The notes beneath the pieces were generated by a model. It was given only the letters and a program-made list of their open reading frames with translations. It did not search any database and was not told where the DNA came from. From positions 7,068,001 to 7,132,000 of the forward strand of contig NZ_CP160453.1 in NCBI RefSeq assembly GCF_040744945.1: 64,000 bases of DNA, written 5' to 3'. Below, in pieces: positions 1-64,000 of this stretch. Numbering within the stretch: the stretch's first letter is position 1; each line of letters opens with the position of its first letter. The stretch comes from Saccharothrix sp. HUAS TT1 (lineage in GTDB: Bacteria > Actinomycetota > Actinomycetes > Mycobacteriales > Pseudonocardiaceae). Both the position numbers and the translations under genes were made by a program.

Positions 1-65
1 GCATCGCGAGGAATCCCGTCAGGCATGAGGAGGGGCGGGGTGGGCGGGGTGGTCGGTCGGACGTC

Positions 66-1166
66 CTACGACTCGTTCGGATCCCGCTCTTCCGGCACCA
101 CGACAACCGGAGGGGTCTGCAGCGACTCGGCCGGGGTGGCCCAGACCGGCGCGTAGAGCTCGGTCCCGTCAGGCAGGACCTCCACCGGCAGCGGTTCGCC
201 GAGGTCGTCGACCGGTCGAGCCCCCGGCTCACCTGGGAAGGCGATCGAATCGGCCCGCAAGGGCTCGGTGGCGGGCGGCTCGAAGAGCGAGTTCGGCCCG
301 TCCACCCGCTCCGCCGGGAAGCTCAGCGACGGCGTGCTCGACAACGGCTCCACCGGTTCCTCCTCCCGGCTCGGCACGAAGCCCGGCTGCAGCACGCCCC
401 GCACCACTTCGTCCAGGGTGTGCTCGTCATCGGGCTGGAAGAAGCCCTTGAGCCGTCCGTCCGGGCCCGTCAGGAACACCCGCCCGTCCTCGCCGGGCAC
501 CTCCGCCCCCATGGGCGCCAGCACGCCGATCCGCTCGCCGAGCGCGTTGACGAGGACCTGGGGCGACACCGGGATTCCGATGTCCGACGGCACGCGCTGG
601 TCCAAGGCTTCCCCCCTGGGCACCACGCCCTTCCGGATCGGCCCGGTCCTCGCCGGGGTGATCGCGCTCGGCTGATCGACGTCACGCGGTGTCGTCCCCT
701 TCCGCAGGGGCGCACCGGGGCCCTGCCCCGGGGGGACGACCACCGCGTTCTGGGCGTACCGGGTGTTGGTCTCCTCGGCGTCCTCCTGGCTCTGGGCGAG
801 TTTGTCGAGCTTGTCCTGGGTGAGTGTCAAACCGCGGGAAATCCCGCGGACCGCGGTCATGAACGCGTGCGTGATCTCCATGTACGGCGGCAGGAAAGTC
901 TTGCCCGTGCTGGTCTCCATCGCGTCGGGCACGGAGGTCTTCACCGGGGGTTTGTGCAGGTAGTCGTAATCCGAGAGGATGGACCTGAAGATGCCCGCCT
1001 GGACGCCGAAGTGCTCCCCGGCGCGCCGCAGCAGGGCCGGGTCGCCGACGATGGGTCCGTCGCCGGCGAGCGGTGGTGGCACGTCGGGTGTCCTGGGCGT
1101 TCCTCCGCCGAGGGGTTGACCCCCGGGCGGTCGACCACCGCCGGTGCCGGGCCTGTCTGCCGCCAT
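66..1166 (-). CDS. Type VII secretion-associated protein, substrate-like, unknown function
   Basis: I do not recognise a named family. The 366-residue protein starts with a Pro/Gly-rich leader, followed at about residues 35-140 by a helical region that ends in a charged coiled stretch. That layout is common in WXG/Esp-type substrates of type VII systems. The rest is low-complexity, rich in Pro, Glu and Val, with no membrane segment. The ATG at 1166 is preceded by a GAGGAG ribosome site and lies 10 bases after the stop of the YbaB-like gene, so it is the last visible gene of the ESX operon. In mycobacterial ESX-1 an EspB-type substrate gene neighbours the YbaB-like espL. The position here is analogous, but I cannot show homology. 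An upstream in-frame ATG at 1202 lies inside the preceding gene and was not used. Confidence 0.75.
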   Translation of the reverse strand: MAADRPGTGGGRPPGGQPLGGGTPRTPDVPPPLAGDGPIVGDPALLRRAGEHFGVQAGIFRSILSDYDYLHKPPVKTSVPDAMETSTGKTFLPPYMEITHAFMTAVRGISRGLTLTQDKLDKLAQSQEDAEETNTRYAQNAVVVPPGQGPGAPLRKGTTPRDVDQPSAITPARTGPIRKGVVPRGEALDQRVPSDIGIPVSPQVLVNALGERIGVLAPMGAEVPGEDGRVFLTGPDGRLKGFFQPDDEHTLDEVVRGVLQPGFVPSREEEPVEPLSSTPSLSFPAERVDGPNSLFEPPATEPLRADSIAFPGEPGARPVDDLGEPLPVEVLPDGTELYAPVWATPAESLQTPPVVVVPEERDPNES

Positions 1167-1176
1167 CGTCTTCTCC

Positions 1177-1590
1177 TCAGCTCTTGGTCCGCAGCGCGGC
1201 ACGCAGTGATTCCGGCAGGCCCGACTCGGGCGGCACGAACGACTTCGCGTCGAACTCGCCGGAGAAGATCGCCTTGGCGTCCAGGCCGGCGGGCATCTGC
1301 GGCGCCAGCAGCTCGGCGGCCTCGTCGCCGACCTTGCGCTGCGCCTCGGCGATCGTGTCGACCAGGACGCCGGCCAGCTCGGCGGGCGGCATCTTCTTGT
1401 AGGCGGCGGTGGGGAACTTGACGTCGGTCACGCGACCCCCGTGCCCGACGGTCACCGACACCACCCTGCGGGGCGCGGTCACGGTGGCCTGGATCTCCTG
1501 CAACCGCTGTTGGGTCTCCGCCATGAGCCGCTGCTGCTCGCGGAGCTGGGCGAAGAGCTGCTCCAGGTGTTCGGTGTGCTGATCGGACAT
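1177..1590 (-). CDS. YbaB/EbfC-family (EspL-like) protein of the type VII locus
   Basis: This 137-residue protein has the YbaB/EbfC pattern: an N-terminal amphipathic helix of about 35 residues rich in Gln, Glu and Arg, then a small beta sheet (VVSVTVGHGGRVTDVKF), then a C-terminal helix. Canonical YbaB proteins bind DNA. The ESX-1 protein EspL shares this fold and is thought to act in secretion rather than on the chromosome. Because the gene sits in the middle of an ESX operon, between the EccA-like ATPase and a substrate-like gene, I favour an EspL-like accessory or chaperone role. The start has a GAGGAGG site seven bases upstream. A longer frame opening further upstream runs into the neighbouring gene and was rejected. 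Confidence 0.85.
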   Translation of the reverse strand: MSDQHTEHLEQLFAQLREQQRLMAETQQRLQEIQATVTAPRRVVSVTVGHGGRVTDVKFPTAAYKKMPPAELAGVLVDTIAEAQRKVGDEAAELLAPQMPAGLDAKAIFSGEFDAKSFVPPESGLPESLRAALRTKS

Positions 1591-1682
1591 GTCGACCTCC
1601 TCGATCAAGGGTGTGGGTGGACGCGCCCACCGGTGGCGCGCGCGGGTTCGGACAGCCTGTTTGCGAAGTCGCGTCTGCCCGA

Positions 1683-4600
1683 TCAGCCCACGGCGGCCAA
1701 CCCGCCCGACGCCGGCGAGCGCAGGTCCGCCGCGGTGAGGGTGCGGGACGCCGCGGTGGCGGCGAGGTGGTCCGCGAGCTGGTGGGCGCCGTGGGCCGTG
1801 CGGTCCGCCGACCCCTCGATGCGGGTGCGCAGCGCGGTGACGGCGTCGTCCGGCACGTCGTGACCGCGCCGGGCCAGGTGCCGCACGGCCATCCGAACCA
1901 GGTCGTCCACGCCGTGCTCGGTGAACTCCCACGCCTCGGCGAAGCACTCGGCCAGCAGGTGGTCGAGCGCGAGGAGGTCGCGCACCGGCCTCCGCTCGCC
2001 CAGCAGCAGCACGACCACGCCGTCGGCGTCCCGGCGGACCGCCTCGACCAGCGCTTCGGCGGTCTCCGCCCGGCGCTCCACCGAGTCGGTGAGCCAGCCG
2101 GCGTCGACGTCGAGCACCAGCACGCCGCCGGCGGCGTCCTCGAACGCCCGGCCCACCAGGCTGGCGGCCTGGCCGGGCCACCGCGGGCACAGGTCCAGCC
2201 CGACCCGGACCCGCACGACGTGGCCCGCGTCGACCAGGCCGAGTTCGGCGAGGGCCTGCGCGTAGAGCCGGGCCACCTCGCTGCGGCCGGTGCCGCGCGG
2301 GCCGGTCAGCACCGCGCTCGCCTGCCGGGCGACGGGCCTGCGGCGCTGCTTGAGCCCGCAGAGCCGCAATGTGTTGCGCCCCAACGCGTCGCGCACGTCG
2401 CTCAAGCCCTGCAGGGCGCTCAACCGCGCCCACGCGCGGCTCGCGGCCAGCGCGGCGGCCGGGTCCGTGCCCGCGTCGGGACCGCCGGTTGACGGGGCCG
2501 CCGCGCCGAGGGCGGCGAGTTCCGGCACCAGGTCCGCCGCGGTGAGCCGGTTGAAGTCGGAGTCCTTGGCCGGTGGCTCGTTCGCCAGGCGCGACGCCTG
2601 GTTGTTGACCATCGCCTCGAACAGCTTGCGGGCGACGCGGCCGTTGCCGAAGGTGTCGTTCTTGGGCACCCGGTCGAAGTAGTCGGCCAGCGCGCCCACC
2701 GCGTCGTCGGACAGCTCGTAGTAGTGCTTGCGGCACAGGTTGGCGGTGATGGTGACCAGTTCCTCGACGCTGTAGTTCGGGAACTCGATGGTGCGAGTGA
2801 AGCGGGAGGCCAGGCCGGGGTTGGAGGCGAGGAACTGCTCCATCAGCTCCGAGTAGCCCGCGACGATGACCACGATCTCGTCGCGGTGGTCCTCCATCAT
2901 CTTCATCAGCGTGTCGATGGCCTCCTGCCCGAAGTCCGGTCCGCTGCCACCGGACTGGCTCGACAGCGTGTACGCCTCGTCGATGAACAGCACCCCGCCC
3001 ATGGCCTTGTTCACCACTTCAGCGGTCTTGATGGCCGTAGCGCCGATGTACTGGGCCACCAGGTCGGCCCGCGCCACCTCCACCATGTGCCCGCGCGACA
3101 AAATGCCCAACTCCGCCAACACCGAGCCGTAGAGCCGAGCGACCGTGGTCTTACCGGTGCCGGGAGGACCCGCGAACACCAGGTGCCGCGACATCGGTGG
3201 CATCGGCAGGCCCAGCTCCTTGCGGCGCTGGCTCATCCGGATCAGGTTGATCAGGCCGATGACCTCCTGCTTCACGCCGTGCAGGCCGATCAGCCCGTCC
3301 AGGTCGGCCAGCGGCCCGTCCAGGGCGACCCCGCCGGCCGGGTCCCCGTCCTGGCCGCCGGTCGGCCGGACGCCGGGCAGCCGGTCGTCCGCGGGCCGGT
3401 CCGCGGGCGCGGGACCGATGCCGACGGCGACCTGGCGCTCGTCGGTGACCAGCCCGGTGACGGTGAGCCGGTCGTGCTCGACGCGCCGGTGCACGGGAGT
3501 GCCGCCGCTGCCGGTGACCGTGCAGCCGACGACGGAGGCGTCCTCCTCGGTGTCCAGCAGCACCCCGTCGCCCGCGCTGCCGGTGACCTCGCTGTCGTGC
3601 ACGTCGGCGCGCCCGCCGCTGTGCACGTGGACGCCGTGCCGCCGGGCGTCGCGGACGCGGCACCTGGTGGCGTGCAGCGCTCCACCGGCGACTTCGAGAC
3701 CGTCCGCGGCGGCGGCGACGACCTCGCCGTCGCGGACGGTGGCCAGGCTGTTCTCCCCGACGTGCAGGCCGCCACCGCGCAGCAGCGCGGAGGCCAGGGT
3801 GGCGCGGGCGCCGCCGGAGAGCGTGACCAGGTGGTCGGCGCGACCCGCGACCCTGAGGTCGCCGACCTCGGCGATCACCTCGCCGGACAGGTCGAGGCCG
3901 ACGCCGTCGCCCGCGGACACCTCGGCGTCGGCGAGCACCAGGGTGGACCGCCCGGACAGCACGAGGGCCGGGCCGGACGACGGCTCCGCGCGCAGCCCCC
4001 GGATCTCGGCCCTGGCCTCGGCGCGCACCAGCACCGCGCCGTGCGTGGAGCCGCCGACCCACAGCTTGGTGAACCGGGGCGCGGCCTCGCCGTCCACGAC
4101 GACGCCGATCGGGCTGTCGTCGACCCGGCAGTCCTCGAAGCGCGGCGCGGCGGTCCCGGTCACCTGGACGGCGTTGCGGCCCGCGCCCTCGAAGCGGCAG
4201 CCGCGCAGCAGGGGCTTGGCGCCGCCCGCGAGGTGCGCCGACTGCACCCCCGCGCCGGTGAACCGGGACTCGGCCACGGTCACCTCGCCCGTGCTGGTCA
4301 GGTACAGGTCGAGGCTGCCGCTGCCGCTGACCTGGAGGTTGCGGACGTCGGCGGCGGCCTCGCCCTCCACCACGACGGCGGGCTTGCCGGTGTCGACCAC
4401 CGAGCAGTCCTCGACCACGGCGCGGGCCCGCCCGTTGACGCAGATCCCGTTGCCGCCCGCGCGCAGCACGCGGACGCGGCGCAGCACCAGCGCGCCGTCC
4501 TCCGCCACCACCACGCCCGACGACGCCGCGTCGGCGATCTCGGTGTCCTCGACGCTGCTCTGGTCGGGCGAGGTGACCACCAGCGCCGCGCCGCCGGTCG

Positions 4601-4997
4601 CGGTGAGCGCGCACCCGCGCAGCGACACCCGGCCGCGCCCCCGTGCCAGCACGGCGGCCCACGACGCGCTGGACACGCGGCAGCCGTCCAGCGCGACCTC
4701 GCCGCGCCGGGCGTCCAGCGCCGCCACGTCGTCGGCGGCGCCGGTGAGCACCAGGCCGGTCAGCCGCACGGCTTCCGCGTCGACCACGACGACGCTGCCG
4801 GTGGCCGCGTGCACCTCGACGGTGCCCAGCCCTTCCTCGGCGCTGAGCGTCACCATCCTGGTGAGCACCAGGCTCTCGTCGTAGCGGCCCGGCAGCACGC
4901 TGATCATGGCGCCGTCGCGGGCGTTGGCGAGGGCGGCGCCGATGGTCGGGTACGCGTCCGACCTGTTCTGCGCCACCACGAGCAACTGTCGGTTCAT
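1683..4997 (-). CDS. EccA-like AAA+ ATPase fused to an N-terminal right-handed beta-helix domain
   Basis: The protein is 1104 residues. Residues 1 to about 540 are a run of short beta-helix (PbH1/pectate-lyase-like) repeats with many V-x-x-x-T/S-G turns. Residues about 560-820 form a CbbX/EccA-type AAA+ module with a good Walker A (GPPGTGKTT near 612) and Walker B (GGVLFIDEAYTL). A second AAA+ module near 890-1090 is degenerate: its Walker A reads GPRGTGRS, Lys replaced by Arg, and its Walker B is VLVLDVDAG. EccA ATPases energise or chaperone ESX substrates in the cytosol. The beta-helix may be a substrate- or partner-binding platform, which is inference. The ATG overlaps the stop of the preceding gene (ATGA), so translation is coupled. 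Fusions of this kind occur in ESX loci of non-mycobacterial actinomycetes. Confidence 0.88.
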   Translation of the reverse strand: MNRQLLVVAQNRSDAYPTIGAALANARDGAMISVLPGRYDESLVLTRMVTLSAEEGLGTVEVHAATGSVVVVDAEAVRLTGLVLTGAADDVAALDARRGEVALDGCRVSSASWAAVLARGRGRVSLRGCALTATGGAALVVTSPDQSSVEDTEIADAASSGVVVAEDGALVLRRVRVLRAGGNGICVNGRARAVVEDCSVVDTGKPAVVVEGEAAADVRNLQVSGSGSLDLYLTSTGEVTVAESRFTGAGVQSAHLAGGAKPLLRGCRFEGAGRNAVQVTGTAAPRFEDCRVDDSPIGVVVDGEAAPRFTKLWVGGSTHGAVLVRAEARAEIRGLRAEPSSGPALVLSGRSTLVLADAEVSAGDGVGLDLSGEVIAEVGDLRVAGRADHLVTLSGGARATLASALLRGGGLHVGENSLATVRDGEVVAAAADGLEVAGGALHATRCRVRDARRHGVHVHSGGRADVHDSEVTGSAGDGVLLDTEEDASVVGCTVTGSGGTPVHRRVEHDRLTVTGLVTDERQVAVGIGPAPADRPADDRLPGVRPTGGQDGDPAGGVALDGPLADLDGLIGLHGVKQEVIGLINLIRMSQRRKELGLPMPPMSRHLVFAGPPGTGKTTVARLYGSVLAELGILSRGHMVEVARADLVAQYIGATAIKTAEVVNKAMGGVLFIDEAYTLSSQSGGSGPDFGQEAIDTLMKMMEDHRDEIVVIVAGYSELMEQFLASNPGLASRFTRTIEFPNYSVEELVTITANLCRKHYYELSDDAVGALADYFDRVPKNDTFGNGRVARKLFEAMVNNQASRLANEPPAKDSDFNRLTAADLVPELAALGAAAPSTGGPDAGTDPAAALAASRAWARLSALQGLSDVRDALGRNTLRLCGLKQRRRPVARQASAVLTGPRGTGRSEVARLYAQALAELGLVDAGHVVRVRVGLDLCPRWPGQAASLVGRAFEDAAGGVLVLDVDAGWLTDSVERRAETAEALVEAVRRDADGVVVLLLGERRPVRDLLALDHLLAECFAEAWEFTEHGVDDLVRMAVRHLARRGHDVPDDAVTALRTRIEGSADRTAHGAHQLADHLAATAASRTLTAADLRSPASGGLAAVG

Positions 4998-7879
4998 GCC
5001 TGCGACCTCTCCGCTCGGGCGCGGCGGACCAGGCCCGGCAACGTGTGGAACCTGGGCACCGCGTGCGCGGGGGTGCGCGGGTCGCGCCGGGCCGTGGCCC
5101 ACTTGTCGGCGCCGGCGCGCAGCGCGACCGCCGCCAGCTCGTCCAGTGACACGCGGTTGCGGTCCACCCGGCCGTTGGCGTCGATCTCCCCGGCGGCCAG
5201 CTCGCGCAGCAGCACCCGGCCGCGACCGCCCTGCTCGGGTTCGGCCAGGCCGAGCACCTTGAAGCTGGTGCCGGGGACGAACAGCACGCGGTCGGCCGTG
5301 CCGCCGACCTCCGGCTCCAGCAGCCGCGTGCGCCGACCGGTCATCGACCAGACCACGACGTCCACGTCGCCTTCCTGGCGCGCGCAGGGCTCGCTGAGGG
5401 CGTTGAGGAACCCCCACTCGGTGACCAGCTTGCGGCCCCGGTACAGCTCCCACTCGGGCTCGGTAAGCGAGGTGGTGAACACGGCGATGCCGCGGTGCGA
5501 GGGCAGGCGGCTCAGACCGGAGACCACGCAGCGCGCGAACGGCACGTGCGGGCCGACGACGGCGTTGCGCAGCGCGTCGTCCACGCCGTCGCCGTCGGCG
5601 GACAGGTAGAGGCGGACGGCCACGGCGTCGGTCAGCAGGTCGGCCGGCCGGCCGCTGGAGCCCTGGAAGCTGGGGTGCTCGGAGAGCACGCGGGCCACCG
5701 AGTTCGCCACCGACGAGAACTGCTCGTTGAGGCTCTTGCGCAACCACGCGCGCTCTTCGTCCAGCCCGCGCTTGGGCACCACGGCCGCCGCGGCGGCGGT
5801 GGGCACGGGCTGCACCGCCGTGTCCGCGCCGGAGCGGGTGTCGCCGGCGGACCCGCCAGCCTCGGCGGGTTGGACGGCGCCGGCGGGTGGCTGGTCACGT
5901 GGGGGCGGGGCCGACGTGTCGGGGGACGGCACGTCGGCCTCGCTGCTCTGGGGTGGCGCGGCCACCGGTCGGGCGCCGGCCGGCGGGACGGCCGGGGAGG
6001 TCCCCCCGACCGGAGGCGCGGCGACCGGGGCGAGGGCGGCGGGCGGGCCGACAGCCGGCGGCACGGCCACCGGAGGCTCGGCCACCGACGGGGTGCCGGC
6101 TGAAGGCACGGCACTCGGAGGCGCGGCGGGTGGTGGCGCGGCGCCCGGAGGCGTCGCGGCCGGAGGCGCGGTCGGCACGTCGACCGGCACCCGGTCGGGA
6201 TCGACCGGCGGGGTCGCGGCGAAGGCCGCTTCGGTGCGCGGCGGCGCGGCGGGCGGCAGCACGGCGGGGGATGGCGAAGTAGGTGGTGGCGAAGTGGGCG
6301 GCAGGGAGGCAGGTGGCAACGCGGCGGGCGGCAGCGCGGCGGGTGGCGGCGCGATGGCCGACTCCGGCCGACCGGGCGTCAACCGCTGGTCGATGCTCGG
6401 CTGCCGCCGGGTCTCCGCGTCGAGGTCGTCACCCGCGACGACCAGGTCCACGACAGGCATGGGCACCGGCGTGGGCACCGGCCTGGCCACCGCTTCGGCA
6501 GCCGGACCGACCGCCGGCGAGCCGGGCTGGGCGGCGCTCTCCGGGGAGACGACCTCCAGGATGACGACCTCGGCGCCGTCGGGTTCGGCGTCGATCTCGG
6601 CCATGGCCCGGCCGGCGGGTCGAGTGGGGGCGAGCACCCCGGCCGGGCGCGCGGCGGCCGGCACCACGTCGCTCATCCAGCGCGTCGCCGGGTCGAGCCG
6701 GGCGACCAGGTCGTCGGCCAGGACCTTCATCCGGGCTCCGGTCGCCTCGTCGGGCGCCTCGAACAGCATCAGGTGCCGCTCGGGGTCGATCGGCGTCGCC
6801 CGCACCGAGTCGGCGTGCTCCGGCGCCGCGGGCGGGCGGACCCACATCCCGGCGGGCACCACCTCCACCACCGCGTCGGGCGCGTACCAGTACACCGCCG
6901 GGCCGACCTCGGACACGCCGTGCACGGGCGGCCGGTGGCTGACCAGCCGGGGCGGCGGGGTGGCACCGGCGGGCTGCGGGGTGTAGGCCAGCTCGCGGGC
7001 CGCGCTGCGCCAGCCCGGCGCGCCGCCCGCGCGGATGGTGTAGACGTCGGGGTCGGCCACCGAGCCCACCGGCAGGCCGGTGTACCAGACCAGCTCCTCG
7101 CCGACGAAGTTGGTCAGCGCCTGCTCCGGGGAACCGCCGTCCGAGTCGGACAGCCGCCCGTAGCGCAGCAACCGCGTCCTGGCCCTCAGCGCGGCCGGGA
7201 GGCCGACCCAGAAGCGGGCCACGTCGTCGAACGAGATGGGCGGCGCGTCGGGGCAGCCGAGGACCAGGGTGAGCAGGTCGGGCTGGCACGGCAGGTTCTC
7301 CTGCAACCGGGCGCGGTGCGCCCGCAGCTGCCCGTCGTCGCAGGCGGGCCTGATCCACACCCCGCCGCCCAGCGGCTCGGCGATGCCGGTCGCGCTGGTG
7401 GCCAGCGCGTCGGCCACCACCTCGGACTCCCAGTTGGGCTTGGGGAACCGCTTGGACTCCCAGCGCGGCGGCTTGCCCGGCTGGAACCTGATCCACCCGC
7501 TGTTGCGGCCCGCGTCCACGAACAGCGAACCGCCCGCGCCCGGCAGGATCGCGCCGTCGGGGGCGATCACCGGCCGGTTGAGGCGTTCGGCCAACCACTG
7601 CCCGGCCAGCGCGGTGGTCTCGCGGGACCGGCCGCCGATGACGATCCGCACCCCGCGCCGGGGCCGGGGCATCAGGTCCGCCACCGATTCCCAGGCGGAG
7701 AACGGGCTGCCGGTGGGGAGGTCGACCACGACGAGGTCGTGGTGGGGGTCGACGGCCACGACGAGGGCGAGGTTGCGGGCCTCGGTCGTCAACTGGTCCC
7801 GGGGGTGGACCACCAGCGCGTTGCCGATCATCCGGCTGGTCATCTCCACGCCGCCGCGTCGGCTGGTCATCAGGCCCAT
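4994..7879 (-). CDS. Large type VII locus protein, proline-rich linker, possible ART-like C-terminal domain
   Basis: This 961-residue protein is of unknown function. Residues 1 to about 470 form a soluble alpha/beta region. Residues about 500-720 are a low-complexity Ala/Pro/Val linker. Residues about 725-940 are a compact domain. That C-terminal domain has the order of an ADP-ribosyltransferase fold: an Arg-containing first strand (LPSHRGIAVF), a later EWGFLNAL segment, an FVPGTSFKVLG strand and a final VLLRELA strand. The usual R-S-E triad is not clearly intact, so it may be an inactive or divergent member. There is no signal peptide or membrane segment. The start has a GGGAGG site one base after the stop of eccB, and the stop overlaps the EccA-like gene, so it is translated with the secretion core. 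The fold assignment is my inference. Confidence 0.7.
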   Translation of the reverse strand: MGLMTSRRGGVEMTSRMIGNALVVHPRDQLTTEARNLALVVAVDPHHDLVVVDLPTGSPFSAWESVADLMPRPRRGVRIVIGGRSRETTALAGQWLAERLNRPVIAPDGAILPGAGGSLFVDAGRNSGWIRFQPGKPPRWESKRFPKPNWESEVVADALATSATGIAEPLGGGVWIRPACDDGQLRAHRARLQENLPCQPDLLTLVLGCPDAPPISFDDVARFWVGLPAALRARTRLLRYGRLSDSDGGSPEQALTNFVGEELVWYTGLPVGSVADPDVYTIRAGGAPGWRSAARELAYTPQPAGATPPPRLVSHRPPVHGVSEVGPAVYWYAPDAVVEVVPAGMWVRPPAAPEHADSVRATPIDPERHLMLFEAPDEATGARMKVLADDLVARLDPATRWMSDVVPAAARPAGVLAPTRPAGRAMAEIDAEPDGAEVVILEVVSPESAAQPGSPAVGPAAEAVARPVPTPVPMPVVDLVVAGDDLDAETRRQPSIDQRLTPGRPESAIAPPPAALPPAALPPASLPPTSPPPTSPSPAVLPPAAPPRTEAAFAATPPVDPDRVPVDVPTAPPAATPPGAAPPPAAPPSAVPSAGTPSVAEPPVAVPPAVGPPAALAPVAAPPVGGTSPAVPPAGARPVAAPPQSSEADVPSPDTSAPPPRDQPPAGAVQPAEAGGSAGDTRSGADTAVQPVPTAAAAAVVPKRGLDEERAWLRKSLNEQFSSVANSVARVLSEHPSFQGSSGRPADLLTDAVAVRLYLSADGDGVDDALRNAVVGPHVPFARCVVSGLSRLPSHRGIAVFTTSLTEPEWELYRGRKLVTEWGFLNALSEPCARQEGDVDVVVWSMTGRRTRLLEPEVGGTADRVLFVPGTSFKVLGLAEPEQGGRGRVLLRELAAGEIDANGRVDRNRVSLDELAAVALRAGADKWATARRDPRTPAHAVPRFHTLPGLVRRARAERSQA

Positions 7880-7880
7880 G

Positions 7881-9233
7881 TCAACTGCCTCCCTTTTCCA
7901 CCACGCCGAGGGCGCCGCGGGCGAGCGCGGGCCCACTGGGCACCGCGGCCAGCACTTCGGCTGCGACGGGCGTGGGCACGACACCGCCGAACCCCAGCGC
8001 GGCCACCGAGCCGTCGTCGGGCAACGAGTACTTGACACCCCGATCGGTGATCAGGAAGCGGTCCGGCTTGCGCCCCTCCGCCACGGGCACGGAGGCGGCC
8101 AGCACCCCCGAGGAGGGCTTCAGCCGGATGGCGGCGCTGTCCGCGGTGGCCTGGGCGGGGCTGTGCCCCGGGTCCGCGGTCACCAGTTCGCTGACCACCC
8201 GCACGCCCTCGGGCCGCTGGCGCAGGCACAGGGCGCGCTCGGTCACCCCGTCCCGCACCAGCGGGGAGGTCCCGGAGAGGTCGGGCAGGCGCGAGACCAG
8301 CGAGGTGTCGGCCGAGCGGGGTGCGGCGGCCAGCGCGGCGGTGTCCAGCGGGGTCGAGTCGCGCTGCAGCTTGGCCTGCACCAGCAGCGCCTCGACCCGC
8401 GAGAGCGGGGCGAGGCCGTCCTCGCGGAGCAGGAAGTGCTGAACGCCGCCCGAGGTGGCCTGCTCGAACAGGTCGCCGATCCGGTGCCGCTCACCCGCGA
8501 TCGACGGCCCGGCTTTGCCGTCGCCCGCCACCTCGGCGGCGCCGATGACCGGGCCGTCCGGCAGGGCGTCCAACCACGCGGGCGGCGCGGTGACGGGCGG
8601 TCCGGCGCCGAGGCCCAGGGCGACCGGGACGGTGTCGTCGGCCAGCAGGTGCTTGCGGTCGCGCCACACCAGGTACTGCCGGTCGCCGGAGACGACCCAC
8701 AGGTGCTCGTCGTCACCCGCGGTGGCCGCCTGCGCGCCGGGCACCAGGTCCAGCCCCATGCCGCCGCCGGACTTCGCCAGGCACAGCAGCCACGGCCCGC
8801 CGACGAGGGCGGCGCGGTCGGGCACCGCGTCGGGCGCGCCCGCGATGCCGATCTCGGGTCCCCGCTCCAGCCCCGCCAGCGACGCGCGCTTGATCGTCCG
8901 GACGTGCGCGCCCTCGCCGACCAGCAGCAGGGCGGACGCGTGGTTGGACAGCGGCACCAGCACCCCGCCGCGGTGGACGTAGGTCGCGCCGGTCTCCTCC
9001 TCGACCAGGATCGCGCCGGGCTGCTTCCACGCCTGCGAGCCACCCGGCTTGATCAGGCCGTAGACGCCGAAGCCGATGGCGATCAGCAGGGCCAGCACGA
9101 TGCCCATGACCAGGCCGAACAGCGCGCGCCGGGCGGGTGGCTCGCCGTGGCTGGTGTCGCCGAGCAGCAGGGCGGAGCTCATCCGCCCGACCATGGTCTG
9201 GTAGGCGTGGAGGTGGTCCCGCTGGGTCTGCAC
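7881..9233 (-). CDS. eccB: Type VII secretion core protein EccB
   Basis: EccB is a core subunit of the ESX inner-membrane complex. This protein is 450 residues, close to the family's usual length. It has the typical N-terminus (QTQRDHLHAYQTMVGRM), one membrane helix at about residues 38-62 and a large extracytoplasmic domain made of the repeated beta units seen in EccB. The GTG start is set by the match to the EccB N-terminus. The gene lies three bases after eccD and one base before the next gene. Together with EccC and EccD it forms the membrane channel that exports WXG100-type proteins. Confidence 0.95.
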   Translation of the reverse strand: MQTQRDHLHAYQTMVGRMSSALLLGDTSHGEPPARRALFGLVMGIVLALLIAIGFGVYGLIKPGGSQAWKQPGAILVEEETGATYVHRGGVLVPLSNHASALLLVGEGAHVRTIKRASLAGLERGPEIGIAGAPDAVPDRAALVGGPWLLCLAKSGGGMGLDLVPGAQAATAGDDEHLWVVSGDRQYLVWRDRKHLLADDTVPVALGLGAGPPVTAPPAWLDALPDGPVIGAAEVAGDGKAGPSIAGERHRIGDLFEQATSGGVQHFLLREDGLAPLSRVEALLVQAKLQRDSTPLDTAALAAAPRSADTSLVSRLPDLSGTSPLVRDGVTERALCLRQRPEGVRVVSELVTADPGHSPAQATADSAAIRLKPSSGVLAASVPVAEGRKPDRFLITDRGVKYSLPDDGSVAALGFGGVVPTPVAAEVLAAVPSGPALARGALGVVEKGGS

Positions 9234-9236
9234 GGC

Positions 9237-10625
9237 TCACCCGGCCAATCCGCGTGCCCACGCGTAGACGCCGAGGATCTGGAGCAGCACGGGCAGCACC
9301 GCGACCCCCGCGCAGATCTCCAGGACGTTGGCCAGGTGCCCCCACAGCGGCAGCGGGCGGCGGTGCAGCGGGCGCAGCGCGGCGGTCACCAGCAGCACCG
9401 CGACACCGAGCAGCCCCACCAGCGCGGTGATCCGCCAGACCGGTTCGAGCAGCGCGAGCAGCACCGCCGCCTGCGCCAGCGCGCACCACGTGCCCGCCAA
9501 CGCCAGCGCGGTGCGCTGCACGACGTTGCGGAACTCCCTGGCGCGCAACAGCAGCAGCGCGGTCAGCAGTCCTGCCATGACGTGCCCGGCCCAGTCCGCG
9601 TCGACGAACAGCGCGGGCACCGCCACCGCGAACACCGGCGAGGCGCCCACGGCGAGCATGGTGAGGTACCGGTCGGCCTGCCGCGTCCGCGCGACCAGGT
9701 CGGCCGCGGGCTCGGGCTCGACGTCGATCTGGAGCTCGTCGGCCGTGCGGGGCAGCTGGGGGCCGCGCAGCCGGGCGGCGCGGGTGGCGATCTTCGGGGT
9801 GAACAGGGTGAGCAGGAAGAAGACCGTGCCGACCACGGCGGCGGTCGGCGCGCCGCCCAGGTCGAGGCCCAGGTGCAGCCAGCCGGCGAGCACCGCGCCG
9901 AGCGCGGTCACGACCACCACGCCGAACGGCACCACCGGCAGGTCGCGCACCACGAGGCGTTGCAGCACGAGCGGCAGCGCCGAGCAGGCCGCGGCGGCGA
10001 CCGCGCCGACGAGCACGCCGGCCGGGGTGACCGCGTCGTCCGGGCCGGCGAGGCCGATCACGCCGGTCAGCCAGGCGAAGCCGCAGCCGGCGACCCCGGC
10101 GACCGCCGACAGCGCGCGGTCGCCGCTCGTGCGGGCCACCGCGATGGACGCGACGAGCAGCACCAGGGCCAGACCTCCCGCCGTGGCCGCGAACGGCATC
10201 GTGGCGGGCGCGCCGAACAGGGCCGCGCCGACCGTCGCGAGCACCGTCGCCCCCAGGCCCAGGAACAGCCTGCGGTTGACCGCGTCGCTCCACCGGTCGC
10301 CCTGCCTGCCGATCGCCGTGGCCATGCCCTCGGCGACGTCGTCGAAGTCCAGCTCCGGCAGGGGGTCCTCGGCGCGCGACAGGTGGAACTGCTCGCCGTC
10401 GAGCCAGTCCAGGGTCTCCGGGGTCCCGTCCGGGTCGAGCGGGGCCTCTCCCAGCCGCTGCAGCACCCAGGAGCCGTACTCGACCCCGCGCTCCTCCTCC
10501 GGCACGACGTGCTCGACCAGCACCGGGACGAGGTCGGCGACCGCCGTCGCCACGGGCACCGCGAGGTCGGCCCGACCCGCGGGCCCGACCACGGTGACGC
10601 GGCACAGCGCCGCCGGGGCCGTCAC
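9237..10625 (-). CDS. eccD: Type VII secretion integral membrane protein EccD
   Basis: EccD is the main membrane-spanning subunit of ESX translocons. Of its 462 residues, about the first 90 form a ubiquitin-like (YukD-type) domain. From about residue 130 onward there are about eleven hydrophobic segments, as expected for EccD. The GTG start overlaps the stop of eccC (GTGA), so the two core subunits are translationally coupled. An apparent longer reading frame upstream lies wholly inside eccC in another phase and is not the real start. The order C-D-B differs from mycobacterial loci but is common in other actinomycetes. Confidence 0.94.
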   Translation of the reverse strand: MTAPAALCRVTVVGPAGRADLAVPVATAVADLVPVLVEHVVPEEERGVEYGSWVLQRLGEAPLDPDGTPETLDWLDGEQFHLSRAEDPLPELDFDDVAEGMATAIGRQGDRWSDAVNRRLFLGLGATVLATVGAALFGAPATMPFAATAGGLALVLLVASIAVARTSGDRALSAVAGVAGCGFAWLTGVIGLAGPDDAVTPAGVLVGAVAAAACSALPLVLQRLVVRDLPVVPFGVVVVTALGAVLAGWLHLGLDLGGAPTAAVVGTVFFLLTLFTPKIATRAARLRGPQLPRTADELQIDVEPEPAADLVARTRQADRYLTMLAVGASPVFAVAVPALFVDADWAGHVMAGLLTALLLLRAREFRNVVQRTALALAGTWCALAQAAVLLALLEPVWRITALVGLLGVAVLLVTAALRPLHRRPLPLWGHLANVLEICAGVAVLPVLLQILGVYAWARGLAG

Positions 10626-13600
10626 GACAGGCTCCCGGCGGGCTGCGGCACGGGCACGAAGCCGGTCTGCACGAGCTTCACCCCGCGCCGCGTGACGAGC
10701 TGCGCCCGGCCGGGCGGCAGCGTGCGGGGCGCGGCCTCGCCGAGGAACTTGCCCTCTTCCTTGGGGTAGGAGAACAGCAGCGCGGGGGTGCCCAGCTCCC
10801 AAAGCCGGCGCAGGACGGGGTCCATCATGCCTCTCATGGCGTTGGCGCTGCTGCGCGCGACGATCAGGTGGAAGCCGATGTGCACGCCCTGGGCGAGCAT
10901 CGGCATCAGGGCGTCCAGCGGCGTGCCCATGCCGGAACCCGCGCCCATCAGCTCGTAGTCGTCGACGACCACGAAGAGCTGCGGGCCCTCCCACCAGTCG
11001 CGGCGGCGCAGCCGCTCGGAGGAGATGTCCGCGCCGGGGACGCGCTTGTGCAGCGAGACCGCGGCCTTGGTGGCGAGGTCCGTCAGCGCGTCGGTGCTCA
11101 CCGCGTGCCCCACGAGGTACTCGTCGGGCACGACGCCGTCGAGGTCGCGCTGCGCGTCGCCCAGCACGACCTTGGCCTGGTCGGGGCGGTAGCCCTGGAC
11201 CACCGAGCGCAGCACCAGCCGCAGCGCGTTGGTCTTGCCGGTCTCCGCGTCGCCCAGGGCGATCAGGTGTGGCACCACCGAGAAGTCGTGCCACACCGGG
11301 GCCAGCCGCTGCTCGTCCTGCCCGAGGCACACGCGCAGGTCCCCGTCCGGCGGGGGCAGCTCCACCACGGGCAGCTTCGTCGGCAGCAACCGCACGCCCG
11401 GTGCGCTGCGGCCCGGCCAGAACGTGCGGATCTCCTCGGCCATCGCCTTGGTGACCGACGTCAGGTCGTCGGTGTCCGAGCTGCCGTCGAGCCGGGGCAG
11501 CGCGGCGAGGAAGTGGAACCCGGAGCTGGTGAGGCCGCGGCCGGGCTGGTTGGGCACGGTCGCGGCCTTGCGGCCCTGGACCTCGGACTCCATCGGGTCG
11601 CCCAGGCGCAGCTCGAAGCGGGTGCCGAGCACGTCGCGCAGCCACGGGCGGATCTCCGACCAGCGCGAGGAGCTGACCACCAGGTGGATGCCGAAGGACA
11701 GGCCACGCGCGGCGATCTCGGTGAGGCTGCCCTCCAGGTCGGCGAAGTCCTGCCGCAGCGTGAACCAGCCGTCGACGATGAGGAACACGTCGCCGTAGGG
11801 GTCCTCGATCACGCCGGTGCGTCGTGCCTTGCGGTAGGCGTTCATCGACTCGAAGCCGTGGTCGGCGAACGCCTGCTCCCGCCGCTCCATGATCTGCGTG
11901 ACCTCCTGCACGGTGCGCGTGACGCGGTCGCGCTCCATGCGGGTGGCGATCGAGCCGACGTGCGGCAGGCCGCCGATCGACATCAGGCCACCGCCGCCGA
12001 AGTCCAGCCCGTAGAACTGGACCTCCTCGGGGGTGTGGGTGGTCGCGAGGGCCAGCACGAGGGTGCGCAGCAGCGTCGACTTGCCCGTCTGCGGGGCGCC
12101 CACCACGCCGACGTGGCCGTCCGAACCGGACAGGTCGGCGGCCAGGAGTTCGCGCACCTGCTCGTAGGGGCGGTCGACCACGCCGACCGGGATGCGCAGG
12201 TGCCCGCGCACCGCCGGGTCCAGCACGGTCATGCCCAGCTCGGGGTGGGGCAGCACGCTGGGCAGCAGGCTGTCCAGGCTCGGCGGGCTGGCCAGCGGCG
12301 GCAGCCACACCTGCCGCGCGGCCGCGCCCGCGCCGGACAGGCGGTCGATCAGCACCTCGGCCAGGCTCGGCGCGTCCACCGGGGCTTCCGGCTTCGCCCG
12401 CTCCTCGGCCTCGTCCGGTTCCTCGGTGACCTGCACGTGCTGCAGGGGATGCGCGTAGGTGTGGAACGGCAGCACGCGGTCGTGCGTCGTGGTGGGCGCC
12501 GCCGTCGTGCCGACCGGCGCGGCCACGGCCGTCGGCCCGGACACGTAAGCGCCCTTGAAGCGCACCAGGGTGGTCGTGTCGATCTTGAGGTAGCCGTTGC
12601 CCGGGGCCGACGGCAGCTCGTAGGCGTCGCCGACGCCGATGACGCTGCGCGACTCCATCGAGGAGAACGTCCGCAGGGCGATGCGGTAGGACAGGTGGCC
12701 TTCCACGCGGTGGATGCGACCCTCGTCCAGGCGCTGCGAGGCGAGCAGCAGGTGCACGCCGAGGCTGCGCCCCAAACGTCCGATGGAGACGAACAGCTCC
12801 ATGAACTCCGGCTTGCTGCCCAGCAGCTCGCTGAACTCGTCCACCACGACCAGCAGCGTCGGCAGCGGCGGCAGCGGGCTGCCCGCCAGGCGCGCCTTCT
12901 CGTAGTCGAACAGCGAGGCGTGGCCGCTCTCCCGCAGCAGCTCCTGGCGGCGGATCATCTCGCCGTTGAGCGAGTCCTGCATCCGGTCGACCAGCGGCAG
13001 CTCGTCGGCCAGGTTGGTGATCATCGCCGAGGTGTGCGGCAGCCGGTCCATGCCGAGGAACGTCGCGCCGCCCTTGAAGTCCACCAGCACGAGGTTGAGC
13101 ACTTCCGACGAGTGCGTGGCCACCAGCGCGCACACCAGGGTGCGCAGCAGCTCGCTCTTGCCCGAGCCGGTGGCGCCGATCAGCATGCCGTGCGGCCCCA
13201 TGCCGCCCTGCGCCGACTCCTTCAGGTCGAGTTCTACGACCTCGCCGTCCTCGGTGACGCCGATCGGCACCTGCAACCGGGCCCGCTGCGGGGTCTTGAT
13301 CCGCCACTGCGCGGCCACGTCGAACGTGTGCGGGTCGCGGATTCCCAGCAGCGTGGTCAGCTCGAAGTCCTGCTCGAACGGTCGCTCGACCACGTCGACG
13401 GTGCCGCTGGTGCGCTTGGGCGCGAGGAGCCGGGCCAGCGCCTCCGCGCGGGTCCCGCTGAGGCGGTCGCGCGTGGCGCTGCCGACGCCCTCGCCCACGG
13501 GGAACTCCACCACGTCGTCGCGGCAGGTCAGGCGCAGCACCTTGGCGCCACCGGGCATCACGCCCGTGACGTCGAGCAGCACCGCGTTGCGCAGGCCCCC

Positions 13601-14605
13601 GCCGAACAGCGGTGACGACTCCGGCACGTGCGCCAGGTGCGCGACCACCACCAGGAACGGCTCGGTGACGCTGGGGAAGGCGGACTTGTCGTGCTCACCG
13701 CGCCCGGTGACCTCGGGGCCGAGCAGGGTCATCAGCTCGTCGTGGTCGCACGCCAGCATCGGCAGCGGGCCGGCGGCACCGCGCGCCGTCGGGTGGGCGT
13801 TGTGCGGCAACCACTTCACCCAGTCCCAGCCGGCCTGGTTGGCCTCGCCGGTGAGCACCGCCACCCGCAGCTCGTCGGGCGCGTGGAAGGTGGCCAGCTG
13901 GGCGAGCATGGCGCGGACCAGCTCGACCGCGGCGTCCGGGTCGCCCGCGAACTCCACGCTGGTGAAGCTGCGCAGCCCCACCGAGATCGGGATGCCGCCC
14001 ACGGTGCGGTAGGTCTCGCTGAACCGCCGCAGCGAGATCGCCGAGAGCGGCTCCAGGTCCTCGATCGGCTTGGTGGACGGCGGCGTGAACTCCATCGCCG
14101 CCTGCTGCGTGCCCAACCCGATGCGGATGCGGGCGAAGTCGTCGTGGCTGCCGCGCCGCTCCCACAGCCGGGGCCCGCTCGCGACCGACCACAGCCACGA
14201 CGGGTCCGGGTTGTTCCAGGCCACCGCGGCGCGCTGCTCGTCGGCGGTCTTGCGGGCCCGGGTGCGCAACTGGTCGATGTAGCGCAGGTAGTCGCGCCGC
14301 TCCGAATTGAGCTTGCGCTTGCGCTCGGAACCGGCGCGACCGAGCTGGCTCAGCCCCATCGTGATCATGGCGATGCCCATCGCGCCGCCCATCACGTAGA
14401 TCATCGGCGACGCGCCGGCGCCCGCCGACGAGAACACCAGGATCATCGCGATCGGACCGATGGCCATCGGGATGAACATCAGCGCGGAGCCGAAGTCGCG
14501 CGCGGCGGGCTCCGGCATCACCGGTGGCTCCTGCAGCTCTTCCTCGCCCTCCGGCAGCTCGGGGCCCGACGCGCGTGGTCGCCGCTTGACGGTGGTGGTG
14601 CTCAC
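10622..14605 (-). CDS. eccC: Type VII secretion FtsK/SpoIIIE-type ATPase EccC
   Basis: EccC is the motor of the ESX system; it recognises C-terminal secretion signals on substrates. This 1327-residue single-chain form (EccCa and EccCb fused) has two membrane helices near residues 40-90. Three P-loop domains follow: GATGSGKS near residue 478, GAPQTGKS near 840 and GDAETGKT near 1120. All three Walker A motifs look intact. The first Walker B reads LVLVDFKGG. The GTG start overlaps the stop of the upstream repeat protein (GTGA), and the gene ends overlapping eccD. Confidence 0.96.
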   Translation of the reverse strand: MSTTTVKRRPRASGPELPEGEEELQEPPVMPEPAARDFGSALMFIPMAIGPIAMILVFSSAGAGASPMIYVMGGAMGIAMITMGLSQLGRAGSERKRKLNSERRDYLRYIDQLRTRARKTADEQRAAVAWNNPDPSWLWSVASGPRLWERRGSHDDFARIRIGLGTQQAAMEFTPPSTKPIEDLEPLSAISLRRFSETYRTVGGIPISVGLRSFTSVEFAGDPDAAVELVRAMLAQLATFHAPDELRVAVLTGEANQAGWDWVKWLPHNAHPTARGAAGPLPMLACDHDELMTLLGPEVTGRGEHDKSAFPSVTEPFLVVVAHLAHVPESSPLFGGGLRNAVLLDVTGVMPGGAKVLRLTCRDDVVEFPVGEGVGSATRDRLSGTRAEALARLLAPKRTSGTVDVVERPFEQDFELTTLLGIRDPHTFDVAAQWRIKTPQRARLQVPIGVTEDGEVVELDLKESAQGGMGPHGMLIGATGSGKSELLRTLVCALVATHSSEVLNLVLVDFKGGATFLGMDRLPHTSAMITNLADELPLVDRMQDSLNGEMIRRQELLRESGHASLFDYEKARLAGSPLPPLPTLLVVVDEFSELLGSKPEFMELFVSIGRLGRSLGVHLLLASQRLDEGRIHRVEGHLSYRIALRTFSSMESRSVIGVGDAYELPSAPGNGYLKIDTTTLVRFKGAYVSGPTAVAAPVGTTAAPTTTHDRVLPFHTYAHPLQHVQVTEEPDEAEERAKPEAPVDAPSLAEVLIDRLSGAGAAARQVWLPPLASPPSLDSLLPSVLPHPELGMTVLDPAVRGHLRIPVGVVDRPYEQVRELLAADLSGSDGHVGVVGAPQTGKSTLLRTLVLALATTHTPEEVQFYGLDFGGGGLMSIGGLPHVGSIATRMERDRVTRTVQEVTQIMERREQAFADHGFESMNAYRKARRTGVIEDPYGDVFLIVDGWFTLRQDFADLEGSLTEIAARGLSFGIHLVVSSSRWSEIRPWLRDVLGTRFELRLGDPMESEVQGRKAATVPNQPGRGLTSSGFHFLAALPRLDGSSDTDDLTSVTKAMAEEIRTFWPGRSAPGVRLLPTKLPVVELPPPDGDLRVCLGQDEQRLAPVWHDFSVVPHLIALGDAETGKTNALRLVLRSVVQGYRPDQAKVVLGDAQRDLDGVVPDEYLVGHAVSTDALTDLATKAAVSLHKRVPGADISSERLRRRDWWEGPQLFVVVDDYELMGAGSGMGTPLDALMPMLAQGVHIGFHLIVARSSANAMRGMMDPVLRRLWELGTPALLFSYPKEEGKFLGEAAPRTLPPGRAQLVTRRGVKLVQTGFVPVPQPAGSLS

Positions 14606-17600
14606 TCGATGACCCCCGGGACGCGCGGCGCGGGGGCGCCCCACACCCGCTCGTCCTGCTTCAGCAGGTCGCTCGCGGTGCGCTCGGCCTCCTCGTCGGC
14701 CTCCGGCTCGCCGATCTCCTCGACCTCCTCGGGCACCTCCTGGTCACCGGCCATCGGCATGTCGTCGTCGGGGAAGTAGGGCTTCGGGACGGAGCTGCCG
14801 TCGCGCGGACGGGTGGCGGGCGGCGGCTGCACCCGGACCGCGGTGCTGGACGAGTGCTGCCACGGCGCGCTGTCGCGAAGCGCGTAGTCCGGCGCCGGCG
14901 CCGGTTCGTCATCGTCGTCGTCGCGGCGGGTCGCCTTGGAAGCGCCCCAGAGCAGTCCCACCGCCCCGGTCGCGCCCCAGGCGCTGGTGTCCTCCTCCAC
15001 GTCGAGGTCGATGACCGGCACGACGTCCTCGTCGACGGGTGGCGTCGCGGGGGCGTCGACGTGGCCGGGCAGCAGGACGGGCGCGACGGCGGCCCGGTCC
15101 TTGCGCGGGTTGCCCGACGCGCCCTCGCCGCCGGCGCGGTCCGGCTGCCTGGCGGGCTGGTTCGCCGCGGGCTGGTTCCCGGAAGGCGTTCCCGTCGTCG
15201 GCGTGCCGGTCGTCGGCGTGCCGGTTGCCGGTGGCACGACCACAGGAGGCGTCAGGACGGGCGGCACCGCGACAGGGGGCGCCACGGCAGGGGGCGCCGC
15301 ACCGGCCGGGGGAACCACGAGCGGGGCATCGCCTTCCCCAGGCGCGATCCGGCCGTCGGCGGGCAGCGACGGGGGTTCCGGTTCCGAGGCGGCCACGACC
15401 GGCTCCACGGCGGGCTGCGCCGGCACCGCGTCCGGCACCACTCCCGCTCCCCCGGCCACGGCCCACTCCTGCGGCGTGGTCGGGGCCACGTCCCCCGGTT
15501 GGCCCGGATCACCCGAACCCGGCAACCCTCCGACCTCCCAGGGCCGCGACTCACCACCGATCAAGCCCGAGGCGTCGGAACGGTCACCGGCGCCACCACC
15601 CTGCGGGGCAGGCGGCGTCGGAGCCATCGGAGGCATCATCGGCGGCACACCGGAACCAACGGCACCCGCCTGCTGCTGCGGGGATGCCGCCCACTCCTGC
15701 GGCTCCACCGAAGGCACTTCGACCAACCCCTGCGGGTCACCCACACCGGCGGGCGCGGCACCCTCCCAGGGCTGCGACTCACCGCCGATCAGACCCGAGG
15801 CGTCGGAACGGTCACCGGCGCCGCCACCCTGCGGAGCAGGCGGCGTCGGAGCCATCGGAGGCATCATCGGCGGCACACCAGAACCCAAACCACCGGCCGG
15901 AACACCACCCGCCTGCGGCGACGCCGCCCACTCCTGCGGCTCGACCGAAGGCAGCTCCGCCAGTCCTTGCGGGTCACCCACACCGGCGGGCGTGACACCC
16001 TCCCAGGGCTGCGACTCGCCACCGATCAGGCCCGAGGCGTCGGAACGATCACCGGCGCCACCACCCTGCGGAGGCGACATCGGAGCCATCGGAGGCATCA
16101 TCGGCGGCACACCAGAACCCAAACCGCCAGCCGGAACACCACCCGCCTGCGGCGACGCCGCCCACTCCTGCGGCTCCACCGAAGGCAGCTCCACCAACCC
16201 CAGCGGGTCGCCCACACCGGAAGGCGCCACACCCTCCCACGGCTCCACCTCGCCACCGATCAGGCCCGAGGCGTCGGAACGATCACCGGCGCCACCACCC
16301 TGCGGAGGCGACATCGGAGCCATCGGAGGCATCATCGGCGGCACACCAGAACCCAAACCACCGGCCGGAACACCACCTGCCTGCGGCGACGCCGCCCACT
16401 CCTGCGGCTCCACCGAAGGCAGCTCCACCAGCCCCTGCGGATCGCCGAGGCCCGGCACACCCGCGCCCTCCCACGGCTCCACCTCGCCACCGATCAGACC
16501 CGAGGCGTCGGAACGATCACCGGCGCCACCACCCTGCGGAGGCGACATCGGAGCCATCGGAGGCATCATCGGCGGCACACCGCGGTCACCCGGTGAGGAG
16601 CCCAGACCGGGTGGCTGCCCGGCCGCCCAGTCGGCGGGCGAGGGGAGTTCCGGCGGCAGGAGCGGTCCCGCGCTGTCCAGGTCGGGCGGCGGGACCGCGG
16701 TGAACTCGGCGGGCGTCACGTCGACGGGCCCGGTCGACCCCGTGCCCGGACCACCGGTCGGGGTGAACGGCGCGGGTCGGGGGACGCCGCCGGTGGCGGG
16801 CGACGGGAGGCCGCCGGGCAGGGTGGGCAGCGGGATGCCGCCCGGCAGCCCTCCCGGCGCACCGGAGCCGAACTCCCCCGGCGTGAACCCGGCCGGGTCG
16901 GGCAGCGGCGGGGTCTGGACGCCGGGGCCGAGGCCGTCCAGCCCGGGCAGCGGGGCGCCTCCCGGCAGTTCTCCGGGGTTGAAGGACGTGGGAGGACCTG
17001 GCTGCCCCGAACCGCTCAGGTCGGGGATGTCGACTCCTGGAGGCGGGGTGATGCCCTCGAAGTCGTTGATGCCGGGAGGTGCGCTGTCCAGGGACTTCTC
17101 GGTCCCGGGCGGCAGTTCGATGTCCGCCGCGTTGGGGATCTCCGGGCCCGGACCACCGGAACCGCCGCCGGGGTCCGTCCGGTTGAACAGCTCGTCCCAG
17201 TCCGGCGTATTGGAGCCGTCACCGGGGTCGGTCCGGTTGAACAGCTCGTCCCAGTCCGGCGAGTTGGACCCGTCACCGGGGCCGAGCCGGTTGAACAGCT
17301 CGTCCCAGTCCGGCGTGCTCGGGCCGTCGCGGTTGAGGAGCCGGTCGACGAGGTCCTTGTATTCCTCGTTCGGGTCGCCGTTGCCGGACGGGTTGGGCAG
17401 GTTGCCGAGGTTGCCGTCCCCCTTCGGCGTCGTGACCTGCCGGGGCGCCTTCTGGAGGGTGACGCTGTCGTACTGGGCCGCCAGCGTCTTGAGCACCTTG
17501 CGCATGTCGTTGCTCATCATGGTGACGACTTGCTGGTTCCAGTTGATCCAGATGTTGCCGTTGTCCATCCGGTACCGGATGTGGCCTTCCTCGCCCGACC

Positions 17601-18231
17601 GGGGTTCGATCACCGGCCGCCCGGTCCGGTGGTCGAACTGCGTCTCGATCCCGTTGTACGCGTTCGCGATCCGGGCGATCTCGGCGGAGTAGTGGCGGTT
17701 GATGTCCCAGACGGTCCGACGGGCCCAGTCCAGGTAGTCGCCGGCCGCCCACAACTGCTGGGGGGCCGACTGCGAGCCCGCCCGACCACCCGCGATCTGC
17801 TCGGCGGCGAAGCGGAACGCGTCGGTGAGCGGCTTCATCAGCGTCTGGAACGCCTCGGACGCCTCACCCTGCCAGGGCCCGTCCTCGCCGGTGAGGGACT
17901 TGACCTGCTGCTCCAGGTTGACGCCGACCGCCTTCAGCGCCTCCTGCACCCAGCGCAGGTCCTCCGCGGCGTTCCACAGGGACGCGGGGTTGGACACCGT
18001 CTCCATGCGCTGCTCGATGGCCGCCCGGTCGATCGGACGACCGTCGGAGTCGGTCTTGCCGACCGCCGCCGCACCCGTGATCACGGCCTGGATCTGCTTC
18101 CAGTCCATGGTGTCGTAATCCGCCGCCGACCCCTCGCCGACGCCGTTGCCGACGCCGTACACACCGTCGGTCTTGGGGTCGTGGACCGTCCCGTTTTCGG
18201 GGCCTGACGTTTTCTCTTCCGGGTCGGGCAT
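14602..18231 (-). CDS. Giant WXG/PPE-like type VII substrate with tandem 78-residue repeats
   Basis: This 1209-residue protein is probably secreted by, or structural to, the neighbouring ESX system. Residues about 40-270 are helical and contain a WxG-type turn (GPWQGEASEAF), as in WXG100/PPE substrates. Residues about 300-360 carry three 18-residue units built on PDWDELFNR. A long Gly/Pro-rich stretch follows. Five tandem copies of a unit of about 78 residues (GVPPMMPPMAP ... PQEWAASPQ) occupy about residues 550-930. The C-terminus is acidic, with short stretches such as DEDVVPVIDLDVEED. There is no Sec signal or membrane helix. The gene sits between a small helical ESX protein and eccC and overlaps the eccC start. 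Such repeats suggest an extended stalk or a multivalent surface protein; that is inference. Confidence 0.82.
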   Translation of the reverse strand: MPDPEEKTSGPENGTVHDPKTDGVYGVGNGVGEGSAADYDTMDWKQIQAVITGAAAVGKTDSDGRPIDRAAIEQRMETVSNPASLWNAAEDLRWVQEALKAVGVNLEQQVKSLTGEDGPWQGEASEAFQTLMKPLTDAFRFAAEQIAGGRAGSQSAPQQLWAAGDYLDWARRTVWDINRHYSAEIARIANAYNGIETQFDHRTGRPVIEPRSGEEGHIRYRMDNGNIWINWNQQVVTMMSNDMRKVLKTLAAQYDSVTLQKAPRQVTTPKGDGNLGNLPNPSGNGDPNEEYKDLVDRLLNRDGPSTPDWDELFNRLGPGDGSNSPDWDELFNRTDPGDGSNTPDWDELFNRTDPGGGSGGPGPEIPNAADIELPPGTEKSLDSAPPGINDFEGITPPPGVDIPDLSGSGQPGPPTSFNPGELPGGAPLPGLDGLGPGVQTPPLPDPAGFTPGEFGSGAPGGLPGGIPLPTLPGGLPSPATGGVPRPAPFTPTGGPGTGSTGPVDVTPAEFTAVPPPDLDSAGPLLPPELPSPADWAAGQPPGLGSSPGDRGVPPMMPPMAPMSPPQGGGAGDRSDASGLIGGEVEPWEGAGVPGLGDPQGLVELPSVEPQEWAASPQAGGVPAGGLGSGVPPMMPPMAPMSPPQGGGAGDRSDASGLIGGEVEPWEGVAPSGVGDPLGLVELPSVEPQEWAASPQAGGVPAGGLGSGVPPMMPPMAPMSPPQGGGAGDRSDASGLIGGESQPWEGVTPAGVGDPQGLAELPSVEPQEWAASPQAGGVPAGGLGSGVPPMMPPMAPTPPAPQGGGAGDRSDASGLIGGESQPWEGAAPAGVGDPQGLVEVPSVEPQEWAASPQQQAGAVGSGVPPMMPPMAPTPPAPQGGGAGDRSDASGLIGGESRPWEVGGLPGSGDPGQPGDVAPTTPQEWAVAGGAGVVPDAVPAQPAVEPVVAASEPEPPSLPADGRIAPGEGDAPLVVPPAGAAPPAVAPPVAVPPVLTPPVVVPPATGTPTTGTPTTGTPSGNQPAANQPARQPDRAGGEGASGNPRKDRAAVAPVLLPGHVDAPATPPVDEDVVPVIDLDVEEDTSAWGATGAVGLLWGASKATRRDDDDDEPAPAPDYALRDSAPWQHSSSTAVRVQPPPATRPRDGSSVPKPYFPDDDMPMAGDQEVPEEVEEIGEPEADEEAERTASDLLKQDERVWGAPAPRVPGVIE
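15465..16584. repeat. Five tandem coding repeats of about 234 bp
   Basis: Five copies of a unit of about 78 codons lie head to tail inside the large ESX-associated gene. The phrase ggaggcatcatcggcgg recurs near 15629, 15857, 16091, 16325 and 16559, giving spacings of 228, 234, 234 and 234 bases. The copies are nearly identical at the DNA level, and the outermost copy on the low-coordinate side (C-terminal in the protein) is the most divergent. This suggests recent expansion or gene conversion. It is a protein repeat, not a CRISPR array. Confidence 0.9.
17165..17325. repeat. Three tandem coding repeats of 54 bp
   Basis: Three copies of an 18-codon unit encode PDWDELFNR followed by a Gly/Asp spacer (for example LGPGDGSNS, TDPGDGSNT). 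The shared DNA phrase ggttgaacagctcgtcccag recurs at 54-base spacing. They lie just C-terminal of the WXG-like helical domain. The Trp-Asp-Glu-Leu-Phe core looks like a short linear binding motif repeated for avidity; that is inference. Confidence 0.85.
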
Positions 18232-18261
18232 CCTCGATCGCCTTCAGCTCGTCCTGGTGGG

Positions 18262-18891
18262 TCAGTCCTTGGCGTCCGGGTCGGCGTCCGGGTCGGCGTC
18301 CGGGTCTGCGTCCGGGTCGGTGGTCCCGCCACCCGCGCCGCCGCCGCCCAGGCCGAGCTGCGTCGGGTCGAAGCTCCCCTCGCCCAGGCCGTTGACCTCG
18401 AGCCCGGTGGTCTTGCCGATGTAGTCCACCGCGTCCTGGATGTGCTCGTCGAGCTTCACCGCCGTGAGCCCGTTGAGCTCTTCGGTGGTGTCGTAGTCGT
18501 GGGCGAGCTGCTCCAGGTCCAGCGCCGTGACCTCCAGCGCGTCGATCGCCTTGAGCAGGAACTCCTCGACCGAGGGCACCAGGCCACCGGGCCCGGTGAC
18601 CTTCCCCACCAGCTGACCGGCGTGGTAGAACGCCCCGGGGGCGAGCTGGATGTTCCGCACCTTGCCCAACGCCTCCACCAGCAGCTCCTTGAGCTGGCGG
18701 AGGTTGCGCGCGAACGTCTTGAGCGCCTCGGTGTTGACCACGGTGGTGCCGGTGGTGCCGGTCGTCCGGGGCGGCTGCGGAACACTGCCGTCCAGGTTGG
18801 GCGTGTCGCCGGCGTAGGTGCTCGTCGGCGGCGCCGTCGTGTCGCCGGTATAGGGGTTGGCGTCGTCGACCCGGTCCCAGTCGAGCTTCAT
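18262..18891 (-). CDS. Small helical type VII locus protein with DPDA repeat tail
   Basis: The 209-residue protein has a Thr/Pro-rich N-terminus. A helical central region (about 50-165) resembles other ESX substrates but lacks a clear WxG. A Gly-rich segment follows, then a C-terminal tail of four DPDA units ending in KD. No signal peptide or membrane helix is seen. A GAGGAG site precedes the ATG at 18891. The gene lies between the WXG100 pair and the giant repeat protein in the same operon, so it is probably a substrate or chaperone. The acidic tail could serve as a charged export or binding tag. I do not recognise a named family. Confidence 0.8.
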   Translation of the reverse strand: MKLDWDRVDDANPYTGDTTAPPTSTYAGDTPNLDGSVPQPPRTTGTTGTTVVNTEALKTFARNLRQLKELLVEALGKVRNIQLAPGAFYHAGQLVGKVTGPGGLVPSVEEFLLKAIDALEVTALDLEQLAHDYDTTEELNGLTAVKLDEHIQDAVDYIGKTTGLEVNGLGEGSFDPTQLGLGGGGAGGGTTDPDADPDADPDADPDAKD

Positions 18892-18952
18892 CGGGCGAGC
18901 TTCTCCTCTCGTGGGCCGGTCGCGCCGGGGTGGCCCCGGCGCGACCGGTGGA

Positions 18953-19255
18953 TCACCTGATGTCGAACCCGCCGAAGGCGTTGACGCCGGTGTGCTCGAC
19001 CCGCACGTACCCGCCGGTGATGTTCTGGAGGGCGACCTCCGCGGCGTTGAGGCTGTGCGGCATCCGGTTGGCGGCGGCGTCCCACTTGCTCTTGGCGACC
19101 TGGTACTGGTCGCGGGACGGGCCGTCCCACTCCTGCAGCGTGGTCATGACCTGCTCGTGCATCTCGATCAGCTTGGTGCGGAGCCGCGTGCTGATCTCCG
19201 CCATCTGGTCGCGGGCCTGGTCGGCCATGCGCTGGTCAAAGGTGTAGCTCGTCAC
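18953..19255 (-). CDS. WXG100-family type VII secretion target (EsxA/B-like)
   Basis: At 100 residues this has the exact WXG100 size and a two-helix hairpin whose turn carries W-D-G (LQEWDGPSRDQY, about residues 41-52). WXG100 proteins form dimers and are exported through the EccC/EccD/EccB channel. The GTG start has an AAGGAG site. The second, slightly diverged WXG100 gene lies 28 bases upstream, so the pair probably forms a heterodimer. A YxxxD/E export signal of the mycobacterial kind is not obvious in its C-terminus. Confidence 0.92.
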   Translation of the reverse strand: MTSYTFDQRMADQARDQMAEISTRLRTKLIEMHEQVMTTLQEWDGPSRDQYQVAKSKWDAAANRMPHSLNAAEVALQNITGGYVRVEHTGVNAFGGFDIR

Positions 19256-19283
19256 GTCGTGGTCTCCTTCGCGGGGCGGGTCG

Positions 19284-19604
19284 TCAGATGCCCAGGCCGG
19301 GGCCGGTGGGGATGGCGGAGGCGATCTGGACGTTGCTGTCCTCGCCGCGGGTGGTGGTGACCGCGTGGTCCTGCACCAGGTTGATCATGTCGCCCAGTGC
19401 CTTGATGATCACCGAGCAGTCCTCGAACCAGTTGTTCATGGAGGTCCGGTACGCGTTGTACGCGTCGCCGCGCCAACTGGCCCGGAGGACGTCCAGCGTC
19501 TCCTCGACGCTGCGCACACCTTGCGTCGCGAGGTTCTGCGTCTCCTGGAACAACCCGGCGGCCCGCAGCATGCCTGGGGTGGTGGTGGAAATCGGTGCAT
19601 TCAT
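19284..19604 (-). CDS. WXG100-family protein, first gene of the type VII operon
   Basis: This is a 106-residue two-helix protein with the turn motif W-R-G (LRASWRGDAYNAY, about residues 44-56), the second partner of the WXG100 pair. The ATG at 19604 is preceded by AAGGGGAA. A longer frame upstream was rejected because it lacks a ribosome site and would run through the regulatory region. As the first gene of the operon it is likely made in excess, as expected for a secreted substrate. The divergent SARP-type regulator begins 256 bases away. Confidence 0.9.
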   Translation of the reverse strand: MNAPISTTTPGMLRAAGLFQETQNLATQGVRSVEETLDVLRASWRGDAYNAYRTSMNNWFEDCSVIIKALGDMINLVQDHAVTTTRGEDSNVQIASAIPTGPGLGI

Positions 19605-19859
19605 GGGCTTCCCCTTGATGGATGTGCGATAGATCCACGCGCCGGACGGCGCCGCGATGCACCGATCCAGTTTTGGGCAGCCGCGACCCGGCGGAGCAGG
19701 TGCCGTCACCCGGCGGTGCCCAAAAGTCCGACCAGGAGTGCGCAGACAGGCGGCCCATCCATCAAGTTCCGCTCAAGCGGGTGAAAATAGGATCGCGATC
19801 TCGGCTAGATGGCATCCCGCACGTGTCGCCGCCGGGGCGGCGCCTATCGGAGAGGCCCA
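19605..19859. promoter_or_regulatory. Divergent promoter region with 22-bp-spaced direct repeat inside an inverted repeat
   Basis: The region separates the ESX operon from the BTAD regulator. ACCCGGCGG occurs at 19686-19694 and again at 19708-19716, exactly 22 bases apart (two helical turns). The pair is flanked by a perfect 9-base inverted repeat, ttttgggca at 19671-19679 and tgcccaaaa at 19717-19725. SARP regulators bind direct repeats spaced 11 or 22 bases. A possible -10 (TAGGAT) lies at 19788-19793, pointing towards the regulator. The link to the neighbouring SARP is inference. Confidence 0.6.
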
Positions 19860-22800
19860 GTGGTGGAGGACTTGAGCGGTCGGCTGCGGGTGGAGGTGCT
19901 CGGACCGCTGCGCGTGTGGCTGGACGACCACGAGGTGCCGCTGGGCTCGAACCGGCAGCAGGCCGTGTTCGCGGTGCTCACCGGGCACCCCGACCAGGTG
20001 GTGTCGCAGCGGGCGCTGATCACCGGCGTGTGGGGCTCCTCGGCGCCCGCCAGCGCCACGGGCAACCTGCACACCTACCTGTCGGGCCTGCGCCGCGCCC
20101 TGGGTCCGGCGCGGGACGCGCTGGTGTCGGGCTCCGACGGCTACTCCCTGCGGCTGGACCGCTCCGCGCTGGACAGCGAGGTGTTCGACCGCACCCGGCT
20201 GGAGGCGGAGCGCCGGTACGCCGCGGGTGACCTGCCCGGCGCCGTCGCCCTGCTGGACGAGGCGCTGGAGCTGTGGTCGGGCGAGGGCTACGCCGGGTTG
20301 CGCAGCCCGTTCGCCGAGCAGGCCCGTCGCAGGTTGGCGGCCCTGCGGCTGGAGGCGGTGCGGCTGCGGGCCCGGGCGCGGCTGGAGGCGGGCGAGCACA
20401 CCGGGCTGGTCGCCGAGCTGACCTCGCTGGTGCGCCTGCACCCCCTGGACGAGTCGTTGCGCGAGCTGCTGATGCTGGCGCTGCACCGCGGGGGCAGGCA
20501 CGCCGAGGCGCTGGAGAGCTTCCGCGAGGCGCGCACCGCCCTGGCCCGGGAGGGGCTGATCCCCGGGCAGGCGCTGCGCGACCTGCAGCAGGTCGTCCTC
20601 AGCGGCTCCTCGGCCCGCACCGCCGACGTCGCGCTGCTGCGGGTCCAGCCGACGCCGACGTCCACGCCGCCCGGCGGGCTGGTCGGGCGGGCGGCGGAGC
20701 TGGAGGCCCTGGGCTGCGCGCTGGACGACGTGCTCGCCGGCCGGGGCCGGGCGATCTGGGTGGAGGGCGAGGCGGGCGTCGGCAAGACGGCGTTGCTGAC
20801 CACCGCCCTGGCCGGGGTGGCGGGCCCGGCGCACCACCTGGCCTGGGGCACGACCGACGAGCTGAGCACCCGCTTCCCGCTCCAGGTCGTGCTGGAAGCC
20901 CTGGACGTCACGTCGGCCTCGGCGGACCGGCAGCGCGCGGACCTGGCGGCGCAGTTGCACGACCCGTCGGCGCAGCGCTGGTGGAACCGGGTGGCCCCGG
21001 TGGACCGGCTGCTCGGGTTGGTCGCGGACCTGTGCGCCACGGCGCCCGTGGTGCTCGTGCTGGACGGCCTCCAGTGGGCCGACGACGCGAGCCTGCTGTT
21101 CTGGGACCGCCTGGTCGGCGCCACCGGGCACCTGCCGCTGCTGCTGGTCGGCGCCACCCGCCCGGAGCGCTCCCGGGCCGGGGTGGACCACCTGCGGCGC
21201 AGCGTGGTGGCGGGCGGCGGCCTGGTGCTGGAACCGGCCCCGCTGGCCCCGGCGGACGCCGAGCGGCTGGTGGGCGCGGTGATCGGCGCCTCGTCCGGGC
21301 CGGCGCTGCGGTCGCTGGCCTCCATCGCCGCGGGCAACCCGCTGTACGCGCTGGAGATCGCCGAGCTGATGGTGCGCGACGGCTGCGTGCGGGTGGTCGA
21401 CGGGGTCGCCGAGGTGGACGAGACCGTGCCCTCCGACGGCGTCTACCAATTGCGCAACGGCGTGCGGAAGAGCCTGGCGCACCTGTCCGAGGACACGCGC
21501 GAGGTGCTGCGCTCCGCCGCCCTGCTGGGCATGCGGTTCGACGCGGGCGAGCTGGCCGCGGTGACCGGGCGGCTGCCGCTGCACCTGCTGCGCGCGCTGG
21601 ACGAGGCCGTGTCCGCGCGCCTGGTGGCCGAGTCGGACGACCTGCTCGCCTTCCGTCACCCGTTCGTGCGATGGACGCTGTACAAGGGGGTACCGCAGTC
21701 GCTGCGGGTGGCGCTGCACCGACAGGCCGCTCAAGCGCTGGACGGGGCGGGCGTCCCCGCCGACCGGGTGGCGGAGCACCTGGCGGTGGAGTCCTCGGTG
21801 GTCGACGCCTGGGTGGCCCGGTGGCTGCTGGCCCACCGCGACGGGTTGGTGGACCGCGCGCCGCGGCTCGCGGTGGACCTGCTGCGGCGGGTGCTCGCCA
21901 CCAGCCTGGTCGACGGCGAGGACCGGGCGGCGCTGTGGATGTCGCTGGTCCGCGCCCTGTTCGACCTCGGGCACGACGTGAGCGCCGAGGTGGCCGGCGC
22001 CCTGGCCGAGGTCGTCGACCCGGCGGACGCCGCCGAGGCGAGGCACCTGCTCGCGCTGGTCCGCAGCCGCGCGGGCGACACCGCCGGGGCCGTTGCCGTG
22101 CTGGAGGGCGCGATCCGGGCGCCGGGCCTGCCCGCGATCTGGCGCATCCGGCACCACGCCCTGCTCGCGGGCCTGCGCCGGGCCGCCGCGGCGGACCTGG
22201 ACGAGGCCGACGCCGAGGCGGCCCGGGTGCGCGCCAGGGCCGACGCGACGGGCGACGCCTGCGAGGCCGCCTACGCGTCGCGCAGCAGGTGGTCGGTCGC
22301 GACGCTGCGCCGGGACCACGAGCGCGCGCTGCGGCACCTGGACGAAGGGCTGGCGTCGCTGGACGAGCGCCCCGAGCTGATCGAGGCGCGCTGCGACCTG
22401 CTGGACAACCGGGCGTTCACCCTGCACAACCTCGACCGCCTGGACGACGCGGCGGCCACCCTGCGGGAAGCGCGCGACGCGATCTCGCGCCACGGGCTGT
22501 CGACCAGGATGCAGACTTCCTTCGCCGTGCACCACTACTGGACGGGCGACTGGGAACGCGCGCTGGTGGAGCTGAGCGGGGTCAACCGCGACGCCGCCGG
22601 GTTGACGTTCCACCGCATCCGGGAGCCCGGCCCCGGCGCCGCGCTGCTGCACGGGCTGTCGGCGCTCATCTCGCTGCGCCGCGACGAGCGGGCCAACGCG
22701 GCCGTGCACCTGGACGCCGTGGGCCCCTACACCAGGATGACCACCGCCGAACGGGAGAGCGCGGACTTCCTGCTGGTGGCCTGGGCGTTGGCGGCCGAGC

Positions 22801-23261
22801 AGCGGGAGTCGCTGGACGAGGCGATCCGCGTGCTCTCCCCGCTGCTGCGCCCGGAGGAGGCGCCGATGGCGCTGCGCCACCAGTGGCTGCCGTACCTGGT
22901 GCGGCTCGCCGCGGACGCGGACATGGCGGACGTGGCGGGTGAAGCGCTGGTGGTGTGCGAGGAGGAGGCCGCGAACGAGGTGCTGCCGGCGCGGGCCACC
23001 GCCGCCGCGGCCCACTGCCGAGCGCTGCTGGCGGGCGACCCGTCCGGGCTGCTCGACGTCGCCGCGCACTACCGGTCGGTCGGCCGACCGGTCGAGCTGG
23101 CGGCGGTGCTGGAGGACGCCGCGGTCCTGCTGACCGCCCGCGATCCCGGGGCGGGCGCCGCGGACGCCCTGGTGGCCGAGGTCGACCTGCTCCACCAGCG
23201 GTTCGGCGCCTCCTGGGACCGGCGGCGGTGCCACCGGCGGCTGGCCGCGGCCGGCGGCTGA
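19860..23261 (+). CDS. Large SARP (BTAD) transcriptional regulator with AAA ATPase and TPR-like C-terminus
   Basis: The protein is about 1133 residues. Residues about 8-100 form an OmpR-type winged helix, beginning LRVEVLGPLRVWLDDHEVPL. Residues about 100-250 are the BTAD domain of AfsR/DnrI/RedD regulators. An AAA_16-type ATPase follows from about 270, with Walker A GEAGVGKTALL and Walker B VVLVLDGLQWADD. The rest, to the C-terminus, is Ala/Leu/Arg-rich helical TPR-like sequence with no LuxR helix-turn-helix. Large SARPs activate secondary-metabolite or developmental operons. Here the gene is divergent from the ESX operon and 3.6 kb from the NRPS-PKS cluster, so either could be its target. 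The start is GTG at 19860 or the adjacent GTG at 19863, behind GGAGAGG (19849-19855). An in-frame ATG at 19809 has no such site. Confidence 0.88.
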   Translation: MVEDLSGRLRVEVLGPLRVWLDDHEVPLGSNRQQAVFAVLTGHPDQVVSQRALITGVWGSSAPASATGNLHTYLSGLRRALGPARDALVSGSDGYSLRLDRSALDSEVFDRTRLEAERRYAAGDLPGAVALLDEALELWSGEGYAGLRSPFAEQARRRLAALRLEAVRLRARARLEAGEHTGLVAELTSLVRLHPLDESLRELLMLALHRGGRHAEALESFREARTALAREGLIPGQALRDLQQVVLSGSSARTADVALLRVQPTPTSTPPGGLVGRAAELEALGCALDDVLAGRGRAIWVEGEAGVGKTALLTTALAGVAGPAHHLAWGTTDELSTRFPLQVVLEALDVTSASADRQRADLAAQLHDPSAQRWWNRVAPVDRLLGLVADLCATAPVVLVLDGLQWADDASLLFWDRLVGATGHLPLLLVGATRPERSRAGVDHLRRSVVAGGGLVLEPAPLAPADAERLVGAVIGASSGPALRSLASIAAGNPLYALEIAELMVRDGCVRVVDGVAEVDETVPSDGVYQLRNGVRKSLAHLSEDTREVLRSAALLGMRFDAGELAAVTGRLPLHLLRALDEAVSARLVAESDDLLAFRHPFVRWTLYKGVPQSLRVALHRQAAQALDGAGVPADRVAEHLAVESSVVDAWVARWLLAHRDGLVDRAPRLAVDLLRRVLATSLVDGEDRAALWMSLVRALFDLGHDVSAEVAGALAEVVDPADAAEARHLLALVRSRAGDTAGAVAVLEGAIRAPGLPAIWRIRHHALLAGLRRAAAADLDEADAEAARVRARADATGDACEAAYASRSRWSVATLRRDHERALRHLDEGLASLDERPELIEARCDLLDNRAFTLHNLDRLDDAAATLREARDAISRHGLSTRMQTSFAVHHYWTGDWERALVELSGVNRDAAGLTFHRIREPGPGAALLHGLSALISLRRDERANAAVHLDAVGPYTRMTTAERESADFLLVAWALAAEQRESLDEAIRVLSPLLRPEEAPMALRHQWLPYLVRLAADADMADVAGEALVVCEEEAANEVLPARATAAAAHCRALLAGDPSGLLDVAAHYRSVGRPVELAAVLEDAAVLLTARDPGAGAADALVAEVDLLHQRFGASWDRRRCHRRLAAAGG

Positions 23262-23390
23262 CGCGGCCCCGGTCGCACGACGGGGAAGCGCGGTGCGGCT
23301 GTTCGGGCATCGCGGAACGCGCATCGCAGCGGTGGGCCGCACGGCTCGGTGACACTGCAGCCGGCCACGTCCCGAAACGCAAGGAGCGAC

Positions 23391-23759
23391 ATGTCCGTCC
23401 TTCGCGCCACTCGCACCGCGATCGCCTCGCTCGCCGTCGGCGCCCTCGTCGCGGCCGCCACCACCGGCACGGCTGCCGCGGCCGTCTACTACAGCTTCAC
23501 GCTCTGCAACTACGCGGGCGACTTCCACAGCTACGCCCACTTCCCGAGCCGCGGCAAGTCCTCGCCGACCGCGTGGACCAACCAGTGCGTCGTGACGACC
23601 CACGCGGGCGGGGAGCGGGTCGAGATCGTGATCCGGCCGGACACGCCGCAGAACAAGGTCCTGGCTCCGCGCCCCTACCCCACCGACTGGTCCAACGACG
23701 TGTTCCACACCTCCGGCAGCTACTACTCGCCGGTGATCAAGCCGCACGCCCACAGGTAG
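23391..23759 (+). CDS. Small secreted protein of unknown function
   Basis: A 122-residue protein with a clear Sec signal: basic start, hydrophobic core (IASLAVGALVAAA) and an Ala-rich cleavage site near residue 31. The mature part is about 90 residues, rich in Tyr, His and Ser, with two Cys (in TLCNYAGD and TNQCVVTT) that could form one disulfide. I do not recognise the family. An AAGGAG site precedes the ATG by six bases. The gene converges on the FAD monooxygenase, with a strong hairpin between them. Confidence 0.75.
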   Translation: MSVLRATRTAIASLAVGALVAAATTGTAAAAVYYSFTLCNYAGDFHSYAHFPSRGKSSPTAWTNQCVVTTHAGGERVEIVIRPDTPQNKVLAPRPYPTDWSNDVFHTSGSYYSPVIKPHAHR

Positions 23760-23776
23760 CGGGCGCGGTGCTCCTC

Positions 23777-23809
23777 GCCGCCGCCGTGGCGCCGTGCCAC
23801 GGCGGCGGC
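23777..23809. terminator. Bidirectional hairpin terminator
   Basis: A perfect 14-base stem (gccgccgccgtggc with gccacggcggcggc) encloses a five-base loop, between the convergent secreted-protein gene and FAD monooxygenase gene. It has no U-tract, as usual for actinomycete terminators. Confidence 0.8.
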
Positions 23810-23820
23810 CGCGTTCGCTC

Positions 23821-25467
23821 TCAGGCGTTCGTGATCGGCAGCAGGTCGCGAAGGGACGTCATCACCGTCTGATTCGGATCGACCTGCTCCACCAGCGGCG
23901 GCAGCGGCTCGGCGAACGGCAGCGGTTCGAGGTAGGACTCGACGTCCACGGCCACCTCGTCGCCGCCGATCTCGCGGGTGATCCACGCGCCGGTCTCCAC
24001 CAACTGCTTCAACGTCTTGACGTGCAGGCCGTTGATCCGCTGGAGGTACCACTCGTCCGGCGGCATCGGCCCCATCCGGGCGGCCAACCGGGCCTTGACG
24101 TCCGTCACCCGCGCGAAGAGCGCCTCGGTCAGCGCGGCCCGGTCGTGCGGACCCGCCAGGCCGTCGCGCAGCCGGTCCTCGATCAGGCGGGGCACCCCGT
24201 CGTCGTCGGGCATGAGCATGGTGGTCCACGCCCGGGACTTCTCGCGGTACTGCAACTGCTGCATCAGGCCCTCGTGGCAGGAGAAGTCGGACGCGCGCAA
24301 CTGCTTGCCCTGCCAGCGCGAGCGCAGCGCGCCCGCCAGCGACAGCGCGCTCTTGACCCCGGTGTTGAGGCCGCGTCCGGGCCAGAAGTGCAGCGAGTTG
24401 GCCGCGTCGCCGATCAGGAACCCGAACGTCGTCGGGGCCAGCTGGGCGGTGAACCGGGAGGTCTGGGTCATCGACAGGTTGAACATGGTGATGCCCAGCA
24501 CGTCCCGCGGCCCGGCGCCGAAGAACCGCACGCCCTCCATGATCCGCGGCCACAGGAACGACAGCCGGTCCACCGACGGCTTGAAGATCGCCCGGTGCCG
24601 GTCGCACACGAACCGGTCGCCGCGGGGCAGCATCATGCACCGGTGGGTGCGGATGCAGTCCACCGGCGCGTTCTCGCCGATGGCGACGATCTCCGACGCC
24701 TCCTCGGCGGTCAGGCGCATGTTGATGAACCCGCCGCTCAACGAGTTGAACAGGTAGCGGTTCTGCGACACCGTCAGCGGAACCGTGTGCTCGTCGGGGA
24801 ACACGCCCCTGATCCGGATGCCCAGGACGGTCTCGACCAGCTGCTCGCCGTCGACCGAGTAGAAGTTGCGGTCCGGCGTGCCGAAGTGGTCGCCCAACGC
24901 CTTGCGCGTCGGCGAGTTCGCCCCGTCGGCCACGACCAGGATGTGCGTGTCGCCCCACGTCTCCGGCACCTCGTACCGGCCGGGCACCAGCTCGATGTCG
25001 TACTGCCCCTGCGCCATGTCCAGCAGGCAGTCCTCGACCCACCGGATCCGGACGTTGCGCGGTCGTCCCCTGTCCTGCGGGGAATCCGGGCCCAGGGGCC
25101 ACATCTCGGCGTACTCGCCCGCCGTGAAGAGGCGCTTCTGCACCAGGCGCGGCAACGTCGACCACACGTTGCTCTGCAGCGTCACGACCTGCTCGCGCCG
25201 GAAGTTGCCCTCCGACTCCCCGAGCCACACCACGCGGTTGCCCTGCCGCTTCCACCGCCGGTCGTGGATGCGGACCTCCACCTGGTCGCCCATCATGGCC
25301 CTCAGCGCGCACGCGAACGACAGGCCCACGGGTCCGCCTCCCGCCACCACGACCCGCAGCGGCTCGCGCCCGCTCGGCAGCGGGTCGAGCTTCTTGAACA
25401 ACCCGGTCGCCCAGTCGTGCGCCGGCCAGACCGCGATCGACTCGGTCCGCGCCTCGTCACCGTTCAT
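23821..25467 (-). CDS. FAD-dependent monooxygenase (aromatic hydroxylase-like)
   Basis: This 548-residue protein looks like a group A flavoprotein monooxygenase. It has an N-terminal dinucleotide-binding motif GGGPVGLSFA near residue 42 and the FAD-ribityl motif GDAANSLHFWPGRG near 354. A long C-terminal region of about 150 residues goes beyond the usual 400-residue core. The partner reductant would be NAD(P)H and the substrate is unknown. The ATG at 25467 follows a GGAGG site nine bases upstream. It is transcribed away from the NRPS-PKS cluster and separated from it by a broken gene, so whether it tailors that product is open. No membrane segment or signal peptide is seen. Confidence 0.85.
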   Translation of the reverse strand: MNGDEARTESIAVWPAHDWATGLFKKLDPLPSGREPLRVVVAGGGPVGLSFACALRAMMGDQVEVRIHDRRWKRQGNRVVWLGESEGNFRREQVVTLQSNVWSTLPRLVQKRLFTAGEYAEMWPLGPDSPQDRGRPRNVRIRWVEDCLLDMAQGQYDIELVPGRYEVPETWGDTHILVVADGANSPTRKALGDHFGTPDRNFYSVDGEQLVETVLGIRIRGVFPDEHTVPLTVSQNRYLFNSLSGGFINMRLTAEEASEIVAIGENAPVDCIRTHRCMMLPRGDRFVCDRHRAIFKPSVDRLSFLWPRIMEGVRFFGAGPRDVLGITMFNLSMTQTSRFTAQLAPTTFGFLIGDAANSLHFWPGRGLNTGVKSALSLAGALRSRWQGKQLRASDFSCHEGLMQQLQYREKSRAWTTMLMPDDDGVPRLIEDRLRDGLAGPHDRAALTEALFARVTDVKARLAARMGPMPPDEWYLQRINGLHVKTLKQLVETGAWITREIGGDEVAVDVESYLEPLPFAEPLPPLVEQVDPNQTVMTSLRDLLPITNA

Positions 25468-25755
25468 GGCGGTCGACCTCCGTGCTGCTCGGTGCAATCC
25501 GCCCGCCATCATGTCCCGAGCCGTTCGGCGGAACCCCGGCCGCGAGCGCAAGAGTGCCCGAAGAGGAACCGCTTCCGTGTCCGGACCGGTGTCCCGGTCA
25601 TGCCTGTTCAGGCACCTCGCCACGGCTGTCGGGACGGTTGCCGCCGGATGCGCGGCACGGGCACGGGGTGGTGGTTGCGGTGGCGGTGCCACGCGTCGCG
25701 CCGACACGACCGCCGTCCTGCTCGCGCGCCACCGCCGTCGATTGCGAGGTCGCTC

Positions 25756-26372
25756 GTGCCCGCGCCCGGATTCCCCCCGCACACCCTCGACCCGGTTGGA
25801 TACCCGGTCTGGGTCAGCGAGTTGGCCTGCGAGGAGCCGAACCACATCCTGCACGTCGTGGACGGCCTCGAACCAGCGGAGGCGCTGGAGGCGCTGGGCG
25901 CCAATCCGCGGTTGTTCCGCCCCTGCGAGCTCCCGGTGGACAAACCGGACGGGTGGACTTCCCTGCCGCGCTGTTGGCGGGGCGCTTGGGCACGTGGACC
26001 TTCGTCTACGACGACTCGGGGTTCACCTTCGACGGCGCGACGACGGCGCTCTCCGCCGGCAGCAGGTCGGCGGCCACGTGCGCCTACTTGGCCAACGGGA
26101 ACGCCACTGTCGCCTACGCCGTCGACGGCGAGGAGGTCTTCTGGGCGAACGTCATCGACCTCGACCTCGAAACCGACCTCCGCGACATGCCCGTCGACCT
26201 GCGCGCGGCGTTCGAGGCGGCCGGCACCGCCGAACTCGCCGACGCCGAACCCGGTGAACCCGGCGAACCGGACTTCGCCGTCGGCCTGCGCGCCGTCTGC
26301 GCCCTGGCGGGGCTCACGTGCGTCCTCGACGACGTGCGCCGAACACCTCTGCTGGTGACGGCGTTCGGCTGA
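25756..26372 (+). pseudogene. DUF6461-like gene split by a single-base frameshift
   Basis: Two frames together make one DUF6461-type protein of about 205 residues. The first half (GTG at 25756; YPVWVSELACEEP, HILHVVDGLEP, EALGANPRLF) runs to about 25953. The second half (GTWTFVYDDSGFTFDG to LLVTAFG) continues in another phase to the stop at 26372. Adding one G to the GGG run at 25951-25953 restores a continuous reading through DGVDFPAALLAGRLGTW. The change is therefore either a real recent inactivating deletion or a base-calling error in a G run. DUF6461 proteins are small cytosolic actinomycete proteins of unknown function. The family name is from memory of its sequence pattern. Confidence 0.7.
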
Positions 26373-26870
26373 CCGGCACGCGACCCGCCCGCCGGTACGA
26401 AGATCGGCGCACTGATATTCCTACATCACGATTCCAGGCCGCAGCGCCGCCGCAAAGGCGCGGCACCGACCCGCTACCCCCTACAAGATCGAAGTGCGGC
26501 CATCCGAGTGAATCTCACGTCTCGTTACTTACCGACCCCCGATATCGCCGGTAACGTCGCCCCTACTGCCCGAGACGGGGGCCGGCGGCACGTCGACCGG
26601 AAGTAGGGGTCTCATTGAGTTCTTGCATCCAGCTCGGTTGTCGAGCTTGCCGACATTCTTGATCACTCGTCCGCAACGCGATGCCTTGAGAACGATCACA
26701 AATCCTTGACGCGAACGAGCCTCGCGAGTGTTCCCCGGGTAATCCGGCGGTCGCCGAAGCACGTCGCTGCTCGTCGCGCACATTTCACGGCAGGCAGTTC
26801 CTGTACACCCTGGGGTGACTGCGGAAAAAAGGGCTGCCGAGAGTGGGAACCACCAACGGGGGACTTCTGC
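26373..26870. promoter_or_regulatory. Upstream region of the NRPS-PKS operon
   Basis: This 498-base gene-free stretch is less GC-rich than its surroundings and must hold the promoter of the biosynthetic operon. A dyad TTACCG-N14-CGGTAA lies at 26529-26554, around the palindrome CGATATCG (26540-26547), and could be an operator. A TTGACG hexamer at 26705-26710 resembles a -35, but I see no convincing -10 at the right distance. No small gene is supported. Confidence 0.4.
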
Positions 26871-27140
26871 ATGTCCACAGAAGAGTTGTTCGAGGACGCC
26901 GCGAACGGGCTCGCGGCACAGGAATCAACAGTGGAAATCACCGCCGCCTGGAAGGAAGTGCTCGGAGCCGACGCCGAGGTGGACACGGGGTTCATCGCCA
27001 ACGGCGGGGACTCGCTCAAGGCCGTGCTGCTCGCCGACCGGATCTTCCGGCTGACCGGCCACGAGGTCGACTACCTGGAGGTTCTGGACGCCCCGGACGC
27101 CGCCACCCTCGCACGGGCCGTTCCCGATGGCCGCGTTTAG
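26871..27140 (+). CDS. Free-standing peptidyl carrier protein (PCP)
   Basis: An 89-residue carrier protein whose phosphopantetheine Ser is Ser48 in the motif FIANGGDSLKA. It is the first gene of the cluster. A GGGGGA site precedes the ATG, and its last 14 bases overlap the start of the Thr-activating NRPS, so it likely presents the first building block to that protein's C domain. No A domain is fused to it; loading must occur in trans, perhaps by the free A domain at 49691-51262. A role as an acyl carrier cannot be excluded, but GGDSL and the following LADRIFRLTGH helix look NRPS-type. Confidence 0.9.
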   Translation: MSTEELFEDAANGLAAQESTVEITAAWKEVLGADAEVDTGFIANGGDSLKAVLLADRIFRLTGHEVDYLEVLDAPDAATLARAVPDGRV

Positions 27141-30100
27141 CGGCCCGGCGAACCAGGACAGCCGCCCGGAGCCTCGCGGGAAAATCCTGGACGCCGATGG
27201 GCACCCGGCGGTGCTGCCGCTCACCCTCGGCCAATGCGACCTGTACGCGGCCGACCGGAGCGCCGAGGACCCCGCCACGTACAATTCCGCGTTGTTCCTG
27301 CGCGTCGACGGCACCCTCGACCCGGACTTCCTGCAAACCCGGATGGACGAAGTGCTCGCCGCCCATCCGCTGCTGAGCGCGAGGGTGGCGGAAAACCGGG
27401 ATCGACTGGTGTTCGCTCCGGCCCACCGGCCCCCGAAGCTGTTCGTCGCCGACGCCCCGGTCGACCCGGACGGGCCACTCGCGCAAGCCCGACTGCGCCG
27501 GGAAGCACTGCGCCCCTTCGACCTCGACAATGGCCCCCTGCTGCGCGTCGTCCTGGTCAGGCACAGCTCCCGGACAGCACACCTGTGCCTGGTGGTTCAC
27601 CATTTGCTCGTGGACGAAACGTCCATGGCGGTGCTCGCCCAGTGGCTGCTCGGTGATGTTCCGGACATTCCCGGCGAATCCTTCACGCAGTGGTCCCGGG
27701 GAAAGCACGAACTGCCGCCCGAACGGCTCGGACGAGCCGCCGACCTCGCCCGTGACCTCGCTCCCGGGGTGTCCGCCGCGCTGGAGTGGGCCCGCACCCC
27801 CGGTGCTCGCAGGACCGGACCGGTCCCGGCCGGGCCTCCCGACACGGCGCCCCTGCTGATCCCCGACGCGGTGTGGGACGCCGCGGGCGAACTGGCGGCC
27901 GGGCTCGGCCTCACCCGCCACTCCCTGGTGCTCGCCGTCGCCGGGTTGGTGCTGAGCCGCAACAGCGCGGCCGCGCGCCCCGTGCTCGGCACCACCGTCT
28001 CCCGCCGCGCCCCTCGCCACGCGACCGCCGTCGGCTACTTCAGCGCCACCGTGCCGGTGCCGCTGGACACCGGCGGCGACCAGACCGTGACGAGCTACCT
28101 GCGCCAGGCCCACAGGTCCGCCATGTCCGCGTACCGGGACGCCGACCTGCCGCTGTCGGCGGTGCTGCCCCCCGCCGACCGCGCCGGCCTGTCCCTGGTC
28201 GTCGTCCCCTGCCGGACGCTGCCCGACGTCGTCACGCCGGAACTGGTGGCGCGTCCCCTGCCGGACCCCGGGTTCGGACCGGCCCAGTTCCCGCTCGCCC
28301 TCTACCTCCGGCAAGACCTCGGTGGCGAGCAGCGCGGCCTGCTGCGCCACCGGCCGACCGAGGTGGACGCCACCGGGGCCGCCGGCTTCTGCCGCCAACT
28401 GGAGGCCACGCTCACCACCATGGTCGAGAACCCGAACGCCCCCCTCTCCACCGTCCCCGCGACCGACCGCGTCGTCACCGCCGGACCGCCGCTCGCCGAC
28501 ACCGCCGGAACCGACCTCGTCTCGCTCTTCGCCGAGCAGGCCACGCGGTTGCCCGGTCACACCGCGGTCAGCTGCGGGGATCAGCGGCTGAGCTACCTCG
28601 AACTGGACGAACGCGCCACCGCGCTCGCCCGGTCCCTGGCCGGATCAGGTGTGCGCGCCGGTGACCGGGTGGGTGTCTGCCTGCAGCCCGGCGCCGACCT
28701 GGTCGTCGCCCTCCTCGCGGTGCTCAAGGCCGGCGCCGCCTACGTGCCCCTCAACCCCGACTACCCGCGCGAACGGCTGGCGTTCATCGCCGAGGACACC
28801 GGTCTCACCACGGCCGTGACCGATCGCGACCCGGCACTGCTGCCGCCGCACGTGACGCTGCTCCCCGTCGACGCCGCCCCCGCCGACGCCGGAACCCCGT
28901 TACCGGAACCGGACCCGGAGCGGGTGGCCTACGTCATCCACACCTCCGGCTCCACCGGCGCCCCCAAGGGGGTCCTGGTGCGGCACCGCAACGTCGTCGC
29001 CCTGCTCGCCGCCACGGCCGGCCCGGAGGGGTTCGGCTTCACCGAGCGGGACACGTGGTCCCTCTTCCACTCCTTCGCCTTCGACTTCTCCGTCTGGGAG
29101 GTCTGGGGGTGCCTGCTGACCGGTGGCCGCCTGGTCGTCGTGCCGCACTGGACCGCCCGCGACCCGGAGGCGTTCCACGCCCTGCTCGCCGCCGAACGCG
29201 TCACCGTGCTCAACCAGACCCCCTCCGCGTTCGCACAGCTCCTCACCGCGGACGCGACCGCGCCGGACCCGCTCTCCGTCCGCCTGCTGATCTTCGGCGG
29301 TGAACCGCTCGACGCGCGGGTGCTGCTGCCCTGGATGGACCGCTACCCGGAGCGGACCTGCCGCGTGGTCAACATGTACGGCATCACCGAGACCACCGTG
29401 CACTGCACGTGGCGGGACCTGACCCGGGCGGACGCCCTCGCCGGGACCCGGTCGGTGGGGCTCCCCCTGCCGGGGTGGCGGTTGTACGTCCTGGACGAGG
29501 AGAGGCGCCCGGTGGCGCCCGGGGTCCCGGGCGAGATCCACGTCGCGGGAAGCGGCGTCACCGCCGGGTACCTCGACCGGCCCGAACTCACCGCCGAGCG
29601 CTTCCTGCCCGGGAGCCTCACCGGGCTCCCGGAAGAAGTCCTCTACCGCTCCGGCGACCGCGGCCGGGTGCTGCCGAACGGGGAACTGGAGCACCTGGGC
29701 CGGCTCGACGACCAGGTCAAGATCCGCGGTCACCGCATCGAGCTCGGCGAGATCCGCGGCGCGCTCCTGGCCCACCCCGCCGTCACCGGAGCCGCGGCGG
29801 TCGTCCGCGACGCCCACGACGCGGCCACCGCGCGGATCGACGCCTACGTGGTCGGCTCCGGCGCCGCTCCCGACCTCGCGGAGCTGCGCCAGTGGCTGGC
29901 CGCGAGCCTGCCCGCGCACATGCTGCCCGCGACCCTCACGCCGGTGCCGTCGTTACCACTGACCGTCAACGGGAAGCTGGACGCGGCCCGACTGCCCCAA
30001 CCCGCGCGCGGCCACGACGCCGACGCGCCGAAGGCGGCCACCGACGCGGGCCCGGACGCGCCTCCCGGGGAGCCGGCGGACGTCGCGAGCCTGCTGGCCC

Positions 30101-30317
30101 GGGTGTGGCAGCAACTCCTCGGCGTCCCGGTGCGACACGACGACAACTTCTTCGAGCTGGGCGGGAACTCGCTGCTGGCGGTGCGCCTCAACACGCTCCA
30201 GCGCTCCAACGGCTTCCGCGGTTCCCAGCTCAAGCACATATTCCGCAACCCGACCCCGCGCCGCCTCGCGGACGTCATCGGCCCGCCCTCCGACGGGCGC
30301 GCCCGCCAGGAGGAAGC

Positions 30318-30321
<4 letters not shown>
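27127..30321 (+). CDS. NRPS module C-A-PCP, predicted to activate L-threonine
   Basis: The protein is 1064 residues. The C domain (about 28-440) has HHLLVDE at 158-164, with Glu in place of the usual Gly. The A domain (about 465-970) has TSGSTGAPKG near 608 and C-terminal Lys in VNGKLD. The PCP has LGGNSL with Ser1015. Reading the specificity positions from FDFSVWEV, LNQTP, LIFGGE and NMYGITETTVH gives DFWNIGMVHK, the established threonine code. The ATG overlaps the PCP gene by 14 bases with no ribosome site of its own, and the stop overlaps the PKS start (GTGA), so it is translationally coupled on both sides. It should condense whatever the free PCP carries with Thr and pass the product to the KS. 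Confidence 0.95.
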
Positions 30322-33351
<3,030 letters not shown>

Positions 33352-33359
<8 letters not shown>

Positions 33360-34473
33360 TCTCTCCGCGCGCCTCGACGCGCTGAACCCGGAACAGCGGC
33401 GCCGGCTGAGCGCGGGACTGCGAACCCAGCGCGCCGAGCAGGTGCGGGCCCCGGTGGCGCTGCCCGAGCACCTGCGCCGCAGCCTCTACTTCTTCGCCAG
33501 CGCCGACCACGCCGACGCCGGCTCCTACTACGCCTTCGTCCTGGAAGCCGCCGCCGAGGCCGACGCGGCGGGCCAGCACGCCGTGTGGTTCCCGGAACGG
33601 CACTTCGTCGACTTCGGCGGTTTCTCGCCCAACCCGGCGCTGCTGGCCGCCGCGGTCGCCACCCGCACCCGCACCATCCGGATCCACGCGGGCAGCGTGG
33701 CCGCCCCGCTGCACCACCCGGCCCGCATCGCCGAGGAGTGGGCGGTCGTGGACAACCTCTCCGGCGGCCGCGTCGGCCTCTCCTTCGGCAGCGGCTGGCA
33801 CCCGGACGACTTCGCCCTGGCCCGCGACGACTACCGGGAACGGCGCGAGGTCACCGGTCGCACCATCGAGGACGTGCGCGCCCTGTGGCGCGGCGAGACC
33901 CTGCCGTACCCGTCCACCGCGGGCACCACGACCGAAGCCTCGACCCGCCCCCGGCCCGTCCAGGAGGAGCTGCCGGTGTGGCTCACCGCCACCGGCACAC
34001 CCCAGACCTTCGTCACCGCCGCCCGGGCCGGCTACGGGGTGGCGACCGCGCTCCTCGGGCAGACGATGCCCGCCCTGCGGGAGAACATCGCCCGCTACCG
34101 GCAGGAGTGGCAGGACGCCGGGCACAGCGGCAAGGGCGACGTCGTGGTCATGACGCACGCGTACGTCAGCGACCGGCCGGACCTGGAGGACTTCCTCCGC
34201 CCGGCCATGCACGCCTACCTGCGGTCCTTCCGCAAGCAGACGGGGGGAAGCGACGAGTTCGTGCTCCTGGAGAACGCCTACCTGGACTTCCTGACCGGTC
34301 CCTCGCTGCTCGGCAGCCCGGCCAAGGCCCGTGCCGTCCTCGCCGACCTGGCCGCGGCCGGCGCCGACGAGGTCGGCTGCCTGATCGACTTCGGGCTCCC
34401 GGCCGCCGACGTCCTGGAGTCGCTGCCCACCCTGTTCGACCTCGGTGTCGCGGCCGTGGAGAGGTCCGCGTGA
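33352..34473 (+). CDS. MupA/Atu3671-type FMN luciferase-like monooxygenase
   Basis: A 373-residue LLM-class flavin oxidoreductase of the type found as a domain inside PKS/NRPS proteins (MupA of mupirocin is the best-known relative). Diagnostic segments are AVWFPERHFVDFGGFSPNP, IHAGSVAAPLHHPARIAEEW and LSFGSGWHPDDF. Such enzymes use FMNH2 and O2 to hydroxylate carrier-bound chains. Here it is free-standing, begins inside the last codons of the PKS gene (8-base overlap) and ends overlapping the C-PCP-E gene. It therefore probably acts on the PKS- or PCP-bound intermediate. The first about 30 residues (LSARLDALNPEQRRRLSAGL) look like an NRPS-type linker, suggesting an ancestor that was fused to a megasynthase. 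Confidence 0.92.
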
Positions 34474-37400
34474 ACACCTCCGCCGACCAGCGGCTGACGG
34501 CCCGGCTCGCCCGGCTCACCCCCGCTCAGCGCGCGGCGCTCACCGCCCGGCTCGCCGCCGGCCACGGCCCGGTGCTGCGGCCCAGGCCGGGGCCGCGGGA
34601 CCGGTTCCCGCTCGGCATGGACCAGGAACGCCTGTGGATCCTCGACCAGCTCGACCCGGGAACCACCACCTACACCCTCGGCTACGGGTTGCGCGTGCTC
34701 GGGGCCTTCGACCCGGACCTCTTCAGCCGCGCCGCGGACAGCCTGGTGAGCCGCCACGACCTGCTGCGCTCCGGGGCCGAGGCCGAGGGCGGCCGCCCCT
34801 ACCTGCGGGTGCACCCCGACCGGCGGGCGGACCTCAGCTACACCGACCTGACGGCCGCCGACACCACCGCCGTGCCCGCCGACGAGGCCGAGCGGCGCCG
34901 CCAGGAGTTCATCGCCGCACAGGTCCGCCGCCCGTTCGCCCTCGCCACCGACCCGGTGTTGCGCCTCGCGGTGGCCAAGGTCGCCGAGGGCGACCACCAG
35001 GTCGTGGAAACCATGCCGCACTCGTTCGTCGACCAGTGGTCGTACGTGCGCCTCAACGAAGAACTCCTGGAGCACTACCGCGCCCTGGCCGAAGGGCGTG
35101 CGCCGCGCGTCGCCGAGATGCCGGTGCAGTTCGGCGACTGGGCCCACTGGCAGCGCGAGTACTTCGCCGGTCCACAGGGCGACCGCCACCGGGACTTCTG
35201 GCGCACCTTCCTGGACGGCGTCCCCGAGCACCTGGCCCTGCCCTACGACCGCAGTCCCGACACCTCCGACCACGCGGGCGAGCACCACAGCTTCATCCTC
35301 GACGGGGCCGTCGCCGAGTCCTTCTTCCGCCGCGCGCGGGAGGTCCGCACCACCCCGGCCACGGCGATGACCGCCGCGTACGCCGCGCTGCTGTACGAGC
35401 GCACCGGGCAGCGCGACCTGGTGATCGGAATCCCCACCGCCACCCGCGGCGAGCCGGAGGCGGCGCCGCTGATCGGGTTCCTGCTGACCAGCATCCCGCT
35501 GCGGATCCGGCTGCCCGAGGACCCCACCCCGCTGGACGTGCTCGCGGCCACGGCCGCTGCCGCCGCCGCCGTGGCCGACCACCGCGAAGTGCCCTTCGGG
35601 GAGATCGTCGAGGCCACCGCCCCCGACCGGTCCGCCACCCGGTACCCGCTGCTGCAGACCATGTTGGTGCAGTTGGACCTCGACGACTCGCGGGCCCTGG
35701 AACTCCCCGGCGCGGAGGTGTACGCCAACGCCGTGCCCGAGGGCATCTCCACCATGGACCTGACCACCGCCTGGTGGCGGGTGGGGAAGGTCGTCTACGG
35801 GCGCATCGAGTACCGGACGGCGCTGTTCGAGCACGCCACCATCGCCGCCATGGCCGACCGGCTGCTCCAGCTCGTCGAGCAGTTCGCGGAACGCCCCGAC
35901 GAGCCGCTGCGGCGGCCCGCCCCACCGCTGCCGGCGCCGCCGACCCCTCTGCTCGGCCACGGCGCCGAAGCCGGCACGGCGGCCGACGGGCCGGTCGACG
36001 CGGCGATCCTGGACCGGGTCACCGCCGCCTGGCGCCGCGTTCTCGGCGTCGAGCACGCCGACCCCGACGCGGTGTTCTTCACCAGCGGCGGCACCTCGAT
36101 GCTCGCCGTCCGGTTCGCCCACCACCTGCGCGGTGACGACCTCGCAGTCACCCTCAAGGACGTTTTCACCCATCCGACCCCGGCCGGACTGGCCCGCGTC
36201 CTCGGCACGCGCCGCGCTGCCCCGGCGGACCGCGCGCCGGTCCCCCCGCCCGGACCTCTCGGCCCCGAGCAGGACATGCTCCTGAGCCGCGGGCTGTCCC
36301 GGGTGGAGGACTTCTCGCACAGCCACGTCCTCACCGCGGACCGCCGGCTCGACCCGGAGCGCTTGCGCCAGGCGGCGCAGGAGGTGGTTCGCGCCCACCC
36401 GACGCTGACCACCACCCTGCGCCCCGACCGCACCCTCGGCGCCCGGCTCGTGCCCGGCTCGGACTGGCACTGGTCGGTGGAGCCCGCCGGCGCCGACCCG
36501 GAGCGGGTGGTGGACGCCCAGCGGGCGGGCTTCGACCGCGTCACCGGGCCGCTGTTCGCCGTCAGCCTCCTGCCCGGAGCACCGGGTGGGGCGGACCGCG
36601 TCGTCCTCAGCGCGAGCCACCTGGTCATCGACGGCATGTCCTGGGGCATCCTCATCGCCGACCTGGCCGCCGCCTACCGGGGCCGACCGCCGGCGGCCGA
36701 ACGCGCCGGGTACGCCGAGCACGCCGCCGTCGTGCGGGCACTGGACCCGGCGCCGCACGCCGGGTACTGGCGGGCCCAGCTGAGCGGGACCGGCCACTAC
36801 GGCTGGCGCCTGGACGGCCCCAACACCTACGCCGACGAGCGGTCGCTGGAGGTGTCGGTAGCGCTGCCGCCCGACGGCCACGGCACGCTGCGGGCCGCCG
36901 CGCTCACCGCCGTCGCCCGCGCGCTGCGGCACTGGGCGCCGCACGACCAGCCGTCGGTGTGGCTGATCGGCCTGGGCCGCGACCCGCTGGCCGCGCTGCC
37001 CGACTGGGACCCGGACCGGGCCGTCGGGTTCTACTCGGCCGCCCACCCCTTCCTGGTGCCGCTCACCGGCGGTCCGGCCCGGGACGACCTGCGGGCCACG
37101 GCCGCCGCGCTGCGCGGTGTCCCCGACGCCGGCAAGACGTTCGGCCTGCTGGCCTGCGCCGCCGACCCCGACCTGCGCGCGGAGTTCGCCGCGCTGGAGC
37201 GGCCCCGGGTGATCGTGAACCACCTGGGCGAGCTGGCCGCCCCCCTCAGTGGTTCGGACGGCTTTTTCACCGCCTCGGAGCAGGTCGCCGCCGCCGGCAA
37301 CGCCGAGGTGGAGCGCGAAGTGGACGTGGACGTGGCGGTCGGGGTGCGCGACGGCCACGCCGTGCTGCGCTGGCTGCACAACCCCCACGCCGTCGACCCG

Positions 37401-37583
37401 ATCGCGGTCCGCGCGGCCGCCGAGGCGGCGGCCCGCGAGTTGCGCGGCTTGTTCGAGGTGGCGCGGCAGGACCGAGGTCCGGTCGGCGTCCCGGGCACGA
37501 CAGGAGTCACTGAGGAAACGATGGAACGTCTCTTCGCACGGCTCAGCCGAGAACGCCGCGGACGGCAGGGGGAACAGGCATGA
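34470..37583 (+). CDS. NRPS protein C-PCP-E lacking an adenylation domain
   Basis: The protein is 1037 residues. After a 45-residue linker comes a C domain (about 45-490) whose active motif reads PHSFVDQ: His184 and Asp188 are kept, but the first His is Pro and the Gly is Gln. A PCP follows (FFTSGGTSML, Ser543). The last about 430 residues are an epimerization-like domain, with SHLVIDGMSWG (His717), VGFYSAAHPF and a VNHLGE segment matching the E-domain signatures. There is no A domain between C and PCP, so the amino acid must be loaded in trans, for example by the free A domain at 49691-51262. The E-like domain suggests that the residue ends up D. The GTG start and ATGA stop overlap both neighbours. 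A catalytically different C-fold role for the last domain is possible. Confidence 0.9.
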   Translation: MNTSADQRLTARLARLTPAQRAALTARLAAGHGPVLRPRPGPRDRFPLGMDQERLWILDQLDPGTTTYTLGYGLRVLGAFDPDLFSRAADSLVSRHDLLRSGAEAEGGRPYLRVHPDRRADLSYTDLTAADTTAVPADEAERRRQEFIAAQVRRPFALATDPVLRLAVAKVAEGDHQVVETMPHSFVDQWSYVRLNEELLEHYRALAEGRAPRVAEMPVQFGDWAHWQREYFAGPQGDRHRDFWRTFLDGVPEHLALPYDRSPDTSDHAGEHHSFILDGAVAESFFRRAREVRTTPATAMTAAYAALLYERTGQRDLVIGIPTATRGEPEAAPLIGFLLTSIPLRIRLPEDPTPLDVLAATAAAAAAVADHREVPFGEIVEATAPDRSATRYPLLQTMLVQLDLDDSRALELPGAEVYANAVPEGISTMDLTTAWWRVGKVVYGRIEYRTALFEHATIAAMADRLLQLVEQFAERPDEPLRRPAPPLPAPPTPLLGHGAEAGTAADGPVDAAILDRVTAAWRRVLGVEHADPDAVFFTSGGTSMLAVRFAHHLRGDDLAVTLKDVFTHPTPAGLARVLGTRRAAPADRAPVPPPGPLGPEQDMLLSRGLSRVEDFSHSHVLTADRRLDPERLRQAAQEVVRAHPTLTTTLRPDRTLGARLVPGSDWHWSVEPAGADPERVVDAQRAGFDRVTGPLFAVSLLPGAPGGADRVVLSASHLVIDGMSWGILIADLAAAYRGRPPAAERAGYAEHAAVVRALDPAPHAGYWRAQLSGTGHYGWRLDGPNTYADERSLEVSVALPPDGHGTLRAAALTAVARALRHWAPHDQPSVWLIGLGRDPLAALPDWDPDRAVGFYSAAHPFLVPLTGGPARDDLRATAAALRGVPDAGKTFGLLACAADPDLRAEFAALERPRVIVNHLGELAAPLSGSDGFFTASEQVAAAGNAEVEREVDVDVAVGVRDGHAVLRWLHNPHAVDPIAVRAAAEAAARELRGLFEVARQDRGPVGVPGTTGVTEETMERLFARLSRERRGRQGEQA

Positions 37584-38932
37584 CCGAGAGCACCCCACCG
37601 GTCCTCCGGCGCCGCGGCCCGCTCGTGTTCCTGCTGGCGGCCCAGTACCTGTCGGCCTTCGGCAACGCCATCACGATCGTGACGGTCCCCCTGTACGTCC
37701 TGCACACCACCGGTTCGGCCGTCACCACCGGTCTCGCCGGGTTCATCGGCGCCCTGCCGCTGATCTTCGCGGGCGCCGTCGGCGGCGTCCTGGTCGACCG
37801 GTTCGGCGGACGCAGGCTGAGCGTGCTGTCCGACCTCGGCGCGGGGGTCCTGGTGCTGCTCGTGCCGCTCCTGGACGCCACCACGGGGCTGCCCGTCCCG
37901 CTGCTGCTCGCCCTGCTGTTCGCCCGCACGATCGTGGCGACCCCCGCCACCGCCGCCCGGATGACGCTCCTCAAGCCCGTCATCGAAGGCGCCGGAGCCC
38001 GGCTGGAGAGCGTGAACTCCTGGTACCAGGCGGCCCCCCGGCTCGGCCTGGTGGCCGGGGCGCCGCTGGCCGGCGTGCTGATCGCGGCGAGCGGGTCGGC
38101 GGTCGGCATGTACGTCGACGCCGCGACCTTCCTCATCGCCGCCGCGCTGGTCGCCTTCGCGGTGCCGGTCGCCGGGAGCGGGAAGTCCTGGGGCGACCGG
38201 GCGGCCGGGCCCGGCTTCTTCGGCCAGCTGCGCGAAGGCGTGGCGCTCGTCCGCACGATGCCGGTGATCGGCGCGATGACCGCCTTCGTCGTCGTCACCA
38301 ACTTCCTCGACGACGCCTTCACCCCGCTGTTCCTGCCGGTCTACGCCCGGGACGTCCTGCACAGCAGCGCGGCCATGGGGTGGTTCCTCGGTGCCGTCGG
38401 CGTCGGCGCCATCGTCGGCACCCTCCTGTACGGCCCCGCCAGCCGGAACATCCTGTCCAACCGCCGCTACACCCTGTTCGGCTGCTTCGCGGTCGTGGCC
38501 GTGCTGCGGCTGCTGCTCTACTTCGAGCCCGGCGCCCTCGGGGTGACGGTGATCTGCTTCCTGGTCGGGGTGGCCGGCGGACCGCTCAACCCGATGCTCT
38601 CGACGGTCATGCTCGAACGCGTCCCCGAGGAGCTGCGCGGCCGGGTCTTCGGCCTCACCGGCGCCATGGCCCTCACCTCCGCCCCGCTCGGTGTGCTGAC
38701 CGCCGGGTGGCTGGTGGACCTGGCCGGGCTGCGCGTGCCGATGCTCTGCTTCGCCCTCGTCTACCTCGTCCTGATCGCCGTCAGCTGGCGGTGGCCGGGC
38801 TTGCGCGCCATGGACGAGCGGCCGGGCGCCGGAGGTGGTCCGGACGAGCCCGCCGCACCGGAGCCCGCCGCGCGGATCTCGCCCGACGCGGACCCGGAGC
38901 CCACGTCGGGCAGGGGGGCGACGGTCCGATGA
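37580..38932 (+). CDS. MFS transporter, probable product exporter
   Basis: A 450-residue major facilitator protein of the MFS_1/enterobactin-exporter-like type, with about twelve hydrophobic helices. A typical loop-2/3 motif follows the second helix (GGVLVDRFGGRR). The C-terminal tail of about 35 residues is hydrophilic. It overlaps the C-PCP-E stop (ATGA) and the SDR start, so it is part of the biosynthetic operon and is best read as the export and self-resistance pump for the peptide. Substrate specificity cannot be read from sequence. Confidence 0.92.
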   Translation: MTESTPPVLRRRGPLVFLLAAQYLSAFGNAITIVTVPLYVLHTTGSAVTTGLAGFIGALPLIFAGAVGGVLVDRFGGRRLSVLSDLGAGVLVLLVPLLDATTGLPVPLLLALLFARTIVATPATAARMTLLKPVIEGAGARLESVNSWYQAAPRLGLVAGAPLAGVLIAASGSAVGMYVDAATFLIAAALVAFAVPVAGSGKSWGDRAAGPGFFGQLREGVALVRTMPVIGAMTAFVVVTNFLDDAFTPLFLPVYARDVLHSSAAMGWFLGAVGVGAIVGTLLYGPASRNILSNRRYTLFGCFAVVAVLRLLLYFEPGALGVTVICFLVGVAGGPLNPMLSTVMLERVPEELRGRVFGLTGAMALTSAPLGVLTAGWLVDLAGLRVPMLCFALVYLVLIAVSWRWPGLRAMDERPGAGGGPDEPAAPEPAARISPDADPEPTSGRGATVR

Positions 38933-39777
38933 CCGCGGCGCACCCGACCGTCGGCGTCCTCGAAGGACGGACGGCGGTGATCACCGGCGCCGCGCGGGGC
39001 GCGGGACGCGCCTGCGCGCTGGCCTTCGCGGCCCAGGGCGCGGACCTGGTCCTGCTCGACGTGGCCGCCCCGGTGCCCGGCGTTCCCTACCCGATGGGCA
39101 CCGTGAGCCAGCTCGACCACACCGCCGACGCCTGCCGCCGCCACGGCGCCGACGTCCTCACCGCGGCCGTCGACGTCCGGGACCTGGAGGCCCTGACCGA
39201 GCTGCGCGAGCGGACCCACGACCGGTTCGGCGCGCCGCACGTGCTCGTCAACAACGCGGGCGTCGTCGCCCCCTCCGGCCGGCCGGTGCACGAGACGTCG
39301 GAGGCGGACTGGCAGCTGATGGTGGACATCGACCTCGGCGGCGCCTGGCGCGCCACCAAGGTGTTCGCCCCCGCCATGGTGGAACGCCGCTCCGGGACGA
39401 TCATCAACATCGCCTCCACCGCGGGTCTGGTGGGGTACCGCAACTTCGCCGGGTACGTCGCGGCCAAGCACGGGCTGGTCGGCCTCACCAAGGCCAGCGC
39501 CCTCGACTACGCCTCGTACGGCGTGCGCGTCAACGCGGTGTGCCCCGGCAACATCCGGGACGAGCCCGCCATGGAGGGGCGGATGCTCTCCGAGGTCGCC
39601 CGGGCGCTCGACGTCCCGCCGGCCGAGCACGAGGAGCTGTTCACCGCCGACCAGCCGATGCACAAGCTGGTCGAGCCGGCCGACGTGGCGGCCGCCGCGC
39701 TCTGGCTCGCCTGCGACGCCTCCCAACGCGTCACCGGCACCACCCTGACCGTTGACGCGGGCTACTCGGCCCGGTGA
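38929..39777 (+). CDS. SDR oxidoreductase, mycofactocin-dependent type
   Basis: A 282-residue classical SDR with NAD-binding motif TGAARGAG, NNAG and catalytic YVAAK, preceded by INIASTAG. Between beta-2 and alpha-2 it carries an insertion (DVAAPVPGVPYPMGT), the hallmark of SDRs that hold their NAD tightly and exchange electrons with mycofactocin. Its partner electron carrier would come from a mycofactocin locus elsewhere in the genome. The gene overlaps its neighbours on both sides (ATGA, GTGA). Possible roles are reducing the PKS beta-ketone or oxidising a hydroxyl made by the monooxygenase. The mycofactocin link is inference from the insertion. Confidence 0.88.
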   Translation: MTAAHPTVGVLEGRTAVITGAARGAGRACALAFAAQGADLVLLDVAAPVPGVPYPMGTVSQLDHTADACRRHGADVLTAAVDVRDLEALTELRERTHDRFGAPHVLVNNAGVVAPSGRPVHETSEADWQLMVDIDLGGAWRATKVFAPAMVERRSGTIINIASTAGLVGYRNFAGYVAAKHGLVGLTKASALDYASYGVRVNAVCPGNIRDEPAMEGRMLSEVARALDVPPAEHEELFTADQPMHKLVEPADVAAAALWLACDASQRVTGTTLTVDAGYSAR

Positions 39778-41126
39778 CGCCCGTGGACACCCCCTCACCG
39801 CCCCTTGCCGAACCGCGCGCCGCCTCGGCGACGGAACGCCAGTTCTGGTTCGCCGAGCGCATCGCCCCCGGCGCACCCGCCTGGAGGGTGCTCAGCACCG
39901 TGCGCGTCGAAGGCTCCCCGAACTCGACGGCACTCGACTCGACGGCACTCGCCGCGGCGGCGGCGCGGGTGGTCGCCCGCCACCCCGCGCTGCGCTCGGT
40001 CTTCACGCCCGAGGCGGGGGAACTGCGGTGCACGACCGTGCCGCCCGTGGCACCGCCGCTGCTGGAACTCCCCCCGGGCACCGGCTTCGACGCGGCCGCC
40101 GACGAGCTGGCCCGGACCGGGCTCCTCGACCCCGCCACCGGGCGCCACGTGGTCCTCGCGCTCGCCCAGGACGCCTCCGGCGCCACCCTGTACGTCCTCA
40201 CGCACCACCTCGTGTACGACGGGCTGTCCCACGAGGTGTTCACCGCCGACCTCGCCCGGGCCTACGCCCGCGTCGTCGCCGGGGACCCCGAACCGCCGCC
40301 GCTCGCCCACCCCGCCCCACAACCGCCGGACGCCGAACGCCGGGCCGAACTCGCCGCCTACTGGCGGACGGCGCTCGACGGCGTGCCCGACCTGCCGGGG
40401 GACCGCGACGGCCCGACCCAGCGCGAGCTCGCCCAGGCGGAGCTGCACCACCACGCCGTCCGGTTCCCCGACGGGGCGGGCGCCGCGGCGCGCGAAGCCG
40501 GCCGACGCCTCGCGTGCCCGCCGTTCGCCGTGCTGCTCACCGCGTACGCCCAGGCCCTGCACGACCTGTGCGGCGCCGAGGACTTCTGCATCGGGACCCC
40601 GGTGTCCACCCGGACCCCGGACCTCGCGGACGCCATCGGCTGCCTGCTGACTACGCTGCCCGTGCGCGTGCAGCGGCCCACCGGGCCCGCCGCGTGCGAG
40701 CGCACTTGGAGGACCGTCGCCGACGGCCTGTTCCACATGGACCTGCCCCAGGACGACTTGATCCGCGCGGTGCGCACCCGTCCAGGGCGCCGCATGCCGC
40801 TGTACCAGGCCCTGTTCGCGTACGAGAGCTGGCCGCGCCCCGTCCACGCCGCCGGAGGGGTCCGCATGCGCACCGAGCCCGTGGTGCCGCTCGGCGGACA
40901 GGCCGAGGTCCTGTTCCAGCTGAACGAGCTGCCCGGCCACCGCCTCGGAGGGGTGCTGCAAGCCCCGGCCGGCAGCCCTTGGGCGGGGCGTTTGGCCAGG
41001 CTGTCAGCCGCCGTCCGGCACCGGCTCGCCGCGCTGACCGGAGCGGAAGAGCAACACACCGTTGCGACCCCTTCCGGACCGTCCCGGCCCGCACCCACGA
41101 CGACCACCGAGGAGGACGCCCGATGA
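39774..41126 (+). CDS. Free-standing NRPS condensation domain
   Basis: A 450-residue single C domain. It is the only one in the cluster with a fully canonical HHxxxDG motif (HHLVYDG, His144-His145). It also has LLTAYAQALHDLCG and the typical PVSTRTPDLADAIGCLLTTLPVRV segment. The last about 30 residues are a flexible Thr/Pro tail. No carrier or A domain is attached. It could join the D-residue from the C-PCP-E protein to the next carrier-bound amino acid, replacing the half-deleted C domain of the protein at 43224-45656, or could act in release. The GTG start overlaps the SDR stop. Confidence 0.9.
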   Translation: MTPVDTPSPPLAEPRAASATERQFWFAERIAPGAPAWRVLSTVRVEGSPNSTALDSTALAAAAARVVARHPALRSVFTPEAGELRCTTVPPVAPPLLELPPGTGFDAAADELARTGLLDPATGRHVVLALAQDASGATLYVLTHHLVYDGLSHEVFTADLARAYARVVAGDPEPPPLAHPAPQPPDAERRAELAAYWRTALDGVPDLPGDRDGPTQRELAQAELHHHAVRFPDGAGAAAREAGRRLACPPFAVLLTAYAQALHDLCGAEDFCIGTPVSTRTPDLADAIGCLLTTLPVRVQRPTGPAACERTWRTVADGLFHMDLPQDDLIRAVRTRPGRRMPLYQALFAYESWPRPVHAAGGVRMRTEPVVPLGGQAEVLFQLNELPGHRLGGVLQAPAGSPWAGRLARLSAAVRHRLAALTGAEEQHTVATPSGPSRPAPTTTTEEDAR

Positions 41127-41815
41127 CACGAGTGATGTGCCTGCCGTACGCCGGGGCGGGTGCGGGGATCTACCGCCCTTGGAAGGCCCTGAGCACCGGC
41201 CGGGCGCGCGCCACACCCGTCCAGCTCCCGGGGCGTGAGGAAGAGTTCTCCCGACCCTGCTACGCCTCCTTCCACGAGTGCGTCACCGACCTCTCCCGCC
41301 GCGTCACGGAAGCCGCCGCCGGGGAACCCTTCGCGATCTTCGGCCACAGCTTCGGCGGGCTGCTCGCCTTCGAGACCGCCCGTCACCTCTACGACACCGG
41401 GGGGCCGCTGCCCGAGCGGCTGATCGTCAGCGGCGCGCGCAGCCCCCGCCACCGCGGTTACACCGGCCTGAGCGACGACGACGACGAAGCCGTCAGATCG
41501 CTGAAGCAGGACAGCCTGCGCGGCTTCGAAGCACTCGACCACCCCGAACTGCGCGCCCTGCTGCTGCCCGTGCTGCGCTCCGACGCACGGCTCCTGCAGC
41601 AGTACAGCGACTACCGGCCCCAGGTGCTCGACCCCCTGCCGATCCCCCTCACCGCGCTGCGCGGCGTGTCGGACACGGTGGCCTCCGCGGAAGGGGTCGC
41701 CGACTGGAAGACCTTCACCACCAAGGACTACGCCGAAGTGGAGATGCCCGGCGGACACCTCTACCTGCTGGACTCCATGCCGGAGCTGTGGCGCGTCATC
41801 GAGGAGCAGCTGTGA
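41123..41815 (+). CDS. Type II thioesterase (first of two)
   Basis: A 230-residue alpha/beta hydrolase of the GrsT/TEII family: LPYAGAGAG near the N-terminus, the nucleophile Ser76 in GHSFGG and the C-terminal His in MPGGHLYL. Type II thioesterases clear misloaded or stalled groups from carrier proteins; some release products. It overlaps the free C domain gene (ATGA) and the SHMT-like gene (GTGA). Because no fused thioesterase exists in the cluster, one of the two type II enzymes may also hydrolyse the finished chain. Confidence 0.94.
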   Translation: MTRVMCLPYAGAGAGIYRPWKALSTGRARATPVQLPGREEEFSRPCYASFHECVTDLSRRVTEAAAGEPFAIFGHSFGGLLAFETARHLYDTGGPLPERLIVSGARSPRHRGYTGLSDDDDEAVRSLKQDSLRGFEALDHPELRALLLPVLRSDARLLQQYSDYRPQVLDPLPIPLTALRGVSDTVASAEGVADWKTFTTKDYAEVEMPGGHLYLLDSMPELWRVIEEQL

Positions 41816-43227
41816 CCCTGGCCGACCTCCCCCCGAACCTGCACGGGGTGAAATACGGGCAGGCCGGCCTCACCCACGCGGGGCTGGGCGAGCTGCGCCG
41901 CGAGGACCCCGAGCTCGCGGGCCTCCTCGACGCGGAGGTCCGCCACCAGGACACCACCCTGGCGATGATCGCGTCCGCCAGCATCGCCGCGCCCTCCGTC
42001 CTCGCCGCGAGCGGGTCCGCGCTGTCGAACGTCACCGCCGAGGGCTACCCCGGCGCCCGCTACCACCCCGGCGCGGGCAACTTCGACGAGGTCGAACGGC
42101 TCGCCGTGCGGCGCGCCAAGGCCCTGTTCGGGGCGCGCTACGCCAACGTCCAGCCGCACTCGTGCTCCTCCGCCAACCTGGCCGTGCTGGCCGCCCTCGT
42201 GCCGCCCGGCGGCACGCTGCTCGGTCTCGACCTGGACGCCGGCGGCCACCTCACGCACGGCTCCCCGGCTTCGGTCACCGGACGGCACTACCGGGCCGTG
42301 CGCTACGGCCTCGACGCGAACGGCCGGATCGACTACCACCACGTCGCCGAACTCGCCGCCGAACACCGCCCCACCGTGCTGATCGCCGGCGCCAGCGCCT
42401 ACTCCCGGACCCTCGACTTCGCCCGGTTCCGGGAGATCGCCGACTCGGTCGGCGCCTACCTCCTGGCCGACATCTCGCACATCTCGGGCCTGGTCGCCGC
42501 CAACGAGCACCCCAGCCCGATCGACCACGCGCACATCACCACGACCAGCACCTACAAGCAACTCGGCGGACCGCGGGGCGGGCTCATCCTCAGCGGTCGC
42601 GACCACCAGGCCCCCGGTCCCGACGGGCGCACCCCGCTGGACCAGCTGATGCAGCGGGCCGTCTTCCCGCAGAACCAGGGCACCCCGGCCCCCGCGTCGA
42701 TCGCCGCCAAGGCGCGCGCTTTCGCACTCGCCGCCGAGCCCCTGTTCGCCCGGACCGCGAGGCTCACCGTCTCCGGGGCCCGCGCGCTCGCCGCCGAACT
42801 GGCCCGCCTGGGCCACGAGGTGCTCACCGGTGGGACCGACAACCACATGGCCCTGATCGACCTCCGCGACAGCCGGCTCACCGGGGTCGTCGCGGAACGG
42901 GCGCTGGAGGAGTGCGGGATCCTCGTCAACCGCAACCGCGTCCCGGGTGACGCCCGACCTCCCCTGATCACCAGCGGCATCCGGCTGGGCTGCAACATCC
43001 TCGCCCAGCGCGGCATGGGCCCGGAGCACATGCGCGAGTGCGCGGAGCTGATGCACGCCGCCTTGACCGCGACCACCCCGCTGAGCGACACCGAGTACCG
43101 CATCGACCCCTACCAGCGGGTCCGCCTGCGCGAGCACGTCCGGGCGCTGTGCGCCCGCCACCCCCTGCCGCATTCGACCGCCCTGGCCGAAGCCCACAGC
43201 GCCCTCCGGACAGGAGCACTCCTGTGA
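41812..43227 (+). CDS. Serine hydroxymethyltransferase-like PLP enzyme
   Basis: A 471-residue fold-type I PLP enzyme close to GlyA, with the PLP Lys at 249 in TTTSTYKQLGGPRGG. In housekeeping SHMT the residue before Lys is His; here it is Tyr. The protein is about 50 residues longer than GlyA, with an extra C-terminal helix. Biosynthetic SHMT relatives in peptide and nucleoside pathways (for example FmoH and AmiS) make alpha-methylserine from alanine; others act as aldolases making beta-hydroxy amino acids. The gene is coupled to its neighbours by GTGA overlaps, so it almost surely makes a special amino-acid building block for this pathway. The exact reaction cannot be told from sequence. Confidence 0.9.
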   Translation: MTLADLPPNLHGVKYGQAGLTHAGLGELRREDPELAGLLDAEVRHQDTTLAMIASASIAAPSVLAASGSALSNVTAEGYPGARYHPGAGNFDEVERLAVRRAKALFGARYANVQPHSCSSANLAVLAALVPPGGTLLGLDLDAGGHLTHGSPASVTGRHYRAVRYGLDANGRIDYHHVAELAAEHRPTVLIAGASAYSRTLDFARFREIADSVGAYLLADISHISGLVAANEHPSPIDHAHITTTSTYKQLGGPRGGLILSGRDHQAPGPDGRTPLDQLMQRAVFPQNQGTPAPASIAAKARAFALAAEPLFARTARLTVSGARALAAELARLGHEVLTGGTDNHMALIDLRDSRLTGVVAERALEECGILVNRNRVPGDARPPLITSGIRLGCNILAQRGMGPEHMRECAELMHAALTATTPLSDTEYRIDPYQRVRLREHVRALCARHPLPHSTALAEAHSALRTGALL

Positions 43228-45656
43228 GCACCGACAGCACCACCACCACCGAAGCTCCGGCGACCTGGCCGGCCGTGCTCATCCGCGCCGACCGACCCCG
43301 CCGCGCCGGGGCAGACCCCCGGGCGACCGGTCTGGTCCGGGACGCCCTGGCCGGTGTCGCGCACGAGGACGGGACGGCCGCCCGCGAACGGCTCACGGCC
43401 TGCTTCGCGGCACTGCTGCACCGCCTCACCGGTCAGGACCTGATCGCCCTCGCCACTCCCGGCGGCGTCATCGGGTACACCGTCGACCCGGACTCCACCA
43501 TTGCGGACCTGGTGGCCCGCAGCACCCTCGTGACGCCCGCCGCCGACCTCGGCACGCCGGTGGTGGCGGTCGACCACCGCACCGGGCCGCAGGGCGCCCC
43601 GCCGTTCGAGTGGCACCTCGCCCTGGACCGGCAGGACGACGCCTGGACCGCCGAACTGCGCTACGACGAGCGGCTGTTCACGGCGGACACCGCCCGTCGC
43701 GTCCTGTCCCACCTGCGCACCCTCACGGCGGGCGCCACCCGCGCTCCGCGCACGCCGGTCTCCCGGCTGGCCCTGCTCACCGCCGAGGAGACGCACCGCG
43801 TCCTGGTCGAGTGGAACGACACGACGGCCGACCTGCCGCACGACACCTGCCTGCACACGGCGTTCGAGGAGAGGGCCGCGGCCGACCCCGGCGCGCCCGC
43901 CGTCGTCGACGCCGCGCGCACCTGGACGTACGGGGAGGTCGACGCCGCCGCCAACCGGCTCGCGCACCGGCTCCGGGACGAGGGCGTGGGGCCCGACGTG
44001 CGGGTCGGGCTGTGCCTGGAGCGCTCCGCCACCCTGCTCGCCGCCGTGCTGGGCATCCTGAAGGCCGGTGGCGCCTACGTGCCCCTCGACCCGGACTACC
44101 CCGCCCAGCGGCTGGACTCGATGCTGGAGGGCGCCTCCTGCGCCGCCGTGGTCACCGACCGGGTCCGGGCTGCCGCGCTGCCCGCCCCGCCGCCCGGCGC
44201 CGACCGACCGGTCGTCCTGGTCGAAGGGCTCCTCGACGGCGCCGCGCCCGACCTCGCGGCACGACCGGGAACCGGCCTCGGCCGGATCGCGGGTCCCGAC
44301 GACCTGTGCTACGTCATCCACACCTCCGGGTCGACAGGTCTGCCCAAGCCCATCGCCCTGCGCCACCGCGGCGTGGTGAACAACCTGGCGGACCTCAACT
44401 CCCGCTTCGCCGTGGGTCCCTCGGACCGCGTCCTCGCCCTGTCCTCGCCGAGCTTCGACATGTCGGTCTACGAATTCCTGGGGATCACCGCGGCCGGCGG
44501 CGTCGTCGTGGTGCCCGAGGCGGACCGCGCCAAGGACGTGGCGCACTGGGCCCGCCTCTTCGCGCAGCACGACGTCACCATCTGGAACTCCGCCCCGGCC
44601 CTCCTGGAACTGCTCGCGGAACACCTGGAGAACACCGGTGGCACGGCCCTGAGCCGGCTGCGGCTGGTCATGCTCGGCGGCGACTGGGTCCCGGTGTCCT
44701 TGCCCGAACGGGTGCGGGCGCTCGCCCCCCGGGTCCGCTTCGTGGCCCTCGGCGGCGCCACCGAGGCGTCGATCCACTCCACGATCCACGAGGTGGCGGA
44801 GACCGACCCGGCCTGGACCAGCATCCCCTACGGCCGCCCCATGGCCAACCAGCGCGTGTACGTCCTGGACGACGCGTTGCAGCCGGTCCCGCCCGGGGTC
44901 GTCGGCGAGCTCCACCTGGCCGGCGTCGGGCTGGCCAGGGGCTACCTGGAACGCCCCGACCTCACCGCCGAGCGCTTCCTGGACTGGTCCTGCGGCGACG
45001 TGCACGACCGCCTCTACCGGACCGGGGACCTCACCCGCTGGCGCCCGGACGGCGTCCTGGAACTCCTCGGCCGCAAGGACTTCCAGGTCAAGCTGCACGG
45101 CCTGCGCGTCGAACCGGGTGAGGTGGAAGCCGTGCTGCGCGCCCACCCCGACGTGAAGGACGCCGTCGTCACGTCCCGGGAGGACTCCACCGGAACCCGG
45201 CGGCTGGTCGGCCACGTCGTCCCCCTCCCCGACCGGACCCCGCGCCCCGAGGAACTGCGCGCGCACCTGGCCAGGGTGCTGCCCTCCTTCATGGTTCCCG
45301 CGGCGGTCCTCGTCCTGGACGAACTGCCCCTCAACCCCAACGGCAAGCTCGACCGCAAGGCCCTCGGCGCCCTCGCCGCGGCGCCCGGCGCACCGGAGCC
45401 CGGAGCGGTGGCCTTCGAAGCCCCGGTCGGCGCCTGGGAGGAGCACATCGCCGCGGTGTGGCAGGACGTCCTGGGCACCGGTCCGGTCGGCCGCGACGCC
45501 GACTTCTTCGCGCTCGGCGGCGACTCCATGTCCGCGCTGCGCTGCCTGGCCCGCATCGACGGCGGCCTGCGCTGGCCCGAGCTGTTCCGCCACCCGACGG
45601 TCCGCCGGCTCGCCGCCCACGTCGCCGCCACCGGACGCCCGCCGCTGCCGCGCTGA
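43224..45656 (+). CDS. NRPS A-PCP protein with a truncated condensation domain
   Basis: The protein is 810 residues. About residues 40-185 match only the C-terminal lobe of a C domain (LHRLTGQDLIALATPGG, ELRYDERLFTADTARRVL). The N-lobe with the HHxxxDG site is missing, so it cannot condense. The A domain (about 200-700) has TSGSTGLPKP and NPNGKLD. The PCP is FFALGGDSMSA, Ser768. Specificity positions read from FDMSVYEF, IWNSAP, VMLGGDW and LGGATEASIH give DMYNMGLIHK. That belongs to the subgroup that includes Cys-type codes (DLYNLSLIWK) but matches none I know. An unusual residue, perhaps one made by the adjacent SHMT-like enzyme, is plausible. It could be an initiation unit or use the free C domain in trans. 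Confidence 0.92.
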   Translation: MSTDSTTTTEAPATWPAVLIRADRPRRAGADPRATGLVRDALAGVAHEDGTAARERLTACFAALLHRLTGQDLIALATPGGVIGYTVDPDSTIADLVARSTLVTPAADLGTPVVAVDHRTGPQGAPPFEWHLALDRQDDAWTAELRYDERLFTADTARRVLSHLRTLTAGATRAPRTPVSRLALLTAEETHRVLVEWNDTTADLPHDTCLHTAFEERAAADPGAPAVVDAARTWTYGEVDAAANRLAHRLRDEGVGPDVRVGLCLERSATLLAAVLGILKAGGAYVPLDPDYPAQRLDSMLEGASCAAVVTDRVRAAALPAPPPGADRPVVLVEGLLDGAAPDLAARPGTGLGRIAGPDDLCYVIHTSGSTGLPKPIALRHRGVVNNLADLNSRFAVGPSDRVLALSSPSFDMSVYEFLGITAAGGVVVVPEADRAKDVAHWARLFAQHDVTIWNSAPALLELLAEHLENTGGTALSRLRLVMLGGDWVPVSLPERVRALAPRVRFVALGGATEASIHSTIHEVAETDPAWTSIPYGRPMANQRVYVLDDALQPVPPGVVGELHLAGVGLARGYLERPDLTAERFLDWSCGDVHDRLYRTGDLTRWRPDGVLELLGRKDFQVKLHGLRVEPGEVEAVLRAHPDVKDAVVTSREDSTGTRRLVGHVVPLPDRTPRPEELRAHLARVLPSFMVPAAVLVLDELPLNPNGKLDRKALGALAAAPGAPEPGAVAFEAPVGAWEEHIAAVWQDVLGTGPVGRDADFFALGGDSMSALRCLARIDGGLRWPELFRHPTVRRLAAHVAATGRPPLPR

Positions 45657-45704
45657 GCGTCCCCCGACCCCCGCATCCCGGGCCACTCCTGACAAGGACT
45701 CCGA

Positions 45705-48700
45705 ATGCAGAAACCCGCGACCCCAGGGCAGCTCCGCTTCTTCGTGCTCGACATGCAGCAGCCCCGGCCCGCCATCGTGCACTCCTTGGCCGTTTCCGGA
45801 GCGGTGGACGTCGACCGGCTGCTGGCCGCCGTGCGCGCTGTGCTGCGCGCCCAGTCGGCCATGCGGGTCTCCTTGCACATGGAGCCCGAGGGCCTGGTTC
45901 AACGCGTCCACCCGGTGTCCGAGGTTCCGCTTGCGGTGCACCCCCTGCCGGAGGACGAGGAGTTGGCACACCGAGCCCTTGAGCACCACGTGTCCGCGCT
46001 CGGCGCTCCCTTCGACCACGCCGGTGCACCGCTGTGCCGGATCACGGTCCTGCACCGCGCCGACCGGGCGCACCTGCTGTTCGCCGTGCACCACGGCGTC
46101 TTCGACGACGGTTCCGCCGCCGCCCTGCTGTCCTCGCTGACGACCGCCCACGGGCTGGGGCCGGGCGAACTCGCCGACGCCGAGCCGCCGGAGGGCGTCC
46201 CGTCCGCCGAACGCCTCGACCTGCTGCGGCGGTTCTGGACGACCGCGCTCGAAGGGGCGCCGGAGGACTGCGCCCTGCCACAGCTCACGCCCGGCGCGGA
46301 CCGCGCCCGCGCGTCGCTCGCCACGCGGCTGCCCGACGCCCTCGTAGACCAAATGTCCCGCCGCGCGGCGGAAACGGGGGCGAGCGCGTTCACCCAGGTG
46401 ATGAGCGCCCTGGCCTGGGTCGCGGGGTGGTACGGGCGCACCGACGACGTCGTCGTCGCCACGGTCAGCGGAGCCGAGCGGGACACCCGCGGCGTCTCGG
46501 TCGTCGGTTGCCTGCAGAACACCATCCCGGTCCGCGTCGACCTGACCGGCGCCACCACGGAGGACCTGCTCGACCGCACCCTGGAAGCCCTCTTCGACGC
46601 GGTCGAGCACGCGGACCTGCCGATCGAGGACATCCTGGCCGTGACCGGCGCGCCGCGCCACCCCGACCGCAAGCCCTTCACCCAGCTGCTGTGCACCCAG
46701 GGCGAGCTGCACACCGAGACCGTCGACGCGGCGGGCCTGCGGTGGCGGATGGAACCGCCCGAGTCCGACCAGGTGGAGTACGACCTGAGCGTCACCCTGC
46801 TGAACGCCCCCGATGGCGGGAAGCACCTGGCCGTCGCCCACCCCCGTTCGGCCCTCGACGCCCGCACCGCGGAGCGCTTCCTGGACCACCTCGTCGCGGC
46901 CCTCGACGCGCTGACCGCTCCGGAGGCCCGGCTGCTGACCGCGCACGACCTCCTCGGCGCGCGGGAACGCGCCGAACTCGCGGCGCTGACGGGTCCTCCG
47001 GTCGCCACCGCGACCGTGCCGGTGCACCACCTCGTCCGGGCCAGGGCGGAGTCCGACCCGGCGGCCGTCGCCGTTCGCAGCGCCGCCGGGCAACTGGACT
47101 ACGCCGCCGTGACCGACCGCGCCCGAGCCCTCGCCGCCGCCCTCGTGGAAGCGGGCGTGCGCCCCGGGGACCGGGTCGGGATCCACCTGGGCAGCTCACC
47201 GGACCTGGTCGTCTCGGTCCTGGCCACCTGGTGGGCGGGCGCCGCCTACGTGCCGCTGGACCCCGACCACCCCGCCGAACGGCTGCGCTACGTCCTGCGG
47301 GACGCCGAGCCCGCCGCGCTGATCGCCAGGGCTCCCCTGCTGCCCGGCCTGCGGACGCTGACCCCGGACTCCGCCTCACCGGCGCCGGCGGAGTGGCCGG
47401 AGATCGCCTCCGACGCCCCCGCGTACGTCATGTACACCTCCGGGTCCACCGGCCGCCCCAAGGGCGCCGTCATCCGCCACGACAACCTGTGCGCCCTGTT
47501 CGCCGCCTTCGACGCCGAGTTCCCCGACGGCCCCGGCGTGGTCCTGGCAGGCACCAGTTCCTCCTTCGACATCAGTCTCATCGAGCTGGTCTGGCCGCTG
47601 ACCAACGGCCGCACCGCGCACCTGACCAGCCACCGCACGGTCCTCCAGGACGTGCCGGACCCGGACGGCGCGTTCTACCAGTGCACCCCGTCCGCCGCCC
47701 GGCTGCACACCGCCTCCGCGCAGGGGCGCGCGTTCCTCGCCCGGCTCGGCGGCCTGCTGGTCGGGGGCGAGCCGCTGGCCGACGACCTCGCCGACGACCT
47801 CGCCGGACTCGTCCCCGGTCCGGTCCTGAACGGCTACGGACCGACCGAGGCCACCGTGTACACCACGCTGTGGCGGGTCACCCCCGGCGCACCGGTGCAC
47901 ATCGGCCTGCCGCTGCCGGGCGTGCGCTGCCACGTGGTGGACGCGAGCGGCCGCGACCTGCCGCCGGGGTGCCCCGGCGACCTGCTGATCTCCGGCGCCG
48001 GTGTGGGTGACGGCTACTGGCGGCGCCCGGACCTGACCACCGAGCGCTTCCCCGCGCTGCCCCGTGCCGGTGGCGTCCCCGGCTACCACAGCGGCGACGT
48101 CGTGTCCTTCACCCCCGGCGCCGGCCTCAAGTTCCTCCACCGGGCCGACGACCAGGTCAAGATCCTCGGGCAGCGCATCGAGACCGGGGAGATCGAGACC
48201 ACGTTGCGCCGGCGTCCCGGCGTCCGGGACGCCGCCGTCGCCCCGCTGCCGGACCACACCGGTGTCATCGCCTTCCTCGTGCGCGAGGACGACCCCGGAG
48301 CGGGCCCGTCGCCCCGCCCGCTGCCCGCCGCCGTCGCGGCCGAGCTGCGGCGCGGCACGGCGGACTGGCTCACCGGGGCCATGCTGCCCACCGAGTGGCA
48401 CGGCGTGGCCGACCTGCCCCGCTCGCCCAACGGCAAGCTCGACCGGCGGGTCCTCGCCGACTGGGCCGCCGCGAGTGCCGAGGCGGTGGGTTCCGCCGCC
48501 GCCGCACTGCCCGGGACGGCCGCTGCCGCCGTCTCGCAGGTCTGGGAACGGGTCCTGGGCGAACCGGTCACCGACACCGGGGCCACCTTCTTCGAACTCG
48601 GCGGCACGTCCTCGGGGATACTCCAGGTGTTGACCCTGCTGCGGTCCCGTTATCCCTCACTGCACGCGGCAGACCTGTTCCGGCACACCAGGGTGCGGGC

Positions 48701-48854
48701 GTTGGCCGGCTTCCTGGACGGCCTTGACAACGCTCCTCTTGACGGCGCCGAGTCTCCCGCCGGCGGCGGACGGAGCCCGGCGCCGACCGGCGCGCAGCGC
48801 GGTGCGCGCCGCGCCCAGGCGCTGAGCGGCTGGGCCGGCCGGTCCCGTCGCTGA
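45705..48854 (+). CDS. NRPS module C-A-PCP with atypical, Gly-like specificity code
   Basis: The protein is 1049 residues. The C domain has HHGVFDD at 129-135, with Asp in place of the final Gly. The A domain has TSGSTGRPKG and SPNGKLD. The PCP is FFELGGTSSGI, Ser969. Code positions from FDISLIEL, FYQCTP, LLVGGE and NGYGPTEATVY give DIIQLGGVYK, nearest to glycine-type codes (DILQLGLIW), so glycine or another small residue is a tentative guess. A tail of about 70 residues rich in Gly, Ala and Arg follows the PCP, with no thioesterase or reductase domain. The gene starts 48 bases after the previous one with an AAGGA site, the first real gap in the chain of overlaps. By position it may be the last elongation module. 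Confidence 0.93.
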   Translation: MQKPATPGQLRFFVLDMQQPRPAIVHSLAVSGAVDVDRLLAAVRAVLRAQSAMRVSLHMEPEGLVQRVHPVSEVPLAVHPLPEDEELAHRALEHHVSALGAPFDHAGAPLCRITVLHRADRAHLLFAVHHGVFDDGSAAALLSSLTTAHGLGPGELADAEPPEGVPSAERLDLLRRFWTTALEGAPEDCALPQLTPGADRARASLATRLPDALVDQMSRRAAETGASAFTQVMSALAWVAGWYGRTDDVVVATVSGAERDTRGVSVVGCLQNTIPVRVDLTGATTEDLLDRTLEALFDAVEHADLPIEDILAVTGAPRHPDRKPFTQLLCTQGELHTETVDAAGLRWRMEPPESDQVEYDLSVTLLNAPDGGKHLAVAHPRSALDARTAERFLDHLVAALDALTAPEARLLTAHDLLGARERAELAALTGPPVATATVPVHHLVRARAESDPAAVAVRSAAGQLDYAAVTDRARALAAALVEAGVRPGDRVGIHLGSSPDLVVSVLATWWAGAAYVPLDPDHPAERLRYVLRDAEPAALIARAPLLPGLRTLTPDSASPAPAEWPEIASDAPAYVMYTSGSTGRPKGAVIRHDNLCALFAAFDAEFPDGPGVVLAGTSSSFDISLIELVWPLTNGRTAHLTSHRTVLQDVPDPDGAFYQCTPSAARLHTASAQGRAFLARLGGLLVGGEPLADDLADDLAGLVPGPVLNGYGPTEATVYTTLWRVTPGAPVHIGLPLPGVRCHVVDASGRDLPPGCPGDLLISGAGVGDGYWRRPDLTTERFPALPRAGGVPGYHSGDVVSFTPGAGLKFLHRADDQVKILGQRIETGEIETTLRRRPGVRDAAVAPLPDHTGVIAFLVREDDPGAGPSPRPLPAAVAAELRRGTADWLTGAMLPTEWHGVADLPRSPNGKLDRRVLADWAAASAEAVGSAAAALPGTAAAAVSQVWERVLGEPVTDTGATFFELGGTSSGILQVLTLLRSRYPSLHAADLFRHTRVRALAGFLDGLDNAPLDGAESPAGGGRSPAPTGAQRGARRAQALSGWAGRSRR

Positions 48855-48929
48855 CCGCTCGACGGCTCCCCGTGCCGCGGTCTTCGGGGCGCCCCACCCT
48901 CCCTCCTCCCGCGCTCCCCTGGAGTCACG

Positions 48930-49634
48930 ATGACGATCGCCGTGATGTGCCTGCCCTACGCCGGAGGTGGGGCCGGGGTCTTCCGACCGTGGCAGAACCA
49001 GCCCGGTCTGCCGTTCCGGATCGTTCCGGTCCAGCTGCCGGGACGCGACGAGTGGTTCGTCCAGGAACCCTGCACGACCATGGCGGAGGCCGCCCGCGTC
49101 TGCGTCGACCAGATCCGCGAAGCGGCGGGAACCGGTCCGTTCGCCGTGTTCGGGCACAGCTTCGGCGCGCTGCTGGCGTACGAGGTGGTCCTGCTGCTCG
49201 CCGCCGACGGAGCGCGGCTGCCCGAGCGCCTGGTGGTCAGCGGGGCGGCGGCGCCCGGCGTGGCCCGCCCCCGGATGGACGGCGCCCGGCTCGACGACGA
49301 CGCGTTCGTCGCCCGGTTGCGCGGACTCGTGGGTTACGACCACGAGGCTTGGCACGAACCGGAGTTGCGGGAACTGCTGCTCCCGGCGCTCCGCGCCGAC
49401 CTGGAGATCCAGGACGGCTACACCCCTTCACCCGGCGGCCCGTTGACCGTGCCGGTGAGCGTCCTGCGCGGCGCCGAGGACGAACTGGTGCCGTACGAGG
49501 ACGCGGCTCGCTGGGCTGAGCACACGTCCTCCGGAGCCACCGTGGTGGACGTGCCGGGCGGTCACATGTACTTCGCCCAGGACTGGCCGCTGTTCTGGAA
49601 GACGCTCGGCGCACTGGTGCAGGCCCACGGGTGA
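48930..49634 (+). CDS. Type II thioesterase (second of two)
   Basis: A 234-residue alpha/beta hydrolase with LPYAGGGAG, Ser77 in GHSFGALLAYE and a C-terminal GGHMYF His. It resembles the thioesterase at 41123-41815 in length and motif layout but differs at many positions, so it is not a recent duplicate. A GGAG site precedes the ATG. It is the last plus-strand gene of the cluster and ends inside a strong hairpin. In bialaphos-type pathways two type II thioesterases also serve an assembly line without a fused one; a product-release role here is inference. Confidence 0.94.
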   Translation: MTIAVMCLPYAGGGAGVFRPWQNQPGLPFRIVPVQLPGRDEWFVQEPCTTMAEAARVCVDQIREAAGTGPFAVFGHSFGALLAYEVVLLLAADGARLPERLVVSGAAAPGVARPRMDGARLDDDAFVARLRGLVGYDHEAWHEPELRELLLPALRADLEIQDGYTPSPGGPLTVPVSVLRGAEDELVPYEDAARWAEHTSSGATVVDVPGGHMYFAQDWPLFWKTLGALVQAHG

Positions 49635-49675
49635 AGGGCGGTGGGCTCCCGGTTCCAGAGAGCCCACCGCCCTTC
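49633..49675. terminator. Bidirectional hairpin terminator closing the plus-strand operon
   Basis: A perfect 16-base stem (gaagggcggtgggctc with gagcccaccgcccttc) and an 11-base loop begin at the stop codon of the thioesterase gene. The hairpin lies between convergent genes and has no U-tract. It should end transcription from both sides. Confidence 0.9.
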
Positions 49676-49690
49676 GCCTGCGCGTCCGGA

Positions 49691-51262
49691 TCAGTCCTGG
49701 GACTCGGCCAGCTGCTGCGCCAGCACCAAGCGGTCCAGCTTGCCGTTGGAGTTCATCGGCAGCTCGGTCCGGTGGGTGAACCGGAGCGGCACCATGTAGC
49801 GCGGCAGGCGTTCGGAGAGCGCCTCGCGCAGCTGCGCCGCAGGCCGGGCGACCCCCGTGTACACCGCCTCCAGCCGCGTCTGCCCGTCCTCGCCGCGCAG
49901 GGCCACCACCGCGACCTGACCGATGCCGTCCTGCTCGCGCAGCACCGCCTCGGCCTCGCCGACCTCCACCCGTTGGCCCATGATCTTGACCTGCTGGTCG
50001 AGCCGCCCCAGGTGCACCAGGACCCCGTCGTCCAGCACCTGGACCAGGTCTCCGGTGCGGTACCAGTGGTCCTCGTCCGGGACGTACCGCCCGGTGGTCT
50101 CCACGGGACGCCCTGAGGCGTCCAGGAACCGTCCCCGGTTGTCGTCCTCGTCGAGGTATCCGGCGAACCGCTGCACGCCGCGCAGGAGCAACTCGCCCAC
50201 GCTGGAGGGCTTGCCCTGCTCGTCCACGACCCGGTGGTCGAGATGGGGGTAGACCGGGCCGATGGGGAGGGTGCCGTTGGCCGTGCGCGGCCAGTCCTCC
50301 ACCCGCTCCGGCAGCCGGTACTGCGTCGAGAGGATGGTCAGCTCGGTCGGCCCGTACACGTTCTCCACCACGCTCTGCGGCGCGGCCGTGCGCCAAGCCT
50401 TGGCCTGCTGCACCGTCAACTGCTCGCCCCCGAACAGGCTCCAGCGCAACGAAGGCATCGAGCCGGGGTCGAGACCCCCGGTCAGGTCCGCCATCGTGAT
50501 CACGGACGGCACCGAGAACCAGTGCGTGATCCCCTCTCGGGTCACGAACCGGGCCGGTTTGGGCAGTTCGCTCCGGGGTGGGACGACCAGGGTGGCGCCC
50601 GAGCCCCAGGCGCCGAACAGTTCGAGGACGGACGCGTCGAACGCCAGGCCGCTGTTCTGGGCCATCCGGCAGCCGGGCCCGAGCGCGTAGCGGTCGATGA
50701 CGTACCGCAGGAAGGCGTCGATGCTGCGGTGCGCGACCGGCACGCCCTTGGGGGTGCCGGTCGATCCCGAGGTGAACAGCACGTACGCGGCATCCCCAGC
50801 GGCTGCTTCGGTCCGGGGCGGCACTTCCCCCACCGCTTCGCCTTGGCGCAACCGCGCCAGGAGGTCCGGGGACAGGTGCAGGACCGGCACGTCCGGGACC
50901 TCGGGCGCCGGGACGTGGTCGACCAGGCGCAGGTTCAGGCCGGAGACCCGCGCGACGGAGGCCAGCCGTGCCGCGGGGAAGGACGAGTTGAGCGGGACCA
51001 CGGCCGCGCCCAGGCGCAGCGCCGCCAAGCACGCCGCGTAGGTCAACGTGCCCGGCGTCGTCGTCAGGCCCACCCGACGCGGAGCACGGCCGTCGCACGC
51101 GGTCAGGATCTCCCGGGCCAGCGCCACGGCCAGGCCGTCCAGTGCGCGATAGGTCAGCCGTTCCCCGCCGACCTCCAGGGCAACGAGCTCGCCGTGCTCC
51201 CGTGCCGACGCGGCGAACCAGTCGTACAGGTCGCGCGGCGCACCGGATTCCTGTCCGGTCAT
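49691..51262 (-). CDS. Free-standing adenylation domain
   Basis: A 523-residue stand-alone A domain with TSGSTGTPKG, YGPTE and the C-terminal catalytic Lys in NSNGKLD. No carrier or condensation domain is attached. Code positions from FDASVLEL, WFSVP, LFGGEQ and NVYGPTELTIL give DALFLGVILK, suggestive of an aliphatic side chain but matching no code I know. It is on the opposite strand, in a two-gene operon with the epimerase-like gene, whose stop its ATG overlaps (TGATG). It is the obvious candidate to load the two carriers lacking an A domain in cis, the first-gene PCP and the C-PCP-E protein. Whether it serves one or both is unknown. Confidence 0.92.
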   Translation of the reverse strand: MTGQESGAPRDLYDWFAASAREHGELVALEVGGERLTYRALDGLAVALAREILTACDGRAPRRVGLTTTPGTLTYAACLAALRLGAAVVPLNSSFPAARLASVARVSGLNLRLVDHVPAPEVPDVPVLHLSPDLLARLRQGEAVGEVPPRTEAAAGDAAYVLFTSGSTGTPKGVPVAHRSIDAFLRYVIDRYALGPGCRMAQNSGLAFDASVLELFGAWGSGATLVVPPRSELPKPARFVTREGITHWFSVPSVITMADLTGGLDPGSMPSLRWSLFGGEQLTVQQAKAWRTAAPQSVVENVYGPTELTILSTQYRLPERVEDWPRTANGTLPIGPVYPHLDHRVVDEQGKPSSVGELLLRGVQRFAGYLDEDDNRGRFLDASGRPVETTGRYVPDEDHWYRTGDLVQVLDDGVLVHLGRLDQQVKIMGQRVEVGEAEAVLREQDGIGQVAVVALRGEDGQTRLEAVYTGVARPAAQLREALSERLPRYMVPLRFTHRTELPMNSNGKLDRLVLAQQLAESQD

Positions 51263-52281
51263 CAGCCGCCCACCTGGGCCCGCCACGCGCTAAGCACTCC
51301 GCGCTCCTTCACCGGGTCGATCCCGAGCACGGTGTCGCCCTGCCGGTAGGGGGTCTCGGACGGGCCGCGCTCACCCAGCCACTCCCAGGCGTCCTCAACC
51401 GTCCGGGCCAACGGGCGGCAGCGCAGCCCGGCGGCGACGGCCTTCGCCGGGGAAGCCGCCCAGGCGCCCGCCATGGCGGGCTGCTCCAGCGCCCAGAACG
51501 GCATCTCGGTCCAGGGCTGCACGTCGTGGTCCACCAGGAAGTCCTCGGCGACCCACACCGGTCGCGCCCCCGCTCCGGTCACCCGCGCGCACAGGTCCAG
51601 CAATTCACCGAAGGTCGTGGTGCCCTCGGGGCCGGTGACCACGTGACGCCCGGCAGCGCCCTTCTCCAGCAGGTCGAGCCCGAACGCCGCGATGTCCCGG
51701 GCGTCGATGAGCTGGACCGGCTGCCCGGCCCGGCCCGGCGCGACGACCTCGCCGCCGCGAGCCATGCGCTCCAGCCACCACAGCAGCCGTCCGGGAGTTT
51801 CGCGCGGACCTACGATCAGTCCGGGGTTGAGGACGCAGGTGTCGCCCTCGAAGTACTTCTCCAAAGCCCGCTCGCACCCCGCCTTGAGCACGTTGCCGGA
51901 CACCTCGTCAACGGCGGCGTCCGGCGGGCAGAGGTGGCGCGGCGATTGTTCATCGACGGGTCCGGCGGGCCAGTCGGCGTAGGCGTGGACGGACGACACG
52001 AACAGGTACGCTCCCGCCCTGCCGCTGAGGGCTCGGGCCGACTGCCCGACGGTGCGGGGCCGGGAACCACTGGTGTCGATCACCGCGTCCCACGGTCCCG
52101 CGGCGGCGAGGGCGTCCAGGTCGATCGGATCCTCCCGGTCACCCCGGATGTTCCGCGCTCCCCGTGTTCCAGGTCCGGACTTCCCCCGGTTGAACACGGT
52201 CAAGGAATGCCCACGAGCGATTGCCTCCTGCGCGAAAAACCATCCGAGGAATACCGAGCCCCCAATGATGAGGATCTTCAC
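51262..52281 (-). CDS. NAD-dependent epimerase/reductase-like protein (extended/atypical SDR)
   Basis: A 339-residue protein with a Rossmann motif IIGGSVFLGW at the N-terminus, FNRGKSG after beta-2 and the strand IRGDREDP. This layout is shared by actinobacterial CSP41-like NAD-dependent epimerase/dehydratase proteins. The usual YxxxK is not obvious: SSVHAYADW follows the SS strand, and a Lys occurs later (GNVLKAGCE). It may therefore be a reductase or a non-standard member. It is the first gene of a minus-strand pair with the free A domain, so it probably tailors the amino acid that domain activates. The GTG start at 52281 has an AAGGGG stretch very close to it. Confidence 0.85.
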   Translation of the reverse strand: MKILIIGGSVFLGWFFAQEAIARGHSLTVFNRGKSGPGTRGARNIRGDREDPIDLDALAAAGPWDAVIDTSGSRPRTVGQSARALSGRAGAYLFVSSVHAYADWPAGPVDEQSPRHLCPPDAAVDEVSGNVLKAGCERALEKYFEGDTCVLNPGLIVGPRETPGRLLWWLERMARGGEVVAPGRAGQPVQLIDARDIAAFGLDLLEKGAAGRHVVTGPEGTTTFGELLDLCARVTGAGARPVWVAEDFLVDHDVQPWTEMPFWALEQPAMAGAWAASPAKAVAAGLRCRPLARTVEDAWEWLGERGPSETPYRQGDTVLGIDPVKERGVLSAWRAQVGG

Positions 52282-52641
52282 CCCTTCATGGTCGCACGAC
52301 CACGAACACTTGACAAGGATTCGGAATTCACGTTACCGCGCACAGCCGATTGCGAGCGAATGCGGATCGCGAAAGATCGGCATTACCGCGGTTCCGGTTC
52401 GAGGTCCGGGGCGGTGCGGGCGAATCGGATCGACCTCGGGGGCGCGAGGTCTCCGTCACCCGATCCGGTGTAGACAGTCCGGATTACGAGGTGTTCGTGC
52501 TCACGCTGCCGCTCTGCTCGGCGCCACTGGGCGTGGCGCGCCGCCTCGCGGCTGCGGGCGTCGACGGCAGTCAGAGGCCCTGCGTCGGCCGTCCACGTCG
52601 GAAAACACCCGGGTCCGATATTCTGGACATATGACCGTCGG
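52282..52641. promoter_or_regulatory. Divergent intergenic region at the right edge of the cluster
   Basis: This 360-base gene-free stretch must hold promoters for the epimerase/A-domain pair and possibly for the antiporter. A TTGACA hexamer occurs at 52310-52315 on the plus strand without a good -10. A 15-codon frame (ATG at 52631) ends in TGA at 52676-52678. No repeat or RNA element was recognised. This region marks the likely right boundary of the biosynthetic cluster. Confidence 0.4.
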
Positions 52642-53835
52642 ATGTGCGCGAGTGTCTACAACGGACCGCAACCTGTGAGCGGGCACGGAGGAACCGATCC
52701 CGCCGAGGCGCGAGCCGCGTCGACGGCGCCGGACCGTCGAGGTCGGTCCTTCACGGACTGGCGGTTCGTGGCGCCGCCGGTCGCCGTGGCCGTGATGGCC
52801 GCCGCCTGGGGCCGCGACCTGCCCTCGCTGCTGCTCGTCGTCGTCGCCCTGGTCCTGGGCGCCGCGGTGCTGGCGGCGGTGCACCACGCCGAAGTGGTCG
52901 CGCACCGAGTCGGGGAGCCCTTCGGGTCGCTGCTGCTGGCCGTCGCCGTCACGGTCATCGAAGTCGGCCTGATCGTCACCTTGATGATCGCGGGTGGCAC
53001 CGGCGCCGCCTCGCTGGCCCGCGACACCGTCTTCGCCGCCGTGATGATCACCTGCAACGGCATCCTGGGCCTGTCGTTGTTGATCGGCGCCGTGAAGCAC
53101 CGGCTCGCCGTGTTCAACGCCGAGGGCACCGGCGCGGCCCTGTCCACCGTCGCCACCCTGGCCGTCGTCTGCCTCGTGCTGCCGACGTTCACCACCGCCC
53201 GACCCGGGCCCGAGTTCTCCCCGACGCAGCTCGCGTTCGCCGCCGCGGCCTCCCTCATCCTCTACGCCACGTTCGTCAGCACCCAGACCGTGCGCCACCG
53301 CGACTTCTTCCTGCCCGTCACCAGCGATGGCGTGGTCGTCAACGACGCCGACAGCGACGACCACGCCGACCCGCCCACCAACCGCGCCGCCGTCACGAGC
53401 GTGGCGCTGCTGCTCGTCGCGCTCGTCGCGGTCGTCGGCCTGGCCAAGGTGCTGTCCCCCGCGATCGAGGACACCGTCGCCGCCCTGGGCCTGCCGCACG
53501 CGTTCGTCGGCGTGGTCATCGCCCTGCTCGTGCTGCTGCCCGAAACCCTCGCCGCGGCCAACGCCGCCCGCCGCAACCGCATCCAGGTCAGCCTCAACCT
53601 CGCCCTGGGCTCCGCCATGGCCAGCATCGGCCTGACCATCCCCGCGATCGCCATCATGACGATCTGGCTCCCCGGTCCCCTGCTGCTCGGCCTCGGCGCG
53701 AACCAGATCGTCATGCTGGCGATCACCATCGTCGTCGCCACCCTGACGGTCGTTCCCGGTCGGGCCACCCGGCTGCAAGGACTCGTGCACCTCATCCTGC
53801 TCGGCGCGTTCCTCCTCCTCGCCGCCAACCCCTGA
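52642..53835 (+). CDS. ChaA-type calcium/cation:proton antiporter
   Basis: A 397-residue membrane protein with eleven or so hydrophobic helices and the two alpha-repeat signatures of ChaA/CaCA exchangers. The first is AHRVGEPFGSLLLAVAVTVIE, read here in parts: GEPFG with Glu, then VTVIE. The second is LLVLLPETLAAANAARRN, with an acidic residue. It exchanges Ca2+ or Na+ for H+ across the membrane. The start is uncertain: ATG at 52642 lacks a clear ribosome site, and GTG at 52675 would overlap the stop of a 15-codon frame (GTGA), which could couple translation. It is a housekeeping gene and the first outside the biosynthetic cluster. Confidence 0.88.
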   Translation: MCASVYNGPQPVSGHGGTDPAEARAASTAPDRRGRSFTDWRFVAPPVAVAVMAAAWGRDLPSLLLVVVALVLGAAVLAAVHHAEVVAHRVGEPFGSLLLAVAVTVIEVGLIVTLMIAGGTGAASLARDTVFAAVMITCNGILGLSLLIGAVKHRLAVFNAEGTGAALSTVATLAVVCLVLPTFTTARPGPEFSPTQLAFAAAASLILYATFVSTQTVRHRDFFLPVTSDGVVVNDADSDDHADPPTNRAAVTSVALLLVALVAVVGLAKVLSPAIEDTVAALGLPHAFVGVVIALLVLLPETLAAANAARRNRIQVSLNLALGSAMASIGLTIPAIAIMTIWLPGPLLLGLGANQIVMLAITIVVATLTVVPGRATRLQGLVHLILLGAFLLLAANP

Positions 53836-53860
53836 CCTCATCGACCCCTCGGCGTTCCCA

Positions 53861-53880
53861 CCGGACCAAGGGCGGTCCGG
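53861..53880. terminator. Short hairpin between convergent genes
   Basis: A seven-base stem (ccggacc/ggtccgg) with a six-base loop lies between the antiporter and the CU044_5270-type gene. An outer pairing of cccctga with tcagggg may extend it. Modest strength. Confidence 0.5.
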
Positions 53881-53883
53881 ACC

Positions 53884-54891
53884 TCAGGGGCGGACGCCGA
53901 TCCCGTCGACCACGGCCGTCGTCACCGAGCTGGATTCCACGACCGTCCCGGCCGGCAGGGACCCGTCCGACTCGGTCAGCACGCGGCGGTCGCCGATGAA
54001 CTCGCCGGTGGCCGGGTCGACGATGACCTCCTGCCGGCCGTCGCCGTCGGTCACGGCCAGCGCGACGCCCCGCCTGCCGTCCAGGTTGGCCGACTGGTCG
54101 ACCACCTCCAGGCCGGGCAGCAGCGCCAGCGCCCGGAACAGCGCGGCCCGCAGCTCGGCGGGCACCTTGCCGCTGCGCAGCAGGTCGGAGGCGAGGACCA
54201 GCGCCTCCTGGTGGTCGCTGGACCCGCGTCCCCGACCGTCCGCGAGCAGGCGCTCCAGCAACGCCTCCGGCGCGCGGGGCAGGCCGGCCAGGAACCGGGC
54301 GTTGGGCTGCTGCCACGCCCCCGGGTCCTCCTGGCACTGCCGGTCGCACCGGCCACGCACCTCGTTCTGCATTGCGGGCCGCAGGTCCACCCCGGCGCTC
54401 CGCGCCTGCTCCTCGGTGCCGACCAACCAGTCCCGCCGACCGGTGTCCCGGGGGCGGACCAGGTACTCCTCGCCCTCGACCGCGGGCAGCCACACCTCCA
54501 GGACCTCCTCGCCCAGCCACCGGAAGTCCTGCCCGCCCTGCCGGGCCTGCACCGCCGACCGGCCGCGGCTGATCGCGTACCGGTACTGACCGGGGCCCAG
54601 CACCGGATCAGTCGTCGTGATCGCGTCCGCCGCCCTGGTCAACGCCTGCGCCGCCTCGGCGGTCGCGGGCGTCGGGCCACCGAGCGCCACCTGGGCCAGC
54701 ACCCCGCCCACGGCCAGCGCGGCGACGCCCGCGGCGACACCCCACCAGCGCCGCGCCGGCCTGCCCGCCGGCCGTCCGGCCGCGGTGAGCGCCAGCACCT
54801 TCTCCCGATTGGCGGCGAAGCTCTCCTCGGTCATCGGAGCCGTGTCACCGCGCACGTCCCGCACGACGTGGTCCATCTCGTCCTCACGCAT
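53884..54891 (-). CDS. CU044_5270-family membrane protein, ECF sigma partner
   Basis: A 335-residue protein of the actinobacterial CU044_5270 family: a cytosolic N-terminus of about 45 residues, one membrane helix (WWGVAAGVAALAVGGVL) and a large extracytoplasmic domain. These genes almost always follow an ECF sigma gene, so the protein is probably its membrane-bound regulator or sensor. It starts eight bases inside the sigma gene's end, with GAGGAGG upstream, so the two are translationally coupled. The N-terminus lacks a recognisable zinc-type anti-sigma motif. The signal sensed is unknown. Confidence 0.88.
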   Translation of the reverse strand: MREDEMDHVVRDVRGDTAPMTEESFAANREKVLALTAAGRPAGRPARRWWGVAAGVAALAVGGVLAQVALGGPTPATAEAAQALTRAADAITTTDPVLGPGQYRYAISRGRSAVQARQGGQDFRWLGEEVLEVWLPAVEGEEYLVRPRDTGRRDWLVGTEEQARSAGVDLRPAMQNEVRGRCDRQCQEDPGAWQQPNARFLAGLPRAPEALLERLLADGRGRGSSDHQEALVLASDLLRSGKVPAELRAALFRALALLPGLEVVDQSANLDGRRGVALAVTDGDGRQEVIVDPATGEFIGDRRVLTESDGSLPAGTVVESSSVTTAVVDGIGVRP

Positions 54892-55405
54892 CGCGCGCCT
54901 CCTCGGTCCTCAGCTTCGTCCTGGCCCTGTGCAGACGCGTCCGCACCGTCTGCTCCTTGATCTTCAACACCTCCGCGACCTCCGCCGCGGTCAACTCGCC
55001 CCACGCCACGAGCAGCAGCACGTCACGCTCCTCCGCGCGCAGCCCCGCAATGGCCTCCGCCATCCGCCGGGCGCGCACGTCCGCGTCCACGCTCTCCGCG
55101 ACCCGGTGGTCGACCTCGTCCTGGGTGGACCGGCGCCCACCGTCCCGCGCCCAGGCCCGCAGCCGGGTCTCCTCGGAGCGGTGGTGCCGCCGCAGCAGGT
55201 TGGTGGCTATCCCGTACAACCACGCCTTGGGCCCGGCGCGGTTCGGGTCGAACCCCTCCCGCTGCTCCCAGGCGGCCAGGAAAACGTCGGCCACGAGGTC
55301 GTCGGCCACCGCCGTCCCGGCCCGCCGGGCCAGGTAGTGGTGCAGCGGGCGGGCATGGGCGTCGTACCAGGCTGCCAGCGCTTCCGGCCCATCCAGCCGC
55401 TCCAC
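54884..55405 (-). CDS. ECF-subfamily RNA polymerase sigma factor
   Basis: A 173-residue ECF sigma factor with sigma region 2 (VADDLVADVFLAAWEQREGF, the DDLV/FLAAW core) and sigma-4 with the helix-turn-helix LTAAEVAEVLKIKEQTVRTR. The GTG start at 55405 is chosen because AGGAGGAG lies seven bases upstream. A longer frame to 55570 has no such site and would exceed the usual family length. It forms a two-gene operon with the CU044_5270-type gene. Target promoters are unknown; ECF factors of this type often activate their own operon. Confidence 0.9.
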   Translation of the reverse strand: MERLDGPEALAAWYDAHARPLHHYLARRAGTAVADDLVADVFLAAWEQREGFDPNRAGPKAWLYGIATNLLRRHHRSEETRLRAWARDGGRRSTQDEVDHRVAESVDADVRARRMAEAIAGLRAEERDVLLLVAWGELTAAEVAEVLKIKEQTVRTRLHRARTKLRTEEARDA

Positions 55406-55943
55406 CGGGGGACTCCTCCTGCGCGCCGCTGGGACGCTGTCGGTTCGCACGGAACTGATTGCCACTCGCCACCGCGAGCGTTCCCGCTCCCGTTCCCCCA
55501 GGAGTTCGTTGTCGTCGTGCCCGATCCTGCATGCCCGGCCGGTCGGCAAAGGCCCCAAGTGGTGAAACAACGCACCACCACAGCTAAATTGTTAGCGCTC
55601 ACCCGATGTCGGTGTCATCGAATCATCACCAAGGCAGCCAACCTCGAAGCCACATATCCGCAGGTAGAAGCGAGGGTATGGCCATAACTGAGCACACCGT
55701 CTCGAATGGGTACTCCGATCCGACTAGCGAGAACCGCTTTTCACCGGAACCATCTTGTGAGCGTGAACAATAGGTGCGACACTGTCCCCGTCGAAGCCTG
55801 CGCCGCTGACGGAAGCCGCCCCGTCACAGCCCGCCGGCAGACCTGTCCAATCGGGATTCCGGAGCATCGGGCAACACTTCGCCCGGCCGTGCTGCAACAC
55901 GGGTGGCAGCCGGAACGTCGTACGCACCGAGGAGTGAGAACAG
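55406..55943. promoter_or_regulatory. Intergenic region with two LacI-type operator-like sites before the alpha-galactosidase
   Basis: This 538-base gene-free stretch separates the divergent sigma factor and glycosidase genes. tgttagcgctcacc at 55590-55603 closely fits the LacI/CebR-type consensus TGTGAGCGCTCACA used by actinomycete sugar-regulated genes. A weaker match, TTGTGAGCGTGAACAA, lies at 55755-55770, about 175 bases before the start codon. Two sites could allow looping repression. The regulator itself is not in the window. Confidence 0.5.
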
Positions 55944-57632
55944 GTGACAGCAACACGACTTCCCCGCCCCCGCAGGGCGGCAGCGCTGTTGGCGGCAGGC
56001 ATGCTGCTGCTGTCGGCGATGACGGCGGTGACGGCGGTGCTGCACACGCCGTCCGCGCAGGCGTTGGAGAACGGAGTGGCGCGCACCCCGCCGATGGGGT
56101 GGAACTCGTGGAACACGTTCGGCTGCAACATCAACGAAGCGTTGATCAGGCAGATGGCCGACGCCATGGCCAACTCCGGGATGCGCGAACTCGGCTACCA
56201 GTACGTGGTCGTCGACGACTGCTGGATGAACCCCAACCGCGACTCGGCGGGCAACCTCCAGGGCGACCCGGGCCGGTTCCCCAGCGGCATGAAGGCGCTC
56301 GGCGACTACATCCACGCCCGCGGGTTGAAGTTCGGCATCTACCAGGCGCCGCTGTCCGAGACGTGCGCGCAGTACTTCGACTCCTACCCCGGCGCCACCG
56401 GCAGCCTGAACCACGAGGCGCAGGACGCGCGGCAGTTCGCCGCGTGGGGCGTGGACTTCCTCAAGTACGACTGGTGCCACCCCAGCGGCACGATCGACGA
56501 CCAGGTGCGCACGTTCGCCAAGATGCGCGACGCGCTGCGCGCCACCGGGCGCCCGATCGTCTACAGCATCAACTCCAACAGCATCCACGACAAGACCGGT
56601 CCCCGACGCGACTGGGGTGACGTCGCGAACATGTGGCGCACCACCGAGGACATCACCAACAGGTGGGACACCGGGCAGACCAACGGCTACCCGATGGGCA
56701 TCCAGAACATCGTCAACGTCACCGTGCCGCTCGCCTCCTACGCCCGGCCGGGCGCGTTCAACGACCCGGACATGATGGAAGTCGGCCGCGGCGGCATGAC
56801 CGACACCGAGATGCGCAGCCACTTCGCCCTGTGGGCGGTCATGGCCTCACCGCTGATCGCGGGCAACGACCTGCGCAACATGGACGCCGCCACGTCGACC
56901 ATCCTGAAGAACGCGAACCTCATCGCCATCAACCAGGACAGCCTCGGCCTGCAGGGCAGGCAGGTCTCCCACGACGGCACCCGGCGCGTCCTGGCCAAGC
57001 GGCTGGCCAACGGCGCCGTCGCGGTCGCCCTGTTCAACCAGGGTGGCGGCACGACCACCGTCTCGACCACGGCGAGCGCGATCGGCCTGTCGGGCAGCTC
57101 GTTCACGCTGCGCGACGCCTGGACCAACGGCACCACCACCACGTCCGGCGCCATCTCGGCCAGCGTCCCGGCGCACGGCACGGCGGTGTACGTCGTCAGC
57201 GGCGGAGGGGGCCCCGTGCCCACGTCGTTCTCCTTGGTGGGCCAGAGCTCCAACCGCTGCCTGGACATCCCCGGGAGCACGCCGACCAACGGCGCCCTGG
57301 CCCAGATCTGGGACTGCAACGGCCAGACCAACCAGCGCTTCACCACGACCGCGGCCGGTGAGCTGCGCGCCTACGACGGCGCGAAGTGCCTGGACGTCTA
57401 CAACCAGGGCACGGCCAACGGCACCGCCGTGACGTTGTGGGACTGCAACGGCCAGGGCAACCAGCAGTTCCGCCTCAACTCCGACGGCAGCGTGACGGCG
57501 GTGGCGTCGGGCAGGTGCCTGGACGTCAACGGCGGCGCCACCGCCAACGGCACGAAGGTCATCATCTGGGACTGCCACGGCGGCGCCAACCAGCGGTGGA
57601 CCCGCACCGGCTCGGCCCGCACGGCGCCCTGA
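55944..57632 (+). CDS. Secreted alpha-galactosidase (GH27) with ricin-type lectin domain
   Basis: The protein is 562 residues: a signal peptide (about 1-41), a GH27 catalytic barrel (about 42-320), a beta-sandwich (about 320-415) and a C-terminal ricin B/CBM13 beta-trefoil (about 425-555). The trefoil has three QIWDCN/LWDCN/IWDCH repeats that bind galactose-type sugars. Catalytic residues are Asp176 (KYDWC, nucleophile) and Asp236 (RTTED, acid/base). NDPDM near 275 is the usual substrate-binding motif. It hydrolyses terminal alpha-galactosides from galactomannan or raffinose-type sugars outside the cell. The GTG start has GGAG upstream. Two LacI-like operators suggest sugar-controlled expression. 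Confidence 0.95.
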   Translation: MTATRLPRPRRAAALLAAGMLLLSAMTAVTAVLHTPSAQALENGVARTPPMGWNSWNTFGCNINEALIRQMADAMANSGMRELGYQYVVVDDCWMNPNRDSAGNLQGDPGRFPSGMKALGDYIHARGLKFGIYQAPLSETCAQYFDSYPGATGSLNHEAQDARQFAAWGVDFLKYDWCHPSGTIDDQVRTFAKMRDALRATGRPIVYSINSNSIHDKTGPRRDWGDVANMWRTTEDITNRWDTGQTNGYPMGIQNIVNVTVPLASYARPGAFNDPDMMEVGRGGMTDTEMRSHFALWAVMASPLIAGNDLRNMDAATSTILKNANLIAINQDSLGLQGRQVSHDGTRRVLAKRLANGAVAVALFNQGGGTTTVSTTASAIGLSGSSFTLRDAWTNGTTTTSGAISASVPAHGTAVYVVSGGGGPVPTSFSLVGQSSNRCLDIPGSTPTNGALAQIWDCNGQTNQRFTTTAAGELRAYDGAKCLDVYNQGTANGTAVTLWDCNGQGNQQFRLNSDGSVTAVASGRCLDVNGGATANGTKVIIWDCHGGANQRWTRTGSARTAP

Positions 57633-58145
57633 CCCGGCGGGCCGGTCGCGGCGGTGCGGTGGCTCCACGCTCCGCACCGCCGCGATAACCACACCGAGCA
57701 CGTCCCCGGCAACACCGCAACAGCCTCCGGCACACCGGCGGCACCTCCCTGCTCAGCACTTGGCAGGACGGCACTCGACTCGCCGACCTGGTGCGCGTCC
57801 ACACCACCCCGCACGGCACGCACGGCCACGCACGTCTTCCTGCGCGTCACCGGCCAGGCCCGAGGCCCGGCCGGGTGGCCTCCGACGGCACGGCTGCCAC
57901 TCCCGTGACGTCGACCAGCACGGCATGACGACCGGCTGCGCCGCTCCGACCGGCCCACCTCGGTGTGACCACCGCGTTCGCCTTCCGCGCCTGCTGCACA
58001 CGAGCGACCGGGGCAAGGACGAGGACTCCCCCGGCACGAGAGAGCCCCACCCCGGGCCACCACCGCGGACCGCGCCACGTCCAACGCCACCCGCCCCGCC
58101 AGCGGGCTTCCTCGCCGGAGCCGGCTTCACCTCGACCCGGCGCCG
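57633..58145. other. Gene-free spacer with terminator
   Basis: Apart from the hairpin at 57646-57685 I see no gene or repeat here. The open frames in it have no ribosome sites, and their translations are compositionally implausible. Confidence 0.5.
57646..57685. terminator. Strong hairpin terminator after the alpha-galactosidase gene
   Basis: A perfect 13-base stem (cgcggcggtgcgg with ccgcaccgccgcg), extendable by one T-A pair, with a 12-base loop, starts 13 bases after the stop codon. There is no U-tract. Confidence 0.85.
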
Positions 58146-58535
58146 TCAACCCCGCAACCAGGGATCGTCACTACGGGACGAAGCAATAGGCGTGGTCATG
58201 CCGGGGAGGGGTGAGCCGAAGTTCCCCTCGTAAGCCCATCCCTGTCCCAGCCTGCTCTGCACGAACCACCACGTGGCCCCGCGGTTGTTCTCCACCCAGC
58301 AGTCCACGTCGACCTCCACCGGCCCGCGGAAGCGAGCGGAACAGTCCGCCCGGGGCCCCGAGCGGACGGCCTGCCCATCCGCGATCCACCTCCGGAGGTA
58401 GGTCAGGTCGTAGTGCTCGACCGAGCCGGTGCAGTCCACCGGGGCCGTGCTCGCTGAAGCGCCCCCCGGGGACGCCCCCACGGCCATGAGCAGGGCGCCG
58501 AGCACAGGACCGGCCGATCGGAAACCGAATTTCAT
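58146..58535 (-). CDS. Small secreted protein with SH3-like region
   Basis: A 129-residue protein with a Sec signal (about residues 1-30, cleavage after ASAS), two Cys in the first half of the mature part (VDCTG, ADCSA) and a third in VDCWVENN. The segment DCWVENNRGATWWFVQSRLG and the GWAYEGNF that follows it resemble bacterial SH3-type modules of secreted actinomycete proteins. A GGGAAAAG stretch precedes the ATG. The function is unknown; cell-wall or peptide binding is a guess. It stands alone, divergent from the endonuclease/phosphatase-fold gene. Confidence 0.65.
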   Translation of the reverse strand: MKFGFRSAGPVLGALLMAVGASPGGASASTAPVDCTGSVEHYDLTYLRRWIADGQAVRSGPRADCSARFRGPVEVDVDCWVENNRGATWWFVQSRLGQGWAYEGNFGSPLPGMTTPIASSRSDDPWLRG

Positions 58536-58991
58536 CTTTTCCCGTCCGTCAGTGTGATGCCCGGATCACGCACCCCATACGAATGGTTCCAGTACCGGCA
58601 CCACTCGTTTCCGGCGAGCGGACGGTGATCCACCCACGCGCTGAAAGCGGTTCGCACCACAAGCAATTCGGTCACCCGGTGGACGCAACCACTCCTTCGA
58701 AGAAAACCGATACGACCTTTTTCGCGCCTGCGGCGACCTCCAGCGCATCGACAGGAGCATTGACATCACTCGGTTGGCGGAACGGACGCTCTGAGGGTGG
58801 GCCTCGACCTCGGAGGTCGGCTACCAGGCACACGTGCTGCCGACACCGCGCCACCACGGCCGACCCGATTACCGGATAAACGTTCCGAGACGCAGCACCG
58901 GCACGCGGATCAGGTCGACCGCGGTCCTTGTTCACGCACTTGCGATCACTTTGGGTGGCAGGTAACCGATATTCACCCGGAGGGGAACACC
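58536..58991. other. Gene-free divergent intergenic region
   Basis: These 456 bases lie between two divergent secreted-protein genes. I see no RNA gene, clear promoter pair or repeat in them. Confidence 0.4.
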
Positions 58992-59654
58992 GTGAAACTC
59001 ACCAGGTCGGTCACCTCCGTGATCGTCGCCCTGACCGCACTGGCGGTCGGGGCGCCGGCTTCCGCCGAGCCGGGCGCCGCGGCGCTCGACACGATCTCCA
59101 TCGGCACCCACAACACGTTCCGCGGCGCGGCAAGCTTCGAGCCCTTCGCCGGCGTCATCGGGTGGCAGGAGGTGAACGAGCCGGAAGACCGCACCAAGCT
59201 CAACAACCGGCTGGGCGCCGAGTACGACACGTTCTTCCCCGCGGCCGAGCCGGCCAAGGCGGTGCCCATCCCCTGGCGGGTGGAGAGGTTCCAGTTGGCG
59301 GACTCGGGCAGCATCCTCACCCACGCAGGGGAAGCGGGGGTGACCCCGGCGCGCTACGTGAACTGGGTCATCCTGGAACTGCGTGGCACGGGCAAGCGCT
59401 TCATCGTGGTGAACACGCACTTCATCTCCGGTGCGTGGGGCGCCCACCCGGAGCGCCAGGCCCGGTGGAACCGGCACTACGAGATCCCGCGCGACAAGGT
59501 GGCGGAGATGCGGCAGAACCACCCGGCGACGCCGATCTTCGTGGTCGGCGACTTCAACCGGCACCGGGCGACGGGCATGCCGTCGCCGATCGAGTACGTG
59601 CCGCTGGTGGGCGGCGACGACGTGCCCCTCGACCACGTGTACGCCACCTTCTGA
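58992..59654 (+). CDS. Secreted endonuclease/exonuclease/phosphatase-fold protein
   Basis: A 220-residue protein with a signal peptide (about 1-27) and a short EEP domain. The metal and catalytic residues are all present in order: Glu in IGWQEVN, His in VVNTHF, Asp/Asn in VGDFNRH and the final His in PLDHVY. This suggests an active Mg2+-dependent nuclease, phosphatase or phosphodiesterase outside the cell. It is shorter than the typical 250-300 residues. The GTG start is preceded by GGAGGGG. A longer frame upstream has no site and was not used. Confidence 0.88.
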   Translation: MKLTRSVTSVIVALTALAVGAPASAEPGAAALDTISIGTHNTFRGAASFEPFAGVIGWQEVNEPEDRTKLNNRLGAEYDTFFPAAEPAKAVPIPWRVERFQLADSGSILTHAGEAGVTPARYVNWVILELRGTGKRFIVVNTHFISGAWGAHPERQARWNRHYEIPRDKVAEMRQNHPATPIFVVGDFNRHRATGMPSPIEYVPLVGGDDVPLDHVYATF

Positions 59655-59686
59655 TCCGACCCGGGCCGAGCCCCCGGTACTGTCCG

Positions 59687-59727
59687 GTTCGGACTGTCCG
59701 AGCGCGTGCGAACCGAACGGTCCGAAC
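59687..59727. terminator. Possible hairpin between convergent genes
   Basis: Eight-base arms gttcggac (59687-59694) and gtccgaac (59720-59727) pair across a 25-base loop, between the EEP-protein gene and the small minus-strand gene. Weak support. Confidence 0.35.
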
Positions 59728-59745
59728 AGGGCACCGCGACAGGTG

Positions 59746-59940
59746 CTACGGCAGCCGCACCTCGAAGTCGACGTCGACGCCACTGCCGGTGATGAACAGC
59801 TTGCCCGTGCGGCTCTTGCGCTCGGCCGGGTGGACCGGTTGCCCTGCGGCGATTCCGCCGGGAACAACACCCAGTGCCAGGCAGACCGCCGCGACGATGC
59901 CAGCGGATCGGCGGAGTGCTCGAACTGAACCATTGACCAC
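59746..59940 (-). CDS. Very small secreted protein
   Basis: A 64-residue protein with a basic start (VRALRRSAG), a hydrophobic core (IVAAVCLALGVVPGGIA) and a mature part of only about 30 residues ending in VDVDFEVRLP. The start is well supported: AGGAGG lies six bases before GTG at 59940, the best ribosome site in this neighbourhood. I do not recognise it. It could be a complete exported peptide or the remnant of a longer secreted protein. It converges on the EEP-protein gene. Confidence 0.6.
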   Translation of the reverse strand: MVNGSVRALRRSAGIVAAVCLALGVVPGGIAAGQPVHPAERKSRTGKLFITGSGVDVDFEVRLP

Positions 59941-60266
59941 AGCTGACCTCCTGAGAGCCGCCCCGCGAGGGGAAGGCCGGTCGGAACAGCGCGACCGGAA
60001 CACGTCGCATGGCGGCTACCAACCATCACGCCCGACATCCGGTTAGGCATTGACGGCACGGTGGGATGCCAGGCCGGGCACCCGCGCCGCACGAGCACTT
60101 CGGTGCACGCGAACCCGAATGCCGCGATACCCACCGATGCCCCACCCGGCCTCGACACCCCACACCGTCCCGACCTGCTCACGGCGCGGCACGCCCCGAG
60201 CACGACACCCCGCGGCATCGCGACCCGCTGTCGAACGTGTCCGGTGGCAGAGCGCGTCGGACGTGG
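59941..60266. other. Gene-free spacer
   Basis: These 326 bases lie between two same-strand genes and probably hold the promoter of the small secreted protein. No gene, repeat or RNA element was recognised. Confidence 0.4.
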
Positions 60267-60830
60267 TCAGGCGAGCGGTGAACCGGGCAGCGCGGTGCGC
60301 CGCAGCGCGGGCAGGGACTTGACCAGCAGGTAGCCGAGCACACCGCCCAGCGCGTTCGCGAGGAGGTCGTTGACGTCGACGCTGCGCCCGCTGCGCGCGA
60401 AGACGTAGACGAGCAACTGCGCCACCTCGATCGACGCGCTGAACGCCAGTGACAGCGCCGCCACCCGCCTCGCGCTCGCGGCTCGCGCCGACACCAGCGG
60501 CAGGAGCACGCCGAACGGCACCAGCATCACCACGTTGAGCGCGAACGACGGCACGTCCGCGGTCAGCAGCGGGAGCCAGTTGACCTGCTCGTACCACGCG
60601 GTCCGGTTGGCGTAGGGCCCCCGTTGCACGTCGATGGGGAACAGCGTGAAGTGCACGACCCCCGCGACGTAGAACCCGACCACCGCCCTGGTCACGAGGT
60701 GGCGCCCCGTCCACCCCGGCCGGCCGCGCACCGCGCGGGTCACGAGCACCGCGCCCCACATCGCGAGAGCGGGCACGAGCACGTGCCACGACTCGATCCC
60801 GACACCCGCGTAACCGACGTCATCCCACAC
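60267..60830 (-). CDS. VanZ-family membrane protein
   Basis: A 187-residue protein with four to five membrane helices and the VanZ signatures FTLFPIDV in an early loop and VDVNDLLANALGGVLGY near the C-terminus. VanZ proteins give low-level teicoplanin resistance in enterococci; the role of actinomycete members is mostly unknown. The GTG start at 60830 is chosen because GGAGGG lies seven bases upstream. A longer frame to 60962 has a non-membrane, low-complexity N-terminus and no site. It is divergent from the two-component pair. Confidence 0.88.
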   Translation of the reverse strand: MWDDVGYAGVGIESWHVLVPALAMWGAVLVTRAVRGRPGWTGRHLVTRAVVGFYVAGVVHFTLFPIDVQRGPYANRTAWYEQVNWLPLLTADVPSFALNVVMLVPFGVLLPLVSARAASARRVAALSLAFSASIEVAQLLVYVFARSGRSVDVNDLLANALGGVLGYLLVKSLPALRRTALPGSPLA

Positions 60831-60985
60831 CTGCGGACCCTCCTGGCTGGACTGGGTGCCAGCGTGCGCCGAGGGGCGCCGCGCGCCCTCCCCCTTCCGG
60901 CAGGTCTTGCCGGCCCACCTCCCCCTTTCGGCAGACCCCCACCCGAGGGATCCGGCGGCCATGCCGCGATCCCTAGGCTGGCCGG

Positions 60986-62110
60986 GTGCGGTTCTTCCTC
61001 CGAACAGCGGTCCCCTGGCTGGCCGCCGCGTGCGCGTTGGCCGCCCTCGGCCTGGTCGACCTGTGGTTGGGCGGGTTCAGCGGTCAGGGCAACGTGCGCC
61101 TGCCGTGGGCGGTGGCGGCGGTGGCGGTGGCCCTCTGCGCCGGTTGGCCGGGCCCGCGCGGCCTGCCCGCGCTCGCGGTGGCACAGGCCGCCTGCGCGGC
61201 GGGCACGGGGTGGGCCGCCCGGCACGACCAGGCCGCGGAGATGCCCTTCACCCTGTCCACGACCGCCGCCTCGCTCGGTGTGCTCGGTCTGCTGGTGTGG
61301 CGCGGCGAATCCCGGTGGACGGTCGTCGCCGCCCCCGCCCTGGCGGTGTCCGTCCTGGCCCAGCCGCTGTGGGGGGACGTCGAGGGCCTCCGGGCGGCGA
61401 TCGGCGTGCTCGTGTCGGCGCTCGGCGTGGCGGTCGCCGTGGCGGCCGGTCTGGTGGCGCGCCTGACCGCCGCCGCCCGCACCCGGCGACTGGAGCGCGC
61501 CCGAGCCGCCCAACGCGCTGAGTTCGCCCGCGACCTGCACGACTTCGTCGCCCACCACGTCACCGGGATCGTGGTGCACGCCCAGGGCGCGGCGGCGGTC
61601 GCCCGCGCCAACCCCGAACTCGTGCTGCCCGCGCTCCGGGAGATCGAGCGCGCCGGCACCGAGGCGGTGGACGCCATGCGCCGCGCGGTGGGCCTGCTGC
61701 GCGACACCGGCGACGACCAGGCCCCCGGAGTCGCCGAGGTGGCGGAGCTGGTGGAGCGCTTCCGCCGCTCATCGGGCCTCCTCTGCGCGCTCGACGTGCG
61801 CGGGCCGTTCGCCGACGTGCCCCTCGCCGCTTCCACCGCGGCCTACCGCGTGGTGATGGAGGCGTTGACCAACGCGCGCAAGCACGCGCACGACGCCACC
61901 GCCGTCGACGTGTCGGTCCACCGCACCGGCGACCACCTCCTGGTCCGCGTGACCGACGACGGCCGGTCCACACCAGGGCACTCCGGCGGCTTCGGCCTGC
62001 GCGGCCTGCGCGAACGGGTCACGGCGGCGGGTGGCACCCTGTCCGCGGGCCCGACCTCGCACGGGGGCTGGGCGGTCGAGGCCGTCCTGCCCGCCCGGGG
62101 AGAAGCATGA
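60986..62110 (+). CDS. NarL/LiaS-type sensor histidine kinase
   Basis: A 374-residue kinase with an N-terminal membrane domain of about five helices (to residue 155), a HisKA_3 dimerisation domain with the phospho-acceptor His185 in DLHDFVAHHVTG, and a HATPase domain (NARKHAH, DDGR, GLRGLRERV). It phosphorylates the response regulator whose ATG overlaps its stop. The signal is unknown; having almost no extracellular loop suggests sensing at or in the membrane. The start is a GTG. Confidence 0.94.
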   Translation: MRFFLRTAVPWLAAACALAALGLVDLWLGGFSGQGNVRLPWAVAAVAVALCAGWPGPRGLPALAVAQAACAAGTGWAARHDQAAEMPFTLSTTAASLGVLGLLVWRGESRWTVVAAPALAVSVLAQPLWGDVEGLRAAIGVLVSALGVAVAVAAGLVARLTAAARTRRLERARAAQRAEFARDLHDFVAHHVTGIVVHAQGAAAVARANPELVLPALREIERAGTEAVDAMRRAVGLLRDTGDDQAPGVAEVAELVERFRRSSGLLCALDVRGPFADVPLAASTAAYRVVMEALTNARKHAHDATAVDVSVHRTGDHLLVRVTDDGRSTPGHSGGFGLRGLRERVTAAGGTLSAGPTSHGGWAVEAVLPARGEA

Positions 62111-62733
62111 CGATCACCGTTCTCATCGCCGACGACCAGGCGATGGTCCGCACCGGCTTCCGCATGATCCTGTCCGCCGAACCGGGCATCGAGGTCGTCG
62201 GCGAGGCCGTCGACGGTGTGGAGGCCGTGGCCCTGGCGCGCGACCTCGTCCCGGACGTCGTGCTGATGGACATCCGGATGCCCCGCCTGGACGGCCTGGA
62301 GGCGCTGCGCCGGATCAACGGCCCGAGGGTCGTGGTGGTCACCACCTTCGACGACGACGAGCACGTGCGCGAGGCCCTGCGGCACGGGGCGTCCGGTTTC
62401 GTGCTCAAGACCTCCGGCGCCACCCTGCTGGTGGAGGCGATTCGCGCCGCGGCCTCGGGCGAGGCGCTGGTGAGCCCGGCGATCACCGTTCGCCTGCTCC
62501 GGGAACTGGCGGGCCGACGCGCTCAGCTCCGCGACGTGCCGCTGTCCCCACGGGAGCTGGACGTGGTGCTCCTGGTGGCCCGCGGGCGCACGAACGCCGA
62601 GGTGGCGCACGCCCTGCACATCACGGTCGGCACGGTCAAGACGCACCTGGCGGCGGTCCAGGCGAAGCTGGGCGCCCGCAACCGCGTCGAGATCGCCGCC
62701 TGGGCGTGGGAGTCCGGCTTGCTCGACGCCTGA
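62107..62733 (+). CDS. NarL/FixJ-type response regulator
   Basis: A 208-residue two-domain regulator. The receiver domain has Asp10-Asp11 and phospho-acceptor Asp55 (VVLMDIRMP). A C-terminal LuxR-type helix-turn-helix carries LSPRELDVVLLVARGRTNAEV and TVGTVKTHL. It is the partner of the upstream kinase (ATGA overlap). Targets are unknown; the divergent VanZ-like gene is a candidate by position only. Confidence 0.95.
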   Translation: MTITVLIADDQAMVRTGFRMILSAEPGIEVVGEAVDGVEAVALARDLVPDVVLMDIRMPRLDGLEALRRINGPRVVVVTTFDDDEHVREALRHGASGFVLKTSGATLLVEAIRAAASGEALVSPAITVRLLRELAGRRAQLRDVPLSPRELDVVLLVARGRTNAEVAHALHITVGTVKTHLAAVQAKLGARNRVEIAAWAWESGLLDA

Positions 62734-62903
62734 GTCGCGTGCGCGTCAGCGGCGCCGGCCGGCACGCTCGTCACGAGCGGCGATCAGGTCACTCGTGCCT
62801 CGCTTCGCCGTGGAGAACCCGCGACCGACTACCATCCGGGATCCGGCAGCACCGCAGTCGCGGTACGAGTGCCAACGCTTCCCGAGTGAAAGGTGCGCCC
62901 GAA

Positions 62904-63362
62904 TTGCGCAGGTCCCTCTCGTCCTTCACCGGAGTGCTGGTCGCGGCGCTCGCCACGTTCGCGGTCGTCCCGGCCGGCGCCTCCGCGGCCCCGACGACCG
63001 GGGTCGACGTCCAGGCCACCGGTTGGACGACCATCCCGTCCAGCTACGCCACCAACCGCAACACGCCGGTGTTCAGCGCCTGCCGCGTCGCGCAGACGCC
63101 CGACACCATCACCTTGAAGGTGCGGGCCAAGCGCCCGAACACCGTCGCGGTGTCGATCAACGTCAACTGGAACAGCCGGCTCGACTTCACCGGCGCCGGG
63201 GGCAACGCCTACACCGAGAACTGGGGTCCGGCCAACTACGCGACCGTCAGGTTCACGATGAGCAAGACCAGTTACCAGGTCTTGAGCTGGCAGTCGGCCA
63301 CCGTCGGTTACGGCTACACCGCACCGAAGCGTCCGCCGCTGAACACCCTGAGCTGCCCGTAG
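62904..63362 (+). CDS. Secreted protein of unknown function
   Basis: The protein is about 152 residues, with a signal peptide (RRSLSSFTGVLVAALATF core, Ala-rich cleavage site) and a mature beta-rich part of about 125 residues with two Cys (SACRVAQ and the C-terminal LSCP) that could pair. I do not recognise the family. The start is uncertain: TTG at 62904 has AAAGG ten bases upstream, while GTG at 62886 in the same frame has no site. It is a single gene with no functional neighbour. Confidence 0.7.
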   Translation: MRRSLSSFTGVLVAALATFAVVPAGASAAPTTGVDVQATGWTTIPSSYATNRNTPVFSACRVAQTPDTITLKVRAKRPNTVAVSINVNWNSRLDFTGAGGNAYTENWGPANYATVRFTMSKTSYQVLSWQSATVGYGYTAPKRPPLNTLSCP

Positions 63363-63535
63363 GCAACCAACACCCGCGGCACTCCGATCCGCCCCCGTCA
63401 ACCGCGTTCGGCAGCGGGGTGGCCCCGTCACAGGCGCCCCGGCCGGCGAACGCGGCGTGCCGACCGCCGCCCCGGGTGTCGGGACTGCCCGAGTCCACCT
63501 CGTCGACGCGCGGACGCGGCACGGCGGAGCCGTGC

Positions 63536-64000
63536 CTAACCGCGCGCCAGCGCCACTGTGAGTTCGAGGACCCGCTCCGGCGAGGTGAGATCGCCGAACA
63601 GGTCGCGCAGCCGACCCATCCGGTACCGCACGGTCTGCGGGTGCACGAACAGCGACGCCGCCACCTCGTCCCGCCGCCCGTGGTGCAGCAGCCACGCCCG
63701 CAGCGTCTCCTCAAGCCGCCGCGCGGTCGCCGGCCGTTGATCGCGCAACGGCGCCAGCACCCGTGCGCGGAGGTCGGTGTAAGCCTCCGCATCGGCATTG
63801 AGCACCAGGTCGACCAGGCACTGCTCGGTGTCGCGGATGTCCGCGGACAGCGCACGGGCCCGCGTCGCCCGGACGAACGACGACACCACTCGCGTCCACG
63901 GCCGGGTCGGGCCGACCACGGCGGAGCGGTCCGCCAGCAGCTGCAGCAGGTGCCCGCGGTCCGCGTCCGGCGCCAGGAGCACGGCCGTCGAGTCCTGCGA
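63536..64000 (-). CDS. PucR-family transcriptional regulator, C-terminal part (cut by window end)
   Basis: At least 155 residues are visible; the frame stays open to the window edge. The C-terminus has the PucR-type helix-turn-helix: LEETLRAWLLHHGRRDEVAASL, read here in parts (TLRAWL, then ASLFVHPQTVRYRMGRLRDLFG). Such regulators carry an N-terminal purine-catabolism or GGDEF-like sensing region, which would lie beyond base 64000. Target unknown. Confidence 0.88.
   Translation of the reverse strand, partial: SQDSTAVLLAPDADRGHLLQLLADRSAVVGPTRPWTRVVSSFVRATRARALSADIRDTEQCLVDLVLNADAEAYTDLRARVLAPLRDQRPATARRLEETLRAWLLHHGRRDEVAASLFVHPQTVRYRMGRLRDLFGDLTSPERVLELTVALARG

Follow-up and report, generated by a model that had tools for sequence, protein, structure and literature searches.

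The gene cluster at positions 26871-52281 of the window (the whole stretch of 64,000 nucleotides that we analysed) raises the question of how an assembly line with more carrier domains than loading domains could be charged, and what it might produce. Using Pfam, we described it as a discrete-domain NRPS-PKS cluster of 15 genes (Table 1), most of them translationally coupled. A sequence-only reading had counted six carriers and five loaders, and Pfam returned the same balance: six PP-binding domains (free PCP, CAT1, KS-AT-ACP, C-PCP-E, AT2 and CAT3), the Ser motif of carriers being found in all six, against four AMP-binding domains and one AT. The free C domain, free A domain, SHMT-like enzyme and MupA-type monooxygenase (LLM) that it had listed were all found as well, the last with a TIGR04020 (MupA/Atu3671) score well above the curated cut-off of 244 bits. 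Free-standing A, PCP and C are thus all present, as in a discrete-domain (type II) NRPS. The same reading was right that no thioesterase or reductase is fused to any of the 15 gene products, as judged by Pfam, but it had overlooked the free TE1, TE2, SDR and MFS exporter. MbtH gave ten matches genome-wide and none in the window. The LLM and CPE genes overlap by 4 bases.

Table 1. Genes of the cluster, with positions in the window and the evidence for each assignment.
Positions	Strand	Feature	Evidence
26871..27140	+	free-standing PCP (NGGDSLK); probably carrier without own loader	PP-binding, 32 bits
27127..30321	+	CAT1: C-A-PCP, Thr code DFWNIGMVHK, C motif HHxxxDE	Pfam, motif reading
30318..33359	+	PKS: KS-AT-ACP, without reducing domains	Pfam, motifs
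33352..34473	+	LLM: free MupA-type luciferase-like monooxygenase	TIGR04020, 364 bits; best structure match PuwE 6ket
34470..37583	+	CPE: C-PCP-E without A domain; degenerate E	Pfam, tree, motif alignment, profile matches
37580..38932	+	MFS exporter	Pfam
38929..39777	+	free SDR, candidate beta-ketoreductase (putative role)	Pfam
39774..41126	+	free-standing C domain (HHLVYDG)	Pfam, motif, tree
41132..41815	+	TE1, free thioesterase	Pfam, 104 bits
41812..43227	+	SHMT-like enzyme, Thr/His signature of alpha-methylserine hydroxymethyltransferase	alignment
43275..45656	+	AT2: C remnant, A (DMYNMGLIHK), PCP; candidate alpha-methylserine module	Pfam, A code, structure match
45705..48854	+	CAT3: C-A-PCP, code DIIQLGGVYK	Pfam, A code, motifs
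48930..49634	+	TE2, free thioesterase	Pfam, 121 bits
49691..51286	-	free-standing A domain (DALFLGVILK), candidate trans loader of CPE	Pfam, A code, tree
51262..52281	-	NAD-dependent epimerase/dehydratase-fold protein; in 5/9 clusters	Pfam

Conservation of the gene set and of the carrier surplus

We compared 13 clusters of shared ancestry: nine with C-PCP-E, from Streptomyces, Kitasatospora and Saccharothrix and including the window, and four related ones without it. In the search for relatives, 58 of 65 loci were set aside as generic NRPS (identity <=34%); a class-wide C-PCP-E search found the own genome only (1/394), and the LLM matched in eight plasmid records, the first of which was examined. 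Because most of the set recurs in the eight other genomes, it is more than a chance assembly of genes. A homologue of the free PCP occurs in all 12 clusters of either type that could be assessed, including that of the window, with 42% identity over 59 aa in S. misionensis and 50% over 60 aa in K. aureofaciens. The SHMT and AT2 genes co-occur in 7/7 clusters and are both absent from K. aureofaciens and S. misionensis. K. aureofaciens also encodes an A-PCP-C protein whose C domain cannot be assigned clearly to the free-C family by sequence (31% identity to that family vs 29.5% to an ordinary C domain).

In every one of the seven complete C-PCP-E clusters with a free A, there is exactly one carrier more than there are loaders. 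S. chattanoogensis was left out of this count, as it lies on two contigs and its PCP and most of CAT1 are not assessable, and so was K. aureofaciens because it has no free A; the latter has seven carriers (one of them, of 78 aa, assigned by visual inspection) and five loaders (including FkbH). Since the one-carrier excess recurs in 7/7 clusters, the imbalance is not decay, in agreement with the earlier proposal that one carrier shares a loader or is charged in some other way.

The free A gene is found in eight of the nine C-PCP-E clusters and in none of the stretches fetched for the four related clusters without C-PCP-E, so the free A is probably the trans loader of the A-less CPE carrier. A tree placed the seven in-cluster free A domains that it included in one clade (SH-aLRT 100). 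Against this pairing, K. aureofaciens has C-PCP-E, yet its genome gave no free A match at 1e-60; moreover, free-A homologues (37-52% identity) lie outside the cluster in 4/7 genomes, so the family is not tied to a C-PCP-E partner, and the presence profile comes from only 13 clusters, which share ancestry. If the free A does load CPE, the free PCP is left as the probable surplus carrier, and it would be charged by a shared A domain, either the free A or the Thr A of CAT1.

We infer the pairing of loaders with carriers, and these two sources differ in what they would add to the product. Were the free A to charge both the free PCP and CPE, the same hydrophobic residue would enter twice; this is possible, if well short of probable. 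It is favored by S. misionensis, where one A lacks a cis carrier while two carriers lack a cis A, and where the PCP, TE and free A adjoin on one strand. Against it, the free PCP also occurs in the four related clusters, although they have no C-PCP-E and their fetched stretches contain no such free A. Charging of the free PCP by the CAT1 Thr A, which would also serve its own carrier and bring in Thr or a Thr-derived unit twice, seems somewhat unlikely: no A-bearing gene other than the Thr module accompanies the free PCP in all 12 assessable clusters, and Streptomyces sp. BHT-5-2 has a second Thr-type A-PCP next to CAT3, consistent with double use of Thr, but that strain keeps its free PCP despite the additional Thr A-PCP.

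The degenerate epimerization domain of CPE

The C-PCP-E architecture had been recognized correctly, but not that its E domain has lost a catalytic residue. In the window, the Glu of EGHGRE is replaced by Ile. This Glu, named as an active-site residue of E domains in a part of PMC7551626, is absent from 9/9 cluster E domains and kept in 14/14 controls, which came from the own genome and loci L039, L071 and L075 and exclude the near-copies in L073 and L076-L078, L071 and L075 being themselves near-copies. By descent the domain is clearly of the E type: in a C/E tree (69 of 92 labelled domains, left after crude filtering by similarity, together with 19 cluster domains) it groups with E domains with support 100/100, and its profile matches reach 112-220 bits for E-domain chains vs at most 41 for C-domain chains. 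Foldseek with an AlphaFold model of the pseudo-E part only also ranked E domains first, but at a TM of ~0.5 and with C domains nearly as high. The D-donor clade of the tree contains no cluster C domain, so the D-donor-type C expected downstream of an epimerization domain is missing here. Because the Glu is lost in 9/9 clusters and all cluster C domains fall outside the D-donor type, the terminal E is probably a conserved pseudo-E, in which case no D-residue would be expected. An active E domain, giving a D-residue after the polyketide unit, would agree with the grouping and profile matches and with the second His and Asp of HHxxxDG, which are kept in 9/9 and count against a pseudo-E; given the lost Glu and the missing D-donor-type C, we regard it as quite unlikely. 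Automatic product prediction would go wrong on an E domain that is conserved but lacks its catalytic Glu.

The X domain of glycopeptide synthetases acts as a recruitment platform, and we propose, very tentatively, a likeness to it: the pseudo-E might be a docking site holding the free A and the LLM on the A-less C-PCP, with one A feeding more than one carrier. If so, a former epimerase would have become the basis of a lineage-wide alternative to cis loading.

Predicted units and order of assembly

The Thr assignment of the first module was borne out by its A-domain code, which we take to stand for Thr (the substrate meanings of all codes given here are likewise assumed); a Thr-type code was read in 12/12 readable Thr modules. 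The CAT3 code of four relatives is DILQLGCVWK, Gly-like. Code extraction missed CAT3 of three relatives and two C-A-PCP of the G064 type; CAT3 codes were then read from motif blocks. From these codes and the tailoring enzymes, we infer five units: Thr, a Gly-like residue, a C2 unit oxidised at its alpha carbon, a hydrophobic residue and alpha-methylserine.

The last of these depends on the SHMT. At the donor-specificity positions (SHMT Tyr55 and Tyr65), named for alpha-methylserine HMT in a section of PMC6411801, with Y55T in one of PMC4761611, the enzyme has Thr and His in 7/7 clusters, as alpha-methylserine hydroxymethyltransferases do, while its two closest SHMTs in the window's own genome have Tyr/Tyr. 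The adjacent AT2 therefore probably takes alpha-methylserine. The cluster SHMT keeps the Glu of AEGYP, and its best structure match is 7QCW; counting against a plain assignment, the residue preceding the PLP lysine is Tyr rather than His, and the Glu of IASEN is replaced by Ala or Ser. AT2 matches 6lta with 412 bits (CAT1, 264), and the related entry 6ltd is titled FmoA3-alpha-methyl-L-serine-AMP, but LgrA, 8xjz and Txo2 rank above FmoA3 among the AT2 structure matches and BmdB is nearly equal to it. The C-domain remnant of AT2 falls just below the Pfam cut-off (30.1 vs 30.6 bits).

In the order that we propose, the Thr module CAT1 would hand the chain to the Gly-like module CAT3, and KS-AT-ACP would add one malonyl unit. 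The LLM, for which alpha-hydroxylation is proposed in parts of PMC8739492 and PMC4219810, would oxidise the alpha carbon of the malonyl-derived unit and the free SDR may act as its beta-ketoreductase, so that a unit of the 4-amino-2-hydroxy-3-oxo- or 2,3-dihydroxybutyrate type would result; the S. misionensis cluster, which has no SDR, counts against the reduction. C-PCP-pseudoE would then add a hydrophobic residue supplied in trans by the free A, the SHMT would make alpha-methyl-L-serine (or alpha-hydroxymethylserine) for AT2, whose alpha-substituted serine would be joined via the free C domain, and the discrete thioesterases would release or edit the chain before export by the MFS protein. 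Contrary to the claim that the assembly order and logic are unusual, the Thr module, Gly-like module, PKS, LLM and C-PCP-E are colinear in 3/9 clusters, plausible specific functions can be assigned to the SHMT and LLM, and a fused thioesterase can be substituted by discrete ones. In the window, unlike in the colinear clusters, the CAT3-TE2 pair is placed elsewhere.

BHT-5-2 has its second Thr-type A-PCP, and S. chattanoogensis at that position the tail of an A-PCP protein; this hints at two Thr sites or at a pair of chains, neither of which is part of the linear order. Two chains could be made separately, one by CAT3-TE2 with its own Thr A-PCP donor and one by PCP-CAT1-PKS-CPE-AT2, and later be joined by the free C. 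The divergent CAT3-TE2 unit of Streptomyces sp. NRRL S-1022, bauhiniae, corynorhini and BHT-5-2, the additional A-PCP of the last and the two TEs of the window point this way, but with CAT1, CAT3 and PKS in line in 3/9 clusters we find it decidedly doubtful. The linear order, taken as a whole with its units, loaders and pseudo-E, in a complete and laterally spread NRPS-PKS line of small proteins, remains our best explanation, at slightly less than an even chance.

Relation to known systems

In concordance with the sequence-only reading, the open-access literature gave no matching pathway or producer, which supports its claim of novelty weakly and for that literature only. The likely product, in which Thr, a Gly-like residue and alpha-methylserine would be combined with an alpha-oxidised C2 unit, matches no pathway found there. 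Conserved in at least nine genomes, the cluster may have been met before and could make a described compound with a curated cluster, but given the missing literature match we think this unlikely. Bleomycin, actinobolin/bactobolin, antimycin, detoxin/rimosamide, pepstatin, syrbactins and conagenin were set aside on gene content, as their known gene sets do not fit.

As a compact natural collection of separable NRPS-PKS parts whose carrier surplus is conserved, the cluster makes the pairing of loaders and carriers directly testable on small proteins. Discrete-domain (type II) NRPS systems include C-1027 SgcC1/C2/C5 and the bleomycin line, which, like our cluster, combine free-standing A, PCP and C domains in a single pathway but differ in chemistry; the free C matches 4znm ('C-domain type II peptide synthetase'), presumably SgcC5, with 47.5 bits only. 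In the yersiniabactin synthetase one A domain charges several carriers, as predicted here, but via large multidomain proteins. The JBIR-34/tambromycin pathways resemble ours in that an A-PCP (FmoA3) activates alpha-methylserine, as its structure title indicates, but they use a Cy domain, with the motif DxxxxD, and our cluster also has a PKS and LLM. CAT1, CAT3, CPE and the free C read HHxxxDx or PHxxxDx, with no Cy motif of the methyloxazoline type among them. Tambromycin contains alpha-methyl serine (PMC8466323, in part), and amicetin bears a terminal methylserine but is a nucleoside with PABA and two deoxysugars, with no such NRPS-PKS line described in the sections of PMC7040171 consulted. 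In puwainaphycin biosynthesis, a MupA-type monooxygenase likewise lies next to a PKS module (PMC4219810, in part), but PuwE sits inside a hybrid protein with an aminotransferase, whereas the LLM of the window is a free protein.

Gene content and surroundings of the cluster

The cluster consists of 15 genes, 13 of them on the + strand, with overlaps of 4-14 bases at 8 of the 12 junctions, and two paired on the − strand. Pfam searches identified six carriers, four A domains, single AT and KS domains and a free C domain. The remaining matches were to a MupA-type luciferase-like monooxygenase (LLM), an SHMT, an SDR, an MFS-family exporter and two thioesterases, both free. The odd NRPS-PKS set described by the sequence-only reading is real; its count of six carriers against five loaders was correct for the Pfam domains of the 15 genes, and the loader/carrier puzzle stands. 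The two free-standing thioesterases had been overlooked.

The host genome (8.7 Mb), of which the window covers positions 7068001-7132000, holds 65 condensation-domain matches. Type VII secretion genes form the left flank of the cluster, where the ESX locus is bordered by a 1209-aa protein that matches PPE below threshold, and a Na/Ca exchanger and other genes form the right one. Neither the exchanger nor two further genes listed in the table (the FAD protein and the gene ending at 54891) had a match in the fetched stretches of 11 relatives or of Streptomyces sp. BHT-5-2. The BTAD/AAA activator may be the cluster regulator.

Coordinates of the cluster and neighbouring features in the window
Feature	Position	Strand
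Type VII (ESX) secretion locus: beta-helix AAA protein, EccB, EccD, FtsK/SpoIIIE-type protein	1683-14605	-
Large BTAD/AAA transcriptional activator, few kb upstream of the cluster	19860-23261	+
FAD protein	23821-25467	
NRPS-PKS cluster	26871-52281	+/-
Gene without match in the fetched stretches of relatives	53884-54891	
Alpha-galactosidase, ricin-type lectin domain at C-terminus	56001-57632	+

Relatives and spread

We scanned the GTDB species collection with an alignment of the A-less C-PCP-E protein and obtained 65 loci, seven of which were orthologues (47-82%): Streptomyces sp. NRRL S-1022, S. bauhiniae, S. corynorhini, S. chattanoogensis, Kitasatospora aureofaciens, S. misionensis and Saccharothrix obliqua. 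BHT-5-2 adds a ninth C-PCP-E cluster, on a linear 2.8-Mb replicon. The cluster is rare: C-PCP-E was found in one of the 394 genomes of the class, its own. The free C had matches in six of the 390 genomes of the family, its own included (cut-off 1e-40); one of the six, S. obliqua of the same genus, has most of the gene set. Protein identity to S. obliqua is 44-70%, compared with 67-91% to the three nearest streptomycetes, which indicates that the cluster was transferred between genera.

Four genomes (G063, G064, G076 and G248) carry a smaller related cluster in which PKS, LLM and C-PCP-E are all absent. The G064 cluster (stretches L013-L014), the only one of the four read for FkbH, MaoC-SDR and a nearby P450, has all three, along with ACP, PCP, Thr module, free C, TE and C-A-PCP, and adjoins urease genes. 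The code in the two C-A-PCP of this type that were read is VD.TISLAD, which we take to be beta-amino-acid-like. Stretches L056-L072, from several Streptomyces, contain NRPS proteins laid out as A-PCP, C-PCP-C-PCP and A-C-PCP-C-A-PCP, further examples of modules in which no cis A domain was detected.

Carrier surplus and predicted substrates

The ratio of carriers to loaders is 6:5 in the window, S-1022, S. bauhiniae, S. corynorhini and S. obliqua, 5:4 in S. misionensis and 7:6 in BHT-5-2, a surplus of one carrier in all seven complete C-PCP-E clusters having a free A; S. chattanoogensis, split across two contigs, is outside this count. In K. aureofaciens, which lacks the free A, the loader deficit is larger than one. 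The free A gene occurs in eight of the nine C-PCP-E clusters and is absent from the fetched stretches of all four related clusters without C-PCP-E, where free PCP and Thr module are retained; the free PCP is found in 12/12 assessable clusters. This profile would pair the free A with the A-less C-PCP-E and leave the free PCP as the surplus carrier. The pairing is suggestive only, because free A homologues (37-52% identity) occur elsewhere in four of seven genomes. The in-cluster free A domains (n=7) form a single clade, and their codes differ by lineage (DALFLGVIL, DAFFLGVIL, DCDFLGTVM, DVYFMGMVV, DPAYVGSIS, DVYFVGLII), so the residue loaded would be a variable position. In BHT-5-2 the gene is flanked by KAS III-like and isopropylmalate-synthase-like genes, a setting consistent with an aliphatic residue.

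Where its two closest SHMT homologues in the same genome have Tyr55 and Tyr65, the cluster SHMT has Thr and His, respectively, in 6/6 aligned clusters and in BHT-5-2; the best structure match, 7qcw, aligns with Thr and His likewise. These positions equal Thr60/His70 of alpha-methylserine hydroxymethyltransferase and affect donor choice (PMC6411801, review, excerpt), and Y55T increases D-Ser use as donor (PMC4761611, excerpt). SHMT co-occurs with AT2, a C remnant-A-PCP protein, in 7/7 clusters; K. aureofaciens and S. misionensis have neither. AT2 matches FmoA3, the alpha-methylserine-activating A-PCP of JBIR-34/tambromycin type, at 412 bits against 264 for the Thr module (CAT1), though FmoA3 is not its top match. 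We expect AT2 to take alpha-methylserine, with alpha-hydroxymethylserine as second choice.

Module order, probable pseudo-E and known assembly logic

S. obliqua, K. aureofaciens and S. misionensis share the gene order CAT1, CAT3, PKS, LLM, C-PCP-E. The Thr module code is DFW[NS][IV][GA]MVH in 12/12 readable clusters. For CAT3, presumably Gly-like, the window and S. corynorhini have DIIQLGGVYK and four relatives DILQLGCVWK. The proposed linear order leaves unexplained an additional stand-alone Thr-code A-PCP upstream of CAT3 in BHT-5-2 (L112:11284-13008) and, in the corresponding position in S. chattanoogensis (L111:1-356), the tail of an A-PCP protein. Pfam found no reducing domain in the PKS. 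The LLM belongs to TIGR04020; alpha-carbon hydroxylation has been proposed for enzymes of this type, and chain shortening via a Baeyer-Villiger-type step for CalD and MndB (PMC8739492, PMC4219810, excerpts). Such shortening would be an alternative role for the cluster LLM.

The terminal domain of C-PCP-E falls among E domains (support 100/100) and its profile matches E-domain chains; with a modest AlphaFold model (pLDDT 67.7), Foldseek placed E domains on top and C domains close after. The E-domain active site comprises the EGHGRE Glu and the HHxxxDG His (PMC7551626, excerpt). That Glu is replaced by Ile, Met or Val in 8/8 aligned clusters and by Ile in BHT-5-2 as well, and is retained in 14/14 control E domains. 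No C domain from these clusters sits in the D-donor clade (98/92), to which each of the 19 post-E C domains belongs, along with six more. Lost base and missing D-specific partner agree in pointing to a pseudo-E. The retained His and Asp, and conservation across nine genomes, argue against mere decay. LgrA has a documented inactive E domain (PMC8150014, figure legend). Our search of the open-access literature found no published match to the cluster; the cluster follows the known discrete-domain NRPS-PKS logic as a variant, rather than a new logic.
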